This document shows, piece by piece, positions 1-64,000 of a DNA stretch of 64,000 bases. Every line of letters begins with the position of its first letter. Position 1 is the first letter of the stretch. The position numbers and the translations under genes were made by a program. A model generated the notes under the pieces. It was not told where the DNA came from and did not search any database. It saw only the letters and a list, made by a program, of their open reading frames with translations. The stretch is from assembly GCA_022818135.1 (NCBI GenBank), contig JAFMSR010000007.1, forward strand, positions 4,915,224-4,979,223. Reading direction: 5' to 3'. The DNA is from Saxidomus purpurata. Its lineage: Eukaryota > Mollusca > Bivalvia > Venerida > Veneridae.

Positions 1-17
1 AAAGTTATTATTTACAG

Positions 18-83
18 AGGACGTGTTGGTGTTCTCTGAGGAAAAGATTGAGGTTGTGGTTTATTTTAGATACAGGGTCAGTG
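18..83 (+). other. Possible upstream exon (weak)
   Basis: An acceptor-like 'atttacag' is followed by an open frame with a hydrophobic beta-like stretch (residues VLVFSEE then EVVVYFRY). A donor at 'gtgacc' would give the phase needed by the next exon, but a better-looking donor 'gtcagt' at position 77 gives the wrong phase. I am unsure that this is coding. Confidence 0.25.
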
Positions 84-223
84 ACCGGATAACATGCATT
101 ACTTTACACGAAAGACATAAATTAAATCTTAAAATATTGTGTAGTTCGATTGTTGTATTATATAATACAAATCATAGTATGCATGACACGTAAACAAATA
201 AACATTTATTTAACTACTTGTAG

Positions 224-335
224 GTTCCCCCAAACTAGCGAGATGTTTCAAAGACTTGACATTCGTCATTAAAAGTCTTCCAGATGACACTCTAACAGAG
301 GTCGCCAATCACTACTTTCTTCAAACAAAGTCATT
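224..335 (+). CDS. Exon 1: lipid-transfer-protein superhelix
   Basis: Flanked by 'cttgtag' and 'gtaagc'. Reads as helical sequence with the phrases SLPDDTLTEVANHYF and QTKS, which fit a helix pair of the vitellogenin / MTP superhelical domain. Starts in phase 1 and ends in phase 2; codon completed in exon 2. Confidence 0.8.
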
Positions 336-3300
336 GTAAGCTTTTAATTTCATATCACAATATAATCCTTAATTATGCATTTATTGCTTAACTCATTTAT
401 GACTAGATGCAAATTAAGTATTTCATTCATGTTGTTATATTATTATCATTATTATTATTATGATATTTGCAAAAAATACATTTTTGTCTTTAACAAATGT
501 TCTTGCAAAAGTTTGATAATGATATTTGATATTTATTCCTTTCAGTGTTCGCAAAAACAGATCAGAAAGGAATGCTGTGACAGACGCCTTCGGAGCAATT
601 GGTGATATAAGAAGTCAGAAGCTTATACTGAGCAAAATACTTCTTAGAATTCCTAAAGACGAGCAACTCATTGAACGGATTCTCAGCTCTTTTGTCGTTT
701 TGGACCATGAACCAATATCGGTAACACTGAAGTGTTGTAATTAGACCAATAGCAATAAAATTAACAAACTGACAGACAGATAATTTCTTGCATATCGGAT
801 CGGAATTTCTTGCATATCGGATCGGAATTTCTTGCATATCGGATCGGCATTTCCGGTGATTTTACTTATGTCGGAAAAATCAGTCAGACGACTCTCGTGA
901 ATTACTTATGACGTAACATTATAAACATTGTGACGTCACTTTCACAAATACAACGTTTGAATATCGTTTATTTTTATAAGATAATGCATCATTTTGATGA
1001 GTTTGCATTTGAAATGTAGTGGTATGCAAGAAAAAGTTTCTATCATGAGACATTTGGTTCAGATGGAAATACCCGTCACCTCGGGTAACCAGGGGCGTAG
1101 CTTGAAAAAAAATGGAAGTGTAGGCACTTATTTTGTAGGGGGGTTCGGGATGCTCCCCCGAAACATTTTAAATCCCGTATCGCCGCAGCTGCATTCTGAC
1201 ATATCCTGGGGTATATTTTAGTGGAAAATAAAGAGACTAAGTTTATGAATTTGGTCACACTGAAAATCAGTTATCTTTAAACTCATGCCCTCATAAAACA
1301 CAAGCACTTATCAAAATAAAAACAATTAGATTTAAAAAGTTTCGTACTTTATTTAGAAACCTTGTTTTGGAATGCATAAAACGTCCATTGCCTTGCACAC
1401 TTTTGCATTTCCACAGGCTTAAAGTTTTAAGTCACTATCATTACTGTGAACATGTACAGTTGGGGGAGGGGGCGGGGGTTCTGCATCTGAAAGAAGTCTC
1501 ACCAAAGGAAATCCATGAAGGCGTGAGCATTCTAATTGTCCTCCATATTCAGCTGTAAAGAAATAGGCTGCTGAATTCATACAGCAATAAATGATAAAAT
1601 AGTATATTGCTAATACTATAGTCCCTCCAGTTCGTTTTTTCTGATGTCTTTCACGTGAACAAACTTTTGGCAAGATAGGTTCTGTTAATGATGAGATGCC
1701 AGACAAACAATTGAGTAGGCTTTTGAGACTTTTCAGCGAAACCTAGAAAATGTCTCGTGAGAATTGTGACGCAGGATTTGAAATGGGCCCAACGTTCAAA
1801 GTTGAAACATCTAAGGGGCCCTAAGACTCTTACACGTGTATTTAAAAGTCTGGTTAAACTACACACTTCCGCGTGCGTGCATCAATGAATTTCAAAGCCA
1901 ACTTTCAGTCGACTTCAAATAAATGAATTGAATTGAATGTTTGCCTTCAAGTTGATTAAATCTTGACTGACTGTTCAAAAGCCACTCATTAAGCTACGGA
2001 TGATATTTTCTTCATCAGACTAAAATTAACCAAAAAACATGAATGAAGTCGCGATTCAACCAAATTGAAAATGCTTGGCAATAGTTATTCATTTGAAAAA
2101 GAACCTCGGTGAGTCATGCAAGTATGATGTTCTCTATACATTTCACATACTATAAGTTTGTGAGAAACTTTTGACTAAAAGGAATTAATCGTGCGAATAT
2201 AATTCAAATTAGCAATGCATTTGCATATAGAAAGATTTGCCAAATTGAAGACGAATGTGGTTATTATGATAATTAATCCGGATATGTATGAAATTTGCAT
2301 ACAGCGTACTTTCACCTACAACACCGCCCTAAAGTAGCACAATATGCACAGTTTCATCTCTGCCCGGGAATGATCGATCCATCATTACTCAAGACATTTA
2401 ACAGGACCAGATAAACGGCAAAAAATAAAATAAAGTATATTAAGTCTCAAACTGAAATTGTAATGCACGTTTTAACTGTTGACACGCATTTTTATTAAGT
2501 ATGTTAAAGAAAATGCGTAGATCACCTATAACATATTCATAGTAGAGACTTTTATACATCCCATAAGCCACCCACCTTGCACAGTATACCTCTGTTGTTT
2601 AAATTACTTCAGAACTATCCGAAACATATCAGAATTAGACATATAGAATTGGTTTAACATATGATATCCTTTATCAGGCATTTTTGCTACAAGTATTCTA
2701 AAGAACGGAAACAGAAGATAAGCATTTTGCAATAGAGTAAATATAGTTATTTTGCTATAAACAAATTCCTGATATTTTAACAGAAATGGACTATATCATA
2801 ACAAGACAAATGTCCATAAATTTTGATACAGTAGTGAGACTTAGCAACATTTAAATACATTCACAAATAGAAAATGCGATACTTATAAGATACTTGTGTG
2901 TGACAGCTTTTTTCAGTATTTGCGGCCATCTTGGCAGCCATCTTAGATTGTAGAGTTTCCCAGGCAGGAACTTTTGGGACTTTTGTTTTGTGGATATAAC
3001 AGACATTGAACTTTCAGAAAGCAAAAGTTTCATTTCTATATGAATTTTGTCTGTTTTAGCATATTTTAAGGCTCATAAGTCTTGACTATTAAGAGTTTAA
3101 AGGTATAGGAATCCTGTATACTGTTATGCACATATTCGTTTCCAGACTGTAACTTTGTTATGCATTGAAGGCTTTAGAAATAACGACGTGCTGCGTACAA
3201 ATCGTTTGAAACGTGCATTACAAGTAAAACATTTTTCTCGAAGTCTATAACTATAGTTCTAACAATGTTAAAAGTAGTCAGATGATTGTATTTTTTATAG

Positions 3301-6300
3301 ATCGTGAAAATCAATGTAATTTCAATCCGAGTATGTTTCAGTTAAAACACATTGCGTCACGAATTTCGTGAAAAGCAGAGCAAAAACTAGAACTGCCAAT
3401 TCCAGGGGATCATGAATGGTCGTATCTTATACCGGGTATTAACAAATTGAATTCGAGATCTCAAAAAACTTGTATTGAACGAAGTCCTACTTCCGGTTGC
3501 TTTTGCAACTGTATCTCATCGAAATATTTCTTAAAACCATTGATTTTGTAAATAAAGTATTATTACAATAACAAAATACATGTAGTTCGCTTTTGTACAG
3601 GTTCACAATAATGGTAAGACCCATATTCTCCCTACCCCAATCATCATCATTGCGTATTTGGCATTTTAATATTTTTCTTTTATTTTTTGAAAAGTTTAGG
3701 CACGTGCCTACAGTGCCTATAGGAAGCTACGCCCCTGGAACTGTTTTGCCAGAACTTGGCAGAGCCCAGAAACTATTATTCCGATGATTTAACCCGTGCC
3801 GGAAAAATCAGTCTGGCACCCATCCTATGCCGGACGACTCTCGTGTATTACTTGTGACGTAACGTAATAAACATTTTGACGTCACTTTCACAAACACCAC
3901 GTTTGAATACCGTTTGTTTTTTTACAAAAATGCATCATTTTGACAAGATTGCATTTAGAAATCTACTTAAGGAAGTGCAAGACATTATGCAAGAATAAAT
4001 TTCTATTATGAGACATTTAGTTCAGAGTGAAATATCCGTCACCTCGGGTAACTGTTTTGCGGAGCCTCGTTCCCGCCAAAACTGTTACCCTTGGACCGCA
4101 TGCTCATGACAAAAACTATTAGTAAACCGAAAAAGGCTTACAAACCACATTTTGTACATACATATGCATGTATTCCAGTACAGATTTACCTTATATTTGT
4201 TTTGCTACAATTTTTATACAGAGTATACGAAGCACAGCTGTTTAAAGCAAACACATAAAATATGTATTAAGGATGCGCTACCTAAAACTGATCAAATCAA
4301 ACAGTTGATAAGCATAAATAATAAAATATGTGCAAATAGTATTACTTAACCCAAATGTTTAAGCTATACATTCCAGTTATCATATGTTGCAGTATCGTAA
4401 AAAAATCTATTTAAGTTGTTGAAAAATTAATGGGCGGAAGGCGTTATATTACAGATAGTCTTTATGCATATCATTTTTGGTAGAATGAGGCAGGTTGTTC
4501 TTTAAAATTGTGATAACTCAACATTTTACATTCATTGAACACAATATTTATGTTTGGAGAATATGATCAGCTAGATGTAGGGAGTACCCCTTGAAAGACT
4601 ACATTATTTTCGTTGTAGGCCGTGACTGAGGTCGTTACAAAGATGTGTCTAGCCGGCAAAGTTAAAGAGGGCATTAAGGTCAGCAAAGAATTGCAACAAA
4701 TGTCGTGTCTTACGTTTGGTGGGATGTTGAAAAGCATTAAAAAATATGGGAAAGCTGAGCGCGCTGGAACTTTGATTGGGCATATTCATACAAAACTTGG
4801 AATGCATGGTAAACAAATCGTCCTTAGGAATAATATGTTTTCTTAGCAACGAGTCGAATAGGGAATTTCAGGTCCCTGACTTCAGGCGACTTATAGAATA
4901 TATTTATGCCTTTAGGCTTATTTGATTTATTGCATGTATGACGTTTTCTTATTTTTAGCTCACCTGACCATGAACTTTTAGGATGGTTGAATGTCCAGCG
5001 TCCGTCCGTCGGTACGTCTGTCGTTCACATTTGCTTCAAATGACATCTTCCCTGAAACCAATAGGGCAATGTTAATGAAACTTTGTAGAAATGTTTCTTG
5101 CAAAATTGTTCAAAGAATTCCATTCCATGCAGAACTCTGGTTGCTATAGAAACAAATAGGACAAAATAAAAGAATCTTCTTCTCTAAAACTGCAAGGCAA
5201 GGAGCTTAGATATTTGGCATGTAGCATTGTCTAATGGGTCTCTACCAAAATTGTTCAGATCGTTACCACAGGGTCCAAATTGACCCCGCCCTTGGGGCCA
5301 CTTGATTTTACATATGTTTCTATAGAAAAAATCTACTCTTTAACCACAATGTCTATAATTTAGATATATGGCATGTAGCAATGCCTAATGGACCTCTACC
5401 AAGATTGTTCAAATCATTATCCCCTCGTCAAAATTGACCCCGACCTAGTGGTCACTTGAAGTTTCTATAGAAAAAACTAAAAAATCTTCTACTCTGAAAC
5501 CATGAGGCCATCAGCTTAGATATTTGGCATATAGCATTTCTTAGTAGACGTCTATTAAAATGTTTTCAAAATCATGTCTCCCGGGTCCAAATTGACCTCG
5601 CCTGGGGGTCATTTAATTAAACATATGTTTTTGTATAAAAAATACTTTTGTTTCTCTGAAACCACAAAGCCCAGAGGTAGGATATTTGGCATGAAGCATT
5701 GCCTAGTGGACCTCTACCGAAATTGTTCAACTCATGATTTCCGGTTCAAAATTGACCCGCCCGGGCTCTTTTGATTTTTTATAGTTTATTTCGGAAAATG
5801 TTGTCTTCTTTAAAACCACAAGATACATAGTTAAGAAATTTGTCGTGTAATATTGTTTAGTAGACCTATATCAAATGTGTTTAAATTGTGCCCCTGGCGT
5901 CAAAATTGACCTTACCAAAGGTTCACTGGTTTCTTTATAGACTTACTTTCTCTGAAACCACAAGGCCCAGAGTTTAGATAGTTGGCATGTAGCATTGCCT
6001 AGTAGACATGCGGGTACATTATTCAAATCTTGCCCTGGGGTTGTTGGTTCTGGCCGAGGGGTCACTTCTTTATTGCAGGAAAACATTTAAAAATCTTCTT
6101 CTCCAAAACCACAAGGCCTACAGGTTAGACATTAAGTATGTAGCATTGTCTTGTGGACCCATACCAAATCTTTTCAATGAGGTCAATAGTGGCCCCGCCC
6201 GGGTGGTTACTTTTTCTACATATACCTATTTAATAACCTTAGATACTTTTCTTTTCCAAAATCACAATGTATAGAGCTTGGATATTTTGTATGCAGCATT

Positions 6301-9300
6301 GTCTTGTGGATCTCTACCAAGTTTGTTCAGATCATTCCCCTGAGTCAAAATTGACCCCGCCCTTGGGGTCCCTAATCTGTATATAGAATTAAGGGCTGTA
6401 TATCTAGTTTCCCATGAATTCCTACAGCAACAAGGGACTTACCTAGAAACCAGTTACTTTCTTAGTACCGAGTGACTTCCTTAGCAACCAGTTACTTCCA
6501 TAGCGACCAGTGATTTTCCTAAGCATCGACTGTCCCTAGCAACCACTGACTTCCTTAGTAACCATTGACTTCCTTAGCAACAACCTAGTCTTCTAACAAT
6601 CAGTGAGTTCAGCTAGTAACCAATGACTTTCTAAGCAGCCAAAGACTTCCCCTAGGAGCACTTGACTTTCTTAGCAATCATTGACTTCCTTAGCAACAAC
6701 TTCGTCCCGTAGGAACAAATCACTTTTTTTTTTCAACCTTTGAATTCCTTAGCAACAACTTTGTCTGATAGATATCAATGACTTCCTTAGCAACCAGTGA
6801 GCGAGTACCCCTAACAACCAATGATTTTGTTTGCAACCAATGACTTCCTTAGCAACCACTGACTCCGCCTTGCGACAAATGACTTCCTTAGCAACCATTG
6901 ACTGCCTTAGCAACATCTTAGTCTCGTAAGTACCAGTGACCTGCCGCACGAACTAGTGACTTCCTAAGCAACCATAGAATTCCTTAGCAACAACATAGTC
7001 CTCAAGCAACCAGTGAGTTTCCCTAGCAATTATTGACCTCCTTGGAAACAAGTGACTTTCTTAGCAACCATTGACTTTCTGTGAACCATTGATTTCCTTA
7101 GCAACATCTTAGTCCAGTAGTAACCAGTGATTTCCTTCGCAATCGTTTGCATCCTCTTGCCACCCGTGACTTCCTTCGCATCCTTTGAAGTCCCTCGCAA
7201 CTAGCAGCAGTTGATCTTTTTGGCACTCACTGACTTCCTGTAGTTACCAGTGATTTCTTTATCAGCCATTGACTGCTCCTGGCAGCTGGTGACTTTTAGC
7301 GACCAATTTTCTTTTGAAACCAGTGACTTTCTCTTGTAACCGGTGCTTTTTTTAGCAAAGTAAAACTTCCTTCAGCAAGAGGTGACGTCCTCCAGAGTCT
7401 GGGTATCATGTGATCGATATAGGGCCAGCAAGACCCCCTTGTTTGCACTTTTCGGAAGTACTACCTTTTTTTATTTACGAGTAATATCAAAGATACAGTA
7501 TGTTCCTTGTTCACTGTTTTGGTATCCGATTTGAATATTTTTATTCTTCATTGTATTTGTTGTCGGTGATTCCTGCATTTGATCATGTGAAAGGATTATT
7601 TTGGATTGTTTTACAATTATTCGTAAGGTAGTGTTTCTAATATAAAAGGGAACAGCGCCTACGTTTGGTTTTGATTGCCGGTCATGAGTCGTCCTACCTC
7701 TATCATAATTGCTTGCCCGTGTATTCATGATACAAGTGTTTACACAAACGTATGCCACGTATTTGATCAGCCTAAACTAAGTAAGCAGACGCATGTCCCG
7801 CTTCTTGTAGGAGCATTACAGTAAGGCAGGTATATATTGTACCAATGTTGGTTCTATTCACTAGAAAGGGACATGTGTAAAATATATCAAAGTTTGCGAA
7901 AACGCGCTATTTAAGCAGTTGAATAGTTCATTCGTCTCTGGTAAAAAATCAAGTTTAATTCAATAAACATTTAGGTAGAATTAATTTCAAAACTGTTTCG
8001 CTATTTCATACATTTTCTTTCAAGTTTCGTTTATATACTGTAAAAACTGAGTGTACGTGTCGTTCACATATGATATACATTGAGGAAGCTTTAAAAATAA
8101 TGTTATAAAATAAATTCCAGTACTAAATCATTGGTATTTTATCCTGACCCTACATCAGATCAATGTCTAAATATAGACCGGCTTGGAGAATTCAGTTTCT
8201 ATTTTTAGTACTTGACCTTCTAATTTATTTTCCGAAAATAAAACCATAATATCTATATTTAGATCAGACTTTCCTAATGATTGATATGCAAGTGCGCACA
8301 ATGAAAATATTTGATAGTTATGTACAAACATGATTATTGTTTGTTTAATTAATCAACATTTGTTTGAAAATAAAGTGTCAAAATTAAAGTTTTACATCAA
8401 ACTGATTGTACATGTGTCACGTGTATCGAGTGGTCTACACTATGATATTTTCTGATCTATGATATTCTGAAGCGTTTAACTTATATCAAACGGATTATAT
8501 AATTTTCCTTAGCTATCTGCTATTGATTAGTCTACAAAATATATTAAGTTTTCCTCAAGCTCCTTAGCTTATGATTAGTTGTACCAATGATTGTAAACAG
8601 TAATCAACATTATTCAAGGCCTTTGCATATACATACATTGTATTAAACTTTATATATACGGGATCTGATACCTCTGCAAGTATGAGCCGAAGCTGCAAGT
8701 ACGAGAATATATTCTTTCCCAAGTAAAGTTACAATGTCCTACCGTTCCAACCTAAGTCCCTACTATGTATCAAACCTATATCCTAAACCTCTTGTCTCAA
8801 CCTGGTCACAAGTCAATGTTCGAAACAATACTCTGAACCTGGTCACAAGCCAGTGTTCGAAACTATAATCTAAACCATCAGCTTATACCACGACCCGAAC
8901 ATATAGTTTAATACAGACTTCAGGCGGACCCTGCAAGTATGAGCCGAAGCTGCAAATATGAGGGAACCTCGCCTGTATTTACTATGTCAAAGTCCTGGTA
9001 ATAATTATGATGTAATTATTTCTCAATCATCTTCTTGATGTGCTTTCCCTAGCTCTGCTACAGATCTCCCAGAAAATTATGCGCAACAGCTTTATATACC
9101 GGCTAGTTATACGGATATATTTGGACTTCTACACAGGTTTTACTGTGCATACCTTATTTAATAAGCGTCTGTCAACTGTATCTCCGGATACGATTTTACC
9201 TGGTTGTACTTATACCGGCAGATTGTCATGTACAGCGAAGGAAGATTATCATTTTCTGGTAATATTCAACTATAAATAACTTATATTTTTAACGTTTTTG

Positions 9301-12300
9301 GACTTTAACAAGCCTTCAAAATTTGATCAGATTTCGTATTAATCAGACGATTAAAACTTTTAATTTACCTAAAGATCTACTTATTTCACGACACATGAAA
9401 AGAGATTTATATCTTTGATTTTATCGCACAATATTAATTAGCGTAGAAAAAACATTCCAATGGTTGTTGTAGGGCACACTCTAATTCTGGTACAAAGACT
9501 ATGGAAGGTAATCACCTTCCAAAAACCAGTCCGGTTTTAGTATTAACGGTATTTGATAACATAATTTGTTTTTACAAATGGTTGTCTTATAATCAAGTCA
9601 ATGCTTCTAAGCATTATATTACGCATGTATCGAACTGTTGTTGAGATTACACAGGAAGAATTTGAAATATTCTCTGATTTAAGATCCATGGCTGTACAGA
9701 CGACGCAGAGCAACGATGACAGAAGAAGAATCTATCCAGTATGATCTTGACAAAGTTATATTGCTAGATACTCTTGGTAATGCAGGTTTAAAATACTCCT
9801 ACGAGTACATCATTTCACATATAAACTCGACCAATTCCCAGTGGATAAAACGTGCAGGTGTTCATGCACTTCGATCATTTCATGATATGAAGGTAGGAAC
9901 ACTTACCGTTCAATATAGTTACCATTTTTTCATATTTTCAATAATAGTACTAATAGTATTTTTCCATAATGTATTGTGAGCTTATACTTACATACACCGG
10001 TAATATACCGGTACTAGTATGATGGTTTATATGTAATTCAATTTCATGTTCTCACTGCAACTTTACGTCAAAATGATAGAGCATTGATCTTTTATAATGA
10101 TGGTTAATTATTAGCGATCTAAGAATCTCGATAAGAAAACTGTGATAATTTAGGATCATGAATGTTTGTTGAAACCACTTGAAACTGTACTGAGATGCAA
10201 GTCATCTTCAACATGTTCTCCTTGACAATTTGAACTGTTTGTAATAGTCATATTTACTTTTCAGATCCGTTATATAAACAAGCATTTATTATTATGTTAA
10301 AATTAGGCTCGGGTTGCTTCTAATACATTTTACGACAAAAGTACAGCAAATGTCAACACTGGAAGACTGATTAGCATTTTATTTTAATTATGCAGTTCAA
10401 TAATTGTTTAAACTTAAAATACTGTTAAAACGATATTGTAGAAGCAGAAGCTACTGGAAACGTCTACATTTAATGCGAATAATGTTGTTTTGAATGTCTT
10501 AACATTTACAGACATTGGAGGAGTTACACTGGACCGCTCACTATGATGAACACGAGACTGTGAGATATGAAGCAAAGCTGCAGCTTGAAGCTCATCCACT
10601 TTCAAATTCTGAAATGATGAAACAACTTTTTGATTCACATAGCATCAACAAAAGGTCGTTGCTTAGCGACCCTTTATTTGAATTCCATCTAGCAGCTCCA
10701 GGTATTGACTGGAGAAAGGATATAGGAGGAGAATCTATTGGTGCATCCTTAGGATTGATTATGCAAAACTTGCTTGACCTTCATATCGGTAAGGTTTGAA
10801 ATTGATTTGAATAGACAAATAAATGCATGTTCCAGAAAAAGTACAACGTAATATGTAAATGTGATTATGATTTATCATGTTTGTCATTTCACTATATTTA
10901 TTGTTAAGTCTATTTTACAAGTCCACACGGCGATGTGCTGAATGCCATAATTTTTTTTTTAATAAACTAGTTTTAGTATTTGTAGTTTTGTCAATGATAT
11001 AATCTAATGTACTAACATTGTAGCTCACCAACTTGTTAATGGCATTATTTACAAACGTCACAGACAAAATGATTTTTTGAAAACGGCAAGTAAATCTGTT
11101 AAAAGTCTAGTAATACATGAACATTTTAGCTCTCCTCTCCGGTCAACTACTCATTAATGTACAAGACGAAGCATATGCAAAAGTGCACGTTGGTTTTATG
11201 AATTTGAACTTCGACTTCTACGTTGCTAGAATTTGCTTTAAAGGAGGTACACAATACAATATGAACATACTTCAGGTAAGATATACTTTGTAGAATATAT
11301 GCTTTATACTTTTTTAGAAGGTAAAAACCTTTAAAATGCAGAAGAATATAGCATTTAATCATATAACTTAAATGTAATCTTCTTTCAGCTACTTAGATTA
11401 TATCATGTATGTGAATATGTCAGTAATAAATTTTATAAGCAAGATAGTTTTATGTATTAACTACATTTATACAAGCTATTCAAATCTTGTAGGACCTTGA
11501 CTTAAAACTAATAAAACAATTAGTGACGGAATTTGGAAAAGTAGTCAAAAGTGTGACTGGTGCCATTCGGAATGGAGTAGAAGCGTTCAAAGCAATATTA
11601 AACGCAGACTTTTCCCTGAAAGACATTGTCGAAGACTTTGTCGGATCATTTGAAGCACTAGCGGAAAAGGTATTAGAATATTACTTTATAACTTAAAAAT
11701 ACGATATGCGTCTTCTTTGTCGTTGTTATTGATCAAAATTCTTGATCTTTCTTGTAATTCAGGCAATAGAAACCACAACTTTTATATTCCACTCTTCATG
11801 AAATATCATTTAGATGACTTATCTATTGTAAATTCCGTATTCAAAACGTTTAGTTGCTTCCTTAAGTGCTATACCTAACTGTCAGTAATAGCTAGTAAAG
11901 TTATTAAGACAGTAATCTTTAATACAAGTAAAAATGAGTTTGCGTTATCTTTATTTGTATTGTAACATATATTGTATTGAAAATCCAATAGTTTATGTGC
12001 CATATGTTCTATTTTGCGACAGCGTTGCTTTGACAGAAATATCAAAAATAGTTCGAGTTCTTACAAAGTTCTTAACTGACGTAAATCATAATTTGACTGT
12101 TGTTGTGATACTTTACTTTTTATGACAAATAATCATGCAATTGCTAAAATGAACATGCCATACGTGTATAAATATAATTACGGTAACACTGTTTGTTTCT
12201 ATACACAGGCCGTTAGTTTATCTAGTACTGCATATACTGCGTTGGATAGATTTTCAGCTCTCAATGTACAAAGTGTTCCCGAACTACACATCCCAGTGCA

Positions 12301-15300
12301 AAAATATACAGAGGCTATTGTAGGATTGTATGAACGTATAACAGAAGACGTTATGAGCTTTTATAATGTATGTTATGTCGTAATAACCATCATATATTTC
12401 GCTTACTCCGGAAAAAAAATAAATTTGCAATTTCATGTACGAATGTACGAAATAAAGCAGCCAGAACCTTCGATGTATAAGATATGTTGTTTGTATTTTT
12501 ATTGCATGGTTATGTCATTACCTTTAGAAGTCATTTTAATATAAATCTGAAATTTATTAAGTCATGGTGAACATAACGAGTCATGACGCTTACATTCCCA
12601 TTTTTGTCAATTAGGTTCATAAATCATACGTAACATCTTTTCTGAACTATAAATATTTTTTTAAATGTAATTAGTGCTTTTTACATCAGACACATTTTAG
12701 GTTTGATAAGTAGAACAATTTACATATATTTATACTCACAACCTTTGATTACTGTGGCTTTCTTATCTTTATCTTTGTAACAGTCGATTGTTGAAGCAGT
12801 CAACATAATCATACCACAAGCTGCTGAACAGATTTTTGAAGCCATTCAGGATATAATCAGGGGCTTCATGAATATTTTCAAAGACTGGAAGACCTCCCTC
12901 TTCGGTATTGGAAAGGCAGTCCTCTTGTACGTATTTTTAGACGGAAATTAAGTATCTTTTCTGCGAAATAACATATATTCTAAAGACAAGTTGAGATGAG
13001 CAAAACAGATATTACCTCTAAATACTTAACATTTGATCTGAAATTATTATACACTTGCATTTGTTTTCAAAGAAAAATATATTATTAAAGTTTACTAATA
13101 AATTATAATCATATCAATATATGAAAGAAAATGTTTAATTATCGTAATTTTTTAGAAGCTGAATACCAAATTGATTTACTGAGTGTCAATTATATTACTT
13201 GACGGTTTGGAAAATAAAAGGCGTTTTTTACCATCTTATTGTTTGATGACGGCCATTGTTGGGTTTACCGATTTCGATAAAAAACTAAAGAAATTGAATA
13301 TAATTAAGCACGTAAATTAGCATAATTATCAGCTATTCCTATGTGGTTGACAAGGTTGAGAGCAAATTAAGATTGTATGATGATCGCAATTGACTGCGTT
13401 TATAATTATGATGATCTAGTGACTAATTTCTGCCTTAGTTATATTGTCTAGTGAATATATTTCATTGCACTAAATGAATTAAAATAGCTAGGGGCTTAAT
13501 GATTTCGAAATCCATTTCATCTTGTCGTAATGTTTCGACAAGATCAACAAGTTGATCATTCTATATGATTAATGTTTAGATAGAAAAAAGGTCTTACTGG
13601 TTGAGAGTTTTTTGTTCTTACCCGATACCTACAAGACGTCTGTAAAATTTTTATCGGACAATTGGACTCTAAAACTCATGTTCTTATCGAACCAAAGCCG
13701 TTTCATTGTTGTATTTGTCTCGCCATTTTCATCCTTGTAAATCCTGCAATTGGCCATTTATGGCCTACAAGACTATTTGAAAATAAACTTATCAAACTTA
13801 TGTAGCAACGTCAGGTCAATTATCGTGGTTATTTACAACTTTAATTCAATTGATAAATGTGGGCAAAATGGCATTACTGGACTTGACGGTGGTGATGTTT
13901 TACATTTATTGATTAATATAACTGATTCCGGGTTTCCGATTTTCGATAAAACTACAAAGATAATTAAGCCTATTAGCCAGCTAATTAATCCATGATTTAA
14001 CAGCCGTTCTTATAAGGTGGACAATTATCTATAGAGCAACTTGTAATGAGCAAATTTAATATAGGTCCTGGGAAAATTCCTGCCGTAGTGAAATGTCTAG
14101 TGAATTATTGCGTATTGTACAGTGCTTTTAAAAATCTCCACACTACCTTGGTTATGGAGTAGATAACTTGTTGTTGCCGACTTGAAATTAAAAAACGTCT
14201 TATTGGTTCTGATAAGAAAGTCGTTTCCTTGGACAATGAATCTTCTAGTATTGCTACCATCTGGCAAACACGGTTAAATACACACTATCCGTCTCTACAT
14301 TTTTTGAAATGCTGAAATGAATTTAAAACCCTTGATGGTAAGTCAAACCGAATTTTATTAAAGATCTCCGTACATTTATAGCAGACATGGTAAATAACAT
14401 TGTGACTTTCTAGCTCATAAAATAGACTTGACGTTGAAATGTTTACTAGTTATTACAGAGTTATTAATGAGAAGCCTGTTAACTGAACTTGTTTTGAAGA
14501 TAGTGTTTTAACATTTAAGCTTTTCCAGCTAATTTTGCCCTAATTAAACATTTCTTACTTCAATTATCGCATAGCCAGCAAAAGCCAATTTAATCTATTC
14601 GAGGTTGGTAACGTAACGTTAAAACGTGAAGGAATTTGCCTTGTTTTTGAATAACGTTTCCCGCGGAAAAATTATTTTATAGTATACCCAAATCAAAGCT
14701 TGTTCTTAATCTTCCACATGCTAAACAATAAATGGCAAACAATGTAAATGCACACTATCCTTTTTATTTATTTAGGATTTGGACACACGTTAAGCAGCTA
14801 ATTAGTACAAAGAATGACATTAAAGAGCACACGTGAAATTATAGCAGATAGTAAGTAGACCAACTATCTTTTTCAATTAACCGATTGTACTTTAATTTCT
14901 CAAATAACCTTGACATTTTGCCTATTGAAAGAAATGGGTTACGAACGGCCATTGCCAATACACAGTTATTACTTGCAAAGTGTAAACAGTGAAGTTATTC
15001 TATTCAACAGCACAGTACACAAAGAATGATAAAGTATCATTATCTTTCAGGTTCTTATATGTAGAGCTTTTACAGAAAGTTCTCAACAATATACCGAAAC
15101 TATTAGTGCTTACTGAATATTTCGAAGAAATGGGATTATTCTGAAACTGATCGATTATAGGCTATTCAAAGTATAAAGTATAAGAATAAATTCTTGATTT
15201 TCCTTAAATGCCTCAAGCTTTATGTGAAGGTCATATAAGAACGAAAACTATATCGTTATTCCAGATAAGCACAGTGAAGATGCCACTCTTAATGATTCTT

Positions 15301-18300
15301 TTTATGCCATTGATATTTGCCATCTTGGTTAAAGATCTATACGAGATTGGTTCAAATGGCTCATGTTCTACATAACCATGTGATAATCAAAAGAGAAACA
15401 TGTTACAATGTTTAAACCTAACATTGATTTGAATGCCCAAATCGTTTTCAGTGATCAACATGTCTATAAACAAAATTCCGACTTTAAGTTATTTACATTC
15501 AAGATGCATGGAAACATCTGATTTGTTTTTGTCTTGTGTTGTCAAAATCTAATTTCTTGCAATCAATCCTTATATAAATGCCTAAAAATGAAATGAAAAT
15601 ATATTTTTATCAAAATAGCCATGTCTAAAGACTATGTGAAAAATGTACATGCGAATATAAATGCCTTAACATAAGCATATTTCCCTCAAACAGGTTCCTT
15701 TCGTTAATTATTTAGAACAACGACATGCGAATATCGCTGCTTTAATATAAGCATATTTCTTATAACAGAATTCGCTAACTCCTTCGAATAACGACAAATT
15801 CGAAACTGCAAATTCAACTATATTGTTGCTGTTTCATAACAAATGAATTCGTAGTGTTCAAAATAACATCAAACTGAAACGTCGAAATACTTCTTATAAC
15901 GTTTGCTGCGTCATACTTTTAAGACACATAAATTGCTGTCGGAGATTTTGCTTAAAGGTTTTCTGTGTCGCTCTTCATACCGGTTTTAAGAGTCAGGTCG
16001 AAAAGACTTTTGTTTTCTTGTGTTACTCTTTTAAAGATACTTTTGTTTTCTTGTGTAACTCTCGTAAAAGTTTTGATGCTCAGGACAAAAAGTGTTTTCG
16101 TGTGTCGCTCCTTATACCCAGTTTTAATGTCAAGACAAAAATACTTGTTTTCTGTTAGACTCTTCATATCCAATTTTAATATCATGACAGAAATATTTAT
16201 TTTTTTGTGTGGCTCTTTATTTCAAAGCATCAGAACGAAATCGTTTTCTTGTGTCGCTCCTCGTGGCAATTTTTAATTGTCAGCAGACTTTTAATGGACA
16301 TAGTTAATATTGTGACAATAGGTCAAAGGTCACTCTGATGGAGAACGCTGAACACAAACAAAACGTATGTGAAGAAATCCTTAATTTAAAAGTATACTAC
16401 ATGTATACAAGACAGGTCAATTGTGGAACATTTTCAATACATTATGATTACATTCTCTATCAAATTTATAGTTACAGCTTATATGGGTAATCATATGTGT
16501 TTGAATGTATTACATTTACATTAGCATGTTGCATTGTTTATCATACACTGTCGTCATATATGTCATATAATGTTATATGTACCACTTTGGTCTATGACTT
16601 TCTGGTTTTGTTTGAAATAAAACTTAAACTTAAACTGTATTAAAAAGCAAAACAATCTAATTATCTGCAATTATATTTTGCTAGAACTAGAGCCTTATTG
16701 GAAAAATGTCACAGAAGTTTTTGAAAATGAGATAATAGATCTCCGCAATGGCGCCATTGAAGCTATTGACACCGCTGGACAACGCTGGGTACAGGAGCAA
16801 TTAGAAAATGACCAAGTATTAACCGCAACGAAAGGAGCCAAATCTACAGTTAGTTGCAGAACGTTTTATGATACACATTTAATAGTCAGATAGTACATGT
16901 ACAAATGAATTAAGTATTCATAATTTGTAAAATATCATAACATCACATTTTCAGTGTTCGTTGTAGCCAAAATTGTTTTTATATTAAGAGATGCCATAAG
17001 CATAGATTGCGGAAGTAGTATTACCGAACAAGCCAATACCTTATTTCAAATTAAAACCTACTATTTTGAACTTCATATTTAAATTTTCTACACTATCGTC
17101 TAATAACATTAAAACGATACCAATGAATTAAGATGTGAGCATCTGTTTTGCTTTGTAAGTGTCATTAACCAAACGTAATATGCAGTTACATGGGTAAGAA
17201 ACGTGACCATGAAACATTTAATAGGATATGTATTAGAAGGTGTAATGTATTTTGTCACGTTTGTCTTTATGATCCTTTTGGCAGTGCCGTGTAAAATCAC
17301 ACCCACTCTATACTTTCGAAATAGTGACATATAACTTCCGCCACCTTTAGGTCATATGTTTTTATGAATTTAGTTTCCCTTTTGTATAAAGACCACCAAT
17401 TTCTATGTCAAAACTTAATATTGTCTTTCTAAAATATAATAACAATCGTATAATGATTGAAGAATAAGCAGCAACAGCTTAATGCTTTTGTAGAGTCATT
17501 TTATGATGTAGACTGTATGTTTACAAATTTTATTAGTATACAATATTAATTAACATTACTTGTTTTGATATATTTGTTTGAAGGAAATGTAGTTAATTCG
17601 TTGGTTTCTATCAATATGAATACATTGCTTTATAAAGGGCCAGCTAAGAGCAAATGTTCTCCAAGAACTAAGGTCGGTTATGATGGTAATTTCAAATCCA
17701 ATAGTTTTGTTAGAAGACTTCGGCGGGGGTTATATGAAGAACTTCATCACGCTATTCAACACCTTTGACAACATCAAGGACGCATACAATACCCTTCGTA
17801 ATGGGTAAGATAATTTCATATGTATATTTTTTAAGTATAATATTGAAAGTGAATTTACTTTCACAGAAATGTTTGTTTTTCTTCTATTCACAAGTAACCA
17901 AACAGTAAATATACTAGAAAAGTTCATAAACTCTAGTATTTGAATAGCTATGTTGTCCATCAAATAAGAATATAAATCCGATCATTGCTCTAGCGTTACG
18001 AACAAAACAATTCAAAAGGATATGATGATATTAAAACAATGCGGCTACTTTTACAACAGATACTAAACTGAGTAATTACAGACAAGAAAAGTAGCCGGCA
18101 CTGTGTCCATATTTTTCTCTTTTTATCAAACATAAGGAAACGCGTGTCCAAAATTTAACGATTTTAACTTCATGTAACGCCAACAGATATATAGTGTGTT
18201 AACCATATGCACGTAGCCTATGCTCAAAATGACAAAGATTTTCCCTGTTGAACATTTTTATTTGAATGACGCTATTGGCGTTTTTCATTTCTATCTGAGT

Positions 18301-21300
18301 CCAATTTTTGTCATGAGTTTTTTGAAACTTTTACAAGAATTCCACTTTTAAATTGGATTTTTGATTTTTTAAAATTTTTTCTTTAATTCAAAACAGGATA
18401 ACATTCTTAAAATACATATTTTGCCACTGTGTGCGATTTCTAAACCGATTGAGTGCTAGGTACGTATTCAATATGCTCAAGACTGTTTTCGACTAAAAAT
18501 TGTACAGATCAAATATATAAGAACCAGTAATGACGTTTGAACAATTCATAATTTGAAATCCAAGGTTTTCTTTAACGGTACATAGAGCACTCTTAACTTG
18601 GAATGTTCTGAACTTTTAAACATTCTTTTATTTTACAACTTAACATTCATTTTATGAAGTATTATGGCCTTGTCCAAGTATTTCGATAAAAAGATATGTG
18701 CTTTAAGTGTCTTGATGTCTTAAGTTAGGGTACCTTAAACATTAAACCTTTCGAAAATGTTTTATTGAATTAAATAAGGTAAGATCTTCATGCGTTGAAT
18801 ATATGTTCATTGTCTTTTGTCCAATAAGGAGAGATAGCCTAAAAAAGTTCGTTTTTAAAAAGCAAACCTTTCCATGCAGCTACCGTTGACTTGAATCTGG
18901 AGAACTGAGTCAGGTATTGAATTGCATTTTCTGAACAAGAGTTCCTTATCAAGAATTTGGATAGAACGAATGAGCATTTAAACGGTGGTACGGAAGAAGA
19001 GTAATAGATAGTTGGTCTGATACAAGACTGATAAAAAGCTGCATTTTTATATCTCCTTCTCGGCGGAGTGGACGTTTCTCAAAATGAACTAGATACTTTA
19101 CCATGTTGGTGATCTTATTTATACATGCTGTCCAGGACAGATCTGGTTTTATCTCGATCTAAAGATAGGTTACTTTGTTTTGTTAACAGTCGGAGTGGTT
19201 TCTTGTTAAAAGGTATACATAGTATGTGTGAACTTCCTGGCATGGTCAGAAATATGCATAATAGGACACATAGAGGTAATGACATCGTTTAATGTACTTC
19301 CGTTCTGGTAAGCTGTTTAGGTCCGCATGAAACTAGCCTGCCTCTGTTTCACAATATGATGACCCTTTGGATCACACAATCATCTGCGGTCGACAGCTGA
19401 ACTTCACGGCAGCGGCGGGTCAAAAAAAAAAAACAGGCCCTGACGGACACCTAATTCATTGTTACTTTGTGCGAAACGCTACGCCAAAAAAGCTTGCTGG
19501 TTTTTACGGTCTGAACAGCCATTGTCCAGGAAAGCACCAATCTAGTTTAGAATATTGTCTTTAATGCCGTGTGGTGAGAGTGTGTACAAAGTCTACCTTG
19601 GTGACCAGCATCAGAAGCTTTTGATATATCTGACTAATTTGTATGTGTAGTAGGCTAGATGTAATTCTCTGTTAGGCATCTTTCAACTTTCTTTCTTGAA
19701 TACATCTTCGCATTCTCTAAGAAGTTTTGCATCATTGCTTTGTGTCCCGCAGCCTTATTTGGATAATGGTTTTTTAGTAGTTTCAAAACACCATTCTCTG
19801 TAACACAAAAAGGAGACGTGGTGAGAAACTGTTAGTTCTCTTCGTTTAGCACTGAGGAGCCAATTTCGTATTATTAGTACATCCATTTTCTACAGTTTTA
19901 AAATTCATTCCAAATTGATAGAAATTCATATTATAGGTGTATGTTTAGAGGAAAGTACACATTTTGTCATCTATACAAGTTGTTACAATTTTGATAAAGT
20001 TTATGTTATACATATATATATCATATGTGTGCATTCCAATTTAATCACTTAGAAAAATTATTATTGGAAACAAACTAAATATAATGTATCTCGAGCAAAG
20101 TTCTTTCAAAATTTAAACGAAATGTTTTATTGTGTATACTATTTTTACAATTTGTTTTGTACAAAAACGTTGTGATCGTTTTTACTCATTTCAAAAATAG
20201 ATACGAAGTTGCAAAGTCAATAGTCAACAAAATATTTGGACAAACATGTCATAAAGATTTTCCTAAACTGAGACGCGTCACGGGTGGAGGCTGCAGTGGT
20301 AATGGATTTTACCCATCCTCATTAGGAAACGGAAATAAGGAGTACATAATGAAAGGTGTTGATCTACAGATAGAAGAAGGACATACGGTAATATAAGAGT
20401 AGAAACAAGTCATCTAATTTACCGTAATATGTTTATATATAATATTTACTCGAAACAAGTTATATCCTATAGAAAATTGAACTTCTGATTGTTCATATAT
20501 ATCGTTACAAGTTACTTTATTCCCGTACCTATTCTTACCTCATTAGATAAGTACCATGACTTACAGTATAAAGCAATATATTTTACCCATGATTGCAAGA
20601 ATTACAAGAATGCCAACATGGCTCTATATCGCTAACTTGAACGATTCCTTTGATTTGACCGCGTGACCTAGTTTCTTACCTCAGGTTTTCCAGATAAGAA
20701 CTTGACCTAGAAGTCATCAACACAAACATTTTACCAATTTCATGAAGTTTGGATATTGAATGGCATCTAGAGTGTTATCAATGTTTTCCTTTGATTTGAC
20801 ATGTAGACCTAGTTTTAGACACCAGGTAACCCAAATTTAAATCTGACATAGAAATCATCAGGACAAACACCAGACAACTTAGATTCGATCTTGACACAAA
20901 TCTCCTTGAGGAAAACTTTCTGCGCTTTACATATAGATTAGGTAGAAAATGTCGCTTCTAGAGTGTTTACAGGGATCTTCTACAATTTAACCTCGTGAAC
21001 TAGTTTTTTTTATCTTTGATGACCTAGTTTCATAATTGTCCTAAATTTCATACAGATGAACATTTTGATTAAGTTTCATGTAGATCAGGTAGAATACGTC
21101 TAGTGTGCTTAAAATGTTTTTCTACAATATGACCAAGTGACCTAGTTTGGGACCCGTGGTGACCTTGTTTAAATTTGACCTAGATTTTATATAGAAAAAC
21201 AGTCTGATCTAGTTTAATGTAAATCGAGTTAAACATGTGTGTATAAGTTGGCTTAGTGACCAAGTGTTTGGCCCTAGATGACCCAGTATCAAACACGACT

Positions 21301-21535
21301 GAGATTTCATCAATATAAATATTGTCGTAAAGTTTCATTAAATCTTATAATTTATTTGTTCTTTATTGCGGTCGCTAGAATACTTACAGGACGTTGTTTA
21401 CAGGCGAACGAACAGACAGACACCGGACAATCGTTGTTAACGCTTTCTCACACCCCTTTTCCTGAAGAACGGTGGTGGGCAAAATTTTTTTTTTTTATTT
21501 AAAAAAAAAAAAAAAATAAAAAAAAAAAAAAAAAA

Positions 21536-21575
<40 letters not shown>

Positions 21576-24500
21576 TGTCTTCTGTAAATATTTCAGTATA
21601 TAGGCAAACAGACATTTGTATATTTAACGAATTTCCTTATATTAAGTAGCATGTTATTATTACATAACTCATTTAATGGAATATTTGACTATAGTTATTT
21701 AATAACGACGTCAAAAATGGTATAGCCGAATCTCTGGGCAATTTACGGCCAAAAAAGTTTGTGCTTCTTGCTTATAGGCGAACAATTATGTTTGCTTGTA
21801 TAGTTTATTAACAACATCACATAACAAGCAGTGTTTATATGCATCTGTATGGCAGGTTGTCTCCCCTTTTGGGGAAGTATCTACTTGTCTAAAGATGATG
21901 ATGAAATAGTCATTGAGTCCGGAGAGCTTCCATCAGGGTCTAAATTGTTTATTAAAAATATAGAACCAAAAGAAGGGATCAAAAGACCGGAAGACCCAAC
22001 CTACGATGAGCAAGTGGTAATTATCAATGCCTTGGCACATTCCTCTTAAATTCTCTTGAAATACATAATGTATATGTTACTGCGTTACTGCTGATTGATT
22101 TTGAGACGGTTTTAGATTGAAAAATTGAATGTAATATACTCGTACTTACTGGTATTTTTTCAAGTAAGTAATATTATCTGTTCCGATGATTCTTGGAATC
22201 GTTCTTTTTTTCAACAATGAAAATAGGTATCTTCATGCCAAGATATAGACACAGGTATATGTCCAGTCTGTGTGCCCATATAAAAAAACAAGAAAACAAA
22301 AAAACAATTAGAACCACTAGATCTAGTTATAATTCTTAGATTCTTAAAATAGAAAAACAAAATTGGCGTGTTCGCTTCAAATGTAAGTTCTTCAAAACTG
22401 TAAGTGACAATAAAATGTTTCTAGTTCAACGCATTATTGTGCTAGAATCGAAATAATAAATACCTCCCCTTATTTGAAGTCAAACACGCCAATTTTGTTT
22501 TTTCTACTTTCGTTTTCAACAAAATGGCCACTTGTGGACGATGTTTTATCAGTGTCTACAAAATTGGCGTGTTTGACTTCAAATGTAAGTTCTTCAAAGC
22601 TGTAGACTAAGCAGACTAAGATTGTTTACAAAATGCTAAATGTCCGATGTGAAAACGGCAGCGAGAAAGCGTGCATTGGTACTGCACTGGGTATTTTGGT
22701 TGTTCCACAGCGTGTGCTAGTAAACCCCCATAGCGTTACGGGCACCATAGAGACCTTTTCAATATATCAATATACATATAGAAAAAAAATCAATTTATTT
22801 TTTCGTTTCAGAATTATAATTAGTGATTCTTATTGGTTTTGTTTTGTTTGTTTTGTTTTTTATGGACACCAAGACTGGACATACACCTGTGGATATAGAT
22901 TATCATTCTTCGATAATAGTCATGAGAACATAACAAAACGTGTTCCAATAGGGTGACAGAAATACTCTAGAAGACAGATATAATTTACAAAAGACTTTTA
23001 AAATTCAAAATAGCATGGTGATCCTCAAAGTATTGGTATAAATTGCAAACAATTCTTAAGACGTTCTCACCAGTGATTACATGACTTCAATCCATGTGTA
23101 AATCATTGTCAAAAACTAATTGAAACAAAGTTCAATGATACATTTTTTAATATATTGATCCAGCAAACCTTTATCCAGAAGTCAACATTTATTCTCGATT
23201 CTAATTGTAAACGGGCGTTTGCTTACAAAGCAACAGTTGATTTAAATCCGTTGTTATATGTCATTGGTATTGAGTATTTAAGCTAGATGCTTTGACGATT
23301 TCCATTACAAATGCAATAAAATGCAAGTGAAGTCGTCTAATTTTAATCCCACAGTTTTTCGACAACATTTCATCTATATGCCGTAGTTACAACATTTTAC
23401 TGGTGTTTTCTTTTATTAGGTTGGAGCTGGTGATGCGATCGGCACTGCGAAAAAGTCCAACTGCAATGGTTTTAACCACATACATCTTGCGATAACAAGA
23501 AAAGAAGGCGCCGTAGATCCTAGCGCTTATATAGCCGCTCGACCTTTTAAAAAACCGGTGTGGGAACCGATATGTGATGACTATAAACTAGTGTTCCTGG
23601 TACTATTTACGATTTCTTACATTATAATATTATACTGTTTATATAAAATCTGAAGTGGAACAATTAGTAGACGGCTTCATTTTTACTCAAGCGTATCAAT
23701 AAAAAGCAATGATTTCAGTTGGCACAACGAAATTCCTATGAGAACGTGAAAAGGTCAAAACTGGTTTGGTTTAAAAAATGTGTTTCAAATTCATGCATTA
23801 AACTGTCTGTGTTTGTATTACAGTGTGCAGGAATATAAAGATATTGATAAACCTAACAAAGTAACAACTTAAATGAATGCGTTTTGAATATAAAAGAAAT
23901 ATATAACGTCTTAGTACAAACTCTGCAATGCAAATTGATCTTAATTTACAAATCAAATAGAAAATGTAATATAAAGCATTTGATCAGTGTAATTTACAAG
24001 GCTTAATATGGAACGTTTAGACAGACTAGTCAGTGAATCCATAGAGTGTCTATGTATAGGCAAAAGGAAATAACAGCCAGTAATATGGTATTAGGCAACA
24101 AAAAGGGTAATTAAGGGAAACAAATCGAGGCTAAGTGGGAGCTAAACATTCTTTATCACATGGCACCAAAAAATTAAGACTGAAAATAAACAACGCTACC
24201 AATAAAAATAATTCAAAGTAAATGTCATTCTTATCATTTAATTGAAAAACTTGTTAAAATAGACATACCGTTGAAATAACTTTTGAAATCAGATATGAAT
24301 AAGAAGAGTTATAAGGAATCTAAGATTTATTAAATAAGCAAATGTATGCAAAAAATACACACTATTTGATATGTCCGTTTTTCTAGACTAGGTTACCGAC
24401 CATATATTTTTGAAGCTGCTGTTTTAAACCTTGATACCTCACTTAGAGTACAGTGGTTGAAACCGGTATAGGGAATTTAGAGGAACCTCAACGTCAAAGG

Positions 24501-27500
24501 AAATGTACTCAACTCATGCAATAATTTGTCATAGATCCAGACAATCGGTATTTCTTAACTTTCTTTCTGAAGCTCATTTTTATGGAACATCGTCCTTGTT
24601 CTTATTAATGTTACATCAAAACACCTACTGCAGATGTAAGGAGACATTTATATATGCTCCACTGTTGGATAAAGTGAATCTAACATGTTAATGAGTTCCT
24701 TATCCACAACTCAATGGACATGGTAGATTTATTTTCTCACCGTTTAAATCGCATTTTCACACAAGTAAGAAGGAATAAGTGCAAATACAGGATGGGGATG
24801 AAAAAATGAAAATCAGCATTTTCTCGAATTGTTCTTCAAAACTGCAATAGATGGATAGAAAATGATCTAACTAAGAAAATGAATACCAACAACCCTATGT
24901 TTATTTAAAAAATAACAATTTTACAGTCATTTTTCGATTTTTATGTCTGCTTACAATTAACGTAAAAATAGTCCGGCAGCGATGTGAGATAAATTTATCT
25001 CACATGGGTAAATGCGCGGAAATATGTATCTCATAGGTGAGAAATACAATTTCGCTTTTGCTAATGTTTACGGCGTGTTTTTGGTTTAGGACCAAGTAAT
25101 AAAGGAAGGTGTTATAGTTGGTCCTCGAGGAAGGAATGATGAGGACACAACAGAAGAAGTACCTGCTGGTGAAGAAGAAGCGCCTAGTGATATGGATGAA
25201 AGTGCAAGACCTTTAGTGGATTCGACGGGTAAGGTTTATCAAATACATTGATTCTTACCTCTGCACTTAGATATAAACGAAGTGAACTTATATCACGCAT
25301 GGTCCCTCCTTGGTTTACTCGGTCCAATCGTCTGTCCGCATGTCGGATTTCTGTTCTATAACAAAGCCGGGCGCATAAAGCTATGCAGTGATTTTGTTTT
25401 CCATGCTTGTGATCTGGTTAATGAAGTATTCACTTCTAAAACCTTTGTGGACTGACCTATTTGTTGACTTCAATTTAAATTGTTCACAATAAAACAAGAA
25501 AAGAATCAGAATTTACGAGTTTACAAATATAGGTCATAAAGAACAGATATGCATGACATGTTGTTGTTTCTTCATATAATACCTTTTGAGTAGAAGAAAC
25601 TGAAGTTTCATTATGAGTGCTTGTAGGAAATGCCATATTTTAGTCAATTAAGACAATTAAATTACAAATGTATTAAAACTATTACTTCAGAACTAAGACA
25701 AACATCTTAAACAGTTCTTTTATGTTGGTGAAATATTTTTTCGCACATTTTGGAGTATATTGAAGTCACAAAAATACAAAGCTACACATATATATATATA
25801 TATATATATCTGTGTGTATATGTTGTGTATTGTAATAGGCAAGATCTATTCAGAGCTGAATGACCAGCAGCGAAGAAAGAAGCGTGGTATATTCAATGAA
25901 ATAGGTAAGTCTTTCATATTTGAAAGTAGATTAAGATCGCACGATTGAATATATATCGTAAGTTTCTCCTATTATGAAATTATAATACACATGTAGTAAG
26001 TAATGTTATACTTTTTTCAATCAAGTTTAAAATTACGCTTTAACGTAAAAGTCATTTTTTTCTACGAAATGGAAGGCTAATGGGATTTATTTGATTCGAA
26101 TATACTTCATCCATATAGTATCAACAAGTTCTTTCAAGAAATCATACAAATTAGTTCACGATTACATTCTCGTAAACAATACAGTGTGTATTTTGTCAAC
26201 ATGGCGTGAAATTTTCAGAAGGAGTGAGAGGTAACATTCCACCTACCAATTTAGGTCCAGGTCACCATTTGAATAAAATATTTCAGCCTTGATGGCTGTG
26301 TCCCTCTTTATCCGTCATATACTAGATACACTAGATTCATCAAATTATCAGATAATTTTCTAATTATACTTTGAAACTATTTATAGTTATTTCTAGTAGA
26401 AGAAAGGTTTTCCGTTGGACTGCGATAGTCTTTATCCTTCGGCAATCTGAAGATAACTCAAGCAATACTTACGAAACTTAAGAAAAAAGACGAAGGTCTA
26501 GATAGTTATACTTAATACGTAAAAACATACTTCATTTTTTCTTATTTTAGGAGCATCTGTGAAAGATCTTATTGCCGATGTAAAAGCCTTTTTGAAGCGT
26601 CTTTCTATACGAAGAATTAAAATGGGGGACATTATACAGTTTCTTGACGAATTTGGTTTTAATGACACAAAAGCAAAAATGGCTACGCTAATGAAAACTG
26701 TGAGGGTTAGTACTTTTGAATTTTAAACAGTTATATAATGTCTGTAATTAAAAACGGTTGTATAAGTGGTATGATGTTCAGATATAATACGACATACAGT
26801 GTTAATTCACTAAAAAGGTAGTCTTAGTACTCTTAAAATAAGATCGGTATCCAAACGACTTAAGTCCTCAAAGGTCTCAGTGATAATGGACTTTACTCCA
26901 AGAACATGGCACTCCAGAGTCGTTAGCACCTTGTTATTTTAGCTGAATTCTATACTAATCTGAAAAGTGTGTATTTTTAGGATTTAATAGATAATAAACC
27001 ATGTCTCCCACCAGCTAGAATGAGTGATGAAGATTTGAAAATGGAGTTGTTCAGCAGAGGAAAAGATTCAGAGGGTAGTAGGGAAGAAATGATAAGAACC
27101 CTTATTTTACTGGACAATAGTGAGTAAATATTTCTATGCATGCAATAACTGAAATGATTAAGATATGATACATAGATATTTACATATATATCTAATTTTG
27201 GGTCTACTTATTATATGGTGTGTTGATCTGTCGGTGTTTTCTTTGTAAGTGAAACGGTTATAATCCAGTTTGATATATTCGATACAGTATGTAATAATAT
27301 TGTTTTTCCAAGATATGAAACAGCTTTTGTAAATTTATGATCCTATAAGTAGGATAGTATCGTTCCTTATAGGTGTACATGATAAGGTTTCTTACAATCT
27401 TCCGGCAAGAAAATCTGGCGTATGAACATAATACACACGCTAAACCAAAACGTTGTTGCGAGGCTCATGTTACGACAGTGCATTTAATATTTATTGTTAC

Positions 27501-30500
27501 ATTTTATTTACATTTTTTTTCTGATAAACAAATATATTCCTTTTAACATTTTTCAGGTTGTCCATGGATAACACTGAACTTACCAGATGACGGACCTATG
27601 TATTGTACATTGGATGATAAGTGTCTTGGAATAGAATGCTGCCTCACAATTGAAGCATTCGGATTGTTACGAAAAACATTCCGAGCTTTTGTTCGTGTCG
27701 ATCTAGATATTGTCAGACCATTGCTTACATTAGGATTTCATGACTGGTCAAAAGTTGTAGAGTTAGGACCTGGGGGTAGGTTTTAAAGTAAATCTGTTTT
27801 ATTCATGGATTTACTAGGGGCGTTTTATTTTATGAAATAGTAATATACCCTTGTAGATTCACCGACACAGTAGTTAGCAGCGCATACAGTCTGATCATTT
27901 AAAAACGAAATTCCTAAACGGTCACTTCAATAATTTGTTCTTTCAAAAACAATAAATACAATTTCATGACTTTATTGAAAGCACAAAAAAGTGGAATTCA
28001 TTACTAATCGACAAACACAATTTCATTTTAGATAAATAAAGAGTTGATATATTCTGCTTGTATAAACAAGGCGTACCGATAATTCAAAAGTCACAAAGGT
28101 ATATTAGTCTAAAAATGTTATATGTCAATAACGTGTGTGCCCTCCACTGGCAGCAATCACAGCTTCACAACGACTCCTCATTGAAACAATATATCTGTGA
28201 AGATGCGGCTGATGGATATTTGTCCAAACTCGGTAGACGTCACGCTCCAATTCCCGTAGATTCAGCTGCTGAGGACGAGCCCGTATCTTTCGCTTCAATA
28301 AGTCCCAGACATGCTCGATTGGGTTAAGGTCTGGACTTTTAGGAGGAAAAGGGATGACTCGTACGTTATTGACCTGTAACATAGCTAATGTTGCTCTGGT
28401 GACGTGGCATGGTGCGTTGTTTTGGAGTAGTTGCATGCCACGGTTTGCAGCAATATGCGGTATAAGCACAGGTTTTATGATTTCCGTCTAATATCGTCGC
28501 GCATTCATGTTGCCTTGTATGGACACAATTGGTGTTTTGGTGTTCATCGAAATACCCGCCCATATCATAATGGATCTTCCCCCGAACTGATCCACCTCAA
28601 GAACACAATTGGCGCTGTTTCTCTCTCTCACCACGTCGGCGATAAATGTGCATGCGGCCGTCGGCACAACGCAAGGTTATCCTTGTCTCGTCGACGAAAA
28701 GAACATTTGCCCAATCGCACTGGTGAACCGTAAATGTCGCCTAGCCTAAGCTAAGCGAACTTCGCGGTGTCTTCTTATTAAGATAGGACCTTTCTGGGGT
28801 CGACGGCATCGAAGTCCGACTTCACGTAACCGGTTTCGTACGGTTTGAGCTGATACGTGACGTACATGTGCCCCCTGGTATTCCTAGATGTTGTTGCAGC
28901 AGGTAGAAATCGATCACGGAGATGTGATATGATCGTGTTTCTGTCCTGCTGTGGTGTTGTGACACTCTGTTTGAATCGTCGGCGTCGATCAGCCACACTT
29001 CCGGTTTGGTTGACTTTCGCCCAAAGAGCTTGTATGGTGGATAGCCGCCGATTGAAGGTTCTTGCCACCTGAAATAAGTTGAAAACAGAAATAACCGCCA
29101 ATATATAAGCTACAAACAAATTATGTCAATATTCTTATGAAATTTCAAAAAATGAAACATACCTGTCGTAAATGAGTTCCGGCTTGTATCATTCCGACGG
29201 CTCGGGCGCGTTATTCTTCAGTCATTCTCACCATGTTTTGTGTTTTTCAAAAAGGATTTTCACTATATATGACAAAAGTGTACACGAACATGTGCAAATA
29301 GGTGTTCATACTCCGCACGTGCAAAACATGCTATATAGTCAACTTGCCTAATACAATGGCTTTCATCGCGAGCCGGCTAAAAAAATCTATAATTCGCTAC
29401 ATTACCCGTTCAAATATAGGTATGTGAAATTTTGTGTGACTCATGCATTATTAGAAAAATTATAATACTATACAAAGTGACCGTTTAGGAATTTTGTTGA
29501 GTGTATGTCAAACTATGTATTTAAAAAAACAACGCCTCAAAACTATTTCATTTCCATGCCAATATTTCAGATATAGAAGACACAGTACGTCTTGGATTGA
29601 ACATCAAGTTTCTTGAAGATAATGATTTGATAATCAGGTACGATTTATATTAATAATAAAGGTTTAAATTATATTTTGAAAATATACAACGGTTACATCA
29701 ATATTACTTTTGAACCAATTAAGAAGAGACTTGTGTTAGAGAAAGATCATTTTTAACTGTTTTATTAAATGAAATATATTTTCTGCCTCTGCTCAGCGTA
29801 TATTGTTCATATATACAAATAATGAAATATCAAACTTGTACATATTGTCGTTAATAAAAGGTTATTATTTGGTTTATTTGTTACAGGTTTCAGATGTAGT
29901 ATGATAGATATTTATACAATACGGTATTGGCATCTGTTTCATATATGAAAAAACGATTTTTTGGTGTGAATAGAGACGATACCTCACGCTATTTATATTG
30001 AATCGTTATGTATAACATGTGTTTGAGAATGTCCGTGCTTTACTTCATATCTATGATGCAACTGAAGTTTTACATTCGACACTGTTAAATCTCTTACATG
30101 AAAGATTTGAAGACAAGTTAAAGTTACAGAAAATGATAGAACAGTAAAATATCATCTTATAAATTCACTTAAAACGACTTGATCTCGATATGATTTACCG
30201 ATTTGGTCATATTCACGATGATAATACTCTATTAACAGTATCATAATGATATTTTTAAAGCGATAAAGTACATTATAAGTTATGCCTGAATTAAACAAAA
30301 GAAGGAGTAAAATAGGTTGGCTTTTAGGAAAATAGTTCGACTTGCATGATACACTGGTGAAGTTTATTTCAAGCAAATTAAAAGAATACAAAAAGATTTT
30401 CTTTTTGCGTGATAGTTATGTCAATAAATATATCACGGTTTGCATGTCAGATGATTCATAATTAATCACAAAGGCCTAAAGCGTTAATTACTACGTTTCT

Positions 30501-33500
30501 GGACTCCACACTGTGATGTAACCGGCTATCTTATACATCTTCTCCGTATCATATAGGTTTTCATTTGCAGGTATAAATTAAAGATTACGTCAACCCATCT
30601 AACAGTCACGTTTGGGGCAGGACTTTGTGATTCAGACGACGTTAACGATTGTTTTGTGTTCCATTATTTACTGAAAGAATCTGAATTTCCGTTTGACAAA
30701 TGTAAGACAGTTGTATAATGTTAATACACTTATTTGTTGTAATATACATACCTTTTTCTTTCGATTAGAACAGTACAAACGTCTGTTATAGTCATAGGCT
30801 GCTCAAACTTACACGATGTCGTGATAATTCGCTCTAAAACTTTATAGCAATATCTGTTTGAACGTTGCTCTGAAAAAATGTTGATGCTAAAGGTTGTATT
30901 TCGTATGTTTGTGATATGTTGACACTGGCGTTGCCTTATAACGTCTAATCCATGTTAATGTTAACCCAGTGAATAAAAGTTAGTTAAGGATACATGTAAG
31001 TAGCAGATGTAACTTCATTATATACTAAATGTTTTGGCAGTTTGTAACTTTGTATTCCTAGCCGATGACTCGTATGGTAGCCGTTTTCAAAAACAGTACA
31101 CACAGATATACTGTTGGAACACCAAGTTCGATACGTTTTTTTGCCAAAAGTGTGTTATTCACTAAAACTCTGATATATTATGTTTTTTTTAAAGTTTTAG
31201 ACATAGATAGTGTCAAACAAATGGTTGCAAATCTAGACACTAACTTTTCGGAACAGTTGATTGAAAATGCTGTAAAATCGACGATTGACAAATTTTTGGA
31301 AGAGTTAGGCGTTTCAGCAGAGGTATGAATTTAGTTTCAATTGCTTGTATCGAAGTACACATGTGTTTTATGTCCTACCTGTCACTATCATGATCAATAT
31401 AAATATAAATTATCACTCTGTTCGTGACAGAAGTTGCCCTTTGTTTTCGCATATACATAATGAACAAGACATATACCAATATATTGAACATGAATTAAGC
31501 TAAAATCAATATTTATGACTGATAGTTGTCACTTTATTTGCACTTTGGAACCATTGCTTACGTTCATAGAATTAAGATTTAGCAAATCCAGACAAGGTTA
31601 CCTATCTGGCACTATTGAGAACGTATTAAACGCATAGAAGAACACGTGTTTCTACAGACAGATGCTTAAGACATTTTGATATTTTAAAATACGCATAACA
31701 CTGCTGTTTTATTTAGGATCTACTTGGAGAGAGTCAATTTTGTCCATTGCCGAAAAACTACGAATATGCCGAACTCGCTGAGTTTTTAGCCAAACATAAT
31801 CAACCTTCTACTGGAGAACGTTATGACCTTGAACAACGATACATTGATACTCGAATGCGTAAATATCGTATTGATATGTTTAAAGTTATATTACCCTTCA
31901 AAATTTCCATTTTGAGTTATGATCAAGAACGAAGCTAAAAACTTGGTAAATGGTTTGAAAACATGTAAAAAGTGAATCACGTAAAGTTATTTCACTTACT
32001 GAATCATATAAATAAATATTTACATAAAAGAAAGATTGAATATGTAGGATAGTCAAAAAAGGATTTCAACTGATTTTCTCTATATTCAATGGGAATAAAA
32101 CAGTGATACAGATTCATACATTTCTGTAATAACTTTGGCAATGTTCATTTTTAAAGTAGTATAAATCAGTGACTCATATCTTTTTAAAAAGTATGATGGT
32201 CACTTTGAAGGGTAATATCACTTTAAGAAATGACAATGGTTTCCCTTAAGTATGCAACATAAAACATATGTCTTTCATTACTAGTACATATTACAGCTCC
32301 CAAAGCAAAGAATTTAATTCTTGAGCATTGTTGTTCAAAGATAAATTCACTTCAGCATGAGCTGAACCGAAGCAGTGTTGTTTGTTATTTGCTCACCTGA
32401 GTGAGCTATTGTAGTCAGCTGTTGTCCGGCGTCGTCCGTGCTTCAAACAACTTCTCCTTCTAAGCCCCTAGGCTAAGTTTGATCCAACTCCACAAGAAAG
32501 GTTCTTGGACTGTCTTCTGGTAAATTTTCAAAGAAATGTTTTCCACGTAGAACTTTGGTGGTCATTGCAACTGAAAAGAAAAACGGAATATGAAGAGCTT
32601 AGATATTTGGCATTAAGAATTTTCTAGTGGGCCTCCATCAATATTGTTTAAGTCATCGCCCCTAGATAAATATTATGTTTACCCCGCCCTTGGGTCACTT
32701 GATTTTACATAGGTTTCTAAAGGAAAAATTTACGTAGTACCAAAAGGCCTAAAGCTTAGATATTTGGGATGTATAAATAGACCTCTACCAAGATTGTCAA
32801 AACCCGGTAAAAATTTGATCCAACCCAAGGGGTCACTGTATGTTACAAAGGCTGATATAAGAAAAAACGTTCTGAAAAGATACGTTGCATGCTGCATTGC
32901 ATAGTGAATCGCTACCAAAAGTTCAAATACTGACCAACGAGTTATTTTAAAATATGGATAGTTTTGAATGTAGATTTCAACTTTGACCATGGCTGTTATT
33001 GACTTTGAGCAACTGATCTACGTTTTTGAAGCTACATCAATACAATTGGAACTACTGGCATATTGGTAATTTTGCATGCAGATTTCAACTTTATCCTTGG
33101 CTAACCTTGACCTAATTTCTGTTTTTGAGGTTACATTATGAAATTTTGACCAATGTATACAGTTTTGCATGTATATTTCAGTTTCGACCTTCACTGACCT
33201 TCACCATCTGACTTACTTTCTTTTGGCCAGAATTTTTTTATTTCTTGTTACTCGAAGTTTGAAATTAAAAAGCTCCGTACGGAGGAGGGGAAAAAAAGAA
33301 AAAAAAAGAGAATTTTTTATACATGACAAACTTTGTTCGATCGTACGAACACCCCCTCCCCGAGCAAAATGCCCTAGAAAAATTTGTTGACTTTTATTAC
33401 ATTATTCTTTTTCCAGTTATATAGAAAAGAAACAGAAATTTAACATTATATTTTCAGATAAAAAATACTGGTGTCAAGAACAAAGCATCAGACACTGGTG

Positions 33501-36500
33501 TTAAAACATACATGAATAAAATGAATACTGCTATTTTCAAATGAAAACATTGTATACATTGTCTTTTTTTGAGTCTTGTGTTTACCATTTTCTATAATAA
33601 CAAAAATATGGGTCGCGAAAATAGGTGACAAACGAAAAATCTGCTATTTTTAGCTGACTTTTTCACATGTCAGGTATCAAGTGATTGCAATAAATGATTC
33701 TGAAACTTTTTGATTGATGGGAAGTTGCATTTTTATAAAACATTTGGCCAACATTTGATTAAATTAATCAAAAACATTTATCAGCATTTTAGGCAAGTCA
33801 AACAATTTTGTCACTATTCTGAGGGGAATATTTTGTAAAAAATTTGGGGATAAAATATATTATTTTAGGAGGGGAATAAAACTGTTAACAACAGGCATTT
33901 GTGTTGAAACAAATGAAAAAAATCAATTGTTATCTTTTTCTGAGTCTTCTGAACACTGTTTTCTTTGGTAAAATTAACAAAAAACGGGGTCGCGAAAATA
34001 GATGACAAACGAAAAATCGGCGATTTTCGGCTGACTATTTCAATTGTAAGGTATCAAATAATTGCAAGAAGTGATTATGAAACGTTTTTATTGATGGAAA
34101 CTTACATTTTATAACAATTTTGGCAAGCATTTGATTAATTTAATCAAAAACATTTTTCAGCATTCATTTTGAGAGGATTTTTTGTCAAAAATGGGGGAAA
34201 TAAACATCATGTCAGGAGGGGAATGGGGCCGAATTTCGGTCCCAAATCGGTCTGAAACAATTCACTAGACGAATGCAGCTTCTTGACGTTATCACTGCGG
34301 CAATGATACCATATGTACAGTTTTGCATGCAGATTTAATCTTTTACCTTGACCATTGGTCTAGTTTTTGTTGTTAAAGCTAGAGAGATAAAATTTCAACT
34401 ATTTGTGCAGTTCTGCAAACTTATTAAATATTCCTATGACTCAGATTGATTATAACCTTTTGACCTGCTATCTAAGTGAAATGATACTGTGGTGAGGCAT
34501 ATTGGTCTATCATGACCTACTCATGACCCTTTTGTAGTTTGTATACCCATCAACTCTACATTTAATATACCTAGATACAATTATTTTGATATTGTTGTCA
34601 TTTCTGAAGAACTACGTCATTTTGGTTCATATTTCTCCCGACTCGCCACTTTGATGAAATTTAATAAATTTGTCTGCGAAAATAGGTTTTTACTCTTCAT
34701 GTATATTTTAAGCTTTTTAATTTAAATTCGATGATTGAGTTACCTTGATATGTATAGCCAGAGACTCGTGTAATGGCCGTTTCATCATTTAAATAAGGTG
34801 TTATTATTGAATTGTGTGTTTCCAATATGTGTAACTTAGCTGAAACATGATACATTATTTTTACAGGCTGTGAGGTATTAGGCACTTCTTTTACTCTTCC
34901 AAAGATGAAAAACTGGCAGAAATTATTTTACTACATTTCCGATGACTGCATGCGTATCGATGCCTGCATGGAGTTTTCATTTTCTATCAGCAGTATGAAT
35001 ATTACGAAGTCGTTTCATGCACATGTGGAACTTGACCCTTGTAATTACGTTATTCGGGCAGCATTTGAGAAACAGACCATTGCAGCTCTTCTCTTTGAAT
35101 ACGAATGGGGTATTTGTCATTTATATGTACAGTTTATCTACTGACTTACATTACAAAAGTATAGACAATGTCCTCCAAGTTTACATAGTCATTGATTTCA
35201 TTGGTAACATTTTTTCTTTAAAATACTTACATGTTATACTACAAAATAGAGATACAAAAAAAATAGATGATGTCTAAATATTTTCTTTAATCAGCCTGCA
35301 TGAAATTATAATGTTATTAATCAAGTGATTTCATATTGGCCTTGTTATTTGTCCGAGGGTGGTCGTATTGGCCCAAGGCCGAAGGCCGAGGGCTAATACG
35401 ACTGCCCGAGGACAAATAACAAGGCCAATATGAAATCACTTGATAAATGATAATTTTATTATTCAACTTTACAATATTGGCTAAATAAACAAGAATATAA
35501 AGAGAATCTTACATGTTCATGAGTTGTGGATAAGGAAATCCCACCCAAGGGTTGAGATACGTCACAAGCCGAGTTTTTTTGGACGTATCTCAACCCGAGG
35601 GTGAGATTTCCTTATCCACAACTCAATGGACATGGTAGATTTATTTTCTCACCGTTTGAATCGCATTTTCACACAAGTAATAAGAAATAAATATACAGGA
35701 TGGGGATGAAAAAAATGAAAATCAACTTTTTCTCGAATTTTACTTCAAAACTGTTATGGATGGATAGAAAATGATCTAACTAAGAAAATGAATACCCATA
35801 ACCCTATGTTTATTTCAAAAATAAAAATTTTACAGTCATTTTTCGATATCAGCCTAAGAGTCTAAAAACAAAATGGCGTCGTTTAAAAATCTAACGGAAG
35901 TGACTTCTACCTGTTTCATATCATGTGTGCAATTGATCTAATACAGAGTGTAATATTGTAAAAATGAATAATAAACAATACAATCTGTATGTACCAATTA
36001 TTAACAAATTATGTTAGGTGTGCAATGTATTTATTTCACTCAATTTCCACATACTGTGAAATTGCATAGCAAAATAAAACCAATCAAAAGTAGAAAAACT
36101 TAGTTAAAAAAGTTCTCATAATCTTATCGATTATATTATAGTGTTTCGGTTATTTACAGGGCGTCTCGAAAAAGTTAAATTGTCTAAAACAGTTTTCCTG
36201 ACGTGAGTATTGTTTGGCATCACCTTTGGTATTTTCGTAAAATGTAAAGGTACTGTATATAACGAAATAGCCTTCTGAAATAAATTTTACTGAGAGGAAC
36301 TATGGATTTCTGTATCACTTGCCGTCTTTTGACACAATATTGATAAAACGTATCAAATTGTAAAATTAGGTAACACATCACCTAAAAGTAACATGTTAAT
36401 TTAGTATGTACATTTGTAAATTGTATTTTTATTAACTTCCCATTCCTTGAATGCAGTGACGTTTTCTACTAGACTAATCAATTATACTTTTGATACGATA

Positions 36501-39500
36501 TAATGCAGGGGATTAAGACCACTATAACTTAAACTGTTTTATAATGGAGTTTGCATTGTGAAGCTGTATGCAGTCACTATAAATGGATATGCAGTATTTC
36601 ACTTGGAATAGAATTGAATTTTGAAGAATCATGATGCCTTCATATGCCATTTAAGGATTTTAAAATAAATAAGCACCTTCCTCCTTATTTAGAAATTATG
36701 AACTGATCACCATAACTACTTGCTGACTTTTATAGTTTTTTTTTCATTTGAATTGTTTTCTGAATTTGATATAACAGGATGTTTAAAGATTATTTTTCCA
36801 TCTAAAACTGTAACACAAACTTTCATTCAAAAATTGAATAATTTCAAGTTCTCAGTTAGGTATGAGTATTATGAATTAATTTGAAAATTAAGTTTAGATT
36901 TAGCATTTTCTTTATTGTTGACGCGAACAGTATTCAAAAGAAGCGTTGCAATACCTCTGACTTTAGATACTCTTCCCGTTAACATATCAGATTCAGAATT
37001 GAGAAGAATGATGAGCGCAAGGAATTTGAAGTCGACCTTGGATTACAGCTTGATGATTTTGACTTTGGCAATATCATTGAAGGATTTGCAATTCCAATAC
37101 CTGTCTGTAACACGAACTTCTCTCTACAAGGTGTGTATTTTCTGCCAACACTTACAAACATTGACACGATGAACAGAAAATAGATTTACCAATGTATTTG
37201 TGTTAGCAGGTGGTCTTTGTATTAAAGTAGAAGTCGACCAAAAGAAACTGGTATGCATAAAATTAAAAATACGTGTAAATAATGTAAAAAACCTTCAGAT
37301 TTATCTATATTTGGTTCATCGTTTCACATTAAAATTAGTGCATTTTATAAACATTAAATCAGATTCACTCGTTTTGTATGATAAAATAGCGTTCGAAGCA
37401 TATGTTGCCATTAATCCTGAAAGAAAAATAAATAGAACCGAAACTATTAATTATATTCTGTCTTTACTAACAGGCCTACTTTGTTTTAAATATAATGTTT
37501 TCTTTTGCAGGAAACCTACAAGATTTGGCACGGGCGCTAGGAGGACATCTAAACAGAGATGTGTTTGATCTGTTACTAAAGAAACTTGGTATTGACAGTC
37601 TGTTTTCTACAGGAACATGTACACTGACACAGTCGTCACCGCATGGTATGTAATCAACGCTAAATTAGAAAACTTAAAATTTGATAGCGGGCAAACATCC
37701 TTCTAGTATTTTGTGTAATATAGGAATGTTATACCCTTCCAAGAAATTGTCAGAAGTTTTATTGGTCAGTGATCTATAAAAGAAATTGATATGAACGAAT
37801 CATACAAGTATATATGCATTTGAAATTTTCCCTCCTTGTACCCTCTGTCAGATATGTTGGATGCGTGTTTACGATTGCTAGAAATAGTACTAACAAACTC
37901 AAGTTCTGATTTCCGGTGTTGAGTGACATCATAAAGCTGCAATGAGGCTCCATGAGGGTATTTAAATGCGGTCTGCGGGTAAATTAATTAAAATTTTTTT
38001 AAAAACAGGTTAACATGTTTTATGCGAACATGTGCTATCTATATTCTTGCAAACCTTAGACAATAAACGAAATGTATCCTAAGTCTGAAAACGCAGTTAT
38101 TTACTAAAAGATTAAAAAAAAAACAAGAAATCTAGTACGTTTTTTGTAGCACCCATTTGTTTATATGATGATAGCATTCAAATGTAAATAAAAATAACAT
38201 TAAACAAGGAGAAGAAAGTACCTTATCAATAAATGTTTTAACCATTACATTTTCTTTTGTAAAGAAAAAATGCAGCAGTTTAATTCTTTTTTTGTGTGTG
38301 GAAATGCGGGAATATACGAAAATACATCCAAAAGTCCATGGCCTAGAATTTCACTCAATTTATTTTTCGACATAGTTGTCCATGAATTTCCGTGGATAAC
38401 AATTTATTTCATATGCAACCGCTAATTCCTCTAACTTCTCCTTTTCATCGATAACTCACAACAATACAAATTAACGGTTGATCTAAATTTCTTCTTCGCC
38501 TTTCTGTACATTTCATTATTACAGATTTGTATAACAATCTTCCTGATTTATTTGGTCTTCATAGATCGTAACAATTTTTTTCAAAAAGTAATGAAATGCA
38601 AATATTGTTTTTTTTCTGCATTTGTTATTATGTGTAAACCGCTTAAGATTTCTGGTTATTTTGTCTTAGACCTTGATTTGGTATAAATGATTGCTTATGT
38701 ATTTAAGATATACTAAACATTTTGAGTTTTCAATAAAATGTGAAATTAAAATTTCGAAATAAATCGGATAAAGTAAATAACGTTATCTATATGATTTTCC
38801 TTTTCATTAAACAAAATTGTCTGTGACATCTTTTTTCAAAGAACCTATATTTACTGGTAAAAGTTCTTTCAGATACTGTAATTAAACACTTGTTTTGAGA
38901 CTTAAATGTAAGAATCCAAACATAGAAACAAACCTCACTAATCAAAATTGATGAATGATTAACATCACAGATGTACACACATACTCAAGCTGTAAGTACT
39001 GTCTTGGTAAACCTTACACATCAGTTGTTGTGTACTTTCAGATTGTCCACCAGATTTGAGCATGATAGTTACAGTTCCCGAAAAACTGAAGAATATTTTA
39101 AAATGTGAACTGGCAGACAACTGTTTCGGAGTAATATGTTGCATAGATATCACTTTTACCATGCCTCTTTCGTCGACTGAAATGACATTATCAGTACCAA
39201 TTTGGATGAAAATGGATCCTTGTGAATTTTCCGTAGATGCTGGAATTGGAGACTTTCGCTTCGTAGACAAACTTTTGAGCTACGAGTGGGGTAATTAATT
39301 GTTGTTTGTATTTTCTGAGAAGCAAGCATATATGTGTTATTCGTTGAATAAATCAATGTTTTAAGAAAAAGGAGCGTTTTAAACTTTTAAAGTTCGTATT
39401 AACACGTTTGTTTCAATTTCAGCTCATTTTATGTCATTATGCAATGAATAATAAAAAGTGCTTTGCAAAACATGATATTCATAATATTTATTTTGTATAT

Positions 39501-42500
39501 TGATTTATGTCTGCATTTCTTATAAGGGAAACCTGGGACAATTACGTTTGGCAAAGGAAATCCTGCTCCAGTAGTTATAAGGTAAGATATGAGATATTTA
39601 ATTATGTGTCAGACTTTTTATCATCCGTTTATTGACCGCTTCGGTTTTTAGAGGACTATTCGCAGGCTACACCCTTTGATGATATCATGGAGTCATTCTC
39701 TATTCATGGCTAGAAACTAGTACACACAAATCGTTTTACGAAAACACCCACATGTGCCTTTTTGTAGAAAAAGATCAAATATTAATCACTAGATATCCCG
39801 TTGTAGTATTTAGACAATACTGTAAACACTCTCTATATCAGGGTAAACATACAAGCGTCCCATTAGTCCTTGTTTTTTTAACAAATTTAAATCAAGTTTA
39901 TACAAAAGTTTGAAACACCAAATTGAATATGTTACAACATTTGATGTTTATGTGAAATAGAGAAGTAAGCAGTTTGCTGATATCTAAATGTAGCGAAACA
40001 AACAGATTTTCAACGTTTGCTCTCTTATCTAAAATTATGGCTTACAACGGTACATATTATAGTTTTATTTGAAAACATTGTGTCTCTAGTATTCATGAAT
40101 TCTTTCGAAGTATGCTTCTGGATATTGTTTTGACAACATTGCGAGCATTGACTTAATGTTAGCTGAAAAAGCACACAACTTAAAGAAATGTTTGTACAAA
40201 ATAATGAAATATAACAAATATATAATGCCTTTACTCAGTAACGGTGTTGTACTTTTAGCACCATGTATTAATAGACATAGACTGTGTAGGGCACTCTTAT
40301 ATTCTACATATACCCGATACATAAATTGAAATATGTGTATTTGCCTAATGAATTTACTGTGTGCAATAAAACAGGCACTCCCTAATTGTTTATAGGTATG
40401 TGCTCGATAAATATCAGGATGGATTCATCGTAGACTTTAGTGTCAATATCTGCATACCAATTGATGACATAAAATTTTGTATTCCCGAGAATGGTTTGAC
40501 ATTATTGGAAAAGGAAACCATCCCGGCTTGCGATATATCAGCATGGAAAAATCTTACAGGTTTGCATATTTCATATTTAATAATACTGCATACAGCTTTA
40601 AATAAATCAGCAAATTCATATCCGTGAACCTGTACAATACTTTTCTGTGTTTTTAAGTGGTTCGTTGTTTAAATGTCAACACGTGCAAAGCAGTGATATT
40701 TATAAATGGGAAACGTGCTCATGTGATTGTTAGATATAACCTTAAACCATAATAACAAAACCTGTAATGTACATAAATATAAATAAGCATTAATTTTAGA
40801 TATATATTGGAGAATCATATTACTAGTATCTAGGAGGATTGTCTGGTGCTTACTGTTGTATAATTAGTAGTCATATATACATATTTGTAACTGATATCTA
40901 TATACTTGCTTGGAATTATCAAATCATGAAGAAATGCTTTTCCCACCATCTGACAGGCTAGGTTTGTATTGTACTTTCTTTACAGACTTTTCACTTAAAG
41001 AATGGCTTGACGAAAAAGGAGGGGACATAAATGTTGATCTCTCTGAAGCTGGCCGCAATGCCCTTTTCAAACTTCTTGGTATAGATGAGTTCCTGTTGTC
41101 ACCAGCGTGTGATCGAGCAAGAAGTCCATACAGCCCTTCATCCAACGGATGGAATAACAGTATGCACACTATTACCGTACAATATACGGCTTTTAATCGG
41201 CGGGACCACAGTTTGGTGTTTTTTCAGACGGGTTTAAACTAGTTGAAAATGTTGGTCCAAAGGTTGGTTATGTCGGAAAATCAAACCTTTTCCGATCAAT
41301 AACTAGTGAACGCTTTGACCTAGGTTTCTTAAATGTGATTGGTCATGATCAGTACTTGACTCCTGTTGATTTTGAAGTAAACAAGTCAAAGGTCAAGGTT
41401 ACAGTGACCTTCAACAGAAAAACGTGTTCGATCAATAAGCAGAGAACGATTTGGCCTAGAGTCCTCACACTTTGTAAATAGATCGTAGATGGTCCTTATT
41501 GATTTTCAACAGGTCACAGGTCCAAGCCACAATGACATTTAACAAAACTGGCTAATTGGCTTCCGTCAGGAGGGCATACATGTTTAGCAAACATTTCTTG
41601 TTTTTGAAAAGTGTACTGCAAACTTAAACGCTTTTTCAATTCATCAAGCAGTGTGTGGACATGGGTTGAAGCGTTCTATAACCTCGCAGAAGGTAATCCA
41701 TTTAGTCAAATGTTTCCTAGACACCATTACAGGACAGTCCGATCCAAGTTTGTGTTCTCCATCATGTGTAGGCTGTTTTAACGCTTAATTCTGTTCAAAT
41801 ATATTTTGACTTGTTATCATTCAATCTAAATCGTATTTTGAATACTCGTTTTGCTTTTTATTCGCCACCCTTATAGGAGTGATCGCCGTGACGTCACACG
41901 GCAATTTTGATAAGATTGCTGGTGGGCAATAACAGTTGTGTTTACAATGCTTATTTATTTTTGAATTTTTATAACTTTTTTGCTATCCGAAGGATTTTTA
42001 AAATTCAAAAAGTTATAGCATGCTCTTGATACTCATATTTTTACATCAAAATATCTCTTTTGAAAGGAATACCGTTTTTAATGACACTTGATTTTTCGTA
42101 ACGGCTTGTTGCTATAATCATTTATGAAAACAGTGCAAGTTACTCGCTCACGAATCTTTCAATCTTTTAATCTTAACAAAAATTGAAAATAATGCATAAA
42201 AGGTATATTTTATTAGCTTTCCAATGATATAAAACATTTTAAAATATCTTTTGTTTTAAAAAAGTTACGGTCGTTAAAAAACATCCCTAATGATTCAAAA
42301 ACACGGACTACCGACCGCTGCCCACCGCATCTATCTCTTATCAGTAGAAATTATTGCGCAATACCGGGTTTTGTTTGCAAACACGATCACTCCTATATAG
42401 TTATCATTTCTTTGTGATTGAATAAGATGTAAATGAAGTTAATAACATCCTTCAAAAATCGTATAAAGATTGACGTGACATTGCAAGACTTTCTCAATTT

Positions 42501-45500
42501 AACAGGAAATATTGACTTTGTTTGACACAAAAGATTACTGCTTTTTACTGATAACGGCGCAAAGTTGTCCCGCTCAAGACACCATGGCGTTGCTACAGCG
42601 GATGTAGAACATTCAAAATTGTAAATGTCAAATAATTTGATGAATGTACAGTCGACATTTTGTCAGAATAAAACAATTAATAAATAATTTTAGATTTAAG
42701 GACTGTCCTCAGAATTTCAAATAAAAAAGTGGATGTTTAAAACACCATTACACAAATAAATCGCAACCAAATTTGTTTTGGTATATTTGCACATCAGCAA
42801 TTATTCACAGTTAAACTTCGATAATGCGAAGTCGCACGTGCCCGGATATGCTCGGGTTATCAATCGTCTCGAGTTATTTAATGCCGGGCATTTACAAGGG
42901 GAAATATCTCCTACAATAGGTCTTTTTCAATCAACTACATTGATTTCCCAAACTGTTACGGTCAGTATTATGTCACCGTTTATCCTAAATATGCACCATT
43001 TTTGTTCATGACGTACCATATGTACTATGATGAATTTATTTAATGAAACAAAAATCAATGTTTATTTTCACGGTACCGGTGACGCGTTATAATATAACAC
43101 TATATATATATATGACTTTTTACAGAAAATGTTTTGGACCAAAGGTGTTCCTCGACATATCGAGCTATCAATGGTATTTTGTAGTAAAACGTATAAGAAA
43201 TATGGCAAGGGGACCGACGAGTGATCCGGAGTTATCCCGGGTCCTCGGGTTATTGATGCTCGAGTTAATGAAAGTTTCACTGTAATTCATATTGTATTAA
43301 TTCTATGAAAATTGATTCTGCCTTCAACCTTTCAGAAGTACTATTTGTATTATTTCCAAAGCAAAATCATAATTAAGTCCACAGTAAACATTAAATAGAA
43401 TGGATGTTAAAATAGTAACATGGCAATAAACTTTAAACTTTGAAAATACATACATATATTATTGAATTAAAATCCTGAAACCGAATAGTCTCAACGTTTA
43501 AGACATATTTCCTTGTGTTATCTTCACTTTCTTGATTATTCGAAAAGTATCGCTTTGTGATACATTCTTTTCGTAGACGTTATTGGGCGATGTTGGTATT
43601 CAAATTCAAAAATTTGTCGTCGCAACTCCTCCTATACGCCTGGATGGATTTTACTGAAACTGAAGAAATGTTTAGTACCAAGTGTTGCTGTACATGTCGT
43701 CTGTAGTTCTGCTTCATTGATATTTGTATGAGTTATGGGAATATGAAGATGTTACGCGTACTAAGAAGACATCTTGATATTCAGTTATATATGTTATGTG
43801 CTTCGTTTAAGGAAGTATCAGTATAACGTCTAGTTGTGCATATTGTAATTTAGGGTCACTAGCTCAAAGGTCAATGTCACAGAGACTTGAAAACAGAAAA
43901 TCTTGTCCGTGCTTCTTCTCCTAAATTCCGTGCTTTTTTCCATAAAGAATACCAGAAGTAAAAGTATGAAGTCTAGTTGTGCATATTATAATTTGGAGTC
44001 ACAATCTCAAAGGTCAGTGTCACAGGGACATGGAAACAGAAAACCTTGTACGCGCTTCTTCTCTCTCTCTAAAACCAATTGCTGAATTTTCATAAAAATT
44101 ACCAGAAACATCAGTATGAAGTCCAGTTGTGCATATTTCAATTTTGTGTCACTCACTCAAAAGTCAAAGTCATAGGGTCGGGATACTTCTTTTCTTATTT
44201 CATCGCAAATCCGTACAAAAGTTTGTCGCACGAAGATAACACTTTCTTTAAACAAAGATGTGCTTATATATACCTGTTTTTTTAGCACGAGTTAAAGATT
44301 GATCTTTTTGAATTTATTCAAGAATGCCCCTTGAGTTTTGTGAAGTTAAAAGACATTCTTCCTGAATCGATGTCTTGTCATATTCCGGACCACTGCACAG
44401 GCATTGACTGCTGCGTAGATATAAAAACCATAGGCATCTCTGTACACATATCGTTTGACATAGACCTCTGTAACTACGTCGTCAGTGGAGGAATTGAAAA
44501 GAAAACATTCAACTTTTCTTTATTTGAATATGAGTGGGGTAGGTAAAGCTTATATTATACTTGACATATAAATAAAATGAGTCCGCATTTTTTCTGCATT
44601 TAAAGTATAAAATTAAAAATATGTTTTCCGGAATCAGACCAATAGCTATGCCATATCCCTTATATTCAACACCCTATCTGTTATCTAATCACTTGTTACG
44701 TGCTGAAATATGCCGTTCTTATTCAACACTTAATGTTTGATTGAAATGTAAAACTTCACTACACAGAGTTAATTACTTGAAAACCAGATTTGTTTCTATT
44801 AAAAGAAAATGCGTGTTTGCATGAGTCGGGCAGTAGCGTTGTTGAGTACATGGTTGAGACATCGTACGAGTAATACACATTTTTTGTTTTGATTGAGTCT
44901 TAATTTCGACTGTAATTTACAAAATGAGTTTTAAGACTAGGTACTTTTTGTCTGTATTAACTATCTGTAATTACCCATACACTGATTTTCTTTTTAAGGT
45001 AAAACAGAAGTCGTCACCATATTGAATATATTCCGCCTCACGTAAGTGCTCTTATATATCTAGAATATCATTTGTAAATGATTCATATTTGGCTGTATTG
45101 TTAACAGTTGTGTGTAGCCAAATGCTTATAGCCAGTTCTTGTGACGATTGAACGAGATTTTTTGCACTAACATTGTTATACCGGTTTCAAAGTACGAGAA
45201 TAAACCGATTCTCGTTTTAGCTATAACGCCACTGTACAAATTACTCAGGCAATGAAAGATTCGGTTGCTAACAACCATTGCAAATGGTGTTCATATAAAA
45301 TGATCGCTAAAACTAAGTCAAATGTTTCTAATTACAACTTCTGTAAACGTTTGCATTATCAATATATACGGCAAAGTTTTTACGGAACCCCGCCAATCCG
45401 TCAGTCTGTCTTGCAGTCAGTCATATCTGAGAAACGTTTTTGATTTCCTAAAAAAAGTCTTGAAAGAGATTGCTACTACTTTGGCAATATGTGACTCTGC

Positions 45501-48500
45501 AAATTTTTAGGTCATATTGTTTGTTATACACCATGGTCATGAGTATTACTCCTGTATACTGGATTCATACCAGTTGTCGGGCGCTACCAGATTTTCGGGC
45601 GTTTTAATGTTTCGTACCGCATAGGCTTTATACCGGACTCAAGGTCCTAGATTACGGAACCGTGTCACTGGGACGATTGTTCTTTCGGTGTAAGTGACTA
45701 AATAGGAAACTCAAACTTCTCATATTTGTTAAATATCCCGCTTAAATCACTTCTCTATTGTGTTACTATTTATAACCTAAGCTGCCAGCAGTTGGGGTTT
45801 TTCCGATTTAATTGCGCATGCGCTGAGATAAAAGCAGGGGTTCAGTTTGTTAAGGTACACTGAATATCGAAATTGCAGAAAATGTGAACGAAACTATGCC
45901 AAATATATAATTATTTGAATAAAAATGTGTAAAAGTAAGTATATTCAAGAAATATAATTTTAACATAAATAGACCGTGTAACGGATGGGGCGTAATATAA
46001 AATCGATATGAGATAAGTAATGTTAAATACGGATGTAGAAAGCAGTTGTCAGAATTGGTCGAGTGGTTACGATCATAGTTTGTCACCCACGCGGACAGAG
46101 TTCAAGGCTCACTAGACACTTACTTTTTTATTTTGGCTTCCCCTTTTTTTCTTTTTTTAAGGCTCAGCATGAGAAAGAAAAATCATTACTGTTCATATTC
46201 CATACTTCTGAACATGAACACTACAAAAATATAAATAATGCAAGTTAAATGGTGTGTATCTTGAATGGAATATACTTATATTTATTGGTTTTGTTTCGTA
46301 CATGTATTTAAAAGAGTAAAACAAGCACTAAACATCTTTGTTGGAAATATAGCTTTGCACAAAGTTGAGTGCCCGATAATTGGTTGCCCGATGTGGCTTT
46401 AGAGAAAGAAACTGTACCCCTTTTCTGGCCTCATTTATAAACAAGCTGTGAACGCAGTCGCTAAACTGACAAGTTTATAATGTCATCACAATACCTAAGT
46501 TTATCCTTGGAAAATTTTATGGGTTTACTAGTATTTGTTGCTACAATAAATACAAAAATGTTCATTTTCCGCCCGAGAACTGGTAGGAATCCAGTATATT
46601 CTTTAGATTCATAAAACATTGTTTTTTCCTGAAACGTCTATGGAATACTTTAAAATGCTCCATATTTCAATGGAACATAATGAAATGTTAGCTACTTTAG
46701 GGAATTGTTACCTGACAAGTTTCAGTCTGATTGCTTTTATGAGCGATGGTCCTTTGAAGTATTCCTATATATTGTAATAAAGATATGGAATTTAAAAATT
46801 TCTTTTCGATAAAACTAATTTTCAGAATTCGATTTTATGTGGTACACATGATCGTCAAATGGTGTTTTTTTTTAAATACAAAATTTAAAACCGAGGCCTC
46901 TAGTGGGGTGGTCTGGTTTCTTTATATAACATATAAAGATACTTGAAAGCAGTCTTCTTTGAAATTAGTAGTCAGAATTGTATTAAATAAGCTGGTTACA
47001 TTAATAAGCTCCTGTTCTTATCAATGACATTTGGAAAGAATCGTCAAAATCCTAATTCATTTCACACAATCATAATAATTAACGAAAAAATCCCTAACAA
47101 TTTTTATTCAATGAAAGATAATCCATGAAAAATGAGGCTCTCGGTGGGGTAGGTCATTTCCCCCTTATAATCGTAACAGGAACTAAACAAATAATGATCA
47201 GAATATTCAATCTGGTGAAACGAAAAATCTTATGGCCTTTTAGCAAACCTGCAAAATGAAATACATCCTTAAGCAGGAAATTCATACCAAATAAAATAAG
47301 ACCCCGAGGGGTGGACTGTTTTTCTTTTACATTGTGTTTTCCCTTCATAATCTACAAACAAAACTTTAACAAGTTCAATCCAGTCGCTATAACTTCATTT
47401 AATTTGGCACAAATTATGTAATAACACTATACCTAAATTGCTAAAAAAGTTTAATCCCTTCTAAACAGAAGGATCCCAAATCAATGAATTTGCTTGTTTA
47501 CTTTTATTTCAGTACGAGTTTCTATTTGAATAATTTATGTTAACAACTAAGAATTATTTGAATATTTTGCTCAAAGGCATAGTTGTCAATGGTGTTAATA
47601 TATGTGAAGTTAGATAGGATACAAAATAAGAAACTACTGGAGTACCTAATCTATAAATATTGAGCACAATTTTGTATTGAAATTCATGATAATCAACTTT
47701 TCCTTCATTTACTGTTTAGTTACACAATCAAAAAGCCAAGCAATGAAAAGATTTTCATAATAGACCTCAAAGTGGCAGTGTGTATGGAAAAAGACGATTC
47801 TTGCTTACTGGAGGAAACTCTCATGGACGGAACAAAAGTGCCCCAGCCTGGATGTGACACGTCTCTCAGTCTTACAGGTGAAACCTCTCATAGCGTATTT
47901 TATAAATACAAGGTGACTAGCAAAGAAAGGGAAGTCTGATGAAGAGCGAATATACTAATCGTCCGAATCGAACACCTTGATTTGGTGAAATGCCAGACAA
48001 AGTTACACTTTCAATGGCAATAATGGCTACTTTTTTACCTGTTATTATGGCGACTAAAATAACCAATTTTAGTTATAGAAACAATCTATTGATCACATAG
48101 ACATATTTTGCAGAGCTTTTGTCACAAATTAGTAAATTAAGAGAAGAACTATTTCCTCGTACAAGTTTTTAATCCTGACGGTTTCTATAAAGAGTATCAA
48201 ATTGCTATGACTTTTTTTTGAATTTCAGACTTTTCAATGCAAACATGGCTTGCAAACAACGGAATTGGCAATATAATTCCAACAGATTTGTTGTGGGATG
48301 ACGCGATTAATTTCATCTTAGAAATAACAGGAATCGATAAATATTTCCTAGACGAGCCGTGCCAGATTACAGAAAATATATATGCAAATGCAGTCGACAA
48401 CTGGAATAATGGTATTCTTCTTTCTGCAGTTAACAAATTTAACAAATAACAAACTTGAACAGTGCAAAAGACCACCTCAAGATAAGACCTTCCTGCAAAC

Positions 48501-51500
48501 AAAGACAAGCAGGGAAAAACAATGCACTATGTACTTTTGCGGATAAAGACTGTCAATATAGACCTTCGAAGTGTCTTCCGGCCAATGGTCTTTGTTCACA
48601 GGTTTAACTGCATTGAAATTTATTGTTGTCGTTCAAACACAGACTATTATGTAAAACAATCTAATTTCTAAACTAACATCAGTAAAAACTTATTGACAGT
48701 TTCTCACCCGTTAACAATTTTGGAATGCGTTACTAGTATCTTTATATTTATTAACACACCCCCTTAAATGTACATGAAAATAAAACCTTGCTGCTTTCAA
48801 GGAAAGAATACAGCTTTCTTTTACAAAAGTATTCAAGCATTATGACATGTTTCCAAATTTTTAGATTTAAAATGTGTTTGTGCACAGACCAAATTAAGGT
48901 TCACAGTTTGGATTGTTTGCTTACGACAGTTAGAAAGTGCACAAACAATCGTTCTTAATTTTAAAAACCCCCTTTTTCAGTTTTGATTGCTTTTTTCTTG
49001 TACCCTTTTTATTGTTTATTTCAGGGAAATTAACGGAAATTGTCTAATTGGATACTATATTAAGAAATACTCTTTTGAAGTTTTAAAGGCTTTCAAGTGC
49101 TCTCATATTTGATGAACGTACACTATATTAAATGAAAACATTGCTCCAGAAAATAGTCGATAGATATGAAACTGTCACACAAATATATAACATTTCTGAA
49201 TGAATTAAATTCAGAATACAGTCAAACCTGTTAACAAAGACAACTATTGTGAAGTTATTCGGAGGACGTCTTTAACACAGAGTTGGCTGTAGTTATTTAT
49301 TCACTCTAATATGAAACATAAGTGATAAGAGATTAATTCAACGATAATTTAGATACCGAATGATCAAATGTTCTAGTCAAATAGTCGTGCACTGGGGAAA
49401 TGGTATTGGTCTCACTTTGATTATCGTAGCTAAATTAGTTCATTATTCAAATAATATATATATGAGTCCAAGAGATTCTTTCCCACTATTTACTGATGTC
49501 ATTTTTCAATATTTTAAAAACTCAATTGTATGTTATTGCCATTTCTATTTCATTTCGTTTTCAATGCACATATACATACACTAAAGATGTTACTTAAATA
49601 CGGTTTATTTTATCTCACGTAGTTTTTGATAATGCATTTAAATTCATACAGAGTGTTTAAAACTTGGCATCGACTTGCCAACGTTGCCAGACACCACAGT
49701 ATGCCGTATTGCACCGTCTTGCACAGCAGTCGAATGTTGCACTGAACTCGAGTATATAAAACGGACTCTCCATACAGATTTTTCGATCGATTTCTGTAAT
49801 TTCACAATTTCTGGAGCAATTGAGAAGTTCAACTTCGACATACCTGTACTCAATTACGACTGGGGTACGTATAAGATACAACGTTTCTTTAGTCTTTAAG
49901 TATTATATTGTTTTCCACAATGACATAAGTGTTACTTAGCCAGGTTTAATTAAGATGACTTGTCCGAGCACAAAAGCGTATACTTAAACCAAATATTATT
50001 AGGGAATCAATTGTTTCCAATATTTTATACCCACATGTTCATTTACTTGTATATTTCTAGTTATTTTATAAAATTGAATCGCCATCATGATGACATATGG
50101 TTCTTAATTTTGTTACAGGTCAAGAAAGGGAAGAAGCAATATTAAACGTAATAAAAATAAGGTATTGACTAGTTTTTCCATTGAAACATTAACAGGCAGC
50201 AAAGATAATAAAATTTCTTTTTCGCCAGAAAAAAACACACAATGGGACGGGATGTACCTGATCGCATAGTATTGAAGATTAACTATTCCGACTGCTTTCT
50301 TTCAGTATTATACAACCTGAAAGTCAAGAACTATAGCTACCATATTTTTACATTTGTTTTAAACTTCTAAAAACAGAAACGATATAAAAAAAGAATTCAA
50401 CATCATAATTTAAAATTGGGAATTATCAACATTTTTGAGTTAACACAACAAAACTTCGTACGAAACTTTTCATCAAGACTATTATATACATTGTATAGGA
50501 CAGAAAATCAGAATGAACTTACCTGTCCTGGAGACGACACAATTATTTTTTAATTTTCATTATTTTTTTAACAGTATGTTAAACGTGTCTTTACACATAT
50601 TACCAAAGGAGTAATGATCATATATTGTATTTGAATGCAAATAAGGATATATTTTATATAATCATATACAAATGTATATTAAAATAAATGATAAAAAGCA
50701 ATCAATCGCTTCAAATATTTTTAACTCAATATGACAGATATTTTTATCCAATTGCATAGCTGTTAATCGTGCAGAACTTCCCAAAACTAACAAATGTAAA
50801 AGCATATTTAAAACGTATCTCATCTACACCGTACGCATGTCGCTTCATATTCCTTAATTATTTTACATGCATATGTTGGTGATCTTTTTTCAGGATTGTT
50901 TGTGATACAATGATTCGGTAAAATTATTATTAAAGTTTCTATATCGCGACTTTGGAAGCTTTGAAATCTTTACCGGTCGGATTTTAAATTTAGAGGACAA
51001 AAATTGGCCTTCAGTGGATTTATCACTCTATTACAGTGGCTCTAATTCTTCGAAAAACATTGTCGTCTATAAATCTATGTTCAAAACATTGGATGATTTA
51101 AATTGCATGATATGTCCATCAGAGTATTTGCACGCGAGTACAGGGGTAACAGAAGCACGTATAACAGAAATTCTAACATAAATTTTATATTATCAAAAAC
51201 TGACTGACTAAAACTCAAGCCTTAATATTACAGAGCTTTGTCTAGGACCTGCAACTTTACAAAATTTCTTTGCAAACCGAACTGACTCCTATCATGCCTC
51301 AAACTTCATTATAATGTAACAAATAAACATGTTGTCAATTTGAAAGCAACAATGAATAAAATTATTTTTCTTTAACTGCAAAATAGGTATTCAATTATAA
51401 TTACGTAAGTCTGCTTTATGTACAATGTATGTCCTAATTTCAGTTGTATACAAGTATTTGTAAGTGACTTTTGAATACGCATATTCGTTTTAATATTTTA

Positions 51501-54500
51501 CCTAGATATTCAATTTCGAAGACGGACAAATACTTCATAATCGACCTTTCGCTGCTTGTATGTATGGACGTGAAAACATCCTGTCAGTTGGATCTGAAGA
51601 TCTTCACAAATACAATGGTACCAATACCGATCTGCAACATGGATATGGATTTCAATATAAAAAGTAAGATATAATAGTTTTGACTTATTACATTGTAATG
51701 ATTAATGTGATGTTAGTTCATATAAATGTATATGTATGCCGGAATAAGTATTTGTATAAACTTCAAGAACTCTCAAATCGCATGTAGCACTTTTACTTTA
51801 AGGGGGGTCACTGCTGAAATTCAAAACAACAAGAAATTTAATTGACCCTGTTTTTGGTTGAGATTAACATATTGCTAGTTAATTTCTGGAAAAATAATGA
51901 TGGGTCAATGACGTAACTTTTTCGCAGTATTTATCTTAAGTTATACACTATCAGATAAGGTGCTTAATGCAAATTAGCTAGAATTTTCGTATTGTAAACG
52001 TTTATGTATGTGGTTTATGTTTAAGAATGGGTATCAATTTTAATCTCTTCTAATGTACTATGTCATACTTTAGGAACAAAACATAAGAGATAGTGGTATT
52101 TCAATCACCATCTGAATAAAAAGTACGCTCCTTATTATAACCCCACCCACTTTACTAAAATTGATTTTTTCAATTTTTTAGCGCCCGAAGGGTGGCATAT
52201 TAAAATTGCACCGTCCGTCTGTCGGTCTGTCTGTCCGTCCGTCCGTCTGTGCGTTCCCATTTACAAATTCGTGTCCGGACTGTAACTCTGTCATGCATTG
52301 AAGGATTTTAAAATAACTTGACAACGTCAAGACAACGTGTCGCGTGCACGACTCACGTCCCTACCTCAAAGGTCAAGGTCACACTTTGTCATGCATTGAA
52401 GGATTTTAAAATTACTTGACACAAATGTCTAGCACATCAAGACGATGTGTTGCGTGCAAGACCCGCATGCCTAGCGCAAAGGTTAAAGTCACACTTAGAG
52501 TTTGAAGGTAATGGATTCCTCTATATACGCATATATGCACACAATCGTGTCCGGACTGTTACTTTGTCATGCATTGAAGGATTTTAAAACAACTTGGCAC
52601 AAATGTCAAGCACATCAAGATGACGTGTCACGTGCAAGACTCACGTCTTTACCTCAAAGGCCAAGGTAACACTTAGAGTTTTTAGGTAATGGAATCCTGT
52701 ATATATGCATTCATTTGTGTCCGGACTATATCTTTAACATGATTCCAAGGATTTTAAAATAACTTGGTACAAATGTCAAGCACATCAAGATGACGTGTCT
52801 CGTGTAAGACCCAAGTCCTTACCTCAAAGGTCAAGGTCACACTTAGAGTTTATAGGTAATTGAATCCTGTATATATGCATACATTTGTGTCATTATTGTA
52901 ACTTTTTATGCCCCCGAAGGGTGGCATATTAAAATTGCACCGTCCGTCTGTCCGTCCGTCCGTCCGTCCGTCCGTCCGTCTGTCCGTCCGTCTGTGCGTC
53001 CCCACTTACAAATTCGTGTCCGGACTGTAACTCTGTCATGCATTGAAGGATTTTAAAATAACTTGGCACACATGTCTAGCACATCAAGACGACATGTCGC
53101 GTGCAAGACCCACATCCCTACCTCAAAGGTGAAGGTCACACTTATGGAATCCTCTATATATGCACACATTCGTGTCCGGACTGTAACTTTGTCATGCATC
53201 AAAGGTCAAGGTCATACTTAGAGTTTGAAGGTAATGGATTCCTCTATATATGCATATATGCACACATTCGTGTCCGGACTTAACTTTGTCATGCATTGAA
53301 GGATTTTAAAATAACTTGGCACACATGTCTAGCACATCAAGACGACATGTCGCGTGCAAGACCCACATCCCTACCTCAAAGGTGAAGGTCACACTTATGG
53401 AATCCTCTATATATGCACACATTCGTGTCCGGACTGTAACTTTGTCATGCATCAAAGGTCAAGGTCATACTTAGAGTTTGAAGGTAATGGATTCCTCTAT
53501 ATATGCATATATGCACACATTCGTGTCCGGACTTAACTTTGTCATGCATTGAAGGATTTTAAAATAACTTGGCACCCAAGTCCCTACCTCAAAAGTCAAG
53601 GTCACACTTAGTGTTTAAAGAAATGGAATACTGTATGCATGATTACTCTGTCATGCATGGAAGGATTTTAAAATTACATAGCACATTTATTGAGCACATG
53701 GAGAAGACACAGACTGTGAGGCACCTCGGGGGCATTCGTCACTTCTGAGGGACAGCTCTTGTTAATGCATTAATTTATTTAAAATAACTTGGCATAAATG
53801 TTCAGCACATCAAGACAATGTGTTGCCTGCACGAACCATGTCCCTTCCTCAAAGGTCAAGGTCACACTTAGTGTTTAAAAGTAATGAAATACTGTATGCA
53901 TGGATACTCTTTCATGCATGGAAGGATTTTAAAATTACATAGCACATTTATTGAGCGCATGGAGAGGACACAGACTGTGAGGCACTTCTTTCGGGGGCAT
54001 TCGTCACTTGTGAGGGACAGCTCTTGTTGATATATGAATATTACATGATAAGGAATAACAAGGTTTTTCAGATATTTTGCCTACAGTTTGATTAAAACCT
54101 TTGTTTTAGAATGCCCAAAAAATGGGGGTCAATGTGCATATAAGAAAGAAATTTAATAAAAACTGACAAAAAATGTGTTTTTAGATTTCGATGAGCTTTG
54201 AGCTATGACGGGATATGTCTGTAACAAAGAACAGTAAAAGGAACTAGTTATTGATGAATTTTTATATCCAAACATCTATTCTTTTAATACAGTTTAAATT
54301 AAGTTGATATCTTAAACGGTTTTTGAGAAATGACTATTTTTGTACCCCTACCCCCATTTTGGCATCTGACAAAATTTGTCAATTTAGTCACAAAATGTGA
54401 GATTAAAATATTGTTTTCTCAAAAATGTTCAATTTTTTTACACTTAAATCTTCCTATTGTGCCTAAATTTGTTACTACATAATTGTTTTTTTTTCATTTA

Positions 54501-57500
54501 ACTCATCATTTTTGAAATATAACAAATGTAAATTTCCGGAAGTGCAAAAATCCAAAACCTCACCAGCTGCTCGCTCTCAAATTTTGATGAAAAATAAAGT
54601 TCTTCAATCTGATTAACAATAACAGTTGTTAGGACATAAAGTCCAATAAAAAGGTTCCAGTATAAATTCCTGTAAAGTATATATGTGTACATATATTTGA
54701 AATTATACGCTTCCAAATTGTACAACGTAACAAACGCTTTTAAAATTTCAGTTGAGTTGTTGATTCTAGCAATTACTTTTACATTTTGTATGGCAGTACA
54801 TCATTTTGGAGAACTTCATGTTTTTTAATTGTGAACAAGCAGCTTTTAGTTCGCCTGAGCACTCAGAGTTCAACAGCAAGCTGTTTTCACTTCAGTTTAA
54901 TAATTGCTCGTTCGTCCTAAACATTGACTTTTAAAACACTTAAAGTCACATGTTTTGTCATATTTTAAATTTACCTGAAGTTGATGTTTGATTCGAACAA
55001 ATGTAAAACAAGACTAATTATAGCGAAAATAAAAACCCCGTGATGAATACCCCCTATAGAGTAATTATTTTGTAAGCGGAAAATGCCCGAATATTTCTTG
55101 CTTGTGAAATTTATAAGAATAATTACACATTATTTGTATTTCAGACTTTTCTTTGAATACCTGGCTTAACAATGTCGGCCATGATATTAAGAATAGTCTA
55201 CCAACAGCGTTGATTGATACTCTGCTACAAAATCTTGATCTAAAAAAGTTTTTGCTGGTCCCCGAATGCAGCACAGATGATGATATATATGCACATTTGT
55301 CCAATGGATTTTCCTCCGGTAGGAAATTGTTCTTAACTAAGTTTGTTTCAATTTCTTAGATATTCCGTTCTTGAATATTAAAATCTGTTTATTTGATAAA
55401 TTCTCTGATAATCATAATAACACGACTGATTATAATTATGTAGCTGGATACAATTGTCCATCCGTTTGTCTGTGTGCTTATTGTCGGCAACCACTAGTTG
55501 GAATTCAATGAAGCCTCACAGATGTATGTAGTACCAGACATAGGTGTACATATCCTCGGCATGTTTCAGTCGGGTGACTTTTCATTGAGTTATTGTCCTT
55601 TGATATTTTTATACATACATCGAGGTTTGTTTCCACGTTATTACTCAACAAAATCTAAGTTGGAATTCAGTATATAGTCGTAAATGAAAGTTAAGTACCA
55701 AGCACAGCTGTGCATAGCTTTGACAAGTTTCAGGCAGATACTTTTCATTGAGTTATTGCCCTTTAAATTGTTCCTGCACAAAGTGTACATAGATATGTTT
55801 GTCCGCGGTCCTTCTCATCAACCATTGGGTGGAATTAAATGTTAATTAACAGGAGTGATTAATACCAACCTAATTAGCACATAATGTTTGCAAACTACGC
55901 ATTAATAAGTTAATTTTCGAGATATTGCCCTTTGATTGTTTCATACGTTTAGTATAAATTAAGTTGTTTCTCCCCTCTATTTTACAGTTACCACTGACAC
56001 GAATACATTGAATATTCACATGAATGGTCAGTCACGAGCTTAATTGTGCGAATTGTCAGCATGTTACACCGTGATAAACGTTATTGAATTATTGCCCTTT
56101 TAAATTATTCATAGATTTCGCGTACATTGAGATGCTTTGGGTGCGCTATTTCTCACCAATCACTGTCTGAAAATAAATAAATGTTCACATACATGTAAAC
56201 GATAAGCACAAAGCTAAGTTGAGCATATTGTTGGCATATAGTACTAAGATAGATCTATTATGGCTGCAATTTCATGAAACATCCGAGATACTCTCCAAAA
56301 AGCAAAAGCCCCACCGCAACCATCAGCGTGCAGCACCCATATCTAGTGCTCTTATTCCTGTACTGTGTACAAAACATACGTCTATATTTATACAGACTGC
56401 AATGCGACGTTATCTTTACCTATACTACCGGATGAGGTTGTTTGCCATATCCCAGACGTCTGTACTGGACTAGAGTGCTGCATTTACATATCTCTTATCA
56501 GACGATCGGTCAAGGCAAAGTTTCTGTTGGATGCCTGCATTTACAAAATAACCATCGGAATCGAACGACTTGAGAAGACGATTTCTTTATTACATTATCA
56601 GTTTGGTAATTGTAATAATTAGACAATTGCTATTTATTAAACTCTTAAAAATATTTTCATTAATTTGACTTTTGTTTGCTTTGGAATTATTAAAGGTGCT
56701 AATATCATAATGTAACAGTATTCATCGGAAACGTAGTGTCAATTCAAAAATTGAAAAATGTAATCAATTCTGTTTTATCCAATTTCTTATGTCAATTTGG
56801 AGAACATTTGGAGTTACGTTTCCTGTCGGAATATTTATCAAAATAGATTAAAACGTTATTTTGTTCATTCAGAATGTTCAGGAAATTGTATTTTAAACTT
56901 TTTATCTGATTTTAGGAACAGTACATCACTTCTTCCTAGCTGGAGTCTTCAGAATTGAGTAAGTACTATGAATTTTAAAATATTACGTACGTGGTTTCTA
57001 TTCGAAGAAGTATGGGATTACTATAAAAGGACAAGCTTTAGCGTGTCTTAAAACATCTTAGTCATTGAAGTGTAATTATTACATATAAACATATTATGTA
57101 ACTGCAGTGTTAGAAAAGGTGTGTAGTAATTATTAGCTATCAAACACTGACAACAAAATGAAAATAGTTCATGTGTGTTTTATATGTGTTAGCCAGTCTT
57201 AGTTGAAAAACTTTTTCAAACCAATACTTTTGAAAATATACTATAACGTGGGCTTTACTACTCAGAATATATATTTGCTTCCATTTTCTTTCATTGCATA
57301 TAGTTTTTATGTTGCAGTTACTTTCAGTGAGCTTTATGGGACTAAGAGCTAGCGTTCCTCGTTATCAAATAAGTTTGTGTCCTGTCCCGAGTTACAATAA
57401 ACCTAATTTTCATAACCATAAGATCGAATATATTGAACCTTGGAGTTGGCATATACCCGTTTAATTATTTACTTCATTAACTTAAGTTTACAAAACTAAA

Positions 57501-60500
57501 TGTCAAAAACATGTTTTTTGTCTTCATGTTTTTATAGTTGTGTATGTTTTGCTTTTCAGTTTCAAAATTGATGATCTGCAAGGCAAAAAAATGTTCGTTG
57601 TTAACCTTGCAATTAGCGTTTGCTTTGAACGAAACGACTGCATATTTACTGCGACAATTTTTTCGAATGCTTACATACCAAAGCCTTTATGCAATTGGAA
57701 CAATGGTTACAATATCAAAGGTATTGCCATATTCAACAGACATTTTACAAGTATATGCGTAAGTACATTAGTAAAGTTAAAATCGAAAACAACAAACGAT
57801 GCATTGATCGGTGCATAAAGTATCCTCATATTTTAGTCGATATCCGGTTCCTGTAAATTATAGACTTACTGACTCGTTTAAGTGACATTCCCAGCAACTG
57901 GAAGATTTTCTATTTCTAGCAGACGAAATGGCATAAAACACGTAATATAAGACAAAATGCAATTTTAGAGAAGAACATATATCTTCTGTGCACAAAATGA
58001 CAAATACTTTCTATTATAAATCGCTATCCGCCAAAACCAGCTTTAAATGATGGTATCACGGTACTAAAACATGTCTTATTGTACCAATACTTGCTGCAAT
58101 GTTTAAATAAAACTTTGAGGTTTGGTGACGATTCTTTCACTTACTGAATTGCTTATATACTTTTAAGATATTTTTAATTGCATTCAGTTTTAGAATGTGT
58201 CATAATGTAGTCGCAATCGGTAAAATCGCAAATATATAATGACGCAATATACTGAGATTTCTCCAAATAAATCATGTTTTTATGAATGGGAGTAGTCTAA
58301 AATGGTTTTACCGCCCAAATATGTATCTATAAAATATGTTTCTATAACATATGTCAAGACAAATTTTATTTTTGTTTCAGGTGGTGTATTTTAGCTATGT
58401 ACAGTTTTAGTTTATCCTTTAGACCACAAATATAATACCAAATGTAGGAAAATAGGTGCAATATTTAAAGCCTAATGTATTGTAGATAACATACTCTTCC
58501 AAAATGACTTCCATAAGTGACATGGCTTATTCAGTATAAAGTTTTACATTGTGGCGTTCAGTGACAATAAAATCTAAAATAAATCAGTTTTGAACTAATG
58601 GGAAACTAGTACGATAAATCTCCCGTTTGAATTGTAAAGTTTTGACTGACAAACACGAACTGGTTTTCAAGTCAAATGGATAGTCAAAGCAAGAGATCAA
58701 GTCGACTTTGCAAATGTTACATAGAGCATTAAGTGAGACACGTATCTTTAATCTTTTAAATAGACAAAGGTGACAATTACAATTGTATTTTCATATTTAC
58801 TATTTTAACACAGAGGTATTGGTAATACTTTAGATATTACAATTACAAATCGGTACAATTTGTGTTTGTTTACTAAAATAATGAACTTGAGATTTTTAGT
58901 AGATTTTAAATATATATTTACAATTTATTGTAGATTATTCTTTGAAGAACTGGTTGAATTCCGAGGGTATTCAACTTGGTGGTAATGCCTTAAAAGAGTA
59001 CGCCATAAATAAACTTCTGCACGAGCTTGGCATAGGAGAATATTTAAAGGACGACCAGTGCATTCGTGGAGAAACCCCGTTTGTCAATTCTGGAAATGGT
59101 TGGAATAATGGTAAATAATATATATGACCGACGTCGCACAAAAATGGGCCTTCGGACATTTGTTACATTATTAAACAATAATAGATTGCAAACAACATAA
59201 AATTGACATTTTTGTCACCTTTTTTAAATGCAAAACCAATGTTGAAAAGTGATAGCCACTATATTTTCCTGCACGGAAACATTCTATTTGTTTCAAAAAC
59301 CTTCAAGACCATTGCTATGGCAACAGCGATTCGCACTGATTCTTTTTTATGTTGGCTATACCCTGTGAAAAAATCTTATCGTGGTAGGAGGACAGGCAAG
59401 ATATCACCATTTAATTATATATCAAAAGTGTATATAATTTTGCAAACAAACATAAATGATGCTGTTAGAAAATGATAACTGTAATAATTTTCTGCCCATG
59501 TAAATTGAAGTGAGTTTTGACGTCAAATCGTGGTATTTGACGTAATTTAAAGAGTGAACAATGACGTCTTAGGTTTACTTTTTTAGAATGTTGTAATTTT
59601 GTATCTAGACGTAGGTAACTGAAACTTTCCTATAATTGATATTGAATTTTTTTTTGTTAAAAAAATGAAAGAAAGCTAGATTTCAAGTATTTAATCCGAA
59701 GGCCCATTTTCACGTGTCGCTGGTCATATATATTGAGTCAAAACGTAAATTCTAACATAAAGTTTCTGTATTGAAGTTCATCTCTTTCAATTTATTAGTC
59801 AGCGTTTGACTTTTAATCTACGTAGTTACATGAAAAGCCATATATGTTATTGTGCAGTTTATTGTGCATGTTTTGAAACAAAATAAGTTTTTTTCATAAA
59901 AAGACTAGTGGCCTCTAAGGTTTACTAAACGTACAAAAACTGACTAAGGTATTTACAGCAAAAACAAAAGATTAAAGAAAGCATTTAAACTAACACATAT
60001 GTTCCGCTTGTCTCTGATACGTGTGTGATATTTATACATTTGTGGCAAGTTCTAGTTCTCTTTTTATTAAACGCTTTGTGTATTGACATTTTAGAATGTC
60101 CTGGAACTGCTGCTGAGGTCAGCCTTCCTAATGACATGACGTGTCATGTGCCAAATTATTGTACTGGGATCTCATGCTGTCTTGACATTCCGTTCCTACG
60201 GAGATCATTCCTGTTTCATGTTTCTATTGATACATGCTCCTATGCGTTTGCCATCGGAATAGAAAACTATGGAACGGAAATTTCATTACTGAACTACAAG
60301 TGGGGGACTGTTGAAACTGTATCATTATTTGGTGTACTCTCTTTGAGGTACGTGAAGCTATTTAATTCACTTATTTATTTGATTTCTTCTCTAATCGATC
60401 AACATTATGTGGCTATTTGTGGTCTCTTGTGTAAAGTCACAACAATGCAAGCTAGATTTCTTTTTTTGTCTCTTCAGCATAAATGTTTCAGTTTCACAGT

Positions 60501-63500
60501 CAATTAGACATATCAAATGAAGTCATTGACTTCTAGGTCAAAACAGAACCTTATACAATTTTATTTTTTACTTACAACTCACTTTTTAAGACACCGGTAT
60601 TTGCGGTTTAACTGAAATAAGTAACATAATTTAATGTTAAACAACGAAAACTTTTTACAAGAGTGTACGAAATTCCCTTCTCCTGGTACAGATAGATTGG
60701 CAGGCAAAAGTAAAGTAAAGACCTTTAACATTAAGAACATGCAGAAAATCATTCCATAACATTTTGCATTTAGATATATAAAACAGATATACTTGAAAAC
60801 GTGTAAAATTCTTAATAAACGACAAAAAATAAATGCGGACGTTGTTATCAATATCATTCCATACAATTTTTATCGATCTTTGGATGACACTAAAAATATC
60901 TTTATTTGAAATATGAAAATATATCTCTATTTCAGGTACAAAGTACAAAACTTAGAAACTGAAAAACAACTTCTCGTGGATATGCAGCTGTCTATTTGCT
61001 TTGAAACTAATTCATGTGAACAAAAAATCGACATTTTTAACAGTAAAAGGATTCCAAAAATTGGATGCAACTGGAATGTAACTTTGAAAGGTATTAATGC
61101 CTTTGAATTACAGACTTGTTGCTTAACTTACAAGTAGCGACAAAGGGTTCGTGTCTGTATGAATTTAAAGGTTTTTTTAACTACCTTTTAAAAGGAGAAG
61201 ATAACTGTAAGCAAAGCCTAATGTAATGTGATCAAACACAGAACCAACATGGAATTAAAATAGTTCCATTTACGATAAATACGAAACAAATTTATGCTAC
61301 ATGATGTAAGAGATAACTAGCAATATCAGTGTATATGTGTATCTACTTATTTACTTAGTATACCATTGAAATTGCTCAACATCGTGTTGCTGGGATATAA
61401 CATGCCATCGGCTAAATACGTTTCATTTCTGTTATAGTCTTCATACCAGAAATTATCAACTGTTTGATGCTTGCAAAATATCTTTCAGACTTTGACCTTA
61501 CGGCATACCTTGAATCTGCTGGCGAAACATTAACCGATCACCTCGAGTCATATGTAGCAGACAAATTGCTTGAAAAGCTGGGAGTTCTGAAGTTCCTTAG
61601 TAATAATGTGTGTGATATGAAGTCGTATACTGCTGACAGAGGATGGGCAAATGGTATCATTTTACCAAACTTTATTGCGTTCTTTGTAAATGTAATGCAA
61701 AAATTCTATTATTATTTTTCAGTCACACTGTATTCAAGTATAAGAACTGATGAAACACTAAAACTTTGACTTAAGAAAGTGTGTCAAAGATATCAATTGT
61801 TTCAAAACATTTTAAACAAACATGGCTTATGCTATTTTTACATTTATGTTTCAGACTGCACAATGTTTGATGCTTCGAAGCTACCACTTCTGCCTGCACC
61901 ACTTAAATGTCACATATATGCTGGTTGTACAGCAATACATTGCTGCCTGAATTTGCCAGTCCTTCAACGTTCAGTCAGTACAAGAATCAATGTAGACACC
62001 TGTAACTACAGACTCATTGTAGGAATAGAGGATTTAGAACTGATGGTCCCTCTCTTTGATTATGAATGGGGTTCAAATAAGACCCTAAGTATAAATGGCG
62101 TTTTCAATATAAAGTATGTTAACACTTCACATCAACTGCACTTACAGTATACATTGTATTCTATGTCTAGTTTAATGAAAATGGTGACTAATATATTTCC
62201 AGCGCCTTTCTCCAATTCAAAATTGAAATCAATTTCATCTATTTTAATGTAGAAATCTGGAAAGCTTATAATATGTTAAATCGGAAATAATATATAGCGT
62301 TTAACTTAAAATAAATAGATAACGTTATTATATAAGCATTCACCTAAAGAAAATATGAATTTATATCACGAATTGGTTTAGTTACGTCCGGTGCAATAAT
62401 CAGGAAACAATATTTACCATACATCTTTTTCTTCTCAACGTATAAGAACTTTTCAATTTAAAGGTATTCAATTGATGACCTTCCATCTAGCAAGATGTTA
62501 TTGATATCGATGTCAATATCTGCATGTTTGGATTCAAAGAAATGCATATTTGATGATGATGTTTTGACCGACGTCCTGCTTCCAAAGCCTATATGTTACT
62601 CGGACGGAAGTGTCCAACTAACAGGTTGTTTCTTTCTACAATGTATACAACGTAGGGTTTAATTCAAAATAAAACAATCTTTACCTCTGATTCATCGGCT
62701 GCTAAAAATGCTTTCTATTATCGGTTTATGGTAATCCTGTAGTTTTTTCTGGTTATTAAAAGATAAATAAATCAAAATTTAAACAGTTGTACATTTGAGA
62801 GTAAGAAGTGGTATAGATTGTTATTTAACTGCTGAACAAATGAAATGGATTTTCGTACAGTCGTAGAAATGAAAAGACAGTTTTTATAGAATTTGCATAT
62901 ATGTTCACTTTTCAAGTTGCAAAAATATAACATATATTGATACGACTATTTTCCCATATACGGTAAAATTCTGATTTCACATATCAATGTCTAATATTAA
63001 GTAATAGTCAGATAATTCATAAATATTATAAACCCGATTCAAAGTTTGATAATAACTCAACTTCCTTAAACATAGCTGAAATACGCAAAAATGCTTTTAT
63101 ATAAATGACGCAAATGTCAGCCTTTTTTCTTCTATTAACAATATTAAGCTTTCCTCATTTTCGTCAAATTAATCAAATGTCACTTGTAATTAACGAATGA
63201 CAATAGATCCATGTATATTTTCTAGATTTCTCCCTTACGTCTTGGTTAAACAATGCAGTCGGGGAGGTGACTAATCAACTGAATGGTACACTCCTTTCAT
63301 TATTGTTCGAGCGGCTAGGTATAACTCAGTACCTACTGCAACCAAGCTGTGCAGTTGAAACGTCTGACAAGGGATGGAGATCAGGTATCACATGTTAAGA
63401 TTTTCTCTTTGGTTTATCTGCTGATATTACATATAAACTAAGTGTTATAAGTAAAAAATACTGTCTCCACATATATATTTTTGAACAAATAAAACTTTAA

Positions 63501-64000
63501 CATGTTTATAACACGTGTGTTTATTATTTTCAGAATGTGATGCAGCTTTACAAGTGTCAGATCTTCCTGACAGTATGAGTTGTTATATTGAGAGTGATTG
63601 TCTTGGATATACGTGCTGCATGTTCATCCTTCCAATACGAACTTTTCAATTTGCAGTCAAAATTGACGCTTGTGATTATACCTTGAAAGCAGTTATTGAA
63701 AATCTGACCTATAAAAAATCGCTTGTGGACTACGATTTTGGTATATATTACTTAAATACCTTTTCGTTTTAGAAAGTGTTTACTCTCATTGTACATTGAC
63801 AGGATAAAATAAAAATTGATAGGACTCTTATTCTGTTATATTAAGAGCTGGAACTTAACCGTTTTTAATGCATTGCAATTAATGAGTGAGGATGATACAT
63901 TGTGTTTCCGACGTATGTACTTTGAAATGTATTTTAAAAATAAAGCGTACATTCTCGTTGTAGGTGAAGAAACAACTTTTGACATTTTCGGGGTTTTGAA
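224..64000 (+). CDS. Giant multi-exon gene: lipid-transfer-protein / LECT2-like / tandem Cys-module protein (partial at both ends)
   Basis: This is one gene of at least 52 exons whose intron phases agree at every junction, so I treat it as one transcript. Approximate residues within the window product: 1-389 superhelical lipid-transfer-protein region; 390-650 unrecognised amphipathic helices; 650-825 LECT2-like M23-fold domain; 826-893 acidic linker with a furin site; 894-991 helical segment and SAP-like motif; then nine ABCD modules. By family knowledge, large lipid transfer proteins are secreted and bind or carry lipid; the LECT2-like and Cys-rich parts also suggest an extracellular protein. 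Neither the signal peptide nor the stop codon is in the window. Introns of over 300 bases in which I see only AT-rich sequence and which have no entry of their own are: 9137-9699, 9893-10511, 10789-11129, 11670-12208, 12368-12783, 25905-26550, 27120-27556, 30702-31200, 31323-31716, 36203-36990, 37131-37510, 40560-40985, 44539-44998, 47878-48228, 56959-57559, 60348-60935, 61091-61488, 62114-62463 and 62625-63225. Confidence 0.9.
546..720 (+). CDS. Exon 2: lipid-transfer-protein superhelix
   Basis: Flanked by 'cctttcag' and 'gtaaca'. The phrases NAVTDAFGAIGDIRSQK and IPKDEQLIERILSSFV are close to the repeated helix pairs of vitellogenin and MTP, in which a 'D-A-x-G..G-T/D' turn precedes 'L'-rich helices. 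Ends in phase 0. Confidence 0.88.
782..847. repeat. Three perfect 22-bp tandem copies
   Basis: Unit 'aatttcttgcatatcggatc' plus 'gg', at 782-803, 804-825 and 826-847, identical. Lies in the intron just before the dispersed repeat at 871. Confidence 0.95.
871..1089 (+). repeat. Dispersed repeat, copy interrupted by insertion
   Basis: From 'tcggaaaaatcagtc' to 'cacctcgggtaac' this matches 3799-4052 in the same direction, with small differences. Its continuation 'tgttttgc' is found beyond the element at 1090-3738. Confidence 0.75.
1090..3738. mobile_element. Candidate DNA transposon, non-coding, with inverted ends
   Basis: Left end 'caggggcgtagctt' and right end 'aagctacgcccctgg' are inverted copies. 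The element splits the repeat at 871, while the copy at 3799 is unsplit at the same point ('gggtaac|tgttttgc'). 'aac' lies on both sides and may be a short target duplication. The CAGGGGCG start resembles hAT or related ends, but no transposase is visible. Inside lies a relic of the 52-kb array family near 3070-3235. Confidence 0.55.
3799..4092 (+). repeat. Dispersed repeat, uninterrupted copy with terminal hairpin
   Basis: Second copy of the 871 repeat. It runs through the insertion point intact and ends in a small hairpin ('gggtaac ... gttaccc', 4046-4092). Confidence 0.65.
4619..4808 (+). CDS. Exon 3: lipid-transfer-protein superhelix
   Basis: Follows a 3.9-kb repeat-rich intron. Contains MSCLTFGGMLKSIKKYGK and ends with HTKLGMH; family members typically read 'lgsla..l...g....a..iv..lh..lglHd' here. 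The last base G plus AT of exon 4 makes Asp, giving LGMHD as in the family. Confidence 0.88.
4958..6405. repeat. ~153-bp tandem array of mollusc type
   Basis: Starts with 'agctcacctgacc' and 'cgtccgtccgtcgg', then about eight diverged units marked by 'ttagatatttggcatgtagc' near 5208, 5358, 5515, 5676, 5829, 5971, 6125 and 6275. Same family as the array at 32390. Open frames here are chance. Confidence 0.85.
6430..7385. repeat. Minisatellite of ~22-bp units
   Basis: Dozens of imperfect copies of 'gacttccttagcaaccagt', directly after the 153-bp array. Remainder of the intron up to 9063 shows short duplications near 8670-8960 ('gcaagtatgagccgaagctg' twice) and otherwise nothing I recognise. Confidence 0.85.
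9064..9136 (+). CDS. Exon 4: superhelix linker ending in Arg run
   Basis: The acceptor is 'ctctgctacag' at 9063, not the earlier 'ccctag' at 9052, because only this choice keeps phase with exon 3 (phase 1 in) and exon 5 (phase 2 out). Encodes LPENYAQQLYIPASY and then GLLH. The split codon AG|A and the next codons give four consecutive arginines. Confidence 0.75.
9700..9892 (+). CDS. Exon 5: superhelix, 'TLGNAGL' motif
   Basis: Begins after 'gctgtacag'. Encodes RRATMTEEES, then KVILLDTLGNAGL and WIKRAGVHALRSF, which are hallmarks of the vitellogenin / apolipophorin superhelical domain ('LLxTLGNAGL...W.RRAGVHALR'). Frames further upstream contain stops, which fixes the start. Ends in phase 0. 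Confidence 0.9.
10512..10788 (+). CDS. Exon 6: end of superhelix and start of lipid-binding sheet
   Basis: Encodes VRYEAKLQLEAHPL, then PGIDWRKDIGGESIGASLGL and IMQNLLDLHIG. The 'I-D-W-K/R-K-x-I-G' phrase marks the passage from the helical domain to the first lipid-binding beta sheet in this family. Starts in phase 0 and ends in phase 1. Confidence 0.9.
11130..11275 (+). CDS. Exon 7: beta-rich segment of the lipid-binding region
   Basis: Phase 1 in, phase 0 out. Alternating hydrophobic strands (GQLLINVQDEAYAKVHVGF, then LNFDFYVARICF) resemble the C-sheet / A-sheet of a lipid transfer protein. Ends with GGTQYNMNILQ before 'gtaaga'. Confidence 0.85.
11493..11669 (+). CDS. Exon 8: amphipathic helices, family not recognised
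   Basis: Exactly 59 codons, phase 0 at both ends. Amphipathic helices such as LVTEFGKVVKSVTGAI and FSLKDIVEDFVGSFEALA. It could belong to the lipid-binding cavity or be a separate helical bundle. Confidence 0.85.
12209..12367 (+). CDS. Exon 9: amphipathic helices
   Basis: 53 codons, phase 0 at both ends, between 'atacacag' and 'gtatgt'. Encodes AVSLSSTAYTALDRF and KYTEAIVGLYERITEDVM. Continues the helical region; no family recognised. Confidence 0.85.
12784..12904 (+). CDS. Exon 10: amphipathic helices (3' end ambiguous)
   Basis: Encodes SIVEAVNIIIPQAAEQIF and FMNIFKDWKTSLF. I end it at the donor 'gtattg' (phase 1), which matches exon 11. The stronger-looking 'gtacgt' at 12927 gives phase 2 and does not fit. 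A third choice, 12930 (phase 0) with an acceptor at 16692, also keeps frame. Confidence 0.75.
13200..14300. repeat. Diverged ~650-bp tandem duplication in intron
   Basis: The segment near 13250-13330 ('gggtttaccgatttcgataaa', a21-base phrase shortened here to its core 'accgatttcgata') recurs near 13925-13990. 'tgtctagtgaat' near 13445 and 14095, and 'gtcttactggtt' / 'gtcttattggtt' near 13590 and 14200, keep the same order and spacing. Old and strongly diverged. Confidence 0.5.
15600..16275. repeat. Two short-period diverged repeats
   Basis: Near 15650-15800 a unit with 'cataagcatatttc' appears twice. At 15955-16270 about five units of ~55-60 bp share 'gacttttgttttcttgtgt' and 'ctcttcatacc'. 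The open frames on both strands here come from this repeat. The rest of the intron to 16684 shows nothing I recognise. Confidence 0.6.
16685..16848 (+). CDS. Exon 11: helical segment
   Basis: Lies after a 3.8-kb intron, acceptor 'attttgctag'. Encodes LEPYWKNVTEVFENEIIDL and GQRWVQEQLENDQVL, strongly helical, with one N-glycosylation sequon (NVT). The donor is the less common 'gttagt'. Phase 0 out. Confidence 0.8.
16849..17643. other. Intron, nothing recognised
   Basis: AT-rich sequence between exons 11 and 12, with no convincing repeat or reading frame. Confidence 0.6.
17644..17804 (+). CDS. Exon 12: helical segment
   Basis: The real frame is LRANVLQELRSVMMVI, then EDFGGGYMKNFITLFNTF and AYNTLRNG; a longer overlapping open frame in another phase is a shadow. 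Acceptor 'agggccag' (phase 0), donor 'gtaaga' (phase 2). Last exon before the LECT2-like domain. Confidence 0.8.
17805..20200. other. Long intron, possible old retroelement fragment
   Basis: Mostly plain AT-rich sequence. The part near 19000-19560 is less AT-rich than its surroundings and might be a decayed retroelement read on the minus strand, but I find no diagnostic motif. Confidence 0.4.
20201..20387 (+). CDS. Exon 13: LECT2-like / M23-fold domain, first part
   Basis: Contains TGGGCSGNGF, matching the LECT2 'G-H-G-C-G' region, then KEYIMKGVDLQIEEGHT. LECT2 and M23 peptidases have H-x-G-x-D here; this protein has M-K-G-V-D, so the first zinc-binding His is replaced by Met while the Asp is kept. 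The part before it includes a Cys (QTCHKDF). Phase 0 out. Confidence 0.85.
20640..21420. repeat. ~150-bp tandem array of mollusc type
   Basis: Units marked by 'gtgacctagttt' and 'gacctagatttcatc', near 20650, 20800, 20980, 21125 and 21260. A family common in bivalve introns by my recollection. Confidence 0.75.
21486..21570. repeat. Long A tract
   Basis: About 80 bases of almost pure A, broken by a few T. Follows the array at 20640 and may be the tail of a retroposed element; also a likely site of length error. Confidence 0.85.
21856..22016 (+). CDS. Exon 14: LECT2-like domain, middle part, with a one-base frameshift
   Basis: The flanking exons require phase 0 at both ends, yet the exon is 161 bases long. 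It starts in frame as VVSPF, matching LECT2 'TVYAPF', and then the sensible frame (GSIYLSKDDDEIVIESGE) is shifted by one base at the run cccctttt / gggg near 21869. A single missing base in the T or G run explains this: an assembly or sequencing slip, a null allele, or decay. Ends PTYDEQV before 'gtaatt'. Confidence 0.8.
22351..22615. repeat. Foldback: three copies of one phrase, the middle one inverted
   Basis: 'aaaattggcgtgtt' followed by 'cttcaaatgtaagttcttc' occurs at 22358-22395 and 22560-22598. The inverted copy ('ttgaagtcaaacacgcc') is at 22474-22495. The rest of the intron (22017-23419) shows nothing clear. Confidence 0.8.
23420..23599 (+). CDS. Exon 15: LECT2-like domain, last part with HxH motif
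   Basis: Exactly 60 codons, phase 0 at both ends. Encodes VGAGDAIGTAKK, FNHIHLAI and DPSAYIA, matching the last M23/LECT2 part ('kkGe.lGt', 'HvHie', 'DPtaYl'). Both histidines of HxH are present. It ends with CDDYKLVFL. Confidence 0.88.
24692..24945 (+). repeat. Dispersed repeat, first copy
   Basis: From 'gagttccttatccacaactc' to 'cagtcatttttcgat' this matches 35600-35848 almost base for base. Here only the right arm of the hairpin seen at 35511 is present. The rest of the intron from 23600 is unremarkable. Confidence 0.85.
25090..25228 (+). CDS. Exon 16: acidic linker
   Basis: Low-complexity acidic sequence: GPRGRNDEDTTEEVPAGEEE followed by SDMDESARP. Probably disordered, joining the LECT2-like domain to the processing site in the next exon. 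Phase 0 in, phase 1 out. Confidence 0.8.
25785..25830. repeat. (TA)n/(TG)n microsatellite next to splice acceptor
   Basis: A run of 'ta' then 'tg' units ending about 10 bases before the exon 17 acceptor. The rest of the intron (25229-25784) shows nothing recognised. Confidence 0.8.
25839..25904 (+). CDS. Exon 17: predicted furin cleavage site
   Basis: A 66-base exon, phase 1 in and out. Encodes KIYSELNDQQRRKKRGIFNE. RRKKR|G is a strong furin-type proprotein convertase site, placed right after an acidic disordered linker. Members of the vitellogenin / apolipophorin family are commonly cut at such sites. The acceptor lies just behind a TA/TG microsatellite. Confidence 0.82.
26551..26705 (+). 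CDS. Exon 18: D-type helical segment ('module 0')
   Basis: Encodes ASVKDLIADVKAFLKRLSI, IIQFLDEFGF and ATLMKTVR. Its layout matches exon 23 and, more distantly, the D exons of later modules (helix, 'L..LG', helix). Phase 1 in, phase 0 out. Confidence 0.83.
26981..27119 (+). CDS. Exon 19: SAP-like motif
   Basis: After NKPCLPPARMS it reads DLKMELFSRGKDSEGSREEM, then IRTLILLDN. This fits the SAP pattern (L-x-x-E-L-x-x-R-G ... G-x-x-x-E-L/M-I-x-x-L). SAP motifs are usually nucleic-acid binding and nuclear, so its presence in a secreted-type protein is odd; a helix-turn-helix of similar shape is the alternative. Phase 1 out. Confidence 0.8.
27557..27775 (+). CDS. Exon 20: module 1, A domain (divergent)
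   Basis: Encodes SCPWITLNLPDDGPMYC, then CLGIECCLTIEAFGLL. Keeps the C...C...CC core but lacks the later Cys of 'I-D-x-C-x-Y' (here VDLDIV) and the closing Y-E-W-G. This is the most diverged A domain. Phase 1 in and out. Confidence 0.85.
27907..29496 (-). mobile_element. Tc1/mariner-like transposon, broken
   Basis: Ends are inverted: 'aaattcctaaacggtcactt' on the left and its complement on the right near 29476-29496. About 1.6 kb long, in the intron before exon 21, carrying a minus-strand transposase remnant. Confidence 0.8.
28125..29233 (-). pseudogene. Tc1-like transposase remnant
   Basis: Minus strand. The start near 29233 reads MVRMTEE then a stop, then RARAVGMIQAGTHLRQ; an intron-like gap (29069-29162, gt..ag) follows; then VARTFNRRLSTIQALW and RFKQSVTTPQQDRNTII. 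The 3' part has LLQNNAPCHVTRATLAML and PPKSPDLNPIEHVWDLLKRK, the classical Tc1 end. The Asp normally found in 'Q-D-N-A-P-C-H' is Asn. With the stop and the frame breaks in the middle it cannot be active. Confidence 0.82.
29571..29637 (+). CDS. Exon 21: module 1, B strand
   Basis: 67 bases, longer than the usual 43-base B exon. Encodes IEDTVRLGLNIKFLED and LIIR, with phase 1 in and phase 2 out, exactly as in all B exons. The intron before it carries the Tc1-like element. Confidence 0.8.
29638..30570. other. Intron, nothing recognised
   Basis: AT-rich; the minus-strand open frame near 30152-30391 has low-complexity content and no recognisable motif. Confidence 0.6.
30571..30701 (+). CDS. Exon 22: module 1, C segment
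   Basis: Split codon gives Arg, then YKLKITSTHLTVTFGAGLC and DVNDCFVFHYLL. Keeps the two cysteines of the C exon, though the tail lacks the 'P-x-P-x-C' seen later. Phase 2 in, phase 1 out. Confidence 0.83.
31201..31322 (+). CDS. Exon 23: module 1, D helices
   Basis: Encodes IDSVKQMVANLDTNFSEQL, then DKFLEELGVSAE. Comparable with exon 18 and the later D exons; here the D unit is split, with its Cys-bearing end in exon 24. Phase 1 in, phase 0 out. Confidence 0.85.
31717..31858 (+). CDS. Exon 24: module 1, second SAP-like motif
   Basis: Encodes SQFCPLPKNYEYAELAEFL, then HNQPSTGERYDLEQRYIDTR. The layout matches exon 19 (Cys-Leu-Pro, then L-x-x-F-L ... G-x-R-x-D-L-x-x-R). The donor is taken at 'gtaaat' (phase 1); a second possible donor 'gtattg' lies 9 bases on and also keeps phase. 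Later modules have no such exon. Confidence 0.78.
31881..32224. mobile_element. Small foldback element behind exon 24
   Basis: 'taaagttatattacccttca' on the left faces 'ttgaagggtaatatcacttt' on the right as inverted ends about 340 bp apart. It begins 22 bases after the chosen exon 24 donor, so the open reading that runs past that donor is element sequence. Confidence 0.5.
32390..33250. repeat. Array of two mollusc-type repeats
   Basis: Begins 'gctcacctgagtgagc' with 'gtccggcgtcgtccg'. Two units of the 153-bp family follow ('cttagatatttggcat' near 32599 and 32755), then ~100-bp units marked by 'gttttgcatgcagatttcaa' near 32957, 33070 and 33163. A further unit lies at 34319, behind the duplication at 33470. 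Confidence 0.7.
33470..34230. repeat. ~380-bp tandem duplication
   Basis: 'gggtcgcgaaaatagg' and 'acaaacgaaaaatc' at 33610 recur at 33986, with the same following order ('ggtatcaa', 'tgattaa...taatcaaaaacattt', 'aggaggggaat'). It splits the ~100-bp array at 32390. Confidence 0.75.
34867..35109 (+). CDS. Exon 25: module 2, A domain (divergent)
   Basis: Encodes CEVLGTSFTLPKMKN, ISDDCMRIDACMEF, ELDPCNYVIRAAFE and LLFEYEWG. The usual CC is AC and the 'C-H-I-P' Cys is missing, but the end is canonical. Phase 1 in and out. Confidence 0.86.
35320..35444. repeat. Long hairpin 1
   Basis: Left arm 'atcaagtgatttcatattgg' plus 'ccttgttatttgtcc' pairs with the right arm ending 35444; about 50 bases per arm and a short G/C-rich loop. 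Near-perfect. Confidence 0.9.
35511..35634. repeat. Long hairpin 2
   Basis: Left arm 'gagttgtggataaggaaatc' (35521) pairs with 'gatttccttatccacaactc' (35605). Including 'ggttgagatacgt' / 'acgtatctcaacc', each arm is about 52 bases. Sits 67 bases after hairpin 1. Confidence 0.9.
35600..35848 (+). repeat. Dispersed repeat, second copy
   Basis: Matches 24692-24945. The right arm of hairpin 2 is its first part. No further feature is seen between it and exon 26 at 36160. Confidence 0.85.
36160..36202 (+). CDS. Exon 26: module 2, B strand
   Basis: 43 bases between 'tatttacag' and 'gtgagt'. Encodes GRLEKVKLSKTVFL plus a split Thr codon. Found from the module phase rule (1 in, 2 out). Confidence 0.78.
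36991..37130 (+). CDS. Exon 27: module 2, C segment
   Basis: Acceptor 'aacatatcag'. Encodes FRIEKNDERKEFEVDLGLQL, then GFAIPIPVCN. A longer open frame over the same bases in another phase is a shadow. The cysteines before P-I-P-V-C are absent. Phase 2 in, phase 1 out. Confidence 0.83.
37511..37645 (+). CDS. Exon 28: module 2, D helices
   Basis: Encodes NLQDLARALGGHLNRDVF, KKLGIDSLFSTGTC and ends SSPHG. Short D exon (135 bases) without the 'N-G-W-x-N' ending. Phase 1 in and out. Confidence 0.85.
37646..39041. other. Intron, nothing recognised
   Basis: Plain AT-rich sequence between modules 2 and 3. The minus-strand open frame at 38965-39270 is a shadow of exon 29. Confidence 0.6.
39042..39290 (+). 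CDS. Exon 29: module 3, A domain
   Basis: Encodes DCPPDLSMIVTVPEKL, LKCELADNCFGVICCIDI, MKMDPCEFSVDAGIG and SYEWG. Cysteine pattern is complete (C, C, C, CC, C). Slightly longer than later A domains. Phase 1 in and out. Confidence 0.88.
39527..39581 (+). CDS. Exon 30: module 3, B strand
   Basis: 55 bases between 'cttataag' and 'gtaaga'. Encodes GKPGTITFGKGNPAPVVI plus a split Arg codon; four residues longer than the common B exon. Phase 1 in, 2 out. Confidence 0.82.
39582..40395. other. Intron, nothing recognised
   Basis: AT-rich, with no clear repeat; the minus-strand frame near 40086-40322 has no motif. Confidence 0.6.
40396..40559 (+). CDS. Exon 31: module 3, C segment
   Basis: Encodes RYVLDKYQDGFIVDFSVNIC, then IKFCIPENGL and TIPACDIS. 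Three cysteines as in the canonical C exon. Phase 2 in, 1 out. Confidence 0.88.
40986..41159 (+). CDS. Exon 32: module 3, D helices
   Basis: Encodes DFSLKEWLDEKGGDINVDL, FKLLGIDEFLLSPAC and SNGWNN, the full D consensus. Phase 1 in and out. Confidence 0.88.
41210..41605. repeat. Mollusc-type interspersed repeat
   Basis: Phrases 'caaaggtcaaggttacagtg' and 'gatcaataa' recur in two half-units (near 41390 and 41515: 'aacaggtcacaggtccaag'). Ends with 'catttcttgtttttg'. Confidence 0.6.
41872..42397. mobile_element. MITE-like element with inverted ends
   Basis: Ends 'tataggagtgatcg' and 'cgatcactcctata' are perfect inverted 14-mers, 526 bp apart end to end, with no coding content. Flanked by 'tta'/'tag', compatible with a TA-type target. 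Confidence 0.75.
42808..43282. mobile_element. Pogo/Tigger-like MITE candidate
   Basis: Left 'cagttaaacttcgataatgc' and right complement 'cagtgaaactttcattaact' resemble the 'CAGT-aaac-tcgataa-tcga' ends of pogo-type elements. Inside, 'gctcgggttat' and 'cctcgggttattga' repeat. The open frames on both strands are by-products. Confidence 0.6.
43600..44190. repeat. ~147-bp tandem repeat, three to four units
   Basis: 'agtatgaagtctagttgtgc' near 43820 (variant), 43964 and 44112, each followed by 'gtcac..ctcaaaggtcaatgtc' and 'cttcttctc'. Ends about 130 bases before exon 33. Confidence 0.75.
44323..44538 (+). CDS. Exon 33: module 4, A domain
   Basis: Encodes CPLSFVKLKDILPESMSC, HIPDHCTGIDCCVDI, DIDLCNYVVSGGIE and FEYEWG. 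Fully canonical Cys pattern. Phase 1 in and out. Confidence 0.9.
44999..45041 (+). CDS. Exon 34: module 4, B strand
   Basis: 43 bases between 'tttttaag' and 'gtaagt'. Encodes GKTEVVTILNIFRL plus a split Thr codon. Phase 1 in, 2 out. Confidence 0.85.
45555..46598. mobile_element. TIR element with tRNA-like core
   Basis: Left 'tatactggattcataccagt' plus 'tgtcgggcg' faces the right 'cgcccgagaactggtagg' plus 'aatccagtata' as inverted ends, about 1.04 kb apart. No transposase seen. Contains the polymerase III-like boxes annotated separately. Confidence 0.65.
46048..46115 (+). ncRNA. tRNA-derived SINE-like head (A and B boxes)
   Basis: 'tggtcgagtgg' at 46056-46066 fits the A box and 'gttcaaggc' at 46100-46108 fits the B box, with tRNA-like spacing. 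A functional tRNA is unlikely because I see no acceptor stem; a SINE head is the better reading. Confidence 0.45.
46880..47335. repeat. Diverged tandem repeat
   Basis: 'gaggcctctagtggggtggt' near 46894, 'gaggctctcggtggggtagg' near 47132 and 'ccgaggggtgga' near 47304 mark three old units of about 170-240 bp. The rest of the intron to 47719 shows nothing. Confidence 0.5.
47720..47877 (+). CDS. Exon 35: module 4, C segment
   Basis: Encodes YTIKKPSNEKIFIIDLKVAV, CMEKDDSCLLEE and VPQPGCDTSLSL. Two close cysteines and the P-x-P-x-C end are present. Phase 2 in, 1 out. Confidence 0.9.
48229..48411 (+). CDS. Exon 36: module 4, D helices
   Basis: Encodes DFSMQTWLANNGIGNII, LEITGIDKYFLDEPCQI and DNWNN. 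Full D consensus, 183 bases. Phase 1 in and out. Confidence 0.9.
48412..49651. other. Intron, nothing recognised
   Basis: AT-rich sequence between modules 4 and 5; the forward open frame at 49360-49584 has no motif and no supporting splice phase. Confidence 0.6.
49652..49864 (+). CDS. Exon 37: module 5, A domain
   Basis: Encodes ECLKLGIDLPTLPDTTVC, APSCTAVECCTELEYI, SIDFCNFTISGAIE and LNYDWG. Canonical cysteines; W-G kept, with Asp for Glu. NFT is a possible glycosylation site. Phase 1 in and out. Confidence 0.9.
50119..50161 (+). CDS. Exon 38: module 5, B strand
   Basis: 43 bases between 'ttgttacag' and 'gtattg'. Encodes GQEREEAILNVIKI plus a split Arg codon. Phase 1 in, 2 out. Confidence 0.84.
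50162..51505. other. Intron, nothing recognised
   Basis: Plain AT-rich sequence between exons 38 and 39. Confidence 0.6.
51506..51663 (+). CDS. Exon 39: module 5, C segment
   Basis: Encodes RYSISKTDKYFIIDLSLLVC, MDVKTSCQLDLK and VPIPICNMDM. Phase 2 in, 1 out. Followed by a 3.5-kb intron filled by a tandem array. Confidence 0.88.
52170..54032. repeat. Large mollusc-type tandem array
   Basis: Two starts, 'gcccgaagggtggcatatta' with a 'ccgtccgtccgtc' run, near 52181 and 52911; two ends, 'gggggcattcgtcact' with 'gagggacagctcttgtt', near 53730 and 53994. In between are many units with 'gtgtccggactgtaac', 'gcattgaaggattttaaaat' and 'caaaggtcaaggtcacac'. Confidence 0.9.
53034..53574. repeat. Perfect 253-bp tandem duplication
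   Basis: 53034-53286 and 53287-53539 look identical base for base, followed by a partial third copy from 53540. Neighbouring units are diverged, so this is recent or an assembly effect. Confidence 0.9.
54033..55144. other. Intron remainder, nothing recognised
   Basis: AT-rich sequence between the array and exon 40; the minus-strand frame at 54498-54725 has no motif. Confidence 0.55.
55145..55318 (+). CDS. Exon 40: module 5, D helices
   Basis: Encodes FSLNTWLNNVGHDIKNSL, LDLKKFLLVPECSTDDD and LSNGFSS. Split first codon gives Asn instead of the usual Asp. Phase 1 in and out. Confidence 0.89.
55440..56130. repeat. ~165-bp tandem repeat, four units
   Basis: 'gagttattgtcctttgatat' near 55587 and variants near 55750, 55920 and 56082 ('tattgccctttgattgtttc'), each preceded by 'catgtttcagtcgggtga'-like sequence. 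Lies between exons 40 and 41. Confidence 0.7.
56396..56605 (+). CDS. Exon 41: module 6, A domain
   Basis: Encodes DCNATLSLPILPDEVVC, HIPDVCTGLECCIYI, LLDACIYKITIGIE and LLHYQFG. The closing Y-E-W-G is Y-Q-F-G. NAT is a possible glycosylation site. Phase 1 in and out. Confidence 0.9.
56916..56958 (+). CDS. Exon 42: module 6, B strand
   Basis: 43 bases between 'attttag' and 'gtaagt'. Encodes GTVHHFFLAGVFRI plus a split Asp codon. Phase 1 in, 2 out. Confidence 0.84.
57560..57720 (+). CDS. Exon 43: module 6, C segment
   Basis: Encodes FKIDDLQGKKMFVVNLAISV, CFERNDCIFTAT and IPKPLCNWNN. Phase 2 in, 1 out. Confidence 0.89.
57721..58933. other. Intron, nothing recognised
   Basis: AT-rich sequence between exons 43 and 44, with no clear repeat. 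Confidence 0.6.
58934..59110 (+). CDS. Exon 44: module 6, D helices
   Basis: Encodes DYSLKNWLNSEGIQLGG, HELGIGEYLKDDQC and GNGWNN. Its donor 'gtaaat' lies only 8 bases before the end of a TIR element. Phase 1 in and out. Confidence 0.89.
59119..59732. mobile_element. TIR element directly behind the exon 44 donor
   Basis: 'tatatatgaccgacgtcgca' plus 'aaatgggccttcgga' on the left pairs with 'tccgaaggcccattttcacg' plus 'tcgctggtcatata' on the right, about 37 bases per end. 614 bp, no coding content beyond chance. The intron from here to 60094 is otherwise plain. Confidence 0.8.
60095..60347 (+). CDS. Exon 45: module 7, fused A+B exon
   Basis: Encodes ECPGTAAEVSLPNDMTC, HVPNYCTGISCCLDI, SIDTCSYAFAIGIE and LNYKWG, then runs on without an intron into the B strand TVETVSLFGVLSLR. 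Elsewhere A and B are separate exons. Phase 1 in, phase 2 out, as expected for A plus B. Confidence 0.9.
60936..61090 (+). CDS. Exon 46: module 7, C segment
   Basis: Encodes RYKVQNLETEKQLLVDMQL, SICFETNSCEQKI and IPKIGCNWNVTLK. NVT is a possible glycosylation site. Phase 2 in, 1 out. Confidence 0.89.
61489..61653 (+). CDS. Exon 47: module 7, D helices
   Basis: Encodes DFDLTAYLESAGETLTDHL, LLEKLGVLKFLSNNVC and DRGWAN. Phase 1 in and out. Confidence 0.9.
61855..62113 (+). CDS. Exon 48: module 8, fused A+B exon
   Basis: Encodes DCTMFDASKLPLLPAPLKC, HIYAGCTAIHCCLNL, NVDTCNYRLIVGIE and FDYEWG, then runs straight into the B strand NKTLSINGVFNIK. Second consecutive module without the A/B intron. 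NKT is a possible glycosylation site. Phase 1 in, 2 out. Confidence 0.9.
62464..62624 (+). CDS. Exon 49: module 8, C segment
   Basis: Encodes YSIDDLPSSKMLLISMSIS, ACLDSKKCIFDDD and LPKPICYSDG. Phase 2 in, 1 out. Confidence 0.89.
63226..63384 (+). CDS. Exon 50: module 8, D helices
   Basis: Encodes DFSLTSWLNNAVGEVTNQL, ERLGITQYLLQPSC and DKGWRS. Phase 1 in and out. Confidence 0.9.
63534..63740 (+). CDS. Exon 51: module 9, A domain
   Basis: Encodes ECDAALQVSDLPDSMSC, ESDCLGYTCCMFIL, KIDACDYTLKAVIE and VDYDFG. The intron after it is present again, unlike modules 7 and 8. NLT is a possible glycosylation site. Phase 1 in and out. Confidence 0.9.
63964..64000 (+). CDS. Exon 52: module 9, B strand (cut by window end)
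   Basis: Acceptor 'tcgttgtag'. Encodes GEETTFDIFGVL and stops at the window edge with no stop codon, so the array continues beyond it. Confidence 0.82.

Follow-up and report, generated by a model that had tools for sequence, protein, structure and literature searches.

Exon structure and domain order of a candidate lipid-transfer protein with a LECT2-like domain and cysteine-rich modules in the clam Saxidomus purpurata

Exon chain and features of the window

The stretch of Saxidomus purpurata DNA analyzed here (the window) comprises 64,000 nucleotides, and its forward strand carries motifs of a lipid-transfer protein, a LECT2/M23-like domain, a furin-type site and cysteine-rich modules in the order given by the original prediction. 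A curated chain of 50 exons, every one bounded by AG and GT, encodes 2637 residues (two of them X) free of stops, and the exon phases link positions 224 to 63740 except for two breaks, H3/H4 and L1/L2. The predicted motif order and phase-linked chain were thus borne out bar these two junctions, and a chain of many exons was recovered, although with 50 plus one exons instead of the 52 predicted. Strong exons were obtained as automatic chains using generic splice-site scores and codon usage, repeated module exons were located by comparison of the window with itself, and short exons were set by phase and splice score. This chain was built before any relative was compared; alignment to relatives added exon 14776-14832 (H3b) and lengthened exon L3 to 23599. 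No start or stop codon of the gene could be located within the window. The gene extends past both ends, and the Mizuhopecten relative has 320 residues upstream of the part present here.

All exons described in the following lie on the forward strand. Exons V1-V4 (224-335, 546-720, 4619-4808, 9684-9892) encode a helical superhelix of the Vitellogenin_N/lipid-transfer type and matched a relatives-only HMM with E-values from 8e-6 to 6e-35, and exons V5-V6 (10512 to 11275), encoding the superhelix end and the first beta sheet with IDWRKDIGG and ARICFKGG, matched the VB model (E 3e-14 and 6e-21). Next, about 290 residues encoded by exons H1 (11493-11669), H2 (12209-12367), H3 (12784-12926), H3b (14776-14832), H4 (16685-16848) and H5 (17644-17804) are predicted as long amphipathic helices (hydrophobic moment z 8.3 versus shuffles), a prediction which also draws on the AF2 model of relative P0017. 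H3 (phase 2) is out of frame with H4 (phase 1); the extra exon H3b fits the relatives, and its junction to H4 is provisional. The LECT2/M23-like domain is encoded by L1-L3 (20201-20387, 21856-22016, 23420-23599), with a one-base frame slip of L2 in the homopolymer block CCCCTTTTGGGG at about 21864-21875, through which the relatives read and which may be an assembly error or a real allele.

Exons K1-K2 (25090 to 25904) encode an acidic linker ending in the furin-type site RRKKR followed by G, and K3 and S1 (26551 to 27119) encode helices and a first SAP-like motif, matching the relatives-only KS model with E 8e-18 and 4e-16. Module 1, which is divergent (exons A, A2, B and C), spans 27557 to 31858 together with exon M1D, which follows it and carries a second SAP-like motif. 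Modules 2 (34867 to 37645), 3 (39042 to 41159), 4 (44323 to 48411), 5 (49652 to 55318) and 6 (56396 to 59110) are likewise split into exons A, A2, B and C, modules 7 (60095 to 61653) and 8 (61855 to 63384) have A and A2 in a single exon, and of module 9 the first exon (63534 to 63740) is present, the gene continuing past the window. These nine A-type module exons (M1-M8 and the start of M9) agree with the at least nine cysteine-rich modules predicted. Each module has ten conserved cysteines, and the exon pieces show the phases 1-1 (A), 1-2 (A2), 2-1 (B) and 1-1 (C). Modules 2 to 8 have phase 1 at both ends, so that a whole module can duplicate without a frame break. A fragment of a DDE_3 transposase (28125-28487, reverse strand; Pfam E 6e-10) was found in the intron between exons A and A2 of module 1, and intronic tandem arrays lie at 43817-44177, 52383-52881 and 53008-53582, with periods of 143, 170 and 253 bases.

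Domain models (VN, VB, HX, LX, KS and module) were built from relatives only, with the window sequence excluded. With these models, 38 stop-to-stop segments of the window were matched at E 0.01 or better; they run in the order VN, VB, HX, LX, KS and modules, and all 38 lie on the forward strand, both strands having been searched. Reversed relatives gave no match with the first model set, in which window rows were included. Pfam searches with the window's own exons yielded nothing above the cut-offs (M23 E 0.01, SAP E 0.045, HEAT_2 E 0.13), and the domain names used for the window therefore rest on the relatives, in some of which Vitellogenin_N and SAP did score above cut-off.

Relatives, domain order and module history

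A first protein search gave 11 bivalve proteins, and two profile searches, limited to the 7996 and 7994 candidates with the highest word overlap, enlarged the set to 40. The Mercenaria protein P0001 (LOC128553035, labelled partial) aligns with chain residues 1-2637 at 46% identity and the Mizuhopecten protein P0005 (LOC110450253) aligns with the chain at 34%; identity of the VN-VB region to Mactra antiquata and Ruditapes is 51%. Using our own domain models, VN was detected in 32 of the 40 relatives (in P0008 as its last 31 residues only), VN with HX in 26, VN with LX in 18 (11 species), and VN, LX, KS (the SAP region) and at least one module in 13 from 8 species, namely Mercenaria, Mizuhopecten, Mya, Mytilus edulis, M. 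galloprovincialis, Nucella, Batillaria and Haliotis asinina. VN, LX or both are missing from 22 relatives: six models are module-only (P0002, P0006, P0007, P0009, P0010, P0011), two have LX without VN (P0003, P0004), and the remaining fourteen have VN but no LX, several of them being plainly partial. The oyster models P0024, P0027 and P0030 are devoid of LX and modules, for which loss and split models are alike possible. The protein of the lancelet Branchiostoma belcheri (P0031) has only VN, the sheet and a portion of HX; the lipid-transfer and helix half may thus predate the molluscs.

Two or three neighboring genes could look like one through a chance match of phases, and introns of up to 4875 bases and the two out-of-phase junctions would fit such an arrangement. 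Also, the models P0025 (Potamilus), P0026 (Mactra), P0027 (Crassostrea virginica) and P0028 (Solemya) end at HX position 111-115, adjoining the H2/H3 boundary of the window (intron 12367-12784), and have another 4 to 32 residues as a tail; P0024 ends at HX 160, close to the end of H3. The four ends may reflect a conserved short isoform beside the long form or a shared prediction break. Early-ending transcripts had been named beforehand as a sign against the fusion, and these four gene models are a partial counterpart of that sign; however, the full order is held by the 13 models from 8 species, and the Mercenaria and Mizuhopecten models align end to end, which leaves separate genes very improbable in our judgement. 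The proposed fusion order is supported by gene models with the same order in several bivalves and gastropods, the kind of evidence named with the original prediction, and by seven modules pairing one-to-one with Mercenaria.

This pairing was obtained from a tree of 48 of the 52 modules from the window and five of the 40 relatives, four short modules being left out. For each of the window modules M1, M3, M4, M5, M6, M7 and M8, the Mercenaria module of the same number was recovered as partner with strong support (100/99 for M1), and the M2 copies of the bivalves fall into a single clade. Bivalve M1 groups with the one gastropod M1 included, a placement which is unsure because of the long branch of the latter. 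Scallop and mussel M5 group together, and moderate support was obtained for two scallop/mussel pairs near the end of the module string. For clam modules 4 to 8 no supported scallop or mussel partner was found in the tree, and judging from these sequences the later modules have therefore likely multiplied separately in the mollusc lineages. In the Mytilus californianus protein P0004, one module contains a 21-residue repeat in 20 tandem copies (residues 1930-2350).

Domain identities and alternative functions

Pfam Vitellogenin_N was called in P0001 (E 4.2e-9, 36 bits versus a cut-off of 24), i.e. in one of the two VN-bearing orthologues scanned, P0005 having no call at E 0.01, and PF01347 is precomputed in 13 of the 40 relatives. 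The vitellogenin-type label originally given to this part thus holds above cut-off for P0001 and for these relatives, but not for P0005 or for the window itself. Structural models predict a helical superhelix followed by a beta sheet, with MTP as the best structural alignment, nearly tied with designed HEAT repeats; from these models the lipid-transfer part may be nearer to MTP than to yolk vitellogenin. A role as yolk or reproductive lipid carrier similar to vitellogenin would be in line with Vitellogenin_N in P0001 and with honey bee vitellogenin being the top Foldseek match of the Mya model, at E 8e-4 although the TM-scores are low (0.17 and 0.12). Furthermore, a study of candidate yolk proteins in the snail Biomphalaria dealt with four LLTPs, of which two are called vitellogenins and two apolipoproteins; the accessible part of that report does not mention an arm of cysteine modules for them (PMC10799875). 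Such a role is nevertheless unlikely in view of this difference, of the structural alignment to MTP, and of DUF1943, DUF1081 and VWD, none of which was called in P0001 or P0005 at E 0.01; a far C-terminal VWD could still exist, since P0001 is labelled partial and P0005 ends inside a module.

The fold of LX matches LECT2/M23, the best match being LECT2, which to our knowledge is not an established peptidase. The motifs HxxxD and HxH form the zinc site of active Peptidase M23. In the window, the His of HxxxD is replaced by Met (MKGVD) and NHIH is retained. Among the 21 sequences, this first His is present in two, both from Haliotis (P0017, P0020) and both with complete HxxxD and HxH; it is replaced in the window and in the other 18 of the 20 LX-bearing relatives, and four Mytilus copies have also lost the first His of HxH. 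Peptidase_M23 scored 16.4 bits in the window, 23.0 in P0001 and 27.1 in P0003 (cut-off 28.7) and was not listed for P0005 at E 0.01; PF01551 is precomputed in seven of the 40 relatives. The predicted LECT2/M23-like identity is thus retained at the level of the fold, with an incomplete zinc site in the window and with M23 scores below cut-off in the window, P0001 and P0003. An enzyme cutting peptidoglycan, in which an active M23-like domain is delivered to bacteria by the rest of the protein, could build on this fold and on the intact Haliotis copies; with the metal ligand lost in most species and LECT2 as best match, binding is likelier than catalysis, and we consider the enzyme quite improbable.

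The acidic linker with its RRKKR site is present in the window as predicted, but among the relatives the furin-type site is confined to clams, the motif RX[KR]R occurring in the linker of five of 16 orthologues (four Mercenaria models and Mya). An RRRR run at about residue 613 of P0005, ahead of the sheet region, is a possible cleavage site placed differently from that of the clams. Pfam SAP scored 45.9 bits in P0005 (E 3.8e-12) and 26.8 in P0004 (E 3.8e-6), above the cut-off of 23.9, and 13.8 bits in the window (E 0.045), below it; at E 0.01, P0001 and P0003 had no SAP entry.

Modules 1, 4, 6 and 7 gave no Pfam match above cut-off, the best PDB sequence match for the module had E 0.055, and structure prediction of the module fold was poor. 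Between 1 and 24 module matches occur in the 21 of 40 relatives having any, and two VWA stretches lie among the modules of P0004 (E 9.7e-66) and fn3 after those of the Solemya protein P0011. VWA and fn3 are common in matrix proteins. These observations would suit an extracellular structural protein, whose module arm builds matrix, byssus, shell or egg coat and whose lipid-transfer part would be a remnant serving in folding or secretion. A mere leftover, however, needs no such conservation as is seen for the lipid-transfer part and amphipathic helices from gastropods to clams, and we regard this explanation as doubtful, though the least improbable of the alternatives.

Proposed role and comparison with known systems

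We give about an even chance to a single-gene protein of at least 2637 residues with the order LLTP region, predicted amphipathic helices, LECT2-like domain, furin-type site, SAP-like motifs and nine cysteine-rich modules, which is likely secreted and in which the first half would bind lipid and the second half other surfaces. The immune or recognition role of a lipid carrier suggested with the original prediction is kept here as hypothetical. Secretion is suggested by what looks by eye like a hydrophobic leader in P0005 and by the cysteine-rich modules, and lipid holding by LLTP family membership and the amphipathic helices. In the proposed mechanism, superhelix, sheet and helices would retain lipid or lie on a lipid surface, and the LECT2-like domain would serve as a binding head instead of a peptidase. 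In clams, furin might cut after RRKKR, freeing or merely loosening the SAP-plus-module arm, after which the disulfide-rich modules could engage numerous copies of a target simultaneously. The module arm likely meets variable targets, because its length differs between lineages and one mussel has adhesion-type domains.

The lipid-transfer superfamily would thereby gain a lineage common to bivalves and gastropods, with a lancelet relative of its first part, in which a LECT2-like domain is combined with a module that found no convincing counterpart in our Pfam and PDB searches. Numerous proteins whose current annotation is uncharacterized or hypothetical thereby receive a domain map, and the use of lipoproteins for recognition by molluscs, as in crustaceans, becomes testable.

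With MTP and other LLTPs (vitellogenin, apoB, apolipophorin II/I) the protein shares Vitellogenin_N in P0001, the putative leader of P0005 and, tentatively, a predicted superhelix followed by a sheet. It differs from them by a short conserved sheet region (about 88 residues) followed by the amphipathic helices, the LECT2-like domain and the cysteine modules, and from the vitellogenin/apoB type also by DUF1943, DUF1081 and VWD being uncalled in the two orthologues scanned. From LECT2 and M23-fold domains such as SpoIIQ it differs in that the domain is embedded in a giant LLTP and the HxxxD His is lost in 19 of 21 sequences. By analogy, the crustacean dLp/HDL-BGBP precursor is the closest precedent and the nearest available working model. 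According to the accessible part of the report, this LLTP yields a lipoprotein and a glucan-binding protein; its two furin sites were predicted by the authors, who report mass-spectrometric detection of both products in haemolymph (PMC8416765). Like the window protein as predicted here, it is a secreted LLTP precursor of thousands of residues with predicted furin sites between lipid and recognition parts; unlike it, a LECT2-like domain, a SAP motif and cysteine modules are not mentioned in that part of the report (PMC8416765). We tentatively suggest, as a possibility of less than even weight, that the clam protein represents a new animal lipid-transfer class, a lipoprotein with a built-in multivalent receptor composed of an MTP-type part, a LECT2-like head and a string of undescribed 10-cysteine modules, the later copies of which apparently multiplied separately, and that it would have arisen independently as the molluscan equivalent of the crustacean lipoprotein/glucan-binding precursor.
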